From assembly GCA_025403435.1 (NCBI GenBank), contig CM046330.1, positions 21,598,239 to 21,662,238 on the forward strand: 64,000 nt of DNA, in the 5' to 3' direction. The notes under the pieces are model-generated. The model was not told the DNA's origin. It ran no database searches and saw only the letters and a list, made by a program, of their open reading frames with translations. The translations under genes were made by a program, and so were the position numbers. Positions within the stretch are counted from its first letter, which is position 1; the number at the start of each line of letters is the position of its first letter. Shown one piece after another: positions 1 through 64,000 of this stretch. The stretch comes from Artocarpus heterophyllus. Taxonomy: Eukaryota > Streptophyta > Magnoliopsida > Rosales > Moraceae.

Positions 1-1499
1 TTCTTACATAAAACAGTGTAACCATAACTGATCATGCATTTCATAAATTTCTATGAAAGCATCTAAAACAGTTTATTCTAAAACAGTTCATACTGTAGGA
101 GGGATTCCTACTTACTTGAACTCCAAGCTAAGCAGATCTAGTTGTGTCTCGCTGCATCTACAGTATGCGAAGCATCCTCTACAGTGCTCCTCGAGCTACC
201 ATGAATGGCTAGGAATACTTCCTGGAGATCATACATTCTTGAAACTGTCATTCAGGACTCCAATACTGCTGTTTGAATCACTTCGATTTGCGTGCAGTCG
301 ATACCGAACAATTTTCATTGGAGTGGAATTAGCTCAAACAGAGGTCACCATTGTGTTCAGAGCATCGAAACGAGTCGGGAGGCGGTCTCGGATCTTCGAT
401 CGGAGGTCCGGATCACAAAAATCCAAAGTCGTCGTTGACCGACGTTGACCGGTCGTTGGCCGACTTTGACCGTCGTTGACCGGCGTCAATCGGGGTCCGT
501 TGGCAGCTGGGCTCGGGCCTACCCCCCCTAAATCGACCCTTCTGAGTCCAATGGCAGGGTCAATTTCACCTAATTCTGCCTCTAACATAGCGGGTCGGAG
601 CTCGACATTGATGGCAAAAATGGAGGCACCGATGATGGCTTTTCGGTGATGGAAACCCAAAATTGGCTGAGGGCTTTTGCTACCCATCATCCTATGAGCA
701 TTTTCCCTCATCCAATTTGAAGAAACGTGGCTGGGAAGAGCAAAAACCGAGGCTCCCGCGGCGGTTGACGGCGGCGATGGCCGTTCTCCGGCGAAACGGG
801 CTCCTTCCGTGCAATTGATCGAGGGATTTTACTCCCCTTAATCCTCTAAACTCATTGGGAGGGGTGGTGTCGGCCACCTCCTCCGGCAAGGCGGAGTTCC
901 ACCATGGGGGCGGTGGTGCATGGCGGCGATAGGCGGGCGGAGCAATCCGACCGTTGTTGAGCTGCCACTAAGGGTGGGTTTTGTTCCTCTCATCACGGTG
1001 GTCGTGTAGGAACAAGAATCACGTCGATCGGACGTCAGACGGCGAAGATATCTCGTCGGAAAGAAATGGGTTTCGCCGCCACTTTGGGCGGCGCGTGTGG
1101 CCTCCTCCGGCGGCGTTTTGGGCGGCACAGCACCTCGTTGGACTCAGCTCGCCGAGATCTTTCTATTGGCATGGGAGGTGTCGAAAACGGATGCCGGAAT
1201 CTCGAACGAGATTTGAGGAGAGAGAGAGAATTCTAGAGAGAGAAAGTGCCGAGTTTTCTCTGATTTTTTTGATTTTTCTCTCTTTTTTTTCTTTTCTTTT
1301 CTTATAAAACAAAATTATGGTCCACACAGTCCAATTCTGTACTGCATGATCTTAAACAGTCTAATTTCTATACTGCTTTGTTCTAATACTGTATAATTTC
1401 CTGTAATATTATACAGTATTTTCCTTTAATTGTACTTTGTCTTAATATAATCCTTAACTTAATGCATTTCTTAATGCATTAAAAATCTCGGGTGTTACA
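1..1499 (-). mobile_element. Gypsy-type LTR, partial (left end outside window)
   Basis: Read on the minus strand, the sequence starting at 1499 is TGTAACACCCGAG, the usual 5' end of a plant Ty3/gypsy LTR. Behind it lie short units of the kind CAGTCTAATTTCTATACTGC (about 1320-1430), then a purine/pyrimidine-rich leader (1200-1310) and an unusually GC-rich stretch (about 340-1200). The U3-like end resembles the LTRs near 56.8-57.25 kb and 63.9-64 kb. No polypurine tract adjoins 1499, so this is a 5' LTR, a solo LTR or a truncated copy. The block at about 290-340 also resembles 57935-57990. GC-rich ORFs in it (for example 838-1128) look like leader sequence. Family assignment is inferred from the ends only. 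Confidence 0.6.
428..492. repeat. GTTGACCG-type short repeat cluster
   Basis: Variants of GTTGACCG/TTGGCCGAC recur every 8-20 bp (GTTGACCGACGTTGACCGG and so on) in the GC-rich part of the partial LTR. A weaker version (TTGACCATCATTGACCATG) occurs at 58075-58100 in the related minus-strand element. CpG density is high compared with the AT-rich surroundings. Confidence 0.6.
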
Positions 1500-2177
1500 G
1501 AAACGCATCCCACTTATGGTCTGATCTTTTGTTTATCGATGTATTTGTATTCTCCAAGCATGCCTGATATGGATAGCTGAATATACAGAGTACCTTATAC
1601 TCTCGAAACGTATCCGTATCATGTTTGTAATGTGTAGCATTCTGTTAATATTATGTGAAAGTATCAAAGTCAATTGTGGGGATATTTTGTAGGAAATATA
1701 AGTATATTATTTAGGTTGAACGTTTGTGTCATGAGGATAACTGTTTAATGAAAAATCTGTCAGGTTTGTTAGCAAATCTGAGATTCCGTCTAATATCTCT
1801 ATAAATAAATTTAATGTATGGTTTTGAGTAGAAGTGTTTGTATTATATGTTTCATGATTATGTTTTAGTTTATTAGTTGAAATATAAAAATCAACTATCC
1901 TTGACTTTTCCTTACTCAAAAAGAAAAAGAAACAAAAAATAAAGTACATAGAAGTTCTTGAATAATATCCTGAATGTAATTGTAAATCACAGTCCAAGGA
2001 TAGTGAAGGACTGGAAAATGGTATGATTAGCATGTGTATTCTCTGATCAAAATGTTAAACCATAATACGGTGTTGTGAATTTGGAACAAGTCAAAAATAC
2101 TCTTGTTGAAGTATTTACTATTAGAGTAAGGTTAATACTCCAAGCAAATGAAGGGAGATACAATAACTCACAGTTAG
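1500..2177 (+). mobile_element. Internal remnant of a gypsy element, left part
   Basis: This AT-rich stretch has no recognisable coding sequence. It is placed with the gypsy element whose polypurine tract and 3' LTR follow, because the solo LTR 2178-4328 interrupts it and the sequence resumes at 4329 with the duplicated GTTAG and runs straight into the polypurine tract. It is probably the non-coding tail between pol and the 3' LTR. That assignment is inference. Confidence 0.4.
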
Positions 2178-2493
2178 TGTAACGCCCTGAAATTTATTTA
2201 ATGTTAATGTAATATAAATGATGAATTAGTGTGCCATAATTACTGTTTCAATATTAATTTGATTACTTGGTTGGATTTTGAATTTTTGGTTGTTTTGTTA
2301 ATTTGATGAATTCAAATGATTTCATATTGTTTTAAAATGATGTTTTGAGTTTTAAAACACAACAATTTGTAAAATGTTAAAAATACTCTGTTTTACAAAA
2401 CCGTGGGCAGCATATAGTTTTCACACAGTAAAACCACCCACCGATTTTCTCTATTTATTCTCTCTCTTCCTCCTCTCTCCTCACTCTCTCTGA

Positions 2494-2524
<31 letters not shown>

Positions 2525-4328
2525 TTCACCCGAGACACTCTCCTCTCTCTCTATCTCTCTCAAAATTTTTGAAACCAAATTCGAATCCAAGCATCGGGTT
2601 AGCAAGGAGGAAGCTCGGGGACGTGATTTGGCAACCGAGAACGCGGATTGAAGCTTCGATTCGAGGTTAGTTTTGAAATTTCTAGATTTTTTACAAAATT
2701 TTCAATTTTGTGCATTTTTGAAATCTAGGTTTGTTTAAGCCTAGGAAACCCTTGATTTGAGTTAAATGAACTTAGAACAACTAGAATCTAAGCTTAGATT
2801 GAAGAAAAACCGATTGGATTCAAGATTTTTCATTTTTGTCCCTATTTTCTCATTGGATTTTTGGGATTTTTAAGTTTAAATCTTGTTTAAATAAGTCCAA
2901 ATGTGTTCTACTATGTTTTTTTATCAACTATGATTGTTTTCTATGCCTGGGATTTGAGAAAAACAGGTTAGAATCAAGATTTGTGTTTTGGGGATCGAGA
3001 AACCCGTGGCTGGATTTCTAGGTTTTCCCAATTTGGCAGGCCGAACTGTGTGTTCGGTAGGCCGGACAAGGGATCGGTAGGCCGGTGTTCTTCCGTCCGG
3101 CAAGCCGAACCTGGGGAAATGACCGGCCGACCGGACCTGGCTTCCGGCAAGCCGAACTGTGCAGTTCGACCGGCCGAAGCAGGGAGTCCGACAGGCCGAC
3201 CGAAGCATAGAAAATTTTGTGATTTTCACCCGTTTTCACTGTTTTGAACCCCAACTTAAATTCCAACCTTATAGAATGATTTTAAAGATACAAATGACAC
3301 ACTAGGACATCATGAAATGGTTTAGTAACATAGAATGTCTCGAACTAGATATTGATCGACTTAGTTTATATCTAGGATCGTTCGTGGTTCCGCGGAGCTA
3401 ACGTATAGCGGACCGAGATTACGGTGTGGGGCACTGGCACGAGTATTGAGGTAGGACTTCTACCCTATTCCTTGGTAGCCTAGTTTCAAAATGATTTGGC
3501 TTTGAAAATGATTTCTATTAAAATGTTTTCAACGGTTGTTTGAAAATGAATTTATCGGTTATATTTCAATATACCGTGAACTGAAATGAACTTCATAATG
3601 AATGTAAATGACAACACTTGGTAATTGGGTTTTGAATGATGATGATAATAAACATATAGACATGATGCCATATCAGAGATCGGGTCGTGTAGCGATCGAC
3701 CTTGGGGGCAGGTCCCGAAACCCAACTGGGCCACTACTATGGTGATGTTATTATGGTTTGCCTAGGAAAAGAAAATGATATTTCTGGTTATCCAAGTAAA
3801 CTGTTATGGGTAAGAATGGTTTTACTTCAAATTGTTTATTTATTTATTCAAGGTTTCTTTTAAATAACTTCTAAATAGTGACATGTTTCTTCAAATTAAG
3901 TTATTTATAAAACATAGTCCTACTGAGCCTTTCGCTCACGTTTTATTTATTTTAAATTTCCCCTCTCTAGGTGGTTTTCCATTTAGGTTTGGAGAGGATT
4001 CTTCGGACCGAACTCAGGAGCAATAGAAGAATTAATTTATCTTTTGTATCATTTAATCAAGGCATGTGAGACTTTAACTTTATTTGTATCGGGACTGTGA
4101 TTGTATTTATGATATTGTCAGTACCATGTGTGTGCACAAGTTGTGGATTTGTGGAACCCATACTCGCTAGGTTTATTCTTTAAATATTAATTATCCATGC
4201 AATGGTTTTCTTTAAATTTTCACATTTTATATTCAATTCAACTCCTAAATTCTTGATTTTTAATTAAATTCTCTTTTAATTAATTTAAATAATCCACCAC
4301 GTCACCTCCCGTACTCCGAGGCGTGACA
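2178..4328 (+). mobile_element. Solo LTR 1 (gypsy type, family A)
   Basis: The unit begins TGTAACGCCC and ends GAGGCGTGACA, with a perfect 5-bp target duplication GTTAG at 2173-2177 and 4329-4333. No internal region follows, so it is a solo LTR left by LTR-LTR recombination. In order it carries a CT-rich leader with a TATA-like CTATTTAT (about 2450-2560), a splice-donor-like GAGGTTAG (about 2663), a CGGCaGGCCGA palindrome cluster (3035-3205), a GGTAGGACTTCTACC block (about 3450), and a TACTGAGC...CGCTCAC motif at 3921-3939. An inverted copy of the same family is at 13822-15889. Confidence 0.9.
3035..3205. repeat. TCGGCMKGCCGA palindrome cluster, solo LTR 1
   Basis: At least seven degenerate copies of a palindrome close to TCGGCAGGCCGA lie here, for example GGCAGGCCGAAC, TTCGGTAGGCCGG, CCGGCAAGCCGAAC and CGACAGGCCGACC. 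They are separated by 8-20 bp. The cluster is GC- and CpG-rich inside an AT-rich LTR. Confidence 0.85.
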
Positions 4329-4451
4329 GTTAGGGACAAACAACATTGACGGTTTAGAGTCAAAAGTGGATATCATTACGGAATTGTGATTCTTAATAGT
4401 ATTGTTAGATTTGAAATTTCGAGAACGAAATTTCTTTAAGGGGGGTAGAGT
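4329..4451 (+). mobile_element. Gypsy internal remnant, right part, with polypurine tract
   Basis: The sequence resumes after the target duplication and runs to GAACGAAATTTCTTTAAG plus a G-rich stretch (about 4420-4451), immediately before an LTR start TGTGACACCC. This polypurine-tract arrangement is typical of plant chromovirus-type gypsy elements and fixes the element on the plus strand. Confidence 0.75.
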
Positions 4452-4655
4452 TGTGACACCCATTATTTTCTTAACAGGTAATATGGTAATTAAATTAATT
4501 ATTAGTATGCTAACTAAAATTTATTTCATCTAAAATCTATTTCATCCTATTTATTTATACCTATTTCAAAATTTTCTAAAATTTTTTTATATCTATTTAG
4601 TAAATTTACCGAAACGCTCTTGGAACATCAAATTAATTACTAAAATGCCATTTGG

Positions 4656-4665
4656 CATTATATAA
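4656..4665 (+). promoter_or_regulatory. TATA box of gypsy 3' LTR
   Basis: TTATATAAAC lies about 200 bp into the LTR and is followed by a CT-rich leader, the expected place for the LTR's RNA polymerase II start. Confidence 0.55.
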
Positions 4666-5838
4666 ACTAAAGTCTGCGAATGAGACATAATGCACTTAAT
4701 GCTTCACCTACTTATCTCCCACTTCCCATTATTTTACTTCAATCGAGCCCTCTAACAAAGAAAACCATACATTCATTTTCTTTTCTCCGTGCAACACTTA
4801 TCTTCCCCTTTCTCCTTGAAATGTCTTCCTCTCATTCTCTTATTCTTCTTCCTTTTTCTGCTCTCTAAACTTAAGAAACCCAACTCCATGTCATTCAAAA
4901 GTTCCCATGCTAAAGTTAAACTTGAGCTTTAATCTCTTGAATTGATGACTTAAAGTTTTCAATGAGATTTTAAGGTAAGATTTTAGAAAATTAATCTAGT
5001 CTTATCTACCATCTTTACTTTGAAATTGCTCATTTATTTTGCTGCATAATTTAGATTTTATGGTTTTGAATGAGAAAGTTTGACATAAGCATGTTTTCAC
5101 CCTTATTTGTAAAAAAGGCTAGAGATATAGTTTGATGATGATTTTGGTATAAAACTCATGAAAATATGTTTATTATGATTATATAATGCAAGCTGTATAT
5201 TTTGGAATGGTTTTAAGATTTTGAACAAAGATAATATGTTTTGGGTTAAAGAAAAATTTGACATTCCATAAACTTTGTAATACCTCTATAGGCAGTGGCT
5301 ATTTCTTGATATTTTGGGATTAAATTAAAATGAATTTTATAAATTGGTTTGCATATTTAAAAAGTAGATATCCTAAGCTTTCTAACGAGCTATCATAAAT
5401 CTAAATCGGAGTTGTATTTTATTTTCTATGAAATTTTCAATTTTCAGATTGAAAACTAGCAAATCTGCCAGTTTGTCATGGTATACCTGCAGCTAACCTG
5501 AACCAAGAACCCATCTTTGCTCACCACTTAATTCTTTAATGTCTTGCAACCTTTCCAATATTATCCTAAGTGATTGATGAATCTTATTAGGGACTAAAAC
5601 ATATAGATTACTTGTTTAATTTTATATTGTGTTAAGACAAAAATTGTTTACTGTGGTATTCAAAAAAAGATTTGCATAAAGGCTTTAATGGCACACTAAT
5701 AAGATGGATTTACATATGATTTATTTATGAATGTGGTTGTATGTTGTGTTTTAATTTTAATTGTCCTTATGCACGCCTTAGGATCAAGGGAGTGTGAAGC
5801 TAACGTTAATTGATTCCAAGATTTAAAGATTGTTGATA

Positions 5839-6174
5839 AGCTTGAAAGGTAAGGATTCTATTACTTATCTTTTGTGAGATTTTTATAAAATTAAAATTGA
5901 TTGTTTTACCGCAAGATATATATATATCTATGTTGAACTGTTATTATATGAGATTTTTATATTTTGTGAGATTGAAAGGTAGGGATTCTATTACTGCTAT
6001 TATATGAGATTTTTATATTTTGTGAGATAGAATTAAAATATATATCTATGTTTTACCGCAAGCTTGAAAGGTAGGGATTCTATTACTTATCTTTTGTGAG
6101 ATTTTTATAGAATTAAAATTGATTGTTTTACCGCAAGAAATATATATATCTATGTTGAACTGCTATTATATGAG
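5839..6174. repeat. Local duplication inside LTR (about 115-bp unit)
   Basis: GCTTGAAAGGTAAGGATTC...TTATATGAG (about 5841-5957) recurs nearly unchanged at about 6062-6174. A shortened, scrambled copy lies between (GATTGAAAGGTAGGGATTC at about 5971). Each copy carries a GAAAGGTA(A/G)GGATTCTATTAC block that looks like a splice donor. Confidence 0.8.
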
Positions 6175-7204
6175 TATCACATATGAAACTATGACATGGA
6201 CTCGTCTTGTATTGTACAGCGAGGAACATAATAAATTGACACATATTATAAATTGAGAAGCATGGTTAGAAAAACTAACTCTATTAATAATGATTGAATA
6301 TAGAGAAATGGTGAGACGTGAAGAGGGCGGCGGTTACGTTCTTGGGCATGAATACCCTAAAAGTTAAAATAAGGGGAATGTGATGACGCTTCCTTAGGTT
6401 GAAAGTCCCAGAACACACTGTACAAGAATCAACTTGGTGAGGACTCAGGGCTTCATGTCCCCTCACCGGAACACCCTTGGAATATTTAGAGGGTGATCAA
6501 GCACGCCCATTTGGGTTTCGATGAGTTGAGTAATACTCTATTGAACGTGGGTACCTAGAAATAATGATGAACTGTAACATTTGTATATATGTATATGTAT
6601 GAAACTCGATAATGATTAACTATGGTATCTACAGAATATGATTATAATAAATCTCATAATATGGATAATAATGAGTATTAAATAACCATGCAGGTTTTAA
6701 TGTAGTAATGATAAAAACCTAAAGGTGAGTAATGGTTTTCTCTACTGAGCATATTGTCGCTCATTCCCTTATATTTTTATCTTTTCAGGACTCACTAAGT
6801 GTGAGATGGCTACGAGAAAAATAATTGAGGAATCTATATAGCTATATTACATTGAGACTGCTTCAATTGTTAAGAATATTCTTCATGATAATGTAAGCAT
6901 CAATTGTTACTTTCTGTGACTGTATTAAAATACGTTGAGGGTTAAAATGATGATGACGATAGTTTATATTATTAAATTTAAGGTGCTACATTAAACTTTG
7001 GTTTAATTGTCCTTTATATTTTTATTTTTGATTTAAGAGTTTTCATTTAAGCCACAGGTAATTTTTTTTAAGATTTTACTTTTATTTTTGATTTTTATTT
7101 TAATTCATTAAAAACTATTAAACCACATATAGAGGCGTTACATGAACCTAAGGAAAAAAGTAAGAACTATAATTATAATAAAATAAATAAATTATTTAAT
7201 AATA

Positions 7205-7460
7205 TGTGCGATTCCAATTCGCAATCTATCTAATATACGCATAATAATCTTAAGATAATTTGGCAGATTCTATTTTGCAATCTATGAAATGCATCCAAAT
7301 TTAATTATAATCTGGAAGATTACAATTCATAATATGCCATAGATGTAACTAATAATCATAAGATAATCTAGAAGATTTCATTTCGTAATCTGCCATATGC
7401 ATCCAAATTGAATAATGATTTGGCAGGTTCCATTTCATAAGATGCTAGATGTACGCCTAA
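7205..7460. repeat. Imperfect tandem repeat (about 105-115 bp)
   Basis: AGATAATTTGGCAGATTC...ATGCATCCAAATT recurs as AGATAATCTAGAAGATTTC...ATGCATCCAAATTG about 110 bp later, with further half-units between and after (AATCTGGAAGATTACAATTC, GATTTGGCAGGTTCC). The array is AT-rich and unrelated to the LTRs beside it. Confidence 0.6.
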
Positions 7461-8103
7461 TAATGTAAAGAGAGCCAAAAAAAAAAAAACATAGTTAACA
7501 GTTAACACCATAGAAATCAATCCCTATCATGCAGAATCGAATCACTGTCAACACACCAATTAAAAAACAAAACTTTATCAGGAAAAAAAAAAAAAACAAC
7601 AGCAGCAGCATAAAACACACATTTCTATACGATCAAAAACCAAACAGAAAAAAATCCAATCATTCACAACAGGACATATCAAAATAACATTTATCAGAAA
7701 AAGGGCATTAGCAATAGACGAGTATGTAAAACTATAAAACATTATTGAACATCAATATTCAAGTATTTATCAACTTAAATGCATTTATACGTTTTTGTCT
7801 TCAGTATTCACAGATACAAACTAAACATCTGAAGGTCTCAGGGTATACTAAGACAAACCAAGCCAAAGCACATTCATTAGAATGAATAACCCAAGGTAAA
7901 TCAAGTTGGAAACTCAGTCGGATGAAAAAAGCCAGACGCTGGCAAATATTTCAGCATAACGTAAATATAAAGGCACAAAACCACTGATCTCCTAGCAATT
8001 CAGTAAAAACAAACTGTGGTTAAAGCAATTCCACCATACGATAAAGACGGTATCTAAACGCACAATCATTTTTAACACTTCCAAGAGATATATCCTTAAT
8101 CAA
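7461..8103. other. Unassigned AT-rich sequence
   Basis: No ORF, repeat or element end was recognised. A-rich runs are present near 7477-7490 and 7586-7597. Confidence 0.5.
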
Positions 8104-8352
8104 TCAAAAGTCAAAAGTCAAAACTATAATTAAGGATGCTAATATCTCAACATTCTTCTCGTTAAACAAGAGACTACCTTCTAAGGAGGACTTCGAAACC
8201 TTATCCGATTCCAATATTTGAAGATCCTCGTCTAAAGCATCTGCATTTGCAAGAAGAGAATCAGTAATTCACTTTCCTAATTGACTTACTTCACTAGAAA
8301 AATCTAAAAAAAAACGAAGACTTGCATCCGCATGCAAGAAACTTGAGGCCAT
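8104..8352 (-). pseudogene. Possible gene relic, family not recognised
   Basis: Read on the minus strand from ATG at 8352, one frame runs 82 codons to TGA at 8104 with a single internal TGA (about codon 28). Residues after that stop (about 35-60) are acidic and protein-like (ALDEDLQILESDKVSKSSL), unlike the surrounding AT-rich noise. An intron is also possible: a donor-like GAAGTAAGTC precedes the stop and an acceptor-like TTGCAAATGCAG follows it. However, the two halves are in frame without splicing, and splicing there would break the frame. A donor-like GTAGTC also follows the acidic part. I do not recognise the family, and chance is not excluded. Confidence 0.25.
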
Positions 8353-8583
8353 TCTAAGGCAATGACACTTTGTGAGACAAGAAGAGGGACCCGAGTTAAT
8401 GTTGCAGATCTACGGCAGTATCACCAACCCCATGGACAGATCTCCTTGCCTCACCTGAAATGCCGATGCTATCAACTCTCTCAGCAGTGATGTTCTTCTT
8501 ACCACCTTGTTGATCTTTACAACAACGGACCTTCACAAAATTACGGCAGATCTTCACAGATTGCGGATCTTTGCCGCAATGTT

Positions 8584-9113
8584 TTAAATTGCAAAATGAG
8601 GTATTAAGGCATTTTTCTTTTGTGAGGTGAGGCGTAAGCCTCAATACAAAACCATATAATAATTCAAAGAATATAAAAAATTAAGCATTCAAACACAATA
8701 GTCATAAATCATAACATAACATCATAAAAAGTCAATGTTTGTACTTCATAAGAAATAAGAAGTCTAAATTAACAAGTTTCATAAGCAAGAAGCCTCAAAT
8801 AAACAAGTCCTAAAATAAGTAGTTATGACCTCTAGTTTAAAAGCCACCCCATTAAATTCAATCTTCACAGAAAACCAATTTAAACTGATTTCTCTTATAT
8901 AGGCCTTTTCTCTATAAATTTACTTCAGTCCAACTAATTATAAACCAAAAGACAGTAAGGCCTGTAACTCAGATTACGCCTTGACGAGTAGCATCAAGGC
9001 AAGCCTCAATTATAAGAGGCTTTAGACTCAGATTGAGGCTTAAGCCTCAATGCAAAATTTGGGCGCCTCTCCTTGAAGCGGGCCTTAAGGCGCAAATTTA
9101 TTGCGCAATTTTA
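8584..9113. mobile_element. Fold-back element with long imperfect inverted ends
   Basis: The left end reads AAATTGCAAAATGAGG...GAGGTGAGGCGTAAGCC. The right end, reverse-complemented, reads AAATTGCGCAATAAATTTGCGCC...GAGGCTTAAGCCTC. The ends are therefore inverted, imperfect and enriched in GAGGC/GCCTC. About 400 bp of AT-rich sequence without coding potential lies between. It may be a MITE or fold-back DNA transposon. No clean target duplication was identified, so the exact ends are approximate. Confidence 0.45.
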
Positions 9114-10483
9114 TACTATGCTTTGCTGATGTGCTCGACTACAAGATCAAGATCTTAGCGACAGATCTTCAATCACGAACGGCGCTGCGAGTTTGACACC
9201 AAAGGCTTCCATCAGCTACGCTCGATTGAATGCCTAGTTGTCAAAACTTTCAATCCTGTTGGAGATCTTTTGAAGTTAGAGGAATGCGCGACGTCCTCCA
9301 CTTGACAGAGGACGGAGAGAAGAAAGGTCCAAAGAGGAGAGAAAGGAGGCGGTGAGGAAAGATGAGCTATGTCATCAGAGAGAGCATGGGGAGAAGAAAG
9401 AGAGAGCAGATGGAGAGGAAGAGAGAGGGGTGTAGAGAGAGAGAGGGGGATTGATCTAAAAACTTTGGGAAGAGAGGGGGAGGAGAGGAAGGGAGTAAGA
9501 ATGTGTTAAAATATGTTAGGGTTTGTTTCGGAAGAATTTGCAGAAAGGAACAAAAAAAAAAAATTTGAATTGAGTAAATGATTTTTTTTTTAATCAAAAA
9601 ATATTTTTTTTTGTATAGGTAATCTGTCTCAATTTTTTTTTTTAAAATAAGAAAAATGACTATAGCAGGATAATAAACCTCAACAGAATGAAAAAAAATA
9701 GAACCGTTTTAATGTCTAAAAATACTTTTTTTGTGTCAAAAACTGTCTAAAAAAATAGTCATTGACCAAAAATTTTTTTCCCAAAAAGTCATTTTTAAAA
9801 ATCTCCTGTTTGTTTCTGATGAACGTATGTATGGATTAAGATCAAAATATCAATTAATAAATTATATTAAAAAAATAAACATAAAAGGAGCAATTTTAAA
9901 AAACCAAAAAAAAAGAAAAATGTTGATAAAGAGTATTCATGAGGGAGCCATCCAAAGGATGGTTTTGAAAAGCCAAAAAGAAGGGAGAATGTTGATAAGC
10001 AATATTAATGACATGTCCGGGTAAATTTTTTTTTAATTTAATATATAAATTGACATTTTTATTCTAATCAAAATAAACATTAACAACCCTTGATACAATC
10101 TTACCTCCTCTCACCCCTCTCCCTTCTTTATTCTTTCTCCTCTCCCCTCTATTAGAATAGGTCCCTCTCTCTCCTCCACCTCATCCCTCTCTCTTTCTCT
10201 CTCTCTATCTTCGCCCACACTCTCTCTCATCCCCTTCTCTTCTCCACCCCTTTCCTCTCTCCATTGATCCGGCACTACAAATCCGACCACAACGCTCAGA
10301 TTCAGAGTTATCATTGCGCAAAGAGCAGGCCCACTTCCTCAGCCACAAGTTGCAATTGTTGATCACACAAAATCATTGTCAGTCGTGAGCTCGAGCCTTT
10401 TATGCATCTCATTGAGATCTTCCTCCTTCGTGCAATATATGTGTTTCTCTATGTTCACTTACACGGATTAGATCGGAGAAATC
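9114..10483. other. Region without recognised gene; GA-rich then CT-rich leaders
   Basis: A GA-rich stretch (about 9310-9500) faces left and a CT-rich stretch (about 10110-10265) faces right, as two divergent 5' leaders would. The CT-rich side runs into the ATG at 10484. The middle (9540-10080) is poly-A/T-rich. Short ORFs here are low-complexity translations. Confidence 0.4.
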
Positions 10484-10669
10484 ATGGCAAAGCCATCGAA
10501 GAGCGCTGAATCGACGATGGAGTCAATGGTGTACAAGATCGCCAAGAAGATCCACAATGACAATTCGTCTTTGTCATCGGAATCAAAAGACGTGAAGTCT
10601 GAGCTGCCATTGTCTGTTAGCAGGTTTAGTTTTGCACAGGGATCTTTGATGATTAAAGCACTATACTGA
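10484..10669 (+). pseudogene. Reticulon-like N-terminal fragment
   Basis: A 61-codon ORF opens with ATG after a CT-rich, leader-like stretch. Residues 10-45 (ESMVYKIAKKIHNDNSS, then an S/E/D-rich run) resemble the cytosolic N-terminus of plant reticulon-like proteins, which bend the endoplasmic reticulum membrane. The reticulon homology domain with its two long hydrophobic hairpins should follow but is absent: the frame ends in SFAQGSLMIKALY. No later exon was recognised in the next 3 kb. It is either a 5' exon duplicate or a truncated pseudogene. The family call comes from pattern memory without a search. The reading frame itself is certain. Confidence 0.4.
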
Positions 10670-10834
10670 GAATGTCAGGAATCTAAAAAAGAATTTTTTT
10701 TGGCCATTTTATTTTATTTTATTTTTGTGTGCATTAGTATTGATCTAGGATTCGTTTTTCGATCTACTTGTTTGGTTTGTTTCTCTAATATCATACATTG
10801 TTGTTGAAAGTGCAAATAAACTAAAATTAAAAGG

Positions 10835-11180
10835 TAACCTTGCTTCGACATTTGCCAGATTAGACTCCAGCATCCTGCACCAACAATTGGAGATGTCGGT
10901 AGTTCTTGTTCCAAAATAAAATAAAATAAGATAAGCTAGCAAATTTCGTTCTGACATTTGCAACACTCCACTCCAACGACTGAAAATGGATAGTACTTTT
11001 TGTTAAAATAATAAATAAATAAATAAGAGATAATTTGGAATATTCCACTCTCACATCTCGACTAGAGACAATCAATAGTTTTGTGTTGAAAATTAAAATA
11101 TAAGAAAATAAAATTAGATAATTTGGCAAATTTTGCTCCGATGCCAAATTCCACTCTCACGACACAAGTTGACGACCAAA
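10835..11180. repeat. Imperfect tandem repeat, about 90-110 bp
   Basis: Related units recur: TTCGACATTTGCCAGATTAG, TTCTGACATTTGCAACACTCC, TGGAATATTCCACTCTCAC and TGCCAAATTCCACTCTCACG. Each is followed by an A-rich tail (AAAATAAAATAAAATAAGATA and similar). There are three to four diverged copies. Small ORFs across it are artefacts. Confidence 0.55.
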
Positions 11181-11499
11181 GTAATCAACCACATAAGGGA
11201 TTGAGAAGAAAGAGTAATTTAGACTTTTAATAAATCATCTTTTCTAATAAAATGGATGGTTTCATAAAAAGCTTCTTAAGATAGCAGTCTTGAAAAAGTG
11301 CTTCTTTAAACAGGTAGTTTTAAAAATTCCCCTTTTGGATATAATCAACCTAAAATTGAAATAATTAAGAGGGGAATGCCATAGGGATTATTTGGGTGGA
11401 TTGAGTTATGCGAAAGATTTAAAAGAGAGAGAACATAAAAAATTCTGCCAAACTTACTATGTAGATGTTTTTGCCCTTGACGCTTAGGTTTGTTTGCAT

Positions 11500-11735
11500 T
11501 ATAGGCTCCAAATTTTATAGCCTTTGACACTTAGGTCTCACTGTAAGAATTTAAACACTTAGATCCTCACACTCTGAATCTATTGCCACCATTAGTCCTC
11601 ATTTTAAGAATTTAGACATTCATATCCCTAAACTTCTAATTTGTAGGTAAACTTAGTATTCATTTTAAGAATTTGGACACTCATGTCCCCCAAACTTTTT
11701 AATTTGTTGGCACCATTATTTCCCATCTTCTTTTT
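11500..11735. repeat. Imperfect tandem repeat, about 75-80 bp
   Basis: The unit TTTTAAGAATTTRGACAYTCATRTCCC...AAACTT...AATTTGT recurs about three times (near 11535, 11605 and 11675) with about 20 percent divergence judged by eye. Confidence 0.65.
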
Positions 11736-11739
11736 GTTG

Positions 11740-13821
11740 TTGAATGACATAATGTCAATGTTTTGATTTCTGAGGTTTTTTTGTGTCTTAAGTCCCTAAC
11801 ATTTTTTTTTCGAGTCTGATTCAATAGTTTGTGCTTTTTGTAAGCTTCTAAGTGTTCCGGGCCATTGTTTCGGGGCCATGGTGTTGCCGGTTCTAGCGGC
11901 TACACAAATTAAATTTTTTCAAACATTTTGTTGGCCACAGCCACCAAAAATGGTAGTTTCTGAAGAACACCAGACAATAAACGCAACAAATATTGGCGGA
12001 TACTGCCTGGTGACTACAGTGGAGACCTAATGTTGGTTGGTATCTTGAGGGTATATTTTGTATTTCAAATACAATGTGATCACATGACAGTACGTAACAT
12101 TAACTGAACACACACACATATTTTGCATAAGTCAATCAAAGCTTTAAATTTGTGATATACCACTAAGGAGCCCCCAAAACTACTACACCATGAACAGTGG
12201 TAATGTTGTTGCGGTCCTGTATAAGAAGGCCATGTCTAAGTAACAAGAGAAACTAACTTCGAGCCCTCCTCTCCATCGAGGGAATTAGAAGATAAGAAAC
12301 TGGCACCAACATCAGAAGGATCCACAAACAAGTTTTTTTTTTTTATTCCTATTTTATTTTATTTGTTTTTTTTTTCCCTTTGAGTGATACTCTTTGACCT
12401 TCAGATTTTCATTATCTTTGTTTCCAGGGGTTTTGCGTTCATGCCAACAGATGGTGCTTCATGTACAGCCCTTGTGTCACCTACACAGCCCTTGGTGCAA
12501 TTACCACATATTGTACTCCAAGACTCTAATCGCTAATGCCCTAATCATCATTTTCATTCTCACTCTTTTTTATCATGGAAGAACTTTTTATATAGGCATT
12601 GAGCAGTTGCCAAAAGACATTTTTTTTCTGATGTCAGTTCACCAGTTCTTTTCAACAGTTTCTCCAACAATTATTCAAGTTTCATGCATTGAACTAAACG
12701 TTCACAGCAGGGAAGATCAAAACTTCCAATCAAGAGGATGTCAAAACTTCAGAAGGGGTAAAAAGTACAGGACTAAACTTTCCAATTTAAACTACAAATC
12801 AATTACAAAATTGAATAACATTTTCTTCAACTTCCTAGTTACAATACTTGCAATCAAAATTTTCGGACTCAGAACCTAATTAATCAATCTAACTGTCCAA
12901 AATTCTCTGCAGATGTGGAGGAATTTAAATCAAATGCATGATTTAACGGGAATAGAAGTACTATCATAGAACAAAGTTAAGACATTGGAATTGGAAGAAT
13001 TTGATACCAACTTTCATCATAAATAAAAAGGAACTACTAAGTAACTAATCTTCTACCACCACCCAAAAAAAAAAAAAATCGGAGGAACCTAATCCTAGCT
13101 CCCATCATATAAGCAATCTTCTAGGATGAATTTTGGCTCACAAAAGAAATTGTATATCCTCCTGAGTGTTAGATGGCAAAATAAATCATACAATTCCTGA
13201 TGACTTGTAAGGTAATTGCCCGCCTGAATTGCCAATGACCTATGACATACTGCTGACACTTATCCAACCTACACAAACCTCCGGTCTGCATTTCCACTAA
13301 TGAACGAAGTAGATCTCCATTTGCCTGGAGAGTGGACACATAATTAGTGTACCACTTTGGTACTTTGAAATGTTATTTAATCACTATCGTTATTACTTTC
13401 ATTTTTATAAAACAGTCCTTTCTTTTGTGATATAGTCCTTTTTAGTTTCAAGCAATTTTTTTTGTCACGATAGAGTCCTTTCTAGTTTCAAACAATTACA
13501 AAACTGAAAAACGCATTTTTTGACTTTTTCTCACACAGCCTTAGATTCAAAACTATTTTTCCATTATCTGAACCAACCTTTTTCTCCAACAATTTGTCTG
13601 TAGTTGCTTCCATAAGCGTTTCAAAATTATTCCAACAAAAAGTATCAACAAAAATTCAATTTTGTGGTGGTTAGTTGACGAGGAAGAGTGTACAAAAGCA
13701 TTCTAGTTTCAGGGCACTGGAAAAATTTTCAGAGCAAGTAGCTAAAACAACATGCTTCAGGAAAATAAAAGATGGTACGAATGTCAAAACTTCTGGTAAA
13801 CAGGATTTTCCATCGAGAGAG
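11740..13821. other. Unassigned sequence
   Basis: No gene or element was recognised. A 161-codon open stretch (12394-12879) lacks an ATG at its start and has no domain-like features. Text around 13080-13340 has more balanced composition and could be untranslated or intronic sequence of a lost gene. Confidence 0.4.
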
Positions 13822-15889
13822 TGTCACGCTCCGGAATACGGGAGGTGATGTGGCGGGTTAATTAAATTAATTAAGAGGGAATTTAATTAAAATCAAGAGT
13901 TTATGGGTTACATTAAATAATAAAATGTAAAGGTTCAAGAAAACCATTGCATGAAAAATAAATGATAAACATAGCGAGTATGAGTCCCACTGACCCACAA
14001 CTTGTGCACACACATGGTACTGACAATATAATAATACAACTACAGTCCAAACGTAAGGAAAATTAAAAACATTACATGCCTTGTTTAATTTATACAGACA
14101 ATCTAATCAATCCTTCTACTGCTCCTGAGTTCGGTCCGTTGAATCCTCTCCGAACCTAAACGGGAAACCACCTAGAAGGGGGAAAATTTAAAACAAGGAA
14201 AATGTGAGCGAAAGGCTCAGTAGGACTATTTTTTAGCAAATTATTTAAAAGAAACATTTAATAAATAAATAAATTTAAATAAAACCGTTCTTACCCAAAA
14301 CAGTTCACTCGGACAACCAGAATTATCATTTTCTTTTCCTAGGCAAACCATAAGAATATCACCACCATAGTGGCCCAGCTGGGTTTCGGGACTTGCCCCC
14401 AAGGTCGATTGCTACACGACCCGATCTCTGATATGGCATCATGCCTATGTGTCTATTTTCATCATCATTCAAAACCCATTTACCAAGTATTGTCATTTAC
14501 ATTTATTATGAAGTTCATTTTAGTTCACGGTATATTAAAATATAACCGATAAATTCATTTTCAAAGCCAACTCATTTTGAAACTAGGCTACCAAGAAATG
14601 GGGTAGAAGTCCTACTTCGATACTCGTACCGGTGTCCCACACCGTAATCCCGGTCCGCTATACGTTAGCTCCGCGGAACCACAAATGATCCTAGATACAC
14701 ACTAAGTCGATCAATATCTAGTTCGAGACATTCTATGTTACTAAACCATTTTCATGATGTCCTAGTGTGCAATTTGTATCTTTAAAATCATTATACAAGG
14801 TTGGAATTTAAATCGGGGTTCAAAACAGTGAAAACAGGTGAAAAATCACAAAATTTTCCATGCCCCGCCGCCCTGCCGGACTCCCTGATTCGGTCGGCCG
14901 AACTGTTCAGTTTGGCCTACCAGAAACCAGGTCCGGTCAGCCAGACATTCCCAGGTTCGGCCTGCCGAACGGTGCAGTCCGGTCTGCCAATCCCATGAAT
15001 CCGGCCTGCCGAACTGGGAAAACCCAGAAATTCCAGCCACGGGTTTTCGATCCCCCAAAACCCAAATCTTGATTCTAACCTGTTTTTCTCAAATCTCAGG
15101 CATGGAAAACATTCATAGATGATAGAAAAACATGTTTGGACCCTTTTGAACTCATTTAAACAAGATTTAAACTCAAAAATCTCAAAAATCCAAAAATGGA
15201 GAAAAATGAGGAAAAATAAAAAATCTTGAATCTAATCCGTTTTTCTTCAATCTAAGCTTAGATTCTAGTTGTTCTAAGTTCATTTAACTCAAACCAAGAG
15301 TTTTCTAAGTTCAAACGAACTTAAATTTTAAAAATGCACAAAATTAAAAATTTTGGAAAAAGTTTAGAAATTTCAAAACTAACCTCGAATCGAAGCTCCA
15401 ATCCGCGTTCTTGGTAGCGAAATCTCATCCCCGAGCTTCCTCCTTGCTAACCCGAAGCTTGGATTCGACTTTTGATTCAAAAATTTGAGAGAGAATTGAG
15501 AGAGAACGAGGCAAACCGAGAGAGAGGAAGAGAGAGAGAGCTCACGGGTGAGGAGAGAAGAAAGAGAGTGAGAGCTGAGAGTGAAGAGAGAGGGGGAGGT
15601 GAGAGAATAAATAGAGAGAAACAGTGGGCGATTTTACTATGCGAAAACCAAATGCTACCCACGGTTTTGTAAAACGGAATATTTTTAACATTTTACAAAT
15701 TGATGTGCTTTTAAAACTCAAAACATCATTTTAAAACAATAAGAAATCATTTGAATTCATCAAATTAACAAAACAACCAAAAATTCAAAATTTAACCAAA
15801 TAATTAAATTAATGTTGAAACATTAATTATGGCACACTAATTCATCATTTTACATTACAATAATATTAAATAAATTTCGGGGCGTTACA
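13822..15889 (-). mobile_element. Solo LTR 2 (gypsy type, family A, inverted)
   Basis: On the minus strand it begins TGTAACGCCCCGAAATTTATTTAAT at 15889 and ends GGAGCGTGACA at 13822. It aligns along its length with solo LTR 1. GAGAG flanks both sides (13817-13821 and 15890-15894), though the right one lies in a GA microsatellite. It holds the same parts in reverse: the TACTGAGC...GCTCAC motif (14204-14222), the block giving the spurious MAQLGFGTCPQGR reading (about 14370-14450), a palindrome cluster (14868-15016) and a GA-rich leader (about 15480-15610). It ends 124 bp beyond the stop codon of the host gene at 16013-16964, so it probably sits in or beside that gene's 3' UTR. Confidence 0.9.
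14868..15016. repeat. TCGGCMKGCCGA palindrome cluster, solo LTR 2
   Basis: Six or more copies occur, such as TTCGGTCGGCCGAAC, TTCGGCCTGCCGAAC, CCGGTCTGCCAATC and CCGGCCTGCCGAAC. The cluster matches the position of the one in solo LTR 1, but the units are not copied one-for-one. Confidence 0.85.
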
Positions 15890-16012
15890 GAGAGAGAGAG
15901 AGAGAGAGTTATGAGGACTTAAAAAAACATTATGCTCTTGTGAACAAAATAAACATCTAAATTACAATGCACTACCCATCATATATCAAACCAACAATTT
16001 CATAATCGAACC

Positions 16013-16964
16013 TCATTTGTCAACTTCCATGGCCTGTTCGGCTTTGGCTTTTGCCAATGCAGTCAACTTGGTCTTCACTTTCCTCTTCCCAACTTGAAAC
16101 CCACTTCCATCCTTCTTCTTGCCACTCCCATCAACCTGTTTTGAAAAATTAGCTAAGGAAAACTGCTAGGTATATCTGAAACACATATTTGACCAAAATA
16201 TAACCACAAGAATAACCTAGTCCTAGATTACTTTCCATTAATATTTTAACAACCCAATTTTAATAAAAAAAAATTATGTGATGTCTAGATCACCGGTTCA
16301 AATTGCCGGTTCAAATTGCTACAATAGTGAAAATATTGTAGCAAAACCGATTTGAACTGGAATTTTCCAGTTAGAACAGGGAACCAAAAATCACATTAAC
16401 AATTTTCCATTCATTAAAACCAATATAGCAAATAAACAAGTTAACCTTTCTTCTTTCACACTTGGTATAAATCAAGGAAAAATAAAACTCGTGAAATTTT
16501 AATTGAAAAACAAATAAATTTAAAACCTTTATAAATCAACAAAAAGAAAAGAGAGATGATTGAATTAACAAGGAAAAAAAAGAGTAAATGATTCTAAAGA
16601 ACGGGGCTTACTTTCATCTTATTCTTTTTAGCTTGAAGCTTCTTTGCCTTCTTTTCTTTGTCTTCTTTCTCTCCTAGAAAAAATAATGATTGATTATAAC
16701 CACATCATAAGCCCACATACAAGAATAACAAAATAAGGGGGTGTTTGGCAGTGGTGGGAACCACTCAGTTTTCACCACAATCTCAGTTATGAACAGTGTA
16801 AAGCTCTCACATGCTACAGTAAAAATGGTTCCCACCACTGGTTCCCACCATTTTTCCAAACACCTTATAAATAAATCCATAGAAAGAGATTGAAGAAGGA
16901 ATTTTACTTTGGAGTTTGAATTCGTGCTGTTTTTTCTTTTAGCAAGATTGTTTTTCTTCGACAT
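16013..16964 (-). CDS. Small lysine-rich plant protein, function unknown
   Basis: There are three exons on the minus strand. Exon 1 (16964-16908) encodes MSKKNNLAKRKNSTNSNSK. Exon 2 (16668-16612) encodes a Lys/Glu-rich helix (KEDKEKKAKKLQAKK). Exon 3 (16135-16013) encodes VDGSGKKKDGSGFQVGKRK through KAKAEQAMEVDK and the stop. Donors are GTAAAA and GTAAGC, and the last acceptor is TTTTCAAAACAG. The predicted product has about 78 residues, is very basic except for its MEVDK end, and has no membrane segment. It matches the pattern of a conserved small plant protein family from memory; I know no proven function. Oddity: the obvious acceptor TTTTTTCTAG (exon to 16673) would break the frame, because exon 1 lacks one G at its donor. 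Using the AG five bases downstream restores the frame. A MITE lies in intron 1 and a solo LTR just past the stop. Confidence 0.75.
16737..16864. mobile_element. MITE copy 1 (GGGTGTTTGG ends) in host intron
   Basis: Inverted ends read GGGTGTTTGGCAGTGGTGGG and, at the other side, TGGTTCCCACC...CCAAACACC. The middle holds GTGTAAAGCTCTCACATGC, shared with copies at 38280-38404 and 53817-53965. It is about 128 bp and non-coding, and it sits wholly inside intron 1 (16669-16907) of the host gene. The superfamily is not certain (hAT- or Harbinger-like ends); the left flank is TAA and the right flank TTA. Confidence 0.8.
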
Positions 16965-17786
16965 TTCTTTAAGTTTGCTGTAGACAACGAAGCAACTAAA
17001 CCCCAGCCAAGCGAAGTAAAAGGAGAATGAAGAACTTTTGGCGAAACAGTGTTTATCATATTTACATTTCCGTCGCCATATTTCTAAGTATTCGAGTTTT
17101 TTCCTCTAACTTTCGTTTATTATTGATATGTGCCCAATTAGCGCAGTTAATTACCCAAACCTCAAGTAGGTGCTTCATTCTTGACTATTTCGGAGCACGT
17201 ACCTCAATTTTGTTAAGGGCGATTTTATAGAATTAAAATTGCCCTAATTTAGCCTCATGACACTCTAAATAGTATAAATTTAGCCTCTAAAATTTCAATA
17301 AGAAATGTCAATAGCTCTTCTGTCTCCCAAATGATAAATTTCTGATGATCCGTGCACATGGGATGCAAGCGATATGCCTGTAACGAGTTGAATCGCAAAA
17401 AAGCTTCTTTCTCACCTATAAGAAAGGTGATCCAAGATTTGGAAAAATCTCACTTAGCTTTAAATTTGAGTTGATTATGTTAGTTTCAGTCTTAAACACA
17501 AGTAATTTATGCAGCTTTATCTTTAATGACTTGTAACATGCATCTTACATAAATCTCAGGTGCATGAATCATCAAAAACCTAACATTGAGGAGATAAAAT
17601 GATTGTTAGTGTCACGGATTAAAACTTCGAGTCAAATTTATACCATTTGAAGCATTAGGGGCTAAAGTATAACAACCCTAATGCCTCAAGAGATAGAAAT
17701 GGATAGATCCCTTTTGTTAAATATATAATTAAATTTTAAAAAGTTTATTTTTTTATTTATCACCATTTTTATGAGTTTAGGATGGT

Positions 17787-17827
<41 letters not shown>

Positions 17828-18222
17828 TGATGCAACGCATGTTTAAGCTAGATCGATCAAAATCCATATTTCAATCAAGACATGTAGTTTGGTTGAGTGT
17901 TAATTGGAAATATAGAACATATTTGAAAAAAAAAATGAGTAAGATAATCATATTGTTGATTGTACGATAACAAAATCAAAGAAAGATATGATTGCAAGAT
18001 TGGTAGTCTAAATCTATACTCCACAGTTTGAGAACAAAGATGAGCACTTTATTATTGATAAAACTATAATGGACATCTACTTCTAATTATGGAGACAACT
18101 TTTCTTTTTGATTGTGGTAGCAGTTGACTGCAAGGTATATATATTGATTAGACCTAAAGCATCATTTATTAATAATAATTCTATTTAAAAAGGTATTTAG
18201 CAAAATCAATTCAAGGCAAATC
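16965..18222. other. Upstream of host gene; no further gene seen
   Basis: The first 60-100 bp presumably hold the 5' UTR and promoter of the minus-strand gene. The rest is AT-rich without recognisable ORFs or element ends. Confidence 0.4.
17790..17825. repeat. (TA)n microsatellite
   Basis: An uninterrupted alternating AT/TA run of about 36 bp. Confidence 0.95.
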
Positions 18223-18954
18223 TATCACGAACCTAAACCCGGGTGGTGACGTGGTAGTTTAATTAAGATAATTAAATAGGTTTAACTTAACATACCGATT
18301 ATTTTATTAATAATTTAAGGAAAAGTTTTTAAGTAATTTATAAAAATGTGGTAAACTTTAAACCATTGTGAAATATTATCAACCATTAAAATTTAGCAAG
18401 TGAAATTTCTTAAATGACCTCAAAAAATAAATTTAAAGTCATGAAATTCATCAAAAAGCAGTCTGGGCCTCATCGGACCCTACACGGTGCACACACAGTA
18501 TAGACATATAAAAATAATACAACTATAGTCCAACAAAAAAGTAAACACAGTCCTTATTATTACATGCCTTGAAAAATAATAATAGAGAAGCCAAACGTCT
18601 CACGATCCATGCGAGAATACCAGCAACATCCTACTCGATAGCGTACTACAATTTACTTAGAGAGGGGGAGATTTAAAACAAAATAGTAAAATTGTGAGCA
18701 AAAAGGTCAGTAGAACTTGAGTTTCAAAATCATCATTTATAAAATAAAATAAATGAATTTAAATCCAATTATAGAGGAATATTAAATGAATTAACAAATT
18801 CATACTTACCTGTCATCCTTTGTGAGTATCTTGGACCATTCATCAATCCTCATAATAATTGGTCAACCAAATTCAAACTTACCATTCATCATCTGTGATT
18901 GCCTCGAAACATTCATCAATGTCATCATGTGCAAAGCCTACTAATCACCATCAT

Positions 18955-19098
18955 AGTAGCCCAGCTGGGTTTCGAGATTGTCCCCAAGGTCACTCTCTGC
19001 ACTACCCGATCTCTGTGTGTGTGGCATCATGTACAAGGTTTCGGGACTTGCCTTTAAGGTCACTCGATATGACCTGATCTCTATATGTGGCATCATTA
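18955..19098. repeat. Tandem duplication of the family-A LTR block
   Basis: TGGGTTTCGAGATTGTCCCC...TCTGTGTGTGTGGCATCATG is followed at once by GGTTTCGGGACTTGCCTTT...TCTATATGTGGCATCATT. Single copies of this block occur in solo LTR 1 (about 3655-3735, inverted) and solo LTR 2 (about 14370-14450). Confidence 0.75.
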
Positions 19099-19601
19099 AC
19101 TTAATAATCATGCCAAACGGGGATTCTTAGTCCGTTTGGTGTTTACTGCCATATAATCATTCCATTCATTATCATTCATTTATCATCATTCATTTATCAT
19201 CATTATTTGTAAGCAATACATATTGGAAATAAAATGTACATATAGGATATGGCCAAAACGCTATTAAAACCATGGCTATCCAAGAAAAGGGGGGGTATAA
19301 AGTCCTACTTCATTATTTAGCACCATTCACGCCTACAATGAAATCCTATTCCGCTAAATGTTAGCTCCACAAAATAGAAAGCAATCTTAGGTGTAGACTA
19401 AATACATTAATGTCAAAACATCGACATGTTTCACTACTATGCTATTCATGGCTTTTTAGCGTGCCTTTAGATTCAAAATAATCATGAATGTAATCTTCAC
19501 ATTCTTAGTGTTTTTGAACAAAAAAACATAATCCATAAAACATGTCTTAGTCAAAAAATGATAAAGAACCAATGGACAAAAATTGCCAATTTAAGCTGCA
19601 C

Positions 19602-19784
19602 AATCGGCCTACCGATGTACTAGGTTTGGCCTGCTGGACCTGTGAGTTCGGGCTGCCTATTACACAAGTTTGACTTGTCAAACTTATGCAGTGTAGTCGA
19701 CCGCACTATATTACTCATGGTTGACCGCATGCTAGTGTGGCTTGGTCGACTGTGTTACATAATACGCAGTCGACTGTGTTGTCG
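19602..19784. repeat. Mixed palindrome cluster: TCGGCCTACCGA and GTCGAC
   Basis: AATCGGCCTACCGATG, TTTGGCCTGCTGGACC and TTCGGGCTGCCTATT are followed by a second palindromic type: TAGTCGACCGC, GGTTGACCGC, GGTCGACTGTG and CAGTCGACTGTG. Confidence 0.7.
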
Positions 19785-20717
19785 TTAGCAGTATGCTCTG
19801 TTTCGAACATCCGAGTTTCAAACCAAATTTAAGTCATTCCAGATCTATTCTAATGCATATAAAACATGTCCAAATGATCCATAAACATGATATGAAGCTT
19901 ACAAACTCAGTTTCATCCACATGGAACTCACCTTCATCATTTTACATGCATTTTTACAATTTATTTTGAAATGAACCAAAAATATAAAAACAAGTTTTAA
20001 TTTAGTTTTAATCCAAGTAAAGCATGAATTCATGTTGAAACACATTCCACAGTATCAGGTTATGTGTTGTTTATACATATCAAACCTCTAATCATAACAT
20101 GCAATGCAAAATTTTAACAAATTTGTCTAATATGCAAATTGCTCTAGCTGTATGTAAGAACCAAAATTTGAACACGAATTTGATCTTCAAAATCAGAGTT
20201 TAAACTTCTAAATCATGATTTTAATTTTTGCTAGGAATGACTCCAACCTAAGACGAACATTTTGTTGCAGCTTGGTGATGTCAACTCAAACTTCTAGCTC
20301 TTGCTTGGCTGGGAATAAAGGCTTTGTGTTTTGAGTTCTTTGTTTTCTGCTAGAAAATGTTTATTGTATTCTTTGTGTCTTGTTTGAATTATGTGGAGCT
20401 ATACACAAGAGTGTTTGAATGATTCTTGGTTGTATAGAGAGAGAAAGATGTGAAAAACAAGGTGAAGAAGGGAAAGAGAGAGAGTTGTGAGGATGAGCGA
20501 TGGAGACATGAAGAAAACAAGGAGTAAGCTAAGCTGTATATGGTTTTGTTTACTCAAAACTCTTGTATCCATATGTTTGAAATGGTTAGACTTAACTAGG
20601 TTATCAAAATGGTTTTGGACCTAGGGCATTAGATGGGATTTTAATTTGACGGGACATGTGATGTCAAATCCCATATTTATCTAAGAGTTACATAAGATGT
20701 AATTGGTAAAGTGTTAC

Positions 20718-20930
20718 CTACCCTAATAACCATACTTTAGCTGACAAGCCAAAGCTTACTTAAAGTGAGGTGAAATATGGATCTTGGCCCACTAAAATTA
20801 CAATTGTTGTGATTGCCAAATTAATATTGAGGGTTATTAATTTGATAAAATTAGTGAGATTTAAATTATGCCTCATTAAAAATTATTTAATAAAATGCTA
20901 AGTACTCTGTGTATATATTTGTTGTAGATA
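20718..20930. other. Sequence between LTR 3 and copia gag
   Basis: This should hold the copia primer-binding site and leader, but no TGGTATCAGAGC-like site and nothing similar to the copia 3' LTR at 35980-37483 was seen. The copia element has therefore lost its 5' LTR. Confidence 0.45.
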
Positions 20931-21770
20931 ATGGCATCAAACACCACATCTAACTTGTCATTGCGAACGATCCTTTAGAAGGATAAGCTCAATGGGACTA
21001 ACTTCCTTGACTGGTATAGAAACTTGAGAATTGTTCTTAAGCAAGAGAGGAAGGAATATGTCCTTGATCAACCTATCCCTGATGAACCAGCTGCTAATGC
21101 TCCTAGAGCTCAAAAGGATGCTCACAGTAAGCATCTCAATGACTCTGTTGATGTCACTTGCCTCATGCTTGGAAGCATGGAATCAGAGCTTCAGAAGCAA
21201 CTGATGGAAATGGAGGCTTATACCATGATAGGCCATCTCAAGGAAATGTTCCAAGAGAAAGCTAGAATTGAGAGGTTTGCCACCTTAAAGGCATTACTCT
21301 CGTGCAAGTTAACTGCTGGCGGTTCAATGAGTCCTCATGTTCTAAAGATGAAGGATCATCTTGATCAAAAACTTGGTCTTGAGATTAGCCAAGAGTTGGC
21401 TGCTGACATCATTCTCTAATTTTTGCCAGATGCTTATGATGGGTTCATTATGAACTACAACCTGCATAATATGGAGAAGACTATTTTCTGAGTTGCACGG
21501 GATGCTTAAGACTGTTGAGCAGAACATCAAGAGTACCAAAGATGTTCAGATGGTTAATAAAGCGAAAGGTATGAAAAGGAAAGGAAAGGGTAAGAGCAAG
21601 AATAAGGCTCCCAAGGACTTTAAGAAGCCCAAGCCTAACCCCAAGCCCAATCCTGAACCTAAGGCAAAACCACCAAAAGAGGGAGTATGCTTTTTCTGAA
21701 ATGAGCCTGGTCATTGGAAAAGAAACTGCAAGCTCTATTTGGATGATCTGAAGAAGAAGAAGAATAGTAT
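20931..21770 (+). pseudogene. gag: copia gag (broken)
   Basis: The translation from ATG 20931 opens MASNTTSNLSLRTIL, has an early TAG, then continues KDKLNGTNFLDWYRNLRIVL, the usual start of the copia gag domain (UBN2-type). The longest open piece is 21024-21419. It continues after a TAA (DAYDGFIMNYNLHNMEK) into a Lys/Pro-rich linker (21540-21690). The zinc knuckle of the CX2CX4HX4C type near 21690-21735 is ruined: the second cysteine position is a TGA stop and its neighbour is Phe (CFF, stop, NEPGHWKRNC). The normal product packages element RNA. Confidence 0.85.
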
Positions 21771-21779
21771 GACTACTCC

Positions 21780-22142
21780 TTCAGGTATTTATGTTATAAC
21801 AGTCAATTTGTCTACTTCTGATTCCTAGGTATTAAATGCTAGATCTAGATCTCACATTTGCACTTATGTGTAGGGTCTTAAGAGGAGTAGAATCTTGCCT
21901 AAAGGCGAAGTGGACCTACGAGTTGGAAATGGAGCAAGAGTTGCTGCTTTAGCTGTAGGAACATATGAGTTGACTTTGCCTAGTGGACTTGTTTTAAGTT
22001 TAGAAAATTGTTATTATACACCTGCTATGAGTAGGAATATTATTTCTGTTTCTTGTTTGGACAAGGAAGGTTTTGAGTTTATTATTAGGAATAATAAATG
22101 CTCCATTTACCGTGATAACATTTTCTATAGATATGCTCCATG
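21780..22142 (+). pseudogene. copia protease region (broken, active site lost)
   Basis: The frame 21895-22143 (VGNGARVAALAVGTYELTL, SLENCYYTPAMSRNII) is the stretch that normally follows the aspartic protease active site. Just upstream, where VLDTG or similar is expected, the sequence reads VLNAR (about 21831-21845). The catalytic Asp is thus Asn and the following Thr-Gly is lost. A stop lies before VLNAR and another in HICTYV-stop-GLKRSR. Confidence 0.75.
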
Positions 22143-23330
22143 AACGAATGGTCTTTATGTTCTGAACATTGAAAACACAAACAAAAAGTCCATCTATAAT
22201 GTTAATATAAAGAAGTTTAAATCTAAAGATTTAAACTCTACCTATTTCTAGCGCTGTCATTTGGCCATATAAATGAGAAACGCATTTCAAAACTCCATCA
22301 ACATGGGCTTTTGAATTTATTTGATTTTGAATCATTTGAAGAATGTGAGTCTTGTTTATTAGGCAAAATGACTAGGACACCTTTTACTGGACATAATGAA
22401 AAGGCTAATGACTTATTGGGCCTTGTACATTCTGATGTATGTGGACCATTAAGTTCCACTACTAGAGGAGGTTTTTAGTACTTTATTACTTTCACAGATG
22501 ATTTCAGTAGATATGGCTGTGTCTATCTAATGAAACAAAAATTTGAATCTTTTGAAAAGCTCAAAATTTTCAAAAATGAAGTACCAAAATCAACTTGGTA
22601 AAAGTATTAAAGCACTTCAATTAGATCGAGGTGGTGAATACTTAATCAAGAATTCATTGATCATCTTAGAGATTGTAGGATAGTCTCATAATTAACTCCA
22701 CCAGGAACACCACAATGGAATGGTGTGTCTGAATGGAGAAATTGAGCTTTATTAGATATGGTTTGATCTATGATGAGTCAGTCAGATCTTCTAATATCCA
22801 TTGGGGATATGCTTTGGAAACTGCTGCATTTACACTAAACAGAGTTCTATCAAAGGCGGTTCAAAAGACACCATATGAGATGTGCACCGAAAAGTCACCT
22901 AGTTTGTCTTTTCTTAAGATTTGGGGTGTGAAACGTCAAATTTGAGATAAATTGGCACCCAAATCAGACAAATGCCTTTTTGTGGGATATCCTGAAGAAA
23001 CTAAAGGATATTACTTCTACAATGCTTCTAAGAACAAAGTGTTTGTTGCTCCAAATGGTGTCTTTTTAGAAAGAGAATTCATTTCTAAAGGAACTAGTGG
23101 GAGTAAAATTCAACTTGAAGAAATTCAAGAACCACAAAATAGCATTGAATCACCTGTGGAATCTCAACTAGATCAACAAGTAGTTGTTGAGCCTACACAA
23201 GTAGCACAAGGCTCAAGGAGGTCTGGTAGGACACGTCAGAGCCTTAAGAGATATGGATTTCTCTTAACTGATAATAATGGTGTGATGATTATGGATCAAA
23301 ATGAGCCCACATCGTACTAAAAGGCCATGA
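22143..23330 (+). pseudogene. copia integrase region (broken)
   Basis: Several frames are needed. The pre-integrase zinc segment (RCHLAI.., near 22250) and the core (VHSDVCGPLSS near 22430, TFTDDFSRYG near 22490, TPPGTPQWNGVSE near 22700) are recognisable. Open pieces 22733-22945 and 22952-23320 carry the C-terminal part (TAAFTLNRVLSKAV, KSDKCLFVGYPEETKGYYFYN), which typifies copia integrases. Frameshifts occur near 22600-22740, with stops at several conserved positions. Confidence 0.8.
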
Positions 23331-24402
23331 ATAGCCCTGACTGTGATAAATGGCTAGAAGCCATGAAGTCAGAGATGCAATCCATGTATGATAATCAAGT
23401 ATGGACTTTGATTGATCCACCTGCTGGTTTAAAGACTATTGGGTGCAAATGGGTTTCAAAAAGAAAACAGACATGGATGGCAGTGTGCATACCTTTAAGG
23501 TAAGACTGGTTGCAAAAGGTTTCAAGCAAACACATGGTATAGACTATGATTAAACATTTTCACTAGTTGCTATGCTTAAATCCATTCGGATTCTCTTTGC
23601 CATAGCTACATACTATGATTATGAGATTTGACAAATGAATGTCAAAACAGCGTTTCTTAATGGAAACCTACTTGAGGATGTGTATATGACACAACCCGAG
23701 GGTTTTGTTAATCTTGAGAATTCTGGAAAGGTTTGCAAGCTTCAAAGATCTATTTATGGATTGAAGCAAGCATCTCGAAGTTGGAATCTTCGTTTTGATG
23801 AAGCAATCAAAGAGTTTGGTCTCATTAAAAATGAAGATGAGCCTTGTGTTTACAACAAGGTTAGTGGGAGCGCAATAGTCTTTTTAGTGCTATATGTTGA
23901 TGACATATTACTCATTAGAAATGAGATCCCTACTCTACAAAATGTTAAATCATGGTTAGGGAATTGTTTCTCAATGAAAGAATTAGGTGAAGCTACCTAT
24001 ATTCTAGGCATCAAGATCTATAGGGATAGATCTCAGAGGCTTATTGGCCTAAGTCAAAGTACATACATTGACTAGGTATTGAACAGGTTTAGTATGCAAG
24101 ATTCTAAGAGGGGATTCTTGCCAATGTCACATGGAATTAGTCCCAGCAAGACTCAGCGTCCAATGACACAGGATGAGCGAGACCACATGAATAAGATTCC
24201 ATATGCTTCTGTCATTAAATCTATCATGTATGCAATGTTATGTGCTCGACCTGATGTCTCATATGCCTTAAGCATAACCAACAGATACCAATCAGATCCA
24301 GGTGAAAGTCACTGGACAACAGTCAAGAATATCCTTAAATATTTGAGAAGAACTAAGGATGCATTTTACAGTATGGAGGAAAGGAAGAAGAGCTTGTTGT
24401 AA
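23331..24402 (+). pseudogene. copia reverse transcriptase (broken)
   Basis: The region begins with an N-terminal part in shifting frames (CKWVSK..KTDMDG near 23440). A good frame at 23635-24075 has NVKTAFLNGNLLEDVYMTQP, then LYVDDILLI: the YVDD catalytic box is intact near 23890-23908. A TAG at 24073-24075 separates it from the next piece, 24079-24402 (YASVIKSIMYAMLCARPDVSYAL), which is the connection domain before RNase H. Confidence 0.88.
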
Positions 24403-24813
24403 GTGGTTACGCAAATGCCAGCCTCCAATCTGACAAGGATGACTTTTAATCGCAGTCAGGTTATATGTTCTGTTTGAATGGAGGTGTAGTGAGCTAAAGA
24501 AGTTCAAAGCAAGACACCGTTGTTGATTCTACAACAGAAGCTGAGTATATAGCCACCTCAAAATTAGTTAAGGAAGCAGTTTGGATCAAAAAGTTTATTA
24601 CTGGATTGGGTGTTGCTCCTAGTATATCAGATCTAGTAGACTTGTATTGTGATAATAATGGGGGCATAGCACAAGCTAAGGAACCTAGATCACATCAGCA
24701 ATCCAAACACATACTCAGACGTTACATCTCATTCGAGAAATCATTGAGAGAGGAGATGTGAAGATATGTAGAGTACCTACAAATGACAATGTTGTTGATC
24801 CACTCACTAAGTC
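24403..24813 (+). pseudogene. copia RNase H, cut by gypsy insertion
   Basis: Pieces such as VDSTTEAEYIATSKLVKEAVWIKKF, DLYCDNNGGIAQAKEP and HQQSKHI match the copia RNase H order. Frame changes and stops are frequent. The frame reads ...DPLTKS at the break; the same protein continues at 35891 beyond the gypsy element. Confidence 0.85.
24809..24813. repeat. Target duplication AAGTC (left)
   Basis: AAGTC directly precedes the TGTAACACCC start of the gypsy 5' LTR and is repeated at 35891-35895 after the 3' LTR. Removing the element and one copy rejoins the copia frame. Confidence 0.97.
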
Positions 24814-25062
24814 TGTAACACCCACCTATTTTTATGTAACAGATCATGCTAAGTTAGTAACGGCGTTAAGTAATTTTATTAATAATTTATGATATATGTT
24901 ATGATTTGTGATTTTATGTTACTAACTTGTTATTTTAAGCGTTATGACAGGTGACGATTGCGTGGAATTGATGTGCTCAAGTGTTCATGTTAATTTCAAT
25001 GTATGTTTATTTATGATGCAATGATATCTTGAATGCAATGATGTATAGTATTTTAAGGACAG

Positions 25063-25170
25063 TTTGGCTGGCCAGACTTTCAAGTTCGGCAGGCCGAAAA
25101 GTCTTCCAAGAATCGGCAGGCTGATGGAAACCATTGGCAGGCCGAACTTTGTAGAATCGGCAGGCCGATG
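25063..25170. repeat. Palindrome cluster A, 5' LTR
   Basis: There are five units: TTGGCTGGCCAGA, TTCGGCAGGCCGAA, ATCGGCAGGCTGAT, TTGGCAGGCCGAAC and ATCGGCAGGCCGAT. They are about 250 bp from the LTR start, in the presumed U3. Confidence 0.92.
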
Positions 25171-27419
25171 ACAGCTGATGAGCAGTCAGCAGAAATCTCT
25201 CCAAATTTATGGTTGAGATAATTACATTGATTGGGTGGTTTAATGTGATTAATGGGTATAATTATGGATTAATTTTATCATTTAAGGAAAGGAAACGTTT
25301 GACTTTTCATTGATTGGTATTGATTGATATGGTTTCCCCTTTTAAAATCAGTAAAGTATGGTAAGTTTATCTAAATGATTTGAATTTTCCACTTTTCTCC
25401 CATTCTCCATGCGAATTAATCCAAGATTAGTTAGAAAATTTCTGACATAATTGAGGGCATTGAAATTTTCTTTTACGTTATCCTCATTCACGTAAACGCT
25501 CGCTCTCTCTCTCTTAATCTTCTGAGACGTTTCTTTTCTCTTCTCTCTTCTTCTTCACGTTTTTCTCCTCCTTTTCCTCTCAATTCCTTTGATATTATTT
25601 GAAAAATATATTTAATTTCCATTGGGGTTAAGTTCAAGGATTTTGAGAAGAAATTTTTTAAGGTAAGAATGTATTTTTTCGGCAATTCTGAAAAGCATTT
25701 CTCCTTCTCAAACTGTCTACCGTAACTTTGTCTAGGTATTTTATTTTGTTCTGAATTTTTAGAATGATGTTCATTTGTGTGTTATGTTAGTGTTCTTTCA
25801 AGTTTCAAGTCATTCCGATTTTTCTAAATTAAGTTATGAATTTTCTACCCTCTACCACTCACAGTGAAATGTTGTTGTTTGGTTATGATGCATGAAAATA
25901 TGATTTTCGTTCAAGGGGTAAACGTGCTTTGTTTGCTACGAAATTTGGCAAGAATGTTCATGTATATGTTATATTATGGACTGCAAAGTTTGGTAATGTT
26001 TTGATGAGTGAATTGTGTGTTATGAATTTTCTATTGAGACTAGGTCAAGGAACTGTTTTAACAATGTTAATACTGGACTTTTGTTTTATGTGATGTTTTA
26101 TATGTTTAAATGATTTTATTGATGATGAAATAATTTTATGAAATTGATGTTAATATGAATTTTAAATTAAACTATATGAGTTTTAATTGTTAGAACATGT
26201 TTTCAAAAGATTACTCACTACCTTATTATTGTTGGCAGATTTCATGTTTGAAATGTATGGGTTGTTTTTAGATAGTCAATGTAATTTTTATGACTAAAGA
26301 AAAATTATGGTAATATGTTTATGTGTTAACTTTACCCCTGTTAAGTATGGTGTCTAAAGTATGTGTGAATATTAAGTTTTTAAGTCTTGAATCCATGTAG
26401 GTCAGTGAAGTGTATGTGATAATGATTTTTATGTTTTGATGATTATAGTTATGGATGCATGTTATGAATTATGTTTGTATGAGATGAATGTATATATGAT
26501 GTAATATGAATGGATGTTATATTTTATGATAATAAGTATTAATTTTATTTTGTATCTTTAAATGAATAAATGGCATGAATAAGAAAAGGAACGAGCACAT
26601 CGAGACCGCGGCGTCGTCACCAATACATATAAGGTAAAGTAAGGTAGTTTTTAAGGTAAGTACATTCTCGCCTGCAACATGATGTGTTTTTAAAAGGTTT
26701 GATGTTATGTTCATGATAATATTTATGATGATTTTATGATGATTTCCTTAAAGGATTTCTTATGAAAGATTTTCATGATTTAAAGTTATGCATGTTTGGT
26801 TATGGCAAATTTCAAAGCATAAAAGTTATGTATATATATATCACCTAATAAGTGTTGCACATCAATGTTATGATATGATATGATGTCATGTTTAGTTTAG
26901 GATTAGCTACCCTTCTCCTCTCATGACGGCACGCCTACGATGATGATTATGGTGCAACACTTGGGCCCTTAAGATAAAATGGAATAAGTTTTAATATAGT
27001 CAATGTAATGAAAGATATGTTTCTATGAAAATGTGCTTACTGCACTATTACATTATGATGATGATGATGATGTTTAATAAATGTTTATAAATTGTGAGAA
27101 TTATATGTACTTACTAAACTTTAGCTTATTCAAGTTTATATCATGTTGCAGATAAGGGTAAGAAAGTCATGGATTAGCCGGAGGACATGGGAAGGCGTGT
27201 GAGCATACAGAAGATGAATTCTAACCGAAAGAACGCCAATGAAGCAAAATTTTATGATTTAAGTTATGGTTTATTATTTGACATATTTTTATGATAAGTT
27301 TTAAAGAATACAAGAACCATGTTTTATTATTTTATTTTATCATTTTAAGAATTTGATCTTTCGTATTTTGAAAAGTTGAATTTGTCTTAAAATTAAGTTT
27401 TCTAAAAGTTTTTGGCTCT

Positions 27420-27634
27420 GTCGGCCTGCCGATCATCATTGGTTGCCATGCCGATGTAAGAAAGATCGGCTTGTCGATCTCATTTTCGGCCTGTCGAACT
27501 TTGAAAGTTTTTAAACCCTGTTTTGCAGAGCCTCTGCCAGCCTGTCGGTTGACGATTCTGGCCTGCCGACCATGTTCGGCCTGCCAAAGTCTCTAGTTCG
27601 GCCTGCCGAAAGTCTCTAGTTCAGCCTACCGAAC
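27420..27634. repeat. Palindrome cluster B, 5' LTR
   Basis: There are nine units, mostly TTCGGCCTGCCGAA variants (GTCGGCCTGCCGATC, ATCGGCTTGTCGATC, TTCGGCCTGTCGAAC, TCTGGCCTGCCGACC, TTCAGCCTACCGAAC). They lie 300-530 bp before the LTR end. The 3' LTR copy has seven. Confidence 0.92.
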
Positions 27635-27951
27635 TGTGGGAACAAATAATTTTAAATGATGTGATGTTTTATAAGTTATGATTTTACTAGTTGGTATATT
27701 TACTTTATTAAAGGAAGTTTATAATCAATTTAATATTCAATTGAATTATTAATAGTTTGGATTAAGTGAATGAATGTAGTAAAAAAAAAATGTGTATGTA
27801 TGGATCCTAGTTACGTTTTCCTTAACTACGTATACAATTAAAGTTTCAAATAAGTTTTGTACTTAATGTGTATCTTAAAGTTCCAAAATAAGTATGTAAT
27901 GTATGAATGTAACGACATCTGTGACGTTCGTAAGGGGGGCGTTACAGGCTT

Positions 27952-27962
27952 TGGTATCAGAG
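27952..27962 (+). promoter_or_regulatory. Primer-binding site
   Basis: TGGTATCAGAG starts five bases after the LTR end. This is the complement of the 3' end of initiator methionine tRNA used by many plant gypsy and copia elements. The match fails after the eleventh base (TAATTTT). Confidence 0.85.
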
Positions 27963-28167
27963 TAATTTTTTTTTCGTTTACAATTCATATCGCCACACGT
28001 TAATCCAAGTCCTTTAAGTAAGTATGTTATAAAGTTAGATGTTTTGATGCAAGTATAAGGATAAGAATGAGGTTTAGATGTTTAATGATTAATGTTCTAA
28101 TAGTGAAAACCTGTCTCATAAATTTGAAGATTTTTCATAAGTTCCTAAATCTTTTAGGAAATTGTTA

Positions 28168-29259
28168 ATGGACGGCCACAGAAGAATGCAATCACGCACC
28201 TAGACCAACGAAAGGCTTATGACGATGTTCGCTGAGCTGCAAAGGCAGTTGGAGGATCAAAGAAGAGAGATAGCTGAATTAAGAGCCAACGGCCAAAACG
28301 GTGAGCGACGAGGCAACGACGTGCCTCCTCCTCCTCAGCCACAATTCAATGAAGTCCCAGCTCCTGCTGCTGAACCAAGAGCAGCCTATCAGGAACCTCT
28401 TTTAGTCAGATGGAAGAGGGTTAAGCCAGCAGACTTCAAGGGTTCAAAGGACCCGTTAGTCACACAAGGATGGTTGAAGACGATTGAGGCTACCCTAAGA
28501 CTCATGGGCTTTACAGACAATGAGAAGGTCCGCTGTGCCTCATACTGCCTCACCATGGAGGCTAGAATTTGGTGGGATGGCATCGAACAGAACATGAATG
28601 TTGAAGAGATGTCATGGGCAGACTTTGTTTAGGAGTTCAACGTGAAGTTTTTCCACATGAACATCACAAGGAAGCATTATGAGGAGTTTGAGAGCCTGCG
28701 CCAAGGGGATATGTCAGTTACTGATGTGGTGACGAAGTTTGATCAGCTAGCTCGCCTTTGCCCAGGGATGGTTAATGATGAAAATGAAAGGGTCAGAAGG
28801 CTAATCAAGGTCCTCAGGCCTGAAATTGCTGCTATCGTTGATGGGGCAAGTCCACTAAGGACTCAAAAGCAGGTTGTCATGAGGGCCCAACGTGCGGAGT
28901 TCCACTTGTCTAAGCTAAGAAGGAACCAGCCTCAGTCGGGCCAACAAGCCAATAATACAAACAACCAGAACCGCCCTCCACACAGAAACAACAACAACAA
29001 CCAGAACTGGAGGAATAACAAGAGGAAGGGCAATCCTCAAAACCAGCAGGGTCAAGACAATAAGAGGCATAATGATGGTCAGCACAACAACAATAGCAGG
29101 CGGTTTCAACCATGTGCCAAATGTGGAAAGAAACATCCAGGAGAATGCCATTTGGGAACAAACCAATGTTTTATTTGTGGGCGTGAAGATCATTTTGTCA
29201 AGAACTACCCTAAACTAATGAATGCCAATGCCCCTCAGAGAGCTCCTCCTCAAGCCTAG
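28168..29259 (+). pseudogene. gag: gypsy gag (two internal stops)
   Basis: The frame opens MDGHRRMQSRT, with TAG at codon 12, then MTMFAELQRQLEDQRREIAEL, a short coiled coil. The retrotransposon gag domain follows (VKPADFKGSKDPLVTQGWL, ARIWWDGIE, then after a TAG at 28630 EFNVKFFHMNI...YEEFESLRQGDMSV). Residues after about 250 are Asn/Gln-rich, and the protein ends with a CX2C knuckle pair (CAKCGKKHPGEC and CFICGREDHFVKNY). The last knuckle has Tyr where Cys is expected. The product would form the virus-like particle. Confidence 0.93.
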
Positions 29260-29342
29260 CTCCATCAGATGCAAGATTCCCTTGAAGGGCCACTTATCAG
29301 TCAAGGGAGACTTGAAGCCCCACCAACGAATGCCTGAATTTA

Positions 29343-29664
29343 TGCCATGATGAAGGAACAAGTGGCTGCTGAAGCCTCCAATGTGGTCACAGGTCAGATA
29401 ACAAGTTTATCTAATGATGCTTATGCTCTCTTTGATACGGGTGCCACACATTCTTTTATATCCACATCATTTATTAAAAAGTTAGAGGTTCGTTTAGAGC
29501 CTATGAGATAGGGATTCACTATGACACTACCCTCCGGGGAAGTGATATTATCTACACACTGTCTGCGTACTGTACCCCTATGGATTTCTGATAGGAAACT
29601 TTTCGTCGACCTCATCGTGATCGACATGCATGACTACGATATGATTTTTGGGATGGATTTCTGA
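29343..29664 (+). pseudogene. gypsy protease (stop and frameshift)
   Basis: AYALFDTGATHSFIS (near 29425-29470) is an intact aspartic protease active site of the DTGA type. The domain continues LPSGEVILSTHCLRTVPLWI and IDMHDYDMIFGMDF. A TAG interrupts it near 29508. At the end a missing base shifts the frame within the conserved GMDFLxKYNA stretch (29655-29670). The enzyme would release the mature Gag and Pol proteins. Confidence 0.9.
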
Positions 29665-31240
29665 ACAAGTACAATGCTTCTGTTGAATGTCGAAAACAAA
29701 AGGTGATCTTCCATCCAGAGGGTGATCAGAAGTTCGTTTATGTTGGCGAGTCTAGAAAGAAACCCAGCATGTTTTTATCTACAATGAAAGCAAGGAAGTT
29801 ATTAGCAAGTGGCTGCATGGGCTATCTGGCGAACATTGTAGACAAAAGCCAAGAAGAAAAGATAAGAATTGAAGATGTACCTGTAGTTCATGAATATGCA
29901 TAAGTGTTTCCTGATGATCTGACAAGTCTACCGCTAGAAAGAGAAGTCGAATTTGAGATTGAGCTAGCTCCAGGCACTGACCCGATCTCTAAAGCGCCTT
30001 ACAGAATGGCTCTGGCAGAGTTAAAAGAGCTTCACACGCAATTAAAGGAGCTACTTGACAAAGGTTTCATCAGGCCTAGCTACTCACCATGGGGAGCTCC
30101 AGTTTTATTTGTTAAGAAGAAAGATGACACTATGAGACTCTGCATCGACTACAGAGTGCTGAACAAGGTGACAATCAAGAACAAGTACCCATTGCCTTGA
30201 ATCGATGATTTGTTTGATCAGCTCAAGGGTGCATCTGTGTTTTCAAAGATTGATCTACGGTCAGGTTATCACCAGCTGAATATTAAAGAATGAGATATCC
30301 CTAAAACTGCCTTTAGGTCGAGGTATGGTCACTTTGAATTTGTGGTTATGCCTTTCGGTCTGACGAATACACCTGCGGCCTTCATGGATTTGATGAATCG
30401 AGTATTCAAGGATTTCCTCGATAAATTTGTTGTTGTATTTATCGATGATATTCTTATCTATTCAAAGAATCAAGAAGAACATGAAGAGCATTTAAGGATT
30501 GTGTTGTAGACTTTAAGAAGACACCAGCTTTATGCAAAGTTCTCCAAGTGCGAGTTCTGGCTTGATAAAGTGTCTTTCTTGGGGCATGTTATATCAAAGG
30601 AAGGGATTATGGTTGACCCTGCTATAGTAGAGGCTGTTCTCAACTGGAAGCAACCGACAAATGCAAGTGAAATAATGAGCTTCTTGAGACTAGTAGGATA
30701 TTATCGGAGATTCATAGAAGACTTCTCCAAGATAGCAGCCCCAATCACGAATCTGACTTGCAAAGGAAAGAAGTATGAATGAACAGAATCGTGCGAGAAG
30801 AGTTTCCAAGATCTGAAGAAGAGGCGAACGACAACTCCAGTATTGGCGATTCCGGAAGAAAATGATGGATTCATAATTTATAGTGATGCATCCAAGATGG
30901 GCCTCGGAGCTGTTTTAATGCATAATGAAAGGGTGATTGCCTATGTGTCAAGACAACTGAAGGATTACAAAAAGAACTATCCTACTCATGACCTCGAGTT
31001 AGCAACATCGTTTTTACGTTGAAGATTTGGAGACACTATTTATATGGGGTCCGATGCAAGGTCTTCACTGATCATCAAAGTCTGAAGTACTTCTTTACGC
31101 AAAGAGACTTGAACATGAGACAGTGAATATGGCTAGAGTTGGTAAAGGCTTACGATTGTGAAATCCTTTATCATCCTAGAAAAGCTAACCGAGTGGCTGA
31201 TGCTCTAAGTAGGAAGTCTGTTGCCACGTTGATGTCAATG
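29665..31240 (+). pseudogene. gypsy reverse transcriptase and RNase H (broken)
   Basis: The order is a protease-RT linker (29703-29903), RT with [56 protein letters not shown] and the catalytic [11 protein letters not shown] (near 30438), then [11 protein letters not shown] and [11 protein letters not shown]. RNase H follows with [17 protein letters not shown] (near 30870). Stops fall at conserved Trp, Arg and Gln codons. A frameshift with stops near 31010-31135 destroys the end of RNase H, then the frame returns at AYDCEILYHPRKANRVADALSR. Confidence 0.92.
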
Positions 31241-32540
31241 CAAGCAATGCCTCCACCTTTGAGAAAGAAAATTCTAGACTTCGGTTTGAAACTTATAGCA
31301 GGTCAGCTCTCAGCACTCACTCTTGCTCCGATGATGTATGATGAAATTCGGAGAAAACAAGATGAAGATGTAAGTCTTGCAAGGATTAACCAGTAAATGA
31401 AAGAAGGAAAATGTCAAGAGTTTCGTGTTGCAGATGACGGAACTCTGTACCTCAAGGATCGCTTATGTGGTCCCAATGTTGATGGCTTAAGGGAAAAGAT
31501 CTTGACTGAAATTTATGACACTCCTTACTCTATTCATCTAGGTGCAACAAAGATGTATAATGATCCAAGGGGTCACTTCTGGTGGTTTGGAATGAAACGT
31601 GATGTTGCTTTGTATACGAAGAAATACTTGACATGTCAACAAGTTAAGGTTGAACACCAAAGACCTGGTGGTGATTTACAGTCTATCCAAATACCAGAAT
31701 AGAAATGGGAGGATATAGCAATGGATTTCATTACCGGTTTGCCTAGAACTATGAACGGTTATGATGCAATTTAGGTAGTTATGGATCGACTGACTAAGAC
31801 GGCGCATTTCACTCCCATCAAGATCACTTACTCTATGGAACGGTTAGCGGAACTCTATGTGAAGGAGATTGTACGACTTCATGGAATTCCCAAGTCAATC
31901 ATCTCAGATCGTGATGGCAGGTTCACATCTAAGTTTTGGAAGAGTGTACAGACTGCTATGGGAACTAGGCTACATTTCAGTATAGCTTTTCATCCTCAGA
32001 CAGACGGCCAAACGGAGAGGACGAACTTGATTTTAGAAGATATGCTATGGGCTTGTTCTCTCGATTTTAAGACCAGCTGGTGTAAAATGTTGCCATTAGC
32101 AGAGTTTGCTTACAACACCAGCTACCAGGCGACAATTGGGATGGCACCATATGAAGCTCTATATGGGCGAAAATGCAGGTTGCCTATATGTTGGCACGAA
32201 GCTAGTGAGAAGAAGTTGATGGAAAGTGTCGATGCTGAAAGAATTGATTTTGTTATCGAAACTTCTGAGATGATAAAGTTGATAAGAAAAAGAATAGAGA
32301 CCGCTTAAAGCCGTCAGAAGAGTTACGCTGACAAGAGGAGAAGACCCTTGGAATTTGCCGTAGGTGAATTTGTGTTTTTAAAAGTTGCACCGATGAAAGG
32401 AGTTATGAGGTTTGGGAAGAAAGGCAAGTTAAGCCCAAGATTTATTGGTCCTTATGAAATCGTGAAGAGGATAGACAAGGTGGCTTATCAGCTGAAGTTG
32501 CCTTCAGAAATGTCAGTAATGCACGATGTGTTTCATGTCT
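31241..32540 (+). pseudogene. gypsy integrase (broken)
   Basis: The zinc-binding N-terminus reads HLGATKMYNDPRGHFWW...YLTCQQVK; the first Cys of the expected CX2C is Tyr. The core has MDFITGLPRT, SDRDGRFTSKFW and HPQTDGQTERTN...LEDML, so the D,D,E residues are present. Stops lie at positions normally Trp (31700, 31774) and Gln (32306). The C-terminal GPY/F-type module follows (GKLSPRFIGPYEIVKRI, near 32420-32470). Confidence 0.92.
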
Positions 32541-32750
32541 CTATGCTCAAGAAGTATGTCCCGGACCCTACGCATGTGATTGAGCCACAAGTGATCGAGA
32601 TACGAGAAGACTTAAGTTATGAAGAAAAGCCAGTAGAGATACTCGATTGGAAAACCAAGACCTTGAGGAATAAAGAAATTCCATTGGTGAAGGTGTTATG
32701 GCGAAATCATCAAGTAGAAGAAGCTACATGGGAACGTGAGATGACATGAG
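32541..32750 (+). pseudogene. Chromodomain-like C-terminus of pol
   Basis: Starting after HDVFHVSMLKKYVPD, the segment YEEKPVEILDWKTKTLRN...IPLVKVLWRNHQVEEATWERE matches the chromodomain of plant chromoviruses. That domain tethers integrase to chromatin marks and biases insertion to heterochromatin. The frame then ends at TGA 32747-32749. Confidence 0.85.
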
Positions 32751-32800
32751 ATCCAAGTATCCGCAATTATTCTGAGTTTAGAGGATGAAACTTTTATAAT

Positions 32801-32811
32801 GTAGGGAGAAT
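32801..32811 (+). promoter_or_regulatory. Polypurine tract
   Basis: GTAGGGAGAAT lies immediately before the 3' LTR and primes plus-strand DNA synthesis. It follows the end of pol by about 50 bp. Confidence 0.85.
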
Positions 32812-33059
32812 TGTAACACCCACCTATTTTTATGTATCAGATCATGCTAAGTTAGTAACGACGTTAAGTAATTTTATTAATAATTTATGATATATGTTAT
32901 GATTTGTGATTTTATGTTACTAACTTGTTATTTTAAGTGTTATGACAGGTGACGATCACGTGGAATTGATGTGCTCAAGTGTTCATGTTAATTTCAATGT
33001 ATGTTTATTTATAATGCAATGATATCTTGAATTCAATGATGTATAGTATTTTAAAGATA

Positions 33060-33168
33060 GTTCGGTAGGCCGAAAAGTCTTTCAAGAATCGGCAAGTCGA
33101 TGGAAACCATCGGCAGGCCGAACTTTGTGGAATCGGCAGGCCGAAGTGAAGAATCAACAGGCCGATGA
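33060..33168. repeat. Palindrome cluster A, 3' LTR
   Basis: There are five units, not the same set as in the 5' LTR. The first 5' unit (TTGGCTGGCCAGA) is missing and an extra ATCGGCAGGCCGAA-type unit followed by GTGAAGAATCAACAGGCCGAT is present. Confidence 0.92.
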
Positions 33169-35423
33169 CAGCTGATGAGTAGTCAGCAGAAATCTCTCCA
33201 AATTTATGGTTGAGATAATTACATTGATTGGGTGGTTTAATGTGATTAATGGGTGTAATTATGGATTAATTTTATCATTTAAGAAAAGAAAACGTTTGAC
33301 TTTTCATTGATTGGTATTGATTGATATGGTTTCCCCTTTTAAAATCAGTAAAGTATGGTAAGTTTATCTAAATGATTTGACTTTCCCTCTTTTCTCTCCA
33401 TTCTCCACACGAATTAATCCAAGATTAGTTGAAAAATTTCTGACATAATTGAGGGCATTGAAATTTTCTTTTACGTTATCCTCATTCACGTAAATGCTCG
33501 CTCTCTCTCTCTTTAATCTTCTGAGACATTTCTTTTCTCTTCTCTCTTCTTCTTCATGTTTTTCTCCTCCTTTTCCTCTCAATTCCTTTGTTATTATTTG
33601 AAAAATATATTGAGTTTCTGTTGGGGTTAAGTTCAAGGATTTTGAGAAGAAATTTTTTAAGGTAAGAATGTATTTTTTTGGCAATTCTGAAAAGCATTTC
33701 TCCTCCTCAAACTATCTACCGTTACTTTGCCTATGTATTTTATTTTGTTCTGAATTTTTAATATGATGTTTATATGTGTGTTATGTTAATGTTCTTTCAA
33801 GTTTCAAGTCATTTCGATTTTTATAAATTAAGTTATGAATTTTCTACCCTCTACCACTCACAGTTAAATGTTGCTGTTTGGTTATGATGCACGAAAATAT
33901 GATTTTCGTTCAAGGGGTAAACGTGCTTTGTTTGCTACGAAATTTGGTAAGAATGTTCATGTATATGTTGTATTATGGACTGCAAAGTTTGGTAATGTTT
34001 TGATGAGTGAATTGTGTGTTATGAATTTTCTATTGAGACTAGGTCAAGGAACTGTTTTAACAATGTTAATACTGGACTTTTGTTTTATGTGATGTTTTAT
34101 ATGTTTAAATGATTTTATTGATGATGAAATAATTTTATGAAATTGAAATTGATATTAATATGAATTTTTAAATTAAACTATATGAGTTTTAATTGTTAGA
34201 ACATGTTTTCAAAAGATTACTCACTACCTTATTATTGTTGGCAGATTTCATGTTTGAAATGTATGGGTAGTTTTTAGATACTCAATGTAATTTTTATGAC
34301 TAAAGAAAAATTATGGTAATATGTTTATGTGTTAACTTTACCCCTGTTAAGTATGGTGTCTAAAGTATGTGTGAATATTAAGTTTTTAAGTCTTGAATCC
34401 ATGTAGGTCAGTGAAGTGTATGTGATAATGATTTTTATGTTTTGATGATTATAGTTATGGATGCATGTTATGAATTATGTTTGTATGAGATGAATGTATA
34501 TGTGATGTAATATGAATGGATGTTATATTTTATGATAATAAGTATTAATTTTATTTTGTATCTTTAAATGAATAAATGGCATGAACACGCAAAGGAACGA
34601 GCACATCGAGACCGCGGCGTCGTCACCAATACATATAAGGTAAAGTAAGCTAGCTTCTAAGGTAAGTACATTCTCACCTGCAACATGATGTGTTTTTAAA
34701 AGGTTTGATGTTATGTTCATGATGATATTTATGATGATTTTATGATGATTTCCTTAAAGGATTTCTTATGAAAGATTTTCATGATTTAAAGTTATGCATG
34801 TTTGATTATGGCAAATTTCAAAGCATAAAAGTTATGTATATATATATCACCTAATAGGTGTTGCACATCTATGTTATGATATGATATGATGTCATGTTTG
34901 GTTTAGGATTAGCTACCCTTCTTCTCTCATGACGATGCGCCTACGATGATGATTATGGTGCAACACTTGGGCCCTTAATATAAAATGGAATAAGTTTTAA
35001 TATGGTCAATGTAATGAAAGATATGTTTCTATAAAAATGTGCTTATTGCACTATTACGTTATGATGATGATGATGTTTATGAAATGTTTATAAATTGTGA
35101 GAATTATATGTACTTACTAAGTTTTAGCTTATTCAAGTTTATATCATGTTGTAGATAAGGGTAAGAAAGTCATGGATTAGGCGGAGGACATGGGAAGGCG
35201 TGTGAGCATAAGGAAGATGAATTGTAATCGGAAGAACGCCAATGAAGCAAAATTTTATGATTTAAGTTATGGTTTATTATTTGAACATATTTTTATGATA
35301 AGTTTTAAAGAATACAAGAACCATGTTTTATTATTTTATTTAATCATTTTAAGAATTTGATCTTCCGCATTTTGAAAAGTTGAATTTGTCTTAAAATTAA
35401 GTTTTCTAAAAGTTTTTGGCTCT

Positions 35424-35597
35424 GTCGGCCTGCCGATCATCACTGGTCGGCATGCCGATGTAAGAAAGATCAGCCTGCCGAACTTTGAAAGTTTTTAAAC
35501 CCTGTTTTGCAGAGCCTCTACCGGCCTACCGATTGACAATTTCTAGCCTGCCGACCATGTTCGGCCTGTCGAAGTCTGCAATTCGGCTTGCCAAACT
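35424..35597. repeat. Palindrome cluster B, 3' LTR
   Basis: There are seven units (GTCGGCCTGCCGATC, GTCGGCATGCCGATG, ATCAGCCTGCCGAAC, ACCGGCCTACCGATT and others). Two units present in the 5' LTR are absent. Confidence 0.92.
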
Positions 35598-35890
35598 GTG
35601 GGAACAAATAATTTTAAATGATGTGATGTTTCATAAGTTATGATTTTACTATTTGGTATATTTACTTTATTAAAGGAAGTTTATAATCAATTTAATATTC
35701 AATTGAATTATTAATAGTATGGATTAAGTGAATAAATGTATGTATGGATCCTGGTTACGTTTTCCTTAACTACGTATACAATTAAAGTTTCAAATAAGTT
35801 TTGTACTTAATGTGTATCTTAAAGTTCTAAAATAAGTATGTAATGTATGAATGTAACGACATCTATGACGTCCGTAAGGGGGGCGTTACA

Positions 35891-35979
35891 AAGTCTCTTC
35901 CACAGCCTAAGCATGAGAGTCATACTAGGTCAATGGGTATTAGATACAATACTGATTGGGCCTTGTGCAAGTGGGAGAT
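35891..35979 (+). pseudogene. End of copia pol and polypurine tract
   Basis: After the duplicated AAGTC the copia frame resumes (LPQPKHESHTRSMGIRY), the usual C-terminus of copia pol. It runs into AAGTGGGAGATT, the standard copia polypurine tract. Confidence 0.92.
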
Positions 35980-37483
35980 TGTTAGTGATGTGCCCTAGGC
36001 CAATTATGTAATGACCATATTTTGACTTCGTTACATTTGTATTTTATTAATATAGAGGCATTTTCATTATTATTTTTTATTTTAATTCTATGAATAGTTA
36101 ATTCTGCCTAAGGTCATCAAGTATGTGACTTGATAGTAAAACTCTTAGGTGAAAATTGAATTCTATTCTAAATTATCCCTAGTTGGTCATTATTATTGGG
36201 ATAATAATGAATGAAGACTAGTATGAAGTTTGGCTGATGATTATGTTTTACTAATCATGTGTTTGAGATACTAAGTCAACTTATAGATACATATTTGAGA
36301 AATGATGTATTGGATCGACCTGCTATGAGAATACTGCATGGATAATTTTCATAAGTGATTCTCATCACAATAGTATTATTCTAGTCCTCTGACCTGAAAT
36401 CACCATTGTTTCCTACATGACAAGTTTTATATTTTGACACATTCTAATATTATCTTTAACAGGATGATGGAATGGATTGTTGTTGGATATAGAGAGTATC
36501 ATATGAGGAATGTGAGTGATTAAGGAATTTGTCCCTCATTTATTTTGAGAAAGATATTTATGGGCCCCTCGATAAGTTAGACTGAAGAAAAATGTATGGC
36601 CATACTGGAATGTATTGATAAGGGTTATCAATATCAATCTACTTAAAATCGAGAAATAATATGATTGAATAGTGTAAGGATGACATAAACCATGCCTTAT
36701 GTTCAATCAAAGTATCTAGTGACAAAAGGACTTTAATACTTATTGTATATTAGGTTGTGTCAGATTATTGACATTCGCATAACTTGGGTAATCATAATGT
36801 CTTGCTAGAGGCCGCTTATGTTTTATGGGCCAGAAATAGAATTTCAAGCCCACTACCAACATTATGTGAACCTACAGAGTCACGCACTTAGAACAGACCA
36901 AAAATGAATTTTGGGTTTACTGTGTCTAGGTTTAATGAACCTGATAATATTCAGATTCGATGTACTAGATATATCTAGGTTCATTAAATCTGACATTGTC
37001 TAGATTATATGAATCATATTTGAATTACACTTTACCCTAGTTAAAATCTGACTCTATCTCGAAGTCAGCATATATATATATATATATCTGTTTTAGGGTT
37101 TCTAGCCAAATTAGAAGAGAAAAGGCATTCTCTTATTCTAAAAGGCAAAAAAAAAAAAAAAAATTAAAACCCTAAAATGAAACGCAAGGAGAGGGTGCTA
37201 GCACACCAATTCGGTTTTTGAGAGAGTCTGTTCATGTGGATGCCTGCAGAGGGCGTTGCTCTAAGTAACAACATCTGAATCCGATCCCGAATATGAAAAG
37301 CTCAAGTTAGGGTGTCACTGGAATGTACCCGCTCTCTTCCTTCCAACAATCTTGCCCCTTTTGTCATACTGGTAAGATTCTATGACTTTCTTATCAATCT
37401 AATCGAATTGTATGGATCCTATGAAGGTTTTGTGGGAATTAATTTTGATTTTTTGCTACTTATTTGAACCACAAAATCTAACA
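35980..37483 (+). repeat. 3' LTR of the copia element
   Basis: It begins TGTTAGTGATG after the polypurine tract and ends AATCTAACA, so the ends form the inverted repeat TGTTAG...CTAACA; 1504 bp. A long TATA stretch (37068-37088) is the probable promoter. Unlike the other long LTRs here, it has no palindrome cluster. Confidence 0.88.
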
Positions 37484-38279
37484 AAACCCAACACACATAA
37501 GTGAGATCAAACCTCTAATGCGTCAAAATTACTAAAGTTAATTCTCTTTAAATCGTCGTATTAGTTCAATTGCATTTTTTATTATTTCTTTTAGTTCTTT
37601 TAATTTGAAGTATTTCCGTATTGAATTCTAGATAAAGTTTGGGTTATTTTCATTTTGTAATTAGTAGAGATAAATAAAACACTCCCTATGGATAGGACAA
37701 CTCATACTCATTATTGTATTAAACTTGACGCCGTGTACTTACAGTTACAATTTTGTGATCACTGTCTGAATGGCAATTCACGTGGGAGAGGCTGGGGACA
37801 ATTTTCTAAGTTTCCAACGTGTAAGCTTTGGGTTTCAAAGCTGAGTGTTCACGTGTAGACGTCTAAATGAGGTAAGAGTGGGGACTTGTTTGGCATTTTG
37901 ATATTTGTTTTGTGATTTTTTTTTCATATTTTGAAATTTTAACTAAAATACCAGAGATTATTATAAAACAATTTTAATAAATGGTAGAAATTAATATAGA
38001 ACAACCAAATAATTTAGATGTAAATAAATAAGAAAATTACTACAAAATGTTTAATTAAAAATTAAATCTCAATTAGGCACACTAATTACCAATTAATCAT
38101 ACAAAACTTGTTTAATTTAATTTGGACATTACAAAAACTTTTGATTACTATACTGTAAAGCTCTCACATGCTATAGTGATTAGAAAGAGTGAGCTACATT
38201 ATAAAGCTCTCACATGCAGCAGTTTTTAGTTCAAAAGTTTCAATTTTAACTACATTTCTCAAATACCATATAACTAATA
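37484..38279. other. Unassigned; remnants of a MITE middle
   Basis: No gene was found. The core of the GGGTGTTTGG MITE family (TAAAGCTCTCACATGC) occurs twice here (about 38155-38172 and 38201-38217), just left of MITE copy 2, so a broken copy lies beside a better one. Confidence 0.5.
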
Positions 38280-38404
38280 GGGTGTTTGGCAGGGTGGCAG
38301 GATGCTTAAAATTGTTGGTTAAAACTGTTTTTACTGTAGCATGTGAGAGCTTTACATTGTTTATAACTGAGAAAGTAATTTGGACTACAACTTGCCAAAC
38401 ACCC
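38280..38404. mobile_element. MITE copy 2 (GGGTGTTTGG ends)
   Basis: The ends read GGGTGTTTGGCAGG and TTGCCAAACACCC, with TGTAGCATGTGAGAGCTTTACA in the middle, the reverse of copy 1. About 125 bp and non-coding. Confidence 0.85.
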
Positions 38405-40175
38405 TTTAAATCCATTCATCATTTATTTGTCAATCTTAATGTTGAAGTGGATATAAGACTCCATGCTTGTAGCTCGTGTCTGTTGATGTAACAAAAGTAT
38501 GATGAATAAAGGTTCCATAGTCGGTGTATTAGAAGCATGGCCTACATTTGTAATGACCTAACTTTTAAGCTGATATTTAACATGCATAAACTATAATTAT
38601 CTTAATTCAAAAAACATTAACAACCCTTGATCATAATTTGGACTTGTAAATTAAATAAAAAATTATTTAGGGATGGTCTTCCATCCGGTACCATTTCTCA
38701 TCCACACAGCTAGTTGAACGATTATTGGGTCATAAATGGATGGATGGGATCATGTAAAGGGTAAGCTAAAAGTAATACCATGTACCGTAGGTACTTTTTA
38801 ACAGCCTTTTCAATTAAAAAAATGGTAGAAGAATAAATGTTAAAATGTAACCTAACATGAAGTCGCTATAACAATATAAGACATCCTCCAAGATAATTTG
38901 AATCCCCTAGCAAGACAAATTTGTCACCTTTTTGTCATTGAATTAGTAAAGTACTGATTCGAATTAATCCGTAGTGACCATGAAACAAATCAGTCTTCCG
39001 AATCTTAAATATAATTAATTAAGAAGTAATCATCGATTATTTCCTTTTTCTTCAATCTTATGCGCAAAATATCTTCGTGCCACCGTTAGTAAATGACATG
39101 GCGATCACCTTCACCACTATGTCATAGGAGAAGTTCTACTATAGTTCATGCCTCTTCGCGGTTTTAATTTGCCTACTCATCGTAGGATAATGGCATCCCC
39201 GTCCCTGTACATATAGAGGTGTACAGAGATGATTAAAATATCTTTAATATTGGCCACACGTGCAAATTGGACATGCCTCGATGGGGTTTCGGCTAGGGAC
39301 TTGGGCAAAACTTAATCCTACCAAGCGCAAGCATGAAGAATAGCTTGCACGCCAACACGTCGAAGATGAAGCTCGGCGTCCACTTTGGCACGTATGTCGA
39401 GGCGTCAAGTCATGTCTTCGATCATGCAATTTCAATACCGCAAAACTTATGATCTGATGAAACTTAATTCTCATGATCCATGTCCCCATTCATTTTGCTT
39501 CGTTATGCACTCTAAATTTTCTCTTCTTTGACTGTATTGTATTTGATGATAATTGATGAATATTGTGTGTGTTTTTGTTATATTTATCTTTTTTACAAGG
39601 TACACTAGTGATGTGCATTGTTATCATATAGTGCAACTATCAAAACACTAAATTCTTTGTTGTGTTTTTCCTTTTTTATCCTCAATAATTTAAAAGATTA
39701 ATTTGAAAATTAATCGTGATACACAAGCATTAAGCATATAAGAAGATATAATTCAACAGTGTTACACATGTTGTGTGCTTGTATATACCATGGTCACCAT
39801 TAGTTACCTTTTGTTTAACGTCCAATTTTCATAATTTTTTAATGACATATTTCATTATTTAGTTCTTTCGAAGTTACCATTCAATTGAGCTATTACGCCT
39901 CTCAATTGAATTTAATAACATTTTCCTATTCAGGGCTATCACCTATCCTACCCACCATAATTAGAAAATAGCGTATAGAAGTTAGACAAGTAGCTTTCTT
40001 TTTGCTTCTGCTAATGTAATTTTCACTTATACTTAGGTGTCGTTTCCAATCTGGTGCCATATTGGAGACCTGGCTTATTATCTATTTATTCATTTATTTA
40101 TTTTTGAAACAACAATCCTAATGACGTTACACCAAATTTAGACTTTAACATAATACTTATAATAGTAAAAGAAAT
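38405..40175. other. Unassigned AT-rich sequence
   Basis: No reading frame with recognisable domains was found. The more GC-rich patch at 39240-39430 gives short ORFs on both strands but nothing identifiable. Confidence 0.45.
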
Positions 40176-40664
40176 ACTTATAACAGGGCCGGCTCAACAC
40201 TTTGGGAGGCCTTAGGCAAAACACTTATTAGGGCTTAACAAGAAACAAATATTTGGCATCGATAGTTTTCCCTATTATATATATGTGTATTATATTTCAC
40301 ATTAGATTCATACTTTATATTTAAAATGTTTATCACTAATGAGTACACTTAAATTTGACAATTCAATAACAAAAATTACATAATAAGGACATGCTACAAA
40401 TTTTTTTTTTTTTTTGAAAGGAACATGCTATAGATTTCAAGAAGGACAAAATTATAAATTAGAATACTAAAATAAAAATCAATCTCAAATTCCTCTACTT
40501 CTTAAACTCTTCAAAAGATGATCTCAATATTTTGGGGGGAGAGAAAAAAGAAGAAGAAGTACTAAATAGGAATAAGGCATTGATAGAGAGAATAAGCAAT
40601 TAAAAGAGAATGAAATATGGACATGATAATATACAAAAAAAAAAAAAAACTTTGCATTCTTCCT

Positions 40665-41309
40665 TGTTGATGCTTACCTGTAATCTGGCGGTGGATCAAC
40701 ACCAAGTGCGGCTGCGCATGGTGGATGGCTCTTTCCTCCTCGACTCTGCCTGTTCGAACGTACCTGCAACAATAGGAGGGACGCTTTGGAGGTGAAGGGG
40801 AAACCGGGTAGGTAACAAACAAGGGCTCTCCGACGCTCAAGGCAGGTGCTGCTCGGCAGAAAATGGGAGCTAGTTGCGTGGGAAGGAGCACGCTTGCTTG
40901 AACACAATAAATGCGTTTTATTTATAGGTTGCCACTTAAACCAGGTGTACGGTGGGTTTTGCCCACGACTCACATGTCACATCAAGGCGTGTCAGAAGGT
41001 AGAAGACAAGTGTCGTGCCCTCCGTCGGTGGATTAGTTCCCATTCAACGATGAGTTGTCCACCATCTATTGGCCAGTGATAGCGAGTAGCAGCCCACTTT
41101 GCGAGTTAAGGAAACCCAACCCGAGCTGGTGTCTGACCTGAGGTGGCGACCATTAATGCCAGCGGCTCGAAAGGGTCCTAAAAAGCACCTCGGAGAAACA
41201 ATCTGAGCTTCTCGAGGTTGGTTATTCTCTCCCAGTGGCTCTGCTGAGCAGGTTTGCCAACCACCTAGAGTAGGGCTCCTTGGCAGTGGCACCGAGCTCA
41301 CCCCTAACA
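40665..41309 (-). repeat. 3' LTR of the Tat element
   Basis: It runs TGTTGATGCTTACC to CACCCCTAACA (645 bp) and is preceded by TTCCT. A minus-strand TATA box CTATAAATAAAA lies near 40914-40926. Confidence 0.93.
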
Positions 41310-41324
41310 GTAGCCCCCCAGTTC
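41310..41324 (-). promoter_or_regulatory. Polypurine tract of the Tat element
   Basis: The minus strand reads ACTGGGGGGCTAC directly before the LTR start TGTTAGGGG. Confidence 0.8.
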
Positions 41325-41696
41325 ATCTGTTCGGTGCTCAGCCGGGTGGACTATGCCGAAAGGATGAGGTCGACTCAAGATGGAGCTCAAGCGATGTCCC
41401 GGGGCAGCGAAAAAATGGAAGGCTATGCGATGAAGCTCAGAGGGACATGTGTCAACATGCGATTGGATGTTTCCCGAACAGGCGTAATCATCACACCTCT
41501 TCATTTTCCATGCTCGATTTTCACGCCTGAGGTGGCTATAAATAAGGTTTGTTCCTTGTCATTTTCACGTGCAACTAAGGCCACACTTCGTAACTTTTGA
41601 GTTTTAGTTGCTGAGCTGTAGTTGACAATACGAGGACTTCATTTTCCCGAGCTTCCATAACCCAATCAGGTAACTTCCTGAGAAGCTTACGAAAAG

Positions 41697-44089
41697 ATGA
41701 GTGACCTTTCTAACTCCTAGAACGTAGATATTTCATGGTCGGATAGCAGCATTGAGACGAAGAGATCGACCTCCAAGGAAGTGGATATTGAAGGATTATC
41801 CCCAGGGTAGGATGGGGTAGGCCGGCTAGTCGAAATTTTAAGGCTCAACGCCAAGATGGTACTTGAGAGAGAGTTCTTAGACTTGCCGGATGGGAGATGC
41901 CCTGTTTGGCCGTGGAGGAGCAAGGATCCATACATTGGCGCTGCCACTGCTGGCATATCCCAAATTACCACCCAAAAGCGTGTTGCCTTGGGGGCGACTG
42001 TCGGTGAACTAAGCACCTCTGGCTGAGAAAGCAAAGACCCGATCCACGTCACGGGTCAGATTACCGTAGAGATCTCTGACAAGGAGCAGTGAGCCGAGCA
42101 AGTGGCTCCCGAGGAGAGCGCCATCGAGGAAGAGGAGGACATCAAAAGAGTCGTCGTCACCCGAGTCCTGAGGGGTGACGGCTTATCAGTGATCTTGGCC
42201 CCATCAAACATCCATGGTAGGTTACTCGAGCGTAATGATGGAGGCCCGACTCAAGAACCTACTCCGTGAGTTTGGCATCCTCGACGACGTCGAACTTATC
42301 ATGCCCTGGGAGGAAGATTCGTTGCTGACTCAGCTCGAGGGTATATAACATTATATGCAGAGTTCTTCAAGGCCAAGCTGCGCCTACCATTTCACCATTT
42401 TCTCCGCACGGGCACTAAATGACTTGAATTTCTACCTTGCCCAACTTAACCCGAACTAGTTACAGGTCACTGATTGGGATGTACGTGCTATGGAGGTACC
42501 ACCAGGCTACTGAGATATGGTGGGAAGCCTTTAAGCAGGTGTACAAAATGAGAAGCTTCCCCGACAGTCTAGCTAGTACTAAGTCACCAGCTTTAAGAAG
42601 GATTTCATCTTGGGCAACCCCAACTCAAACAAACTTTGGACATTTAAGTGGTTCTACGTCAGGGGAACTACTTAGCCTGGGCCGGTGAGGTCGTCCCCAA
42701 GGATCAACGCGTTCTGAGGACATTTGAGCAGGGACACGTCTGGTCCAAGAGGCCCTGGGCATCGAGCAACATTATCAGGGTAGTGGAGGATCTGTTTGCT
42801 AAACCAGAGTCCACAAGACAACAGTCGTTCCTACTTGGGAAAGAGACTTTTTCCCGTTACAGCTGGTTTGGGGAGTCCAGCAGAACCAATCCCCCTTCCA
42901 ACATCAGCCTGCCCGGTCAACCAGGCAGGCGACAATGGTGAGGCCGTGCACTGTTGACATCTTGGGGCCAAGCACCTCCAGATCTGGGTGGTCGACGAGG
43001 AAGCCATCATCGTCCAGTAGCAAGGACTCGTCGAGTGGATTCTTCGACACAGGGCCACCTATAGTAGATGAGGACCTCGAAGACATTATACGGTTCCTAT
43101 ACCCATCAGGCCAGCTCCAAATTGGTGGTGAGCTTCGAGTTGTTTTTTTTTTTTTTTTTTTTGCTTTGCCGAGCTCAACTTAACTTGGGAGATTTTTGGT
43201 TCTTATCGCAAAAATGTCTTCCCGACCAACTACTCGAGTGGAAAGGCAAGCTCGAATAGAGAGTCTTTGTCGATTTAAGGGGAAGGTCATGGTTGGGTCT
43301 AAATTGAAGAGAACTCTAAGATCAAAGCAGCCATCAAGGTCTGAGAAGCCGCCACGGACCGAGCAACCGCTTCAAACAGTCCAAGTCATTCCCTCGCCTC
43401 CACCAATGAGAACGAGGGCTTCATCCAGCTAGCCCTAACCTGTTGCCGTCATAACTATCGTTCCGCTGTCTTCTAGCAATCCCCTGAGGAGGCGTTGGAA
43501 TGCCCAACGCCTCATCCTCGACAACCTTGTCGAGACCATTCCTGACAAATCGTTCTTAGAGAACCTCCGTGTTCGAGAAGGACGTGGTCGAGAAAGAGCT
43601 CGAGTCGAAAAACATCAAGCTTGATCAAATCAATCAGCTCTTTCTCAGGTTGAAGCCGAGGCTAACAAGGCGAAGGAAGAGGCCGAACATGCAAAGGCGA
43701 AGGCCGAGCAAGCGAAGGAGGCGGCCCAACAGGCGAGGAATGAGGCCAACTAGACCCAGGATGAGGCCAATCACCTAAGGGAGTAGCTGCAAGCCTCCCA
43801 GGCCGAGCACCAGTTGTTTCTGAGGGAAGAACTGCCAGGTTGCCTGGCCCAAGCTGTGGAGGAGTTCAAATTGTCCTTGGAGTATGCCGACTATTATTAC
43901 TTCGGGATGACTGACCTCTGAGACTACATTATCAACAAGCATCTCGAGGCAGTCAACTTCAATTGGTCGTTTATCATCAAGCTGGAGCAAAGCAAAGAGC
44001 AGCAGCCTGAGCCAGAGGATGTCGTCGAGGTGGACGACGAGGACTGGGGAGATCGCGGGAATGATGATGAAGCTGGGGATGGGGCCTAG
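41697..44089 (+). pseudogene. Antisense extra ORF of Tat element (transposase_28-like)
   Basis: The ORF opens at ATG 41697 (MSDLSNS, stop, NVDISWSDSS) and shifts frame several times. Middle pieces (DLNFYLAQLNPN, QVTDWDVRAMEVPPGY, GNPNSNKLWTFKWFYVRG; about 42420-42660) resemble the plant 'putative gypsy-type transposon' domain (PF04195, from memory). The last part (43640-44089) is one open frame apart from three stops (TAG near 43751, TAG near 43783, TGA near 43919). It starts with a heptad-like Ala/Lys/Glu coiled coil (EAEANKAKEEAEHAKAKAEQ), then FKLSLEYADYYYFGMTDL and an acidic tail ending at TAG 44087-44089. Extra antisense ORFs between pol and the 3' LTR are known in Tat elements; their role is unclear. 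Confidence 0.75.
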
Positions 44090-44992
44090 GCTTGATCTTT
44101 TGTTTTTTTCTTTTCCTAGCTAGGCTCGGGAGGTGTCTGGTTATTTATACCTCTCCACTACTTTCTTTAATGAAATTTTTATTTCTTTTTCCAAGTTCAT
44201 TGCTTCTCGGAATTTTCCTTTTAATTTGGATCTTCAAATTTTTCTTTTCCAAGTGCGATTGTCTTCAGATGAAATGTTAATTTCATTCTTTGAAAGCTTG
44301 TTGGGCTTCTTGGGAATGAAGTTTGAACCCCATTTCTCCGAGTTAGATGCTTCTCAGGAGAGGAATTGAGTTAAGAATTCTTCTAAGTTGGATGTTCCTC
44401 ATGAGAAAACATTTTGGAAATGGATTCCGAACTCGCATTTTTTCAATTTCATTCTCGTCGAGTTTAGTATCTCAAGAACAAAATGTCTAAACTCCAAGTT
44501 GAATATTCTTCAGGAACAAACTTCCTAAAAAAAACAACAAGCGTCTGCTGAGTTTAGCCGAGCAGGGGAGGCCCATTTCTCGATTGGGCAGAGCACAACG
44601 GTGTGTGGTACCCTATACTCTGTCGCCCCCCTTAGACTTGCTTAAGTTCATTCAAACTTTTGCGAGTCTAATGTTGGTTGGGCATAATCATGCTAGGGTG
44701 ACTCTATTTGGGTGGTCTGTGTGGCAATAGACTAATGGTTGGCACTATACCGACTAGCCCCCGGTCCGGTTAGTTAGGAGGACTCTCCCTCTTCGGGAGT
44801 TAATGTCGGGTCCCCTGGACTAGAGTTATGGCACCCCTTTTTGGGGTTGTATCTTTCCTAACACGCATTGCTTAGTGAAATAGTGTAAGAATTAAAATTT
44901 TGATTAATGTATATATTTACATTCTAGCCCTGTTTGGGAAGTCTAGTTATCAAAGAATGTGGCCAGAGGTCAAAAAAGGTTTATGGCTTTGG
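44090..44992. other. Convergent spacer between antisense ORF and pol
   Basis: The region is T-rich after the antisense stop, without ORFs or recognised repeats. Two convergent transcripts would end here. Confidence 0.5.
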
Positions 44993-46050
44993 TTAGCAAA
45001 AGAATCTTTTCAAAAGCTCGGTGATCCAAGGATGACCAAGCGGGTTGCCCTCCATATCAGATAGCCTATAGAAGCCTGATCGGACAATTTTGATAACCTT
45101 ATATGGTCTGTCCTACTTTAGACCGAAGGACCCCAGCCTTGGCTACTGAACTATGACCTTTTTTAGCACCAAGTCTCCAACTTTGAAGCTCCTTGGTTGG
45201 ACCCGTTTGTTGTAATACTGAGCAACAACTTAATTTTGAGCTACATTGTTGATCATAGCACGGTTTCTCTTCTGCTAGAGCAGATCAAGCTCGAGCATCA
45301 TGACCTCCATGTTTCGAATTTCTTTGTACTGCTCAACCTTGAAGCTCGGTAGTCCAACTTCTATTGGGATGACAGCCTTAGCCCCATAGACGAGAGAGAA
45401 TGGGGTATTTCTGGTGGTAGTCTGGGCTATTGTTCGATAAGCCTAGAGCACCTTTGGGAGCTCTTTGATCCACGCACCTTTGAGGTCCTCAAGTTTTTTC
45501 TTCAGGTTGTCTTTGATCATTTTATTAACGGGTTCAACCTGTCCATTGCTTTGAGGGTAGCTCAGAGAGGAGAAGACATTCTTAATGCCAAGCTACTCAC
45601 ATAGCTAAGGATTCGAATTACTTTATGTTGTCGGTCATAATGGTATGTGGGATCCCGAACTGACAAATGATGTTTTTTCATATGAAGTTAGTGCCCTTGG
45701 CCTCGGTCATGTTGGTACACGGCTCTACTTCCACCCACTTCGTGAGGTAGTCGATGGCCACAATGCAATACCTAAACCAAGACCGGGCTTGTGGAAAGGG
45801 TCCAACAAGCTCGATGGCCTGCTTGGCAAAAGGCCACGTCGATGTTACCGAGGTGAACGGTTTGGTATGGCATCTAGGTACCCTTACAAACTGTTGGCAT
45901 TTAAGGCATTTTTGCTCAAAGTGCTTGTAGTCTTGTTCCATAGTTGGCCAGTAGTACCCTTGTCGAAGACACTTCTAGGCCAGTGAACTCCCCCCAGAGC
46001 CCCTCGTGGATCTCCTTCATCAAATATTGGGCTTCTTTGGGCCCTACACA
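44993..46050 (-). pseudogene. Tat integrase (broken)
   Basis: The open piece 45941-45678 carries CLKCQQF, then KQAIELVGPFPQA and YCIVAIDYLTKWVEVEP. The first catalytic Asp (normally IDLVGP) reads Glu. Downstream, SYPQSNGQVEPVNKMIKDNLKKKL, AYRTIAQTTTRNTPFSLVYG and YYNKRVQPRSFKVGDLVL follow in broken frames to TAA at 44993. The NGQVE Glu of the D,D,E set is present. The zinc finger upstream is partly unreadable. Confidence 0.88.
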
Positions 46051-46423
46051 CTTCAAACATAGTATAGTGTAGCCTTGCCGTTACAACTTTTTGCCAATCA
46101 TCGAATATCAGGCTGAGCTGTTATGAATTTGGGTACCTTTTCTTGGTCGCCGGACAATTCGGCTGTGGTCAGGTATCGGATGATCGGGTCCTTCTAGGTG
46201 GTCTCTTGTTATTCAGCTACACTTGCCACTTCCTTGTTGATACTTGGCTCGGCTAATCTTTCTATGGGGACCGACGTAAGCTCATTGTCATCCAAGCTTG
46301 AGGCCAGCCGAGCAAGCGCATCGGCCTCAGAATTTTTGGATCCGGGGATCTTCTTGAATGAGTAAGCTTTAAATTGCCCGAGCAATGCCTTAACCTCTTG
46401 TAATATGCGGTCATGGATTTTGT

Positions 46424-46670
46424 TCAGGCTTGGAATACCCCAGTGACCTGTTGAACGATGAGCATGGAGCCGCTGTGGATTATTATGTGGTCCACCCTAG
46501 GGTCTCTAGCGATTTTGAGTCTCGCCAGAAGTGCCTCATATTCAGCCTCATTATTAGAGGCCTCAAAGTCAAACTGAAGTGCATAGATTGTCTTATATCC
46601 ATCAAAGCTAGTCAGGACTAGCCCAGCACCTGAGCCCTTAGCATAGGAGGATCCATCCACAAAGAGTTTC
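46424..46670 (-). pseudogene. Second (additional) RNase H of Tat element
   Basis: VDGSSYAKGSGAGLVL...NNEAEYEALLARLKIA...IHSGSMLIVQQVTG matches the extra RNase H that sits between the normal RNase H and integrase in Tat elements. The Asp of DGSS and the Glu of NNEAEYEAL are present. The Asp expected in HSDS is Gly (HSGSM), so activity is doubtful. Confidence 0.88.
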
Positions 46671-46799
46671 CATTTTGATTCTGGCCTAGAAGTATGACAA
46701 CTTCCACTACAGCTAGGAGCATCTGGGTCCTCGACGGGGGCTTTCTCGACTAGTGTGCCTTGCTCGGCATCTATGAACTTGGCAATGAAGTTGGCAAGG

Positions 46800-47390
46800 G
46801 CTTAGGTCTTAATAACCATCCTCAGGATAAAATGAATATTGTATTGACCAAGCTCGACCGACCACTTGGCCATCCACTCTGATATTTTTGAACTATATAG
46901 GACTTGCCGGAGGGGAACTTCATTAGGACTCGGATAGTATGGCCTTGAAAATACGGCTGTAGTTTTTGAGCCTGAAGTGATGAAGGCAAATGTGAGTTTT
47001 CGAGTAGAAGGTACCTCTCTTCCTTGTGGCTTGTATAGTAGATGAGCTTCTGAACTCCGTCTTCTTCTCGGACGAGGACCGAGCTGACAAGCCTTTCTTT
47101 CGACACAACGAGTTAGGCAGTATAAGACTTCTCCCGATAAAGGTTTGGACAGGAGCAGGGGCATGGCTAAGTACCTCTTTAAATTTTGAAAGGCTTCCTC
47201 ACACTCTCTGCTCCACTCAAACCTCCCCTTGAGTGCCTAAAAAAATGGGTGGCACTTGTCGGTAGACTGAGAGACAAACCTAGAGAGGGCTACTACCATG
47301 CCGGTGAGCTTCTGCACCTCTTTGACTGTCGGAGGTGAATGCATGTCTATAATGGCTTGAGCTTTGGCTAGGTTAACCTCGATTCCTCTC
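46800..47390 (-). pseudogene. Tat RNase H (first copy, frameshifted)
   Basis: MPLLLSKPLSGEVLYC, then in a shifted frame VSSVLVREEDGVQKLIYYTSHK, matches the gypsy RNase H core. The tail WPSGRSSL...NTIF is in yet another frame. It continues directly from the RT connection (EWSRECEEAFQNLKRYL). Confidence 0.82.
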
Positions 47391-48400
47391 TAGTTGACCA
47401 GGAATCCGAGAAACATGCCCTGAGTTAACCCCAAACGCATATTTTGCTGGGTTGAGTTTCATCCCATATTCTTAGAGAATGTCGAAGCTTGCTTAGAGAT
47501 CGGTCATGTGGTCTACTGCTTGGATGGATTTGACTAACATGTCATCCATGTAAACTTCTATGGTTTTGCTAATTAGCCAAGCAAATATTTTATTGACAAG
47601 ACGTTGGTAGGTAGCCCTAGCATTCTTGAGTCCGAAGGGCATGACTACATAGTAGTAAAGCCCTTGGTGGGTGACAAAGGCTGTTTTTATTTGATCTTCC
47701 TTGGCCATCTTGATCTAATTATAACTGGAGTAAGCATCCATGAAGCTTTGCAGCTCGTGCCCGATGGTTGTATCCATGAGCTGATCTATCCGGGGTAACA
47801 GAAAGCAATCCTTGGAGCAGCCTTGTTTAGGTTGGTATAGTCTATGCAAATCTGCCATTTTTTGTTTGCCCTCTTGACGAGGACTACATTTGCCAACCAC
47901 TCTGGATACTTTACCTCTTGGATGAATCCAACTTTTAGGAGCTTTTGGACTACTTCATTAATGGTAGCATACCTTTTTGGGTTGTAGGCCCATCTCTTTT
48001 AAATAACCAGCTTGTAGTCTAGTCGGACATTAAGCCGATGACAGACAATGTTGGGATCAATGCTGGACATATCCTCGTGAGACCACATGAACACATCTCG
48101 ATACTCTGTGAGGAGCTTCTCTAGGTTGGCTCAGACCTTTTTAGCTGAGAACCGAGTTTGACCATATGGTTGGGATGTGCCGGGTCTAGGTTAAACAGCA
48201 CCAGATCCTCAACGGGGGTGGCTCTCACCTCCTCTTTAGGTATACGGGGGTTGAGGTCGGAGAGCATCTTAGGCGTTTGCTCGGTTGGGAACTATATTTC
48301 GTCGACCTTGTAAATGGCTGAGACATTTAGTACATTTAGTTACTGAGCTGATGAGGCCTTCATAGCATTAGCATAGCAAGCTTAGGAATCCTTCTGTTGT
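47391..48400 (-). pseudogene. Tat reverse transcriptase (broken)
   Basis: In order: LLKVGFIQEVKYPEWLANVVLV, KWQICIDYTNLNKA, DQIKTAFVTHQGLYYYVVMPFGLKNA, and IEVYMDDMLVKS with the catalytic YMDD box (47538-47552) intact. The frame changes near 47715. Confidence 0.9.
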
Positions 48401-48605
48401 GACCTGATTATTCTGACCCCATTATCTGTTGAAAACTTCATGGCTAAGTGGTGGGTGGAGACCACAGCCTTCACTGCATTTAGTGTCGGACGGCCGATAA
48501 TAATGTTGTATTATGAGGGTTTGTCGACAACGAGAAGTCAACGATGCATGTCACCCGAGCAACACCCTCGCCGAAGGTGACCGGCAGGCCAACCTTCCTA
48601 ACTAC

Positions 48606-49031
48606 TTAGACACATTCCCTAGTGAAGCTGTAAAGTGGTGTCTGGACCAAGAATAGGGTAGCATTGTTGATCTTCAACTTGTCGCATGCTTGCTTAAATA
48701 GGATATCAATCGAGCTACCATTTTCGATCAACATATGATAAACTATATTGTTGGCGATGTGGAGCTCGTACATAAGGGCATCATTATGCAGGTGGATTAG
48801 CTTATCTGCCTCCTCCTCTATAAATGTGATTGGCATGTCTTGTTGGCAGCAGATTTTATTGATGTGCTCAAACATGTTGATAAGCTCGCCTCTCTCGACT
48901 AGCCGAGCTTCCAGGACATAAGTACGCCGCCCACTTGATGTGTCCTTCGTAACTGGCCCTCTGAAGATCGTGTGAACAATATTCAGAGGTTTCGAGGCAT
49001 TCCCACCATCACTGCATGAGAGGTTGTGCAC
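48606..49031 (-). pseudogene. Tat protease region
   Basis: The 141-codon piece contains PITFIEEEADKLIHLHNDALMYELHIANNIVYHMLIENGSSIDILF. This aligns with the Tat protease, where a VDNGSS- or VDTGSS-type site is expected. Here the active-site Asp is Glu (IENGSS), which should inactivate it. Confidence 0.85.
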
Positions 49032-50627
49032 GTCTCGGGTAGGCTAGTCATTTCTCCTAGCTATAGAGCCTAGGGTTAGGACACGCTCCACAAACTTCCG
49101 TAGGTGCCCATCTCGGACCAACCTTTCGATCTAGTCCTTGAGTTGGATGCAGTCGTGGGTGTTGTGTCCGACGTCTTTGTAAAAGTTGCAGTACTTGCTT
49201 TAGTCCCGCTTCGCTTTATTGTCCTTGAGTTTAGGCGGATCGACCAGCAAGTTCCTCCTGCTCATTTGGGCAAATACTTCATCAATACTCACGACCAAGT
49301 GTGTATAGCTTTAGAATTTTTTGGTCGGCACTTTTGGCTTCTCGGTCTTCTTATCCTTCTTCCTCTTCCTGTTCTGCTCGGTGCTTGGCTACTTGGGCAT
49401 CGTCTTTTGTTTCTTCTCCTTCTTGGTGTAGCTACTGTTGCCTTCTTCTTGGTGGCTCTTCATATATTCGGCCGCATCAGCGTACCTTTGCGTGTAGCCG
49501 AGCATCTGAGAAAATGTGCTCGGCTGCTCAAAGGCCAATGACCAGGTCAGCTTTTCATCTCAGAGACCCCCCACAAAGGCGTGCTTCAGGGTCTCGTCTT
49601 CAACATGCTTAACCTCGAGCACTGCTTGGGTAAACCAATTAATGTAATCTCTGACATTACCATCCCCCCGCTTAACTGCATAGAGGTAAGTTATTTCTTT
49701 TCTTCTCGTCTTTGTCGTAGAGAAGGCATCAGAGAGCTGGTGAAAAGAAGGGATTGAAGCCGGTTCTAGGCACCAGAACCATTGCCGAGCTGGTCCAGTC
49801 AGGGTTAAGGAAAAGGCCTTGCATATTGCTACGTCGCTGGTGTTTTGTAGAAGCATGTGCACTCGATACTATTCGACATGCTCGTCATTATTGGCGGTCC
49901 TGTCGTAGGCCTTGATCTACAGAACCTTGAATTTTGGTGGCATAGGGGCTTGCATGATGGCGTCGGTAAATGGCAGATCTAAGGCGCCGACTGTCATCCA
50001 AATCGAAACGGTTGTTGCAGATTTCACTGATTTGGCACTACAACTCCCAGAGCTGGTGGCTATTGGTATCTTCTGGCAGTTCCACCCTATAGGGTGCTCC
50101 AGCCTCAGCCCTGTCACTAGCCTCGACGTGGCGACCCTACTGAGCTTCCCCTAACGCCCGAGTAGATAAAAAATGGAAGCTCAGGAGCCCTATGGTGATG
50201 GAGCCTGTGCCCTCTACGGACCAAGCTGACCTTCCCGGACAAGTCTATTATTGGCTGAGACGCCATGTATGGATCTTCTGGAGTGCTCGGAGTCAGCTTC
50301 ACTAAGGTCGATGGCTCCTTGTCCTGCTTGACCCCCAGCCTGGTCAGCCGGGGCTGGGGGAAGGAAGACTGGAGCCAGTTAGTACTGTGCCTACTGTGCA
50401 AGTTATTGTGTGAGTATCTGAACAACATTTGTTAGTTCTCAGAGAGGGTCTTAGGCAACTGGGTCATGCACTTGTTTGGCCCTTGCCACACTTCTTTGAC
50501 CCCTAGAACGGGATCTCGTAGCTTGAGGGCAACCTTTGGGTCTGGCTGGATTTTGGTTCCGGTTTCGGGCCTCTCCCGACCCCTCTTGTCAGGCACCCTC
50601 ATCCTGGGAATTGCCTCGTGTCACCAT
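49032..50627 (-). pseudogene. gag: Tat gag (broken)
   Basis: Gag starts MVTRGNSQDEG at ATG 50627, about 75 bp after the 5' LTR. The gag core is LLQNTSDVAICKAFSLTLTGPARQWF...RDYINWFTQAVLEV (49862-49560). A linker rich in Lys/Glu follows, then a zinc knuckle KYCNFYKDVGHNTHDC (near 49195), in which the second ligand is Tyr. Several stops break the frame. Confidence 0.88.
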
Positions 50628-50684
50628 CTTTAGATCACAAGTTGGGTTGTGGCTAATGATTTCAAGTGAAGGCATATGTGCCCT

Positions 50685-50700
50685 CCTTCTAGCGCCAAAA
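50685..50700 (-). promoter_or_regulatory. Primer-binding site of the Tat element
   Basis: The minus strand reads TTTTGGCGCTAGAAGG immediately after the LTR. TGGCGC-type sites are usual in Tat/Athila elements; which tRNA is used was not determined. Confidence 0.7.
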
Positions 50701-51342
50701 TGTTGATGCTTACCGTAATCTGGCGGCTGATCAACACTACATGCGACTGTGCATGGTAGACGGCTCTTCCGTGCTCGACTCTACTTGTTTGAACATACCT
50801 GCAACAAGAGGAGAGATGCTTCAGAGGTGAAGGGAAAACCAGTTAGGTGACAAACAAGGGCTCTCCGATGCTCAAGGCAAGTGCTACTCAGCAGAGAACG
50901 GTAGCTAGTTTGGTGGGAAGGAGCACGTTTGCTTGAATGCATTAAATGCGTTCTATTTATAGGTTGCTACTTGAACCGGGTGTAACGTGGGTTTTGCCCA
51001 CTACCCGCATGTCACATCAAGACGTGTTAGAAGGTAGAAGCAAGTGTCGTGCCCTCCACCGATGGATCAGTTCCCATCTGACGGTGAGTTGTCCACCATC
51101 TGGTGGCCAGTGATGACGAGTAGCAGCCCACTTTGTGAGTTAAGGAAACCCGACCCGAGCTGGTGTCTGACCTGAGGTGGCGACCATTCATGCCGCGGCC
51201 TGAAGGGCCCTGAAAAGCACATCGGAGAGACAATCCAAGCTTCACAGGGTTGGTTATTCGCTCCCAGTAGCTCCTACCGAGCAGGTTTACCAACCACCTA
51301 GAGTAGGGCTCCTAGATGGTGGCGCAAAGCTCACCCTCAAAA
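50701..51342 (-). repeat. 5' LTR of the Tat element
   Basis: It runs TGTTGATGCTTACC to CACCCTCAAAA (642 bp) and is followed by TTCCT. The last bases have drifted from CTAACA, but length and flank still match the other LTR. A TATA box is present near 50950-50962 (minus). Confidence 0.92.
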
Positions 51343-51801
51343 TTCCTTTAAAAAATGAAAGTTGAACAATGAGAGACAATATACTGCCCCAAGTAAAAAA
51401 AAATGGAAATAAAAAATTATTGAAGGAAGTATTTTTTATTATGCCATGAAAATAATAATAATATTCAAAAAAAAAATGAATGAATGAATGATGTATTTTG
51501 ACAATGCAAAATGTAGTAAATATTTTGTACCATGTTTGTGATGTTTTAACAAACTAATTTACCATGATTGGACATGAAGATCATATATGGTTAACAATAA
51601 AAACATGGATGATTATCTTTTATTTTTGAACTTGAAATAATTTATTTAATTAAAAGTTGAAGGAAAATAATTTATTACGTTGGCCTAACAGATACTTTTT
51701 TTTAACTATATATGGGTCATATACATGGAGGCCTAGGCTCAAAGCGAGGCCTATGACAAGGGCCTTACTGGCCTTACCGTTGAGCCGGCCCTAACTTATA
51801 A

Positions 51802-52436
51802 TACTTATATTCTTTAGGTGGTAGTAACAGAAATACCTTTAAAGTTCAGTTAATTAAACGTATTATATCATAATAAGCGTCCTACGGTAATATGTAGAAG
51901 TTCTAAGTTCAAAAGAGATAAAAGTCTTGAAGCTTGATATGGTTAAAATATTTCTAAGACCATAAAATAATATTTGCATTTCAAAGTACTTAGAATACTT
52001 AGTGCTAAAATATATGTGCATGGCAGCATCAATCTCACTTCCTCTATCGTCTTGCTTCAGTCAACTCAACATCACAGCTCAAGTATAGGCTTCTTACATG
52101 TATTACCTACGACATGAACAAATATTGTAAGCATTTGCTTAATAAGTACAAACATGTATCTTATTATGCATAAACAATAACAAAGCATGACAAATTATTC
52201 ATTATCCGTTTATTTTCTTTCCATTTTATAGGCTCTATGTGTGTGTACCAAGTGCACAAGACCAATGGAGAGTTCGCGACGCAACCTTCTAAACATTTAA
52301 TCAATCTAACAACCATCGTCAAATATTTTCGTTCTTCTTGTTCTTCAATGAACATTTTGTTATTCAACATTTGGTACCACACTAACATCAACCCCATGTT
52401 CTATAGAAGTGATAATGCTAAATGATCATGTTAGAG
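51802..52436. other. Unassigned AT-rich sequence
   Basis: No ORF with a recognisable domain was found. It may be the far end of the LTR interrupted by the next solo copia LTR, but no alignment supports that. Confidence 0.35.
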
Positions 52437-52926
52437 GATGTTGTTGGCTCCAATATTTCAAAAAGTTATTTTAAATTAGTTTTGATGATAACAAATCAAT
52501 TTTTGTTTTATGTAAAATGGCTAATCATTTTCTTGAGTTTTGCTAAGTATAAATATATAACCAAATTATTCGAAGCAAAATCAAGTCTCAAGAACAATCA
52601 AGACATGGTGTACTTTAAAGAATGAAGAACAAGCCTTGAAGAGCTAAGTTTTAAGTTTTTATGTTCTTAAATTTTCAACGTGCATCAAAAATTCTCTACA
52701 CATATTGGTTCATGCAAACTCAAATCACACACACATGCATTCATAGTATATCAAACATAAGTATTTTCAAACTTAAAATTATGTGGCTTAAATATTTTTT
52801 TTTTTAAGAATACTTGCATCTGAAATGTGGAATTAAAATCACACTCAAAGTGCACACAATTCACTCCAATAAATTTTCATAAAAACTACATTTTGGAAAC
52901 AAGTCTTGGGAGACCCTATTCAGCAG

Positions 52927-53200
52927 GACCAGCCTGCTGATTGCAAGGGATAGAAAGACGGTTTTTCTAGCTCTTTGTCAGCCTGTCGATTCAAATGAAC
53001 CGGCCTGCCGAAAGCCATGCCTTGGCCTACAGATTGAACATTTTTGGAAGCATGAATTTTATCATACTTTTGGTGGCCTATCGATGGTTGTGACTGACCT
53101 ACCGGTCACCCTTGGCAGCCATCAGGTCAGATGACCATTTGGGGCCTTTTTAGAAAAATTAAAATTTCCAACTTGTCGGTCAGTCTATAGCAGCTAGTTT
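52927..53200. repeat. Palindrome cluster in solo copia LTR
   Basis: Units include CCAGCCTGCTGATT, GTCAGCCTGTCGATTC, ACCGGCCTGCCGAAAG, TTGGCCTACAGATTG, GTGGCCTATCGATGG and CTGACCTACCGGTC. They are more decayed than in the gypsy LTRs, mainly CG to TG or CA. Confidence 0.8.
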
Positions 53201-53816
53201 TCTGGTTGTTAGAGCTCCATTTGCAACGGCTATTTTGATCCAAAAATGATATTTTAAGCCATAACTGAGTACTTGGAGGCTATAAATATCCAACATTGAT
53301 TGTGTTCTTCACAAAGCATTAATTGAAAGCTTTCTTATATTGTTTTTATCATAAGCATTCATTTCTTCTTACATTCTTGAGCTTACATAATCTATATCTT
53401 TATTGAGAGTTGCTCATAATCTCCAATTTCGTTTTTCATAGTATTCATCTTTCATTTGAAGAGTTTATCTTACGAGTGAGCCAATTTGTCAAAAACACTC
53501 TTTTGAGTGATAGGTTTCCAAGCCTTAGAAATTGGAGGATTTTTGGTCTGTAAATCTCCCTAGAAAATTGATGTTGTAAGAGGTTGTAGTGAGCCTAGGG
53601 TAGAATAAGTCACTAGTGTTGTACAATGAATGATTATGCTAAAAAGACGGTCATTATAGTGGAAGTGGTCGAGTCAAGCTTTGCTTAGTGACAATAGACG
53701 TAAGCATATTTCCGTACTACTATAAATAGCATTTGCACTTTCAATCTTTAACTCTTTACTTTAACGCATTTATTTTCTTTTAAGATTATAGCAATTGTCA
53801 TTTGCTTGAATTTAGA

Positions 53817-53965
53817 AGGCTGGTGGGAACCGTTGGTTAGAATCACTTTTATAGTAACATATGAGAGCTTTACATGTAGCGATTTTTTTGTTGTTATTGT
53901 AGCATGTGAGAGCTTTACACTATTTATAACTAAAAAAGTGGTGGCAACCACCCATCCAAACACCC
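53817..53965. mobile_element. MITE copy 3, left end truncated or diverged
   Basis: The right end CATCCAAACACCC and the middle TGTAGCATGTGAGAGCTTTACA match copies 1 and 2. The left end begins GGCTGGTGGGAACC, without the GGGTGTTT. It is inserted in the solo copia LTR. Confidence 0.75.
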
Positions 53966-54073
53966 GGTTTATTTATTTATGCAATTTATTTAGAAAATTT
54001 CAATAAATGTGAAAACGTTTTTTAAAACCCAATTCACCCCCTCTTGGGTAGTTATTCTTAGGCTAACAAATGT

Positions 54074-57000
54074 AAGGTTGCATTAAAAAGAAATAGAGGC
54101 AAAAACATCATACTTTCAATTAAAGCATTCATCATTCATTTACTACAACAATTCAGAGACATGTATCCCCATTTTTACATACATTGTTTCAGGCTGTAGG
54201 CTGTAGAAGATGTATGTACTTACCTGGATTGTATGCTTAGCCTTTTTCTAAGCTCAATCCTCACCGACTCCTTATGTCAGTCACGTGTCTTGATTAAACT
54301 GACAACCAACTATCAAAGTTAAGTTTTATGTATATTTAACATACTCAAATAATTGCCCTAGTTACAATGGTTTTTAGTATGGTCTTACACTAGCTAGAAA
54401 TGCCCAATTAAAAGGTCGTTGAACTTTTTTTTATTTTCTTAAAAAGTCAACCTCACTTGGGAGTCCTAGTTGCGTTTTATAGTTAAATTGGTTCTAATCT
54501 GCTTTATATCTTGCTCATGCTTTGCGAACAATTATAATTTATGCTTAAAGGAAAAATGTGAACCATGATTAATTAATTATTTAATTAATTTCTTATGATC
54601 TACAACTTGAAAATACAAGTTCTTATGGCTTTACTAAGCTTCAGCTTGGTCTCCGGGCCTCTCTTAACTTATTAAGCCTTGGTAGAAAACCAATTTGGTT
54701 CCAATAGGCCCAGTTTCTAAGATTGATATGTGCTATTTTACCTTAGTGGCTCTTAATAGTGATTTGGGCCCATAAGGCCCATTTGTCTTATTTCAATAAT
54801 TTCGCTTGACTTCTAAAGGATAATTTCCCATTCTAGAAATATGTGGGCCAAGACCTGGGGCTCGGCCTTAATATGACAATTTTACCGTGGAGGTAAAATA
54901 ACTGTTTTACCCCTGATTGGTTGTCAATAATCTATCTTTATTGTATTGAAGCATTATAAACTGCCTTAAAGTACATGGCAGTAAAATATAAAGCTTGTTC
55001 ATTATGACCGTTTTACCCTTATAGTAAGAAAATGACTACTTTGCCCCAACGGTTCTCAAATCCCTCGTATGGCGCTCTGACTTTAACGTGAACATGTTTT
55101 CTCTGTCCTCCATAGATTTCAGAACACATTTCCACTGGGCTAACCAGTAATTTCATCCTTACCCAAAATGTAAAATTTTGATGACTTTTCCCCTATGACC
55201 GACCAAGAAACGTTTTGTACAGTTTGATTTGTCTTTTATGATGAATAAAAGTCTATAAAGGTGTAACGGCTAATTCTCAAGTTTTGGACATGTTTTTGCT
55301 ATTTCTCCCATAATGCTATATTACTTGTAAAATTACAAGTTTGTCTCTAGGTTTGAATTCGGAAAAACTTTATTGATGAATGTTGTTTGTTTTGAGGAGA
55401 AATTAAACATAAATTATTTAAAACTTAGCATCTATGATTACTCACTGCCTACAACAGTGCAGGAACCCAATGTTTTTTGGTGAAAACCCAGTTTCATACA
55501 ATTTTACGGTTTTAGCCCGAAACACAAAAATCCCTACAATTTCCCCCCAAAACAAAAATCGACCACTTTATACTAAAACGTTCAATTTTTCACAAAGAAT
55601 AAAACGTAGAAAAGCTTCTTGGTTGAATTCTAAATATTTCATAACGTTTCCATGTCATGAAATTTTGTGCTCAAAATTTCGTAAAATTTATAACTCCTCA
55701 ACTGAGCAAAATTTTGCAAACTGTTTATGTTGTCTTAACAATTTCGATGAGTTCTACAACTTTCATGTTTTAACTTTCTTGAAATTCTGTTAAGGTGGAC
55801 TTTTTGGCTGATTTTCAAATCTGTCAAACTTTTACAAATCTTTGCAATTTAGTCCTTTTGGAATTTTACAAAACTTTTTTCACAACAGTTGTTTCCCTCA
55901 CTGTTTTGGCAAGATTTTAGACCTTATTTAGAACATAATTTGGCCTCTAAGGCCCTCAAAACCGCATTCCTTTGAAACTAGTTAAACTTTGTTTATAATA
56001 CAAAGTTTAACAATTTTCTACTTTTAAATACCAACACCCCTACTTTCTTTATCATCACCATCAATATTAAACATAAAACAATCATGCCATAATGTCCATC
56101 TTACATGCCATAGCCCAAAACATTTCATCAAACACTTAGCATGCATAATTAAACATTAACTTTAGCTTAATTAAAAAGACTAGGATTTTACCTAATCCAT
56201 GCAAAGTGCTTGTCTATTCTTTTAATTACTTGAAACCCTTCAAAGTTTCCTTAACATCATTTCATAACATAACCCATGAAAATCCCATCCAAATCATAAA
56301 CAAAAACCCTAAAGCTCAATAGGAAAAACTTGAGTTTTTACCTTGAAAACTCTTCAATTTTCATCTCCTTCACTTGTTCTTGCTTTCCTACATGATTTGA
56401 AGGCTTAAAATTCATCAAAATTTTGAGAGAGAATTGCCTTTGGGAGGGGCAGTTTTGGAAGAAGAAAGTAAACATTTTTGGTTCTTTTTTTTTTTTTTTT
56501 GGTTCTTATAACATGAACCAAATGATGACTACAACTTGATATTTTTACCAAATTTGATGACTTTGCATGCTTAGTCACCACTAAGCATCATTTGGTGATT
56601 AAAAGTTGGGGCAACTTGGCAAGATTTGATTTGGCCACTTCAAGGGGTGTGGTGGCAATTTCTCATCTATTTGGGTGTCCCATGGTGGGTCTCACTTTTT
56701 TGCATAGTCTAAATTTATACTGACAGTATTTTTCTTATGCCACTGGTATATTCTCTATACTATTACGAGCTTACACAGCATTCCTTATTCTTTTATGTCC
56801 TCCAAATAGTATTATTCCTATACTACTTTAACCTTAAGCAGTCTAATTTCTATACTGCATAACCTTAAATAGTCTAATTCCTACTCTGCATTACTTTTAC
56901 AGTATAATTTCAATGCTACATAACTTTACCAGTGTATTTTCTTACACTGCATTATTCTAATACTATATATATTTTTTATATTATTATACCGCATTTCTTT

Positions 57001-57252
57001 TAAGCTATATTTTTGTCTTAACTTTTGTTGCAACATATTTTGCAACAATTAAGCTTTTTAGCTTATTTTCATATCATTCCTTTTTTGTATAAAACTATGG
57101 CATGATGTTTACTTTTAAAAATCTCGTTTTTGCCTTTATGGACTTTATCATAGAAATTGAATTAAACAATATTCCTTGTGACACATGTTTTTGCTTAACA
57201 TAATCCTTAAGTTATTATATTTTTAATGTATTAAAAATGCTTGGGTGTCACA
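54074..57252 (-). mobile_element. 3' LTR of minus-strand gypsy-type element, left boundary unclear
   Basis: The LTR start, read on the minus strand, is TGTGACACCCAAGC at 57252. From 57000 down to about 55430 it matches 62585-64000 at high identity, including the U3 repeats (56807-56965) and the text TGATTACTCACTRCC. To the left the match fades, and the true end was not found; the solo copia LTR may have split it. Confidence 0.65.
56807..56965. repeat. U3 tandem array, about 30-bp unit, of LTR type
   Basis: CAGTCTAATTTCTATACTGCATAACCTTAA-like units repeat about five times. Each has CAGT and ACTG facing each other across about 12 bp. The same array occurs at 63920-64000 and, decayed, at 1320-1430. 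Confidence 0.8.
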
Positions 57253-58369
57253 ATTTACCCTTCTTAAAAATTTTCGTCCTCAAAAATTTAAACCTTCATG
57301 GGTTGTTCATTTACTTATCCTCTTCTTATTTCCTATCATCCTTTTCATTCTTAACATACTTTCTTGCATTATTACTTTATTAATGAAAACTAAATCTCTA
57401 ACTTGGAAGTTCATAAACCTTACATCATTTCATTAACATATTTCATTGAGTTGTAACACTACACTTCTACTGCGTAACTCTAATCTTTTAGTGTTCGAGC
57501 ACAGTTTCCTTTCATTTAAAAGATTAGCATTCTACCAACGAATGCTATTCTTAAAATAGGGTTTATATTTATCCAAATCGCATCATGACTATCAAAAGAT
57601 GAGGGCCATCCGACCATAAATCTATAATTTTTTGGTCCTATATCTATTCTAAAATTATGTTTTTTCTTTAATTTCCTTATAACGTATAAATCTCTAGCTT
57701 CCATCCTCCAATCTATGAGGTTCTCGCTAACAGATTTGGCAACATTGTCTTAATCGTGATTCTCATCCGGGTAGTTACGAGCTCATTAGCATGTCTCACT
57801 CAGCTATGGAATGCTTAAGCTTGAAAGGATCGCATAGTTAGTCACCTAACATCGGGTTGCTCTCGAGCACTCTTGTTCCATAGAACACCAAAAATCATTT
57901 TTGGACCTTTATTGATCCGTTATCTTGATCTGCTCTCCTTGTTTTGCGTATAGTCAATACCGAATGATTTCTAACAAAGCAAAATTTGCTCAAACGGAAA
58001 ACATAGTTGAGCAGGAGAAGATCATAACGTGTCGTGAGCTCATCTTCTTGATTTTTGAGCCGTCGGCCATCTGTTGACCATCATTGACCATGTTTGATCA
58101 TCGTTAACTTGATACCGCTGATGGACGATAACTGTCATTGACTTGTAGGGACATTATAACATATAACATTACATTGATCCTTAAACCTTTGCCTTCTTGT
58201 TGCTCATCCGAGAGTGCTGACATCAAAGGCTATATACCTGGTATAAGCACGTATTTATTAAATACTAACTTTTCTTCTCACTTAACTTAACTTACTTACT
58301 TGAGCTATGGTGTAGCAGACATATGACAATGCGAAATGGGATAGTAGGATACCGCTTTGATACCACCTA
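57253..58369 (-). mobile_element. Short non-coding interior of minus-strand gypsy-type element
   Basis: It is bounded on the minus strand by a primer-binding site (58364-58351) and by GAGGACGAAAATTTTTAAGAAGGG (57253-57285), the polypurine arrangement. Only 1.1 kb lies between, with no gag or pol. Either this is a non-autonomous/deleted element or two copies of one family have been joined. Part (57935-57990) resembles 290-340. Confidence 0.55.
58351..58364 (-). promoter_or_regulatory. Primer-binding site
   Basis: The minus strand reads TGGTATCAAAGCGG, one mismatch from TGGTATCAGAGC, a few bases after a possible LTR end GTCGTCA at 58370. Confidence 0.7.
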
Positions 58370-59657
58370 TGACGACTTGCCTTTTCGGGTAGTCACTTAA
58401 CTTTCTTAAACATCATTACTTAAACATTAATTTTACTTAGTAAGAAATTACTGAATTTTTTTTTTTAACATCCATTAAAACGTTCTTAAAAGTTGTTGCG
58501 ACTACTGTTGCAACTTAGGTTGAGACATTGCTCAACACTTGACTTTAAAACCATTTCAAATCATTTCTTAAAACTTTGATTTTTTTAAAACTTTGAAAAC
58601 ACTATATCATATAGTAGAAACACATTTTCTTTGAGCAGTGAAAACATACTGTAGTGGCATCCATGCCCAAATTTTCACCTCTGTCCTCCATAGCACCAAG
58701 CTTTTCAAACAAGTCCTACTGGTCACCCTAGGGCTACCTACAGCATGAAGGAACTTTTGATGAGCTTTTCACTCAGTAAGTTCAAATATAAACTAACAAA
58801 TCTTTTTAACATGCTTTAAAAGCTTTTCTCATAAAAACCTTTTTTCTTATAATGTTTTTCATAAATGTTTTTTGAACATTTTTCTTAAAACGTCCTTCAT
58901 TAACCTTTTCTTGTAAACATAAAAATGTTTTTCATAAACATTTAACGTAAAACATTTCTCAAAATGTTTTTCATAAACATAACACATAAACATTTTATTA
59001 CAAGGAATATAAGCAAAATCAAAATGCAGGTTTCCATGTATGCTCAATTATGAACTTTCAATTATGAGCATCTTATGATCATTTACTTTAACTTTTTTAT
59101 CTTTATTCCTTAACTTTCCTTATCTTATAAACTTTAGTATTCGTATCAACTGTTGGAAAAGTAGTACGCAATGAAATTTTAAAAATTTTAATATTAGAGT
59201 ATTTTTTAAAACACAAGTTTGACACACTATATGCATAAGTTAACTAGATCTTACTAACCTCGTTTGCTGAAAAGCTTCCGCAATCTATCAAGAGAAAGGC
59301 ATTCCAAAAGAGCCTCAACCTATTGGTCTTTTTTGCTATTCTTTATCCAAGATTGGAATGCGTGTGGGTGCACATTGTACAGCTTTTCCCTGGTGTCTCT
59401 CCTTCCAACCAATTGAGGAAACCGAGGACTAAGGTTCATGATTTATGAACAATAGCTCTCAGGGAGTTTCAGAGACTCACAGTATAGAGTGTTCACTCTT
59501 AATTCCTCAATTGATTCAAATAACATTGAGTCTCACTCCCCTATTTATAGAATTCATGCCCAGGTTGGTCCTTATTAGATAAGGCTTCAAAAATTCAAAT
59601 TAGGATCAATTATCTGATAAAATCATGTCTAAAAATACGTGATCAAAAATCGTTCAA

Positions 59658-59735
59658 TTGGTAGGCCAAACTTATAGATCGGCCTACCGAACTTAGCCAC
59701 TGACAGACCAAACTAGAAGATTGGCATGCCGAACT
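59658..59735. repeat. Palindrome cluster in minus-strand copia LTR
   Basis: There are four units: ATTGGTAGGCCAAAC, ATCGGCCTACCGAAC, CTGACAGACCAAAC and ATTGGCATGCCGAAC. Confidence 0.82.
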
Positions 59736-59880
59736 AACGATAAATGATCCCTGCGAATCTTTGTTTCCCACTCGAGATTCTTGGGATAGAGCCTCAGTTT
59801 TAATTCAAATAACCCAGTAGAGAAGTTATCTGATTAAAACAGTCATATGTAGATAATCTTTAAGAAGATAATTATTCCTG

Positions 59881-60038
59881 ATAATTCAACAAGTTTATCT
59901 TGAATTAATTTACTTGAAATTAATTCAACCGATAAACAAACATGAATTGTCTAATCCCGATAATTCAACAAGTTTATCTTGAATTAATTTTTCATAAAAT
60001 TAATTCAACCGATAAACAGACATGAATTATCTGATCCT
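59881..60038. repeat. 79-bp tandem duplication in copia LTR
   Basis: ATAATTCAACAAGTTTATC...GATAAACAAACATGAATTG is followed by a second copy at 59960 with a few substitutions. Confidence 0.9.
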
Positions 60039-61259
60039 TTCAAATTTCAGCCGATCTGATAATTTGTCTTAAGTCACTAATTTATTGGAAAAGCACGTCA
60101 TATCATTACAGGATTTATTATAAGCTAGCAAAGGGGACCTAACATACCTATATAGTTCAAGCTCCTGATAATTATGAAACCAAATATTCCAAATATACAT
60201 TTCATAATTATCAACTCTAACGTTACTCTACTAAAAGCTTAGAGCTACACTCTAGAACTATATAGAATTATGAAGTCTGAATAGCTAGGTCTCTATGACA
60301 TATCATAATGTATTGTATTCCCATAGGATTATCCATAATCGGCTTAAGGATAAATTTTGTCTTACCTTTCTGATTACTTTTCTCTTATGTTCTATTATCT
60401 CACCATCGGAAAACCTACCATCCAAAGCCATGTATACCATTTAGTTACACCATTGTATTCAAATGGTTGAGCGTTTCACTTTTTCAATCATAGGATAACA
60501 CATATAGAGGATATCAACGACTCCTAAAGATGAACTATTGATTCTATATCTATGAATAACAAGTCTATGCTATCAAGAGTCATGTCTGCAACGTACTAGC
60601 ATGCGTACCAACATAAATTGTGGATGTCACCTTTGGTACATCAAAAGATATAAGTCAAGATAACGAGCCCAATATTCATCTCAGGATTAAGATACAACAT
60701 ATATGATTGTCCAAAGTGAATTGATTTGCCGAGACAGAATTATTAATCCAAATCAATTACACTTTTATGTCCCGATCTAATACATCGTCACCTATGACAA
60801 TACATCAATATTTCTATTTATGGAGTCTACCTCTGATGGCCAAGACAAACCATCTCCCATTAGAGATATGACAATATAACAGTCTTTGCATGAATAAAGC
60901 ACCCAACTTTATTGCCTAGATTGCGGACCTTATGATTTAGACCATCACCCTTAGAATCATGTCTTCCGCATAATCTAGCCATCATATGCTTGATTCTAAA
61001 GGCTTAGATCGACAGTCTTAAGCTTTTGTTTGCTTATAATACATCCAACAAATATGAACGTAAAAAGGACAACAATTTAGTATGTGAATAATAAATAAAC
61101 TCTTTATTGATAAAAATGTCTCCAAAAACATCTTATATTTTTTTACTCCTTAGGGCATACATGTCTAATACTAACATCATTAACCATGAGATCATAAAAA
61201 TGATACTTCCCTTGTGGAAGACTTGAGACCATCGAACACCGATGTCATAACTTTGACTT

Positions 61260-61330
61260 TACTTGTGTACCTCACATCAAGGAGGTTATAACTTTAGCTT
61301 TACTTGTGTACCTCATATCAAAAAGGTTGG
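61260..61330. repeat. Short direct duplication in LTR
   Basis: TTACTTGTGTACCTCACATCAAGGAGGTT recurs as TTACTTGTGTACCTCATATCAAAAAGGTT about 41 bp later. Confidence 0.8.
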
Positions 61331-61444
61331 TACGACACTTCCTTTTTATCTTTCTTTTACCTTCTTTTTAACTTTAGTGAGCATATCAAATGCTATTACA
61401 TCATATGCAAACACATTTGCAAATCATAACTTGTACTCTTTAAT

Positions 61445-61645
61445 AGATTGTGCATTTCACATGCAAACATACTTTAAGAATAATAATTGCAAATACATTA
61501 CAAACCTTTACTTGATCTTTTAAACTTTATGCATATTAAATGCAAATATGCTTTAGACATAATAATTACAAGTACATTGCAAATCTTGATTTAAACTTTA
61601 AAACCTTTTGCATAACAAATGCAAACATACTTGAAAAACAACTTG
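61445..61645. repeat. Tandem repeat, about 80-bp unit
   Basis: The unit ATGCAAACATACTTTAAGAATAATAATTGCAAATACATT...CTTTA recurs about two and a half times with scattered changes. Confidence 0.7.
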
Positions 61646-61910
61646 CATAGCGATTGTAAACATATATATAAGCATTTTGAAAATCATTTACTTCATGTTA
61701 TACGTGAGGTTTAAACTTACCTGTCTATAGCTCTAATGTTCCCGCCTTATTCCTTTTCCTTTCATTAGTCGGCTTTCATGTCCTGATCAAATGACACCCG
61801 ACTTGTTAACTAACTTTTTTATTATCAATTGATAACATAACTTAAACATTAAACATTATTCATTTTTACATAACATGTATACTATCGGTTTATTTTCTTT
61901 TACTTGGCTT

Positions 61911-62056
61911 TGTAACCTACTAGGGTTACCTTTCCCTTTACTTAACTCTGTAACCCATCGGGTTATCACTCTTTTTACTTGACTCTATAACTCATCAGGT
62001 TACCTTTTTCTCACTTAACTTTGTAAACCACCAGGTTATCTTTCTTTTACTTGAAC
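61911..62056. repeat. Four-copy tandem repeat (38, 37, 36, 35 bp)
   Basis: Each unit opens TGTAACCYAYYRGGTTA, itself an inverted repeat (AACC...GGTT), then a CT-rich tail ending ACTTAACTC. The four copies follow without gaps and shorten by one base each. Confidence 0.9.
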
Positions 62057-64000
62057 ATCCCTTGTTAAATTTCCCGTCTCATGTGATAGTTTCGTTACTT
62101 AACATATTACGGAACATTTTTTGTCTAAGAACATTTTGCTAACTCGGAGTGTTCGACTTCGTTTTAGCTATTTTCTTAAAAATGACGATTTTATTCTTAT
62201 TGGATTTTTCGTCAACTTTGTAACTTGTTAAACTTTTTGCTTAACTTTTCCTCTCATTTCTTACATGTTATGAAAAAATTCCCATTAAGGGGTGTTTTCT
62301 GACATCGGGCGTTTCAGCTTTGTGTTTGGCCGTTTCACAAAATGACCATTTTGTCCTTGACGGGTCTTTAAAAACTTTCAGAACCTGGTTTTAAAACATC
62401 ATACATTTCTTTAATTCTCATAACATTACGGAAAACAAAAACAATGGTCTTCCTTTTAATTAAATCTGTTTTGTCAAAACTTTATAATTTTGACCCGTAA
62501 TCCAAAAATTGTGACATTTTTGCCGTTGACGTTATTCTTCCATTCATTCTTTGACTAAACTTAAATCCTTTAAAACTTAGAATCTATGATTACTCACTAC
62601 CTATAGCAGTGCAGGACCCAACGTTCCTTGGTGAAAACCCAGTTTCACAAAATTTTACGGTTTTGGTAGGAAACACAAAAATCCTTACATTTTTGCCCCC
62701 AGAACAAAAAACAACCATTTTATACCAAAACATTCAGTTTTTCACAAGGAATAAAACTTATAAAAGCTCCTTGGTCAAATTCTAAACATTTTATAATGTG
62801 TCCATTTCATGAAATTTTGTGCTCAAAATTTCTTAAAATTCATAACTCCTCAATCGAGTAGAATTTTAACAAACTGTTCATGTTCTCTTAAGAGTTTTGA
62901 TGAGTTCTACAACTTCATGTTTTAAATTTCTTGAAATTCTAACATTAAGGTGGACTTTTTGGCTGATTTTTAAATCTACTGAACTTTTACAAATCTTTAC
63001 AATTTACTATTTTGGCAGATTTTAGACCTTACTTAGAACATAATTTTGGCCTCTACGGCCCTCAAAACCCCATTCCTTTGAAACTGGTTAAACTTTGTTT
63101 AAAATACAACGTTTAACCATTTTCTACTTTTAAATACCAACACCCCTACTTTCTTTCTTTCGTCATCATCACCATCAATATAAAACATAAAACAATCATG
63201 CCATACTACCCATCTTACATGCCCTAGCCCAAAACATTTCATCAAATACTTAGTATGCGTAATAAAACATAATCTTTAGCTTAATTAAAAAGACTAGGAT
63301 TTTACCTAATCCATGCAAAGTGCTTGTCCATTCTTTTAATCACTTGAAACCCTTCAAAGTTTCCTTGACATCAAGTCATAATACAACCCATGAAAATCCC
63401 ATCCAAATCATAAACAAAAGCCCTAAAGCTCAATAGGAAAAGCTAGAGTTTTTTACCTTGAAAACTTTTCAATTTTCATCTCCTTCACTTGTTCTTACTT
63501 TCCTATATGATTTGGAGGCTTGACATTCATCAAAATTTTGAGAGAGAATTGCCTGAGGGAGGGGCGGTTTTTGGAAGAAGAAAGTGAACATTTTTGGTTC
63601 AATTTTTTTTTTTTTGGTTCTTATAACATGAACCAAATGATGACTACAACTCGATATTTTTACCAAATTTGATGACTTTGCATGCTTAGGCACCACTAAG
63701 CATCATTTGGTGATTAAAAGTTGGGGCAACTTGGCAAGATTTGATTTGGCCACTTCAAGGGGCTTGGTGGCAATTTCTCATCCATTTGGGTGTCCCATGG
63801 TGGGTCTCATAATTTTTTGCATAGTTTAAATTTATACTGAAAGTATTTTTCTTATACCACCAGTACATTCTCTATATTGTTACGAGCTTACATAACATTC
63901 TTTACTCATTCATGTCCTCCAAGCAGTACTATTCCTATAGTGCTTTAACCTTAAACAATCCAATTTTTGTACTGCTTAACCTTAAAAAGTCTAATTTCTA

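Follow-up and report, generated by a model that had tools for sequence, protein, structure and literature searches.

Why is one short, CpG-rich palindrome clustered in the LTRs of retrotransposons that belong to different superfamilies? The question is raised by a stretch of Artocarpus heterophyllus DNA of 64,000 nucleotides (the window), whose initial annotation described nine clusters of a 12-bp palindrome inside LTRs of unrelated element families. The window contains 42 near-matches to TCGGCMKGCCGA (at most two mismatches), whereas 100 dinucleotide shuffles give a mean of 1.13 and a largest count of 4, so the enrichment is real. Eight of the nine clusters lie where they had been placed, to within a few bases. 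The ninth, given as 52927-53200, is shorter: a decayed array of four units occupies 52920-53033 on the minus strand, no unit was found beyond it at up to three mismatches, and a search for its host element gave none. The host genome (985 Mb) holds 71,980 exact copies of TCGGCMKGCCGA and 13 copies of the word read backwards. With any centre the counts are 78,652 and 221, and 91.5% of the genomic copies have the MK centre. One locus was fetched for a non-MK centre and it has a lone site inside an element. Comparison with Rfam returned no family at gathering level.

The carrier elements

When any centre and up to two mismatches are allowed, 36 of the 49 units in the window fall inside five carrier LTRs (12.5 kb), as do all nine perfect units. 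Two other repeat pairs (4.2 kb of the window) have none, and the other 47.3 kb hold 13 of the 49, including the arrays at 19604 and 52920, neither of which could be placed in a family. The carriers are two Ty3 families, T and A, and one Ty1/copia family, C. The initial annotation was right that several families carry the module, but they are fewer than it implied.

The T element is inserted in a copia element on the plus strand (20566-24813, resuming at 35888-36600; RVT_2 in pol), an uninterrupted copy of which is found in L014. A minus-strand array of three palindromes (19604-19659) is located about 1.3 kb upstream of a copia gag, in an LTR or leader, and no LTR partner was found for it. The plus-strand LTRs of the T element, 24814-27946 (TGTAACACCC..GGGGCGTTACA) and 32812-35890, are 92.5% identical, and the element has the TSD AAGTC and the PBS TGGTATCAGAGT. 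Its internal region (27947-32811, plus strand) has Pfam matches to gag, RNase H, an integrase zinc finger, SH3_Tf2-1 and, weakly, a chromodomain (Chromo, E 0.039 in the window and 2.7e-4 in L025, both below the cut-off). The RNase H and integrase are of Ty3 type; the 98-aa piece submitted to Pfam gave no RVT_1 match. Each LTR has two arrays. The one near the 5' end has five units on the plus strand (25064-25168, AG polarity, and 33062-33165), and the one near the 3' end is on the minus strand, with nine units at 27421-27632 (CT on the plus strand) and seven at 35425-35594. This inverted pair suggested the subterminal repeats of a DNA transposon, a reading that was rejected because the two arrays belong to a TG..CA LTR that occurs at either end of an element flanked by a TSD.

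Family A is assigned to Ty3 by RVT_1. Its solo-like LTR at 2178-4328 (plus strand, ends TGTAACG..CGTGACA) has no direct-repeat partner in the window and is 84-85% identical to both LTRs of the L018 element. It carries eight palindromes of AG polarity at 3033-3199, spaced 21, 20, 23, 22, 25, 22 and 22 bp. A diverged gypsy LTR that had been counted as a separate carrier (13822-15889, minus strand) is an inverted copy of this LTR at 82% identity, with five recognisable palindromes at 14868-15012 on the minus strand (spacings 22, 67, 22 and 22).

Family C is represented by the minus-strand LTR at 59144-61168, which over about 2.0 kb matches the LTRs of L009, L024 and L027 at 78-80% identity and has a decayed minus-strand array of three units with mixed centres at 59658-59732 (spacings 21 and 42). 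Besides the LTR array, C has a second array in the 5' leader. It is a copia family without most Sirevirus marks. In L024 the pol ORF stops about 17 bp ahead of the 3' LTR, the Sirevirus PPT AGGGGGAG was not found in the internal region, AGTGGGAG precedes the LTR by 10 bp and has two further copies well upstream, and no polyC was seen at the LTR end. The 5' junction CA/ATTGG resembles Sirevirus.

The LTR pairs of L018, L024 and L026 are 97.7-98.8% identical and represent recent insertions with intact arrays. Those of L027, L025 and the window T element are 90-93% identical, so some carriers are old or decayed. Motifs make up about 5% of T and A LTR length and 21-30% of their CpGs, and they contain 7 of 66 and 4 of 46 CpGs in family C LTRs. 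A TATA-like site lies about 110-120 bp past the array in three of three C LTRs, with others at 80 and 968; in the A LTR it is about 700 bp or more downstream of the array, and the T LTR has several candidates. Among the first 100 genome pairs listed, 61 could be placed in a family by spacer and 39 could not, because the spacers are short and variable; three further loci read to place such pairs are C LTRs.

Phasing, polarity and a predicted protein site

The 12-bp word is real, but the conserved unit is longer, namely G-(T/A)-TCGGC-NN-GCCGA-A-C, and it is phased and has a polar centre. The outer G and C are complementary in every array class and the T/A position varies by class. Arrays have 2-9 palindromes, which recur about every 21-22 bp, or about two helical turns: of 213 distances between neighbours, 160 fall in the range 20-24 bp, 24 in 39-51 bp and one in 28-38 bp. 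Among the first 100 genome pairs listed, for which distances of 13-43 bp were allowed, 21 (30 pairs), 22 (26) and 43 (23) dominate. All seven family C LTR arrays with four detected units are spaced 21-22-21, a count that leaves out the C-LTR arrays in which fewer than four were detected (one in the window, two in L027 and one each in L029, L030 and L038). The centres within an array are mostly AG or mostly CT; 218 units agree with the polarity of their array, 7 oppose it and 33 are neutral.

Array positions, numbers and orientations differ among the families. T has 11-12 units in the arrays of each LTR (four LTRs, at most two mismatches), A has 7-8 in seven of eight arrays and 5 in the decayed window copy, and C has LTR arrays of 2-4 and leader arrays of 6-9.

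On balance, we think it probable that the phased palindromes serve as binding sites of a single dimeric host protein and that several retrotransposon families each gained them on their own. Of the three meanings offered initially, the best fit is that more than one lineage gained a site for a host factor. A host-encoded protein would read the two-fold symmetric site, whose core is TCGGC-NN-GCCGA and whose flanks are conserved in part, and would most likely do so as a dimer. Since the units are about two helical turns apart, bound dimers would share one face of the DNA and might cooperate. At least three families (T and A of Ty3, and C of Ty1) would have built up LTR arrays separately, C also in its 5' leader, and the arrays would serve as promoter, enhancer or leader elements and may keep a CpG-rich stretch open against silencing. 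We infer the protein, its host encoding, its action on transcription and the independent gain of its sites. We know of no protein that binds this word. The identical word in Ty3 and Ty1 elements without LTR or spacer homology supports the host-site reading, as do the regular spacing, the quick turnover of spacers, the gag-pol nature of the ORFs that Pfam recognised in A and C, and the recent insertions with intact arrays. Against it stand the old or decayed carriers and the uniform centre polarity, which is unexpected for a strictly symmetric dimer site and needs either a centre that is read or duplication of units.

Strong folding of the arrays as RNA counts against a host protein site as well: all five arrays tested beat dinucleotide shuffles, with z from -3.5 to -8.0. 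The palindromes might act as nucleic-acid structure, either as RNA hairpins or kissing sites (in dimerisation, packaging or template switching) or as DNA cruciforms, and in yeast the dimerisation of Ty3 RNA is reportedly driven by palindromes at the 5' end (PMC11381356). We consider this unlikely. At position 2 there are 6 mirrored double changes versus 2.5 expected, but across 258 units no arm compensation within the 12-mer is significant (odds ratios of 0-1.8, with p at least 0.24) and the flanking G/C pair leans the opposite way (odds ratio 0.57, p 0.046). Genome-wide, 2,825 mirrored doubles stand against 1,391 unmirrored ones, figures whose meaning depends on the number of single changes (TCGGCAGGCTGA). 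A structural requirement by itself accounts neither for the two-turn phasing nor for the recurrence of one exact word among unrelated families.

Spacer turnover and the origin of the arrays

It had been claimed that one module recurs in LTRs that cannot be aligned, from more than one family and superfamily, and this is supported by the protein domains of T, A and C and by the LTRs themselves. With the arrays masked, no significant LTR match between families was found among 13 LTR or leader sequences (best E 0.055 for A-T, 0.19 for A-C and 0.004 for C-T). Under column permutation, inner spacers of different families show no excess likeness over permuted ones (p 0.99, 0.82 and 0.23), and exact inner matches number 0 of 51, 0 of 30 and 1 of 21. 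These results bear on whether recombination or template switching carried one ancestral array from family to family, its spacers later diverging past recognition. This would be quite unlikely given that the families share no spacers, that the LTRs around the arrays lack homology and that the arrays differ in position, number and orientation. The small satellite jumping between LTRs that was once suggested is not supported, because the spacers are not common to the families. On the other hand, spacers evolve fast and old homology would thereby be erased, and long T, A and C arrays often share the end GCCGAC[CA]GAG, as judged by eye. A shuffle-based spacer test gave weak similarity above shuffles for T3-A, A-CU, T3-CU and CU-T5, with related copies counted as independent; its reverse-complement control was ambiguous, T3-CU scoring above the forward match. 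Transfer by shared spacers was thus hinted at by this non-independent test and by a biased best-of-pairs test, and not by column permutation.

Within families, spacers turn over more quickly than the LTR around them, whereas palindromes and spacing persist. Spacer identity (0.45-0.73) is lower than that of the LTR flanks (0.76-0.89) in all five array classes. Motif identity is 0.78-0.87, a conservation that is partly circular because units were picked by consensus match. The comparison used 28 of 41 classed arrays, excluding second LTRs of one element, near-duplicates and short or edge copies. A separate comparison of C LTRs took in eight arrays, with one weak unit placed by hand in L030 (4 mismatches) and in L038 (3). 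The C LTRs of L009 and L033 have 300-bp flanks that are 99.7% identical, yet a patch inside the array is swapped, as from template switching. Such an exchange within family C is in keeping with a structural role and with transfer of a module.

Ordinary minisatellite turnover without function would account for the uniform polarity, and units are gained and lost, as in the L018 A element, one LTR of which has 7 units and the other 8. However, a minisatellite copies the spacer along with the unit, while here the core recurs in unrelated families with unrelated spacers, which makes this explanation highly improbable. It has also been proposed for maize Sirevirus LTR palindromes that they are chiefly targets of host silencing that persist as a by-product, and fast-evolving small-RNA hotspots are reported where maize copia LTRs are rich in palindromes (PMC5311732, PMC10760457). 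We regard this as very unlikely here: a silencing target should be disfavoured by selection, yet both the palindromes and their phasing outlast the spacers.

Relation to known palindromes and motif arrays

The initial statement that no named LTR element matches was too strong. CGG-CCG palindromic repeat (RM) boxes were described in Sirevirus LTRs in 2010 and reported to be Sirevirus-specific and missing from classic copia (PMC2829016), though they consist of different words and lie in different elements. They are further characterised by a position a short way upstream of a conserved TATA box and by clusters that define a CpG island. In that account, as here, palindromes with a CGG..CCG core (Table 3), to which TCGGC-NN-GCCGA conforms, are CpG-rich and clustered in LTRs in many copies, at least eight per element, and the same type occurs in elements with dissimilar LTRs. 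The CGG-N4-CCG geometry is also given there for Vitis (CGGTCGACCG) and Usier boxes. The RM words differ among many Sirevirus elements, whereas here there is one word across families, and the carriers are two Ty3 families and a copia that lacks most traits of a Sirevirus; the units are phased at two turns, and C has a second array in its leader. The multiple AGGGGGAG PPTs, long linker and polyC signal of Sirevirus carriers were not found in the C element of L024.

Other systems are partly alike. The maize palindrome CACCGGACNNNGTCCGGTG, in structured regions of Copia and Helitron (PMC10760457, citing Bousios 2016), is likewise a single CpG-rich palindrome common to unrelated element classes of one genome, but the word and the partners are different, and the available text of that paper mentions no Ty3 carriers. 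Arabidopsis VANDAL elements have arrays of VANC target motifs, and VANC6 motifs are also reported in the unrelated AT9TSD1 (PMC5735166, PMC10398659). Like the arrays here, these are short motifs repeated in non-coding DNA with fast turnover, and they are read by a sequence-specific protein. Their sequences differ from the palindrome, and VANC, whose binding brings about loss of DNA methylation, is described as encoded by the element, whereas the Pfam-recognised ORFs of at least 130 aa in A (L018) and C (L024) are gag-pol only. The palindromes of Ty3 RNA dimerisation, near the 5' end of the RNA of an LTR element, are according to PMC11381356 single six-base sites, not phased LTR arrays. Among the matches listed, a literature search on this word gave no retrotransposon paper by title, and one on LTR palindromes and shared LTR motifs gave neither this word nor phased chromovirus arrays.

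What is new is one word, strictly phased, that a single genome has both in Ty3 elements and in a copia largely lacking the traits of Sireviruses. If one host protein reads it, the LTRs of this genome hold tens of thousands of ready phased sites, unrelated retrotransposons draw on the same host input, the old puzzle of what plant LTR CGG-CCG palindromes do becomes a direct binding experiment, and these palindromes would extend from Sireviruses to Ty3 elements. More tentatively, each plant host might have a CGG-N4/5-CCG password of its own, whose reader is a host factor that changes fast and on which unrelated elements (Ty1, Ty3 and maize Helitrons) converge; the arrays would then record, lineage by lineage, past dependence on the factor and switch together with it.

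Abundance and carriers of the palindrome

The palindrome TCGGCMKGCCGA matches the window 42 times at up to two mismatches, where 100 shuffles average 1.13. The window is part of contig 4 of a 985-Mb genome, probably a plant's judging by its elements, which has 71,980 exact copies of the word and 13 of the reversed word. When any centre is allowed the counts are 78,652 and 221 respectively, and the MK centre accounts for 91.5% of the sites. One example of another centre, TCGGCTGGCCGA in stretch L040, is solitary and outside any array, and its surroundings match the internal region of a minus-strand element at 40665-51336 in the window. That element has short terminal repeats that are 85.6% identical, no array, and a single TCGGACGGCCGA at 48486; it is gypsy-like by eye and Pfam gave no hit in the piece submitted. 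A repeat pair at 55404-56883 and 62556-64000 (86.5% identical) is also array-free.

The sample comprised the window and fifteen 10-kb stretches, two of them from the start of contig 1 and the other 13 taken at round coordinates elsewhere in the genome, on other contigs. A further 13 stretches, four of them 8.0-9.5 kb and nine 2.1 kb long, were picked for holding the word; four short stretches complete the sample. Array statistics come from the first 268 kb, which holds 45 arrays and 258 units. Arrays were found in 6 of the 13 coordinate-chosen stretches; these 12 arrays lie in the Ty3 families T (seven) and A or A-like (four) and in the Ty1/copia family C (one). Seven of the nine window arrays could be assigned to T, A or C, the remaining two being at 19604 and 52920.

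T is represented by a nested element at 24814-35890 with LTRs that are 92.5% identical, TG..CA ends, a 5-bp target duplication (AAGTC) and the primer site TGGTATCAGAGT. It encodes a Ty3-type gag, RNase H, integrase and a weak chromodomain, and each LTR has two arrays, one near 250 and one near 2,400-2,600, whose polarities are opposite. This gypsy element sits inside a copia element (20566-36600) with a clean 5-bp target duplication; L014 contains an uninterrupted copy of that copia. In L012, about ten copies of a ~122-bp tandem repeat (4430-5698) adjoin T-element sequence. Family A, found in L018, L026 and two LTR copies in the window, encodes RVP_2, RVT_1, RNase H and integrase, and its 2.14-kb LTR has a single array near 850. 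Judging from their LTR ends, T and A are probably of Tekay/Del type.

Family C (L024, L027, L019 and the window LTR at 59144-61168) encodes RVT_2 and a copia gag. Its ~2.04-kb LTR has one array, near 1,440; another, of opposite orientation, lies in the leader, ~515 bp beyond the LTR. The Sirevirus marks looked for in C, namely multiple AGGGGGAG, a long linker and polyC, were not found; the 5' junction CA/ATTGG is the sole Sirevirus-like mark among those tested. In the window, 58382-59003 matches C-element sequence past the leader array and is opposite in orientation to the LTR at 59144, and is therefore a rearranged copy. A 142-bp tandem repeat lies beyond the leader array of a C element (L034, 1579-2101).

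Thirteen LTR or leader sequences were compared between families with arrays masked, and the best matches had E values of 0.055 (A-T), 0.19 (A-C) and 0.004 (C-T, 26 bp). Inner spacers showed no excess inter-family likeness over column-permuted ones (p 0.99 for T-A, 0.82 for T-C and 0.23 for A-C). A looser spacer test hinted at some similarity: of the array classes, which are T5 and T3 (the 5' and 3' arrays of each T LTR), A, CL and CU (both from C), the pairs T3-A, A-CU, T3-CU and CU-T5 exceeded their own shuffles, with an ambiguous reverse-complement control.

Phasing and polarity of the units

Base frequencies per array class give a unit with partly conserved flanks, G-(T/A)-TCGGC-NN-GCCGA-A-C. 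The outer G ranges from 47 to 83% across classes, the outer C from 48 to 92% and the inner right A from 50 to 86%; the inner left base is T in classes A and T3, and A in T5, CL and CU. Among 213 neighbour distances, 160 are 20-24 bp and 182 are 18-27 bp; 24 are 39-51 bp, about two periods, and one is 28-38 bp. Arrays were defined with gaps of up to 75 bp permitted, so the 20-24-bp period is not imposed by the definition. After each array was oriented by its majority, 202 of the 258 units have an AG centre. The centre polarity agrees with that of the array in 218 units, is opposite in 7 and is neutral in 33.

Conservation and apparent exchange within arrays

Conservation was aligned by class for 28 of the 41 classed arrays. 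Spacers scored lower than LTR flanks in every class: 0.68/0.79 (T3), 0.73/0.89 (A), 0.63/0.87 (CU), 0.66/0.76 (T5) and 0.45/0.84 (CL). Motif positions scored 0.78-0.87, a figure that is favoured by the unit-finding method, unlike that for spacers. Four units were detected in seven of the C-LTR arrays, two of these being the LTRs of one element, and all seven are spaced 21-22-21. Over eight C arrays, two of them with one weak hand-placed unit, mean identity is 0.87 in flanks, 0.85 in motifs and 0.58 in spacers. The two LTRs of one A element differ in unit count (7 versus 8).

The C LTRs at L033 1048-1123 and L009 3570-3645 have 300-bp flanks that are 99.7% identical and a swapped patch within the array. 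L033 shares its third spacer with L038, and the L033 units adjoining this spacer differ from those of L009. Patches thus seem to be exchanged within arrays, and the swap looks as though palindromes may have served as exchange points. This apparent exchange and the strong folding of the arrays as RNA would fit a structural or recombination role for the palindromes, but no significant covariation between the arms was found in the 258 units sampled.

A putative binding protein and known palindromes

The exact word in unrelated elements, the unshared spacers and the fixed two-turn spacing point to a candidate host-encoded protein that would bind the palindromes in phase, along one face of the DNA. 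No accessory gene was recognised in A or C among ORFs of at least 130 aa, which also favours a host-encoded binder. The uniform centre polarity counts against a pure dimer site. We infer, chiefly from family C, that the putative binder may drive or shield LTR transcription: all three C LTRs inspected have a TATA-like site ~110-120 bp past the array.

Searches of the literature on the word itself, LTR palindromes and shared LTR motifs did not find the word reported in LTRs. Sirevirus LTRs carry CGG-CCG palindromic repeat boxes (PMC2829016), and maize Copia and Helitron elements have a palindrome in common (PMC10760457). The present arrays are strictly phased, which may set them apart from both precedents. 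Relative to the boxes and the maize palindrome, the word differs here, and the carriers are Ty3 elements and a copia family without most Sirevirus marks.
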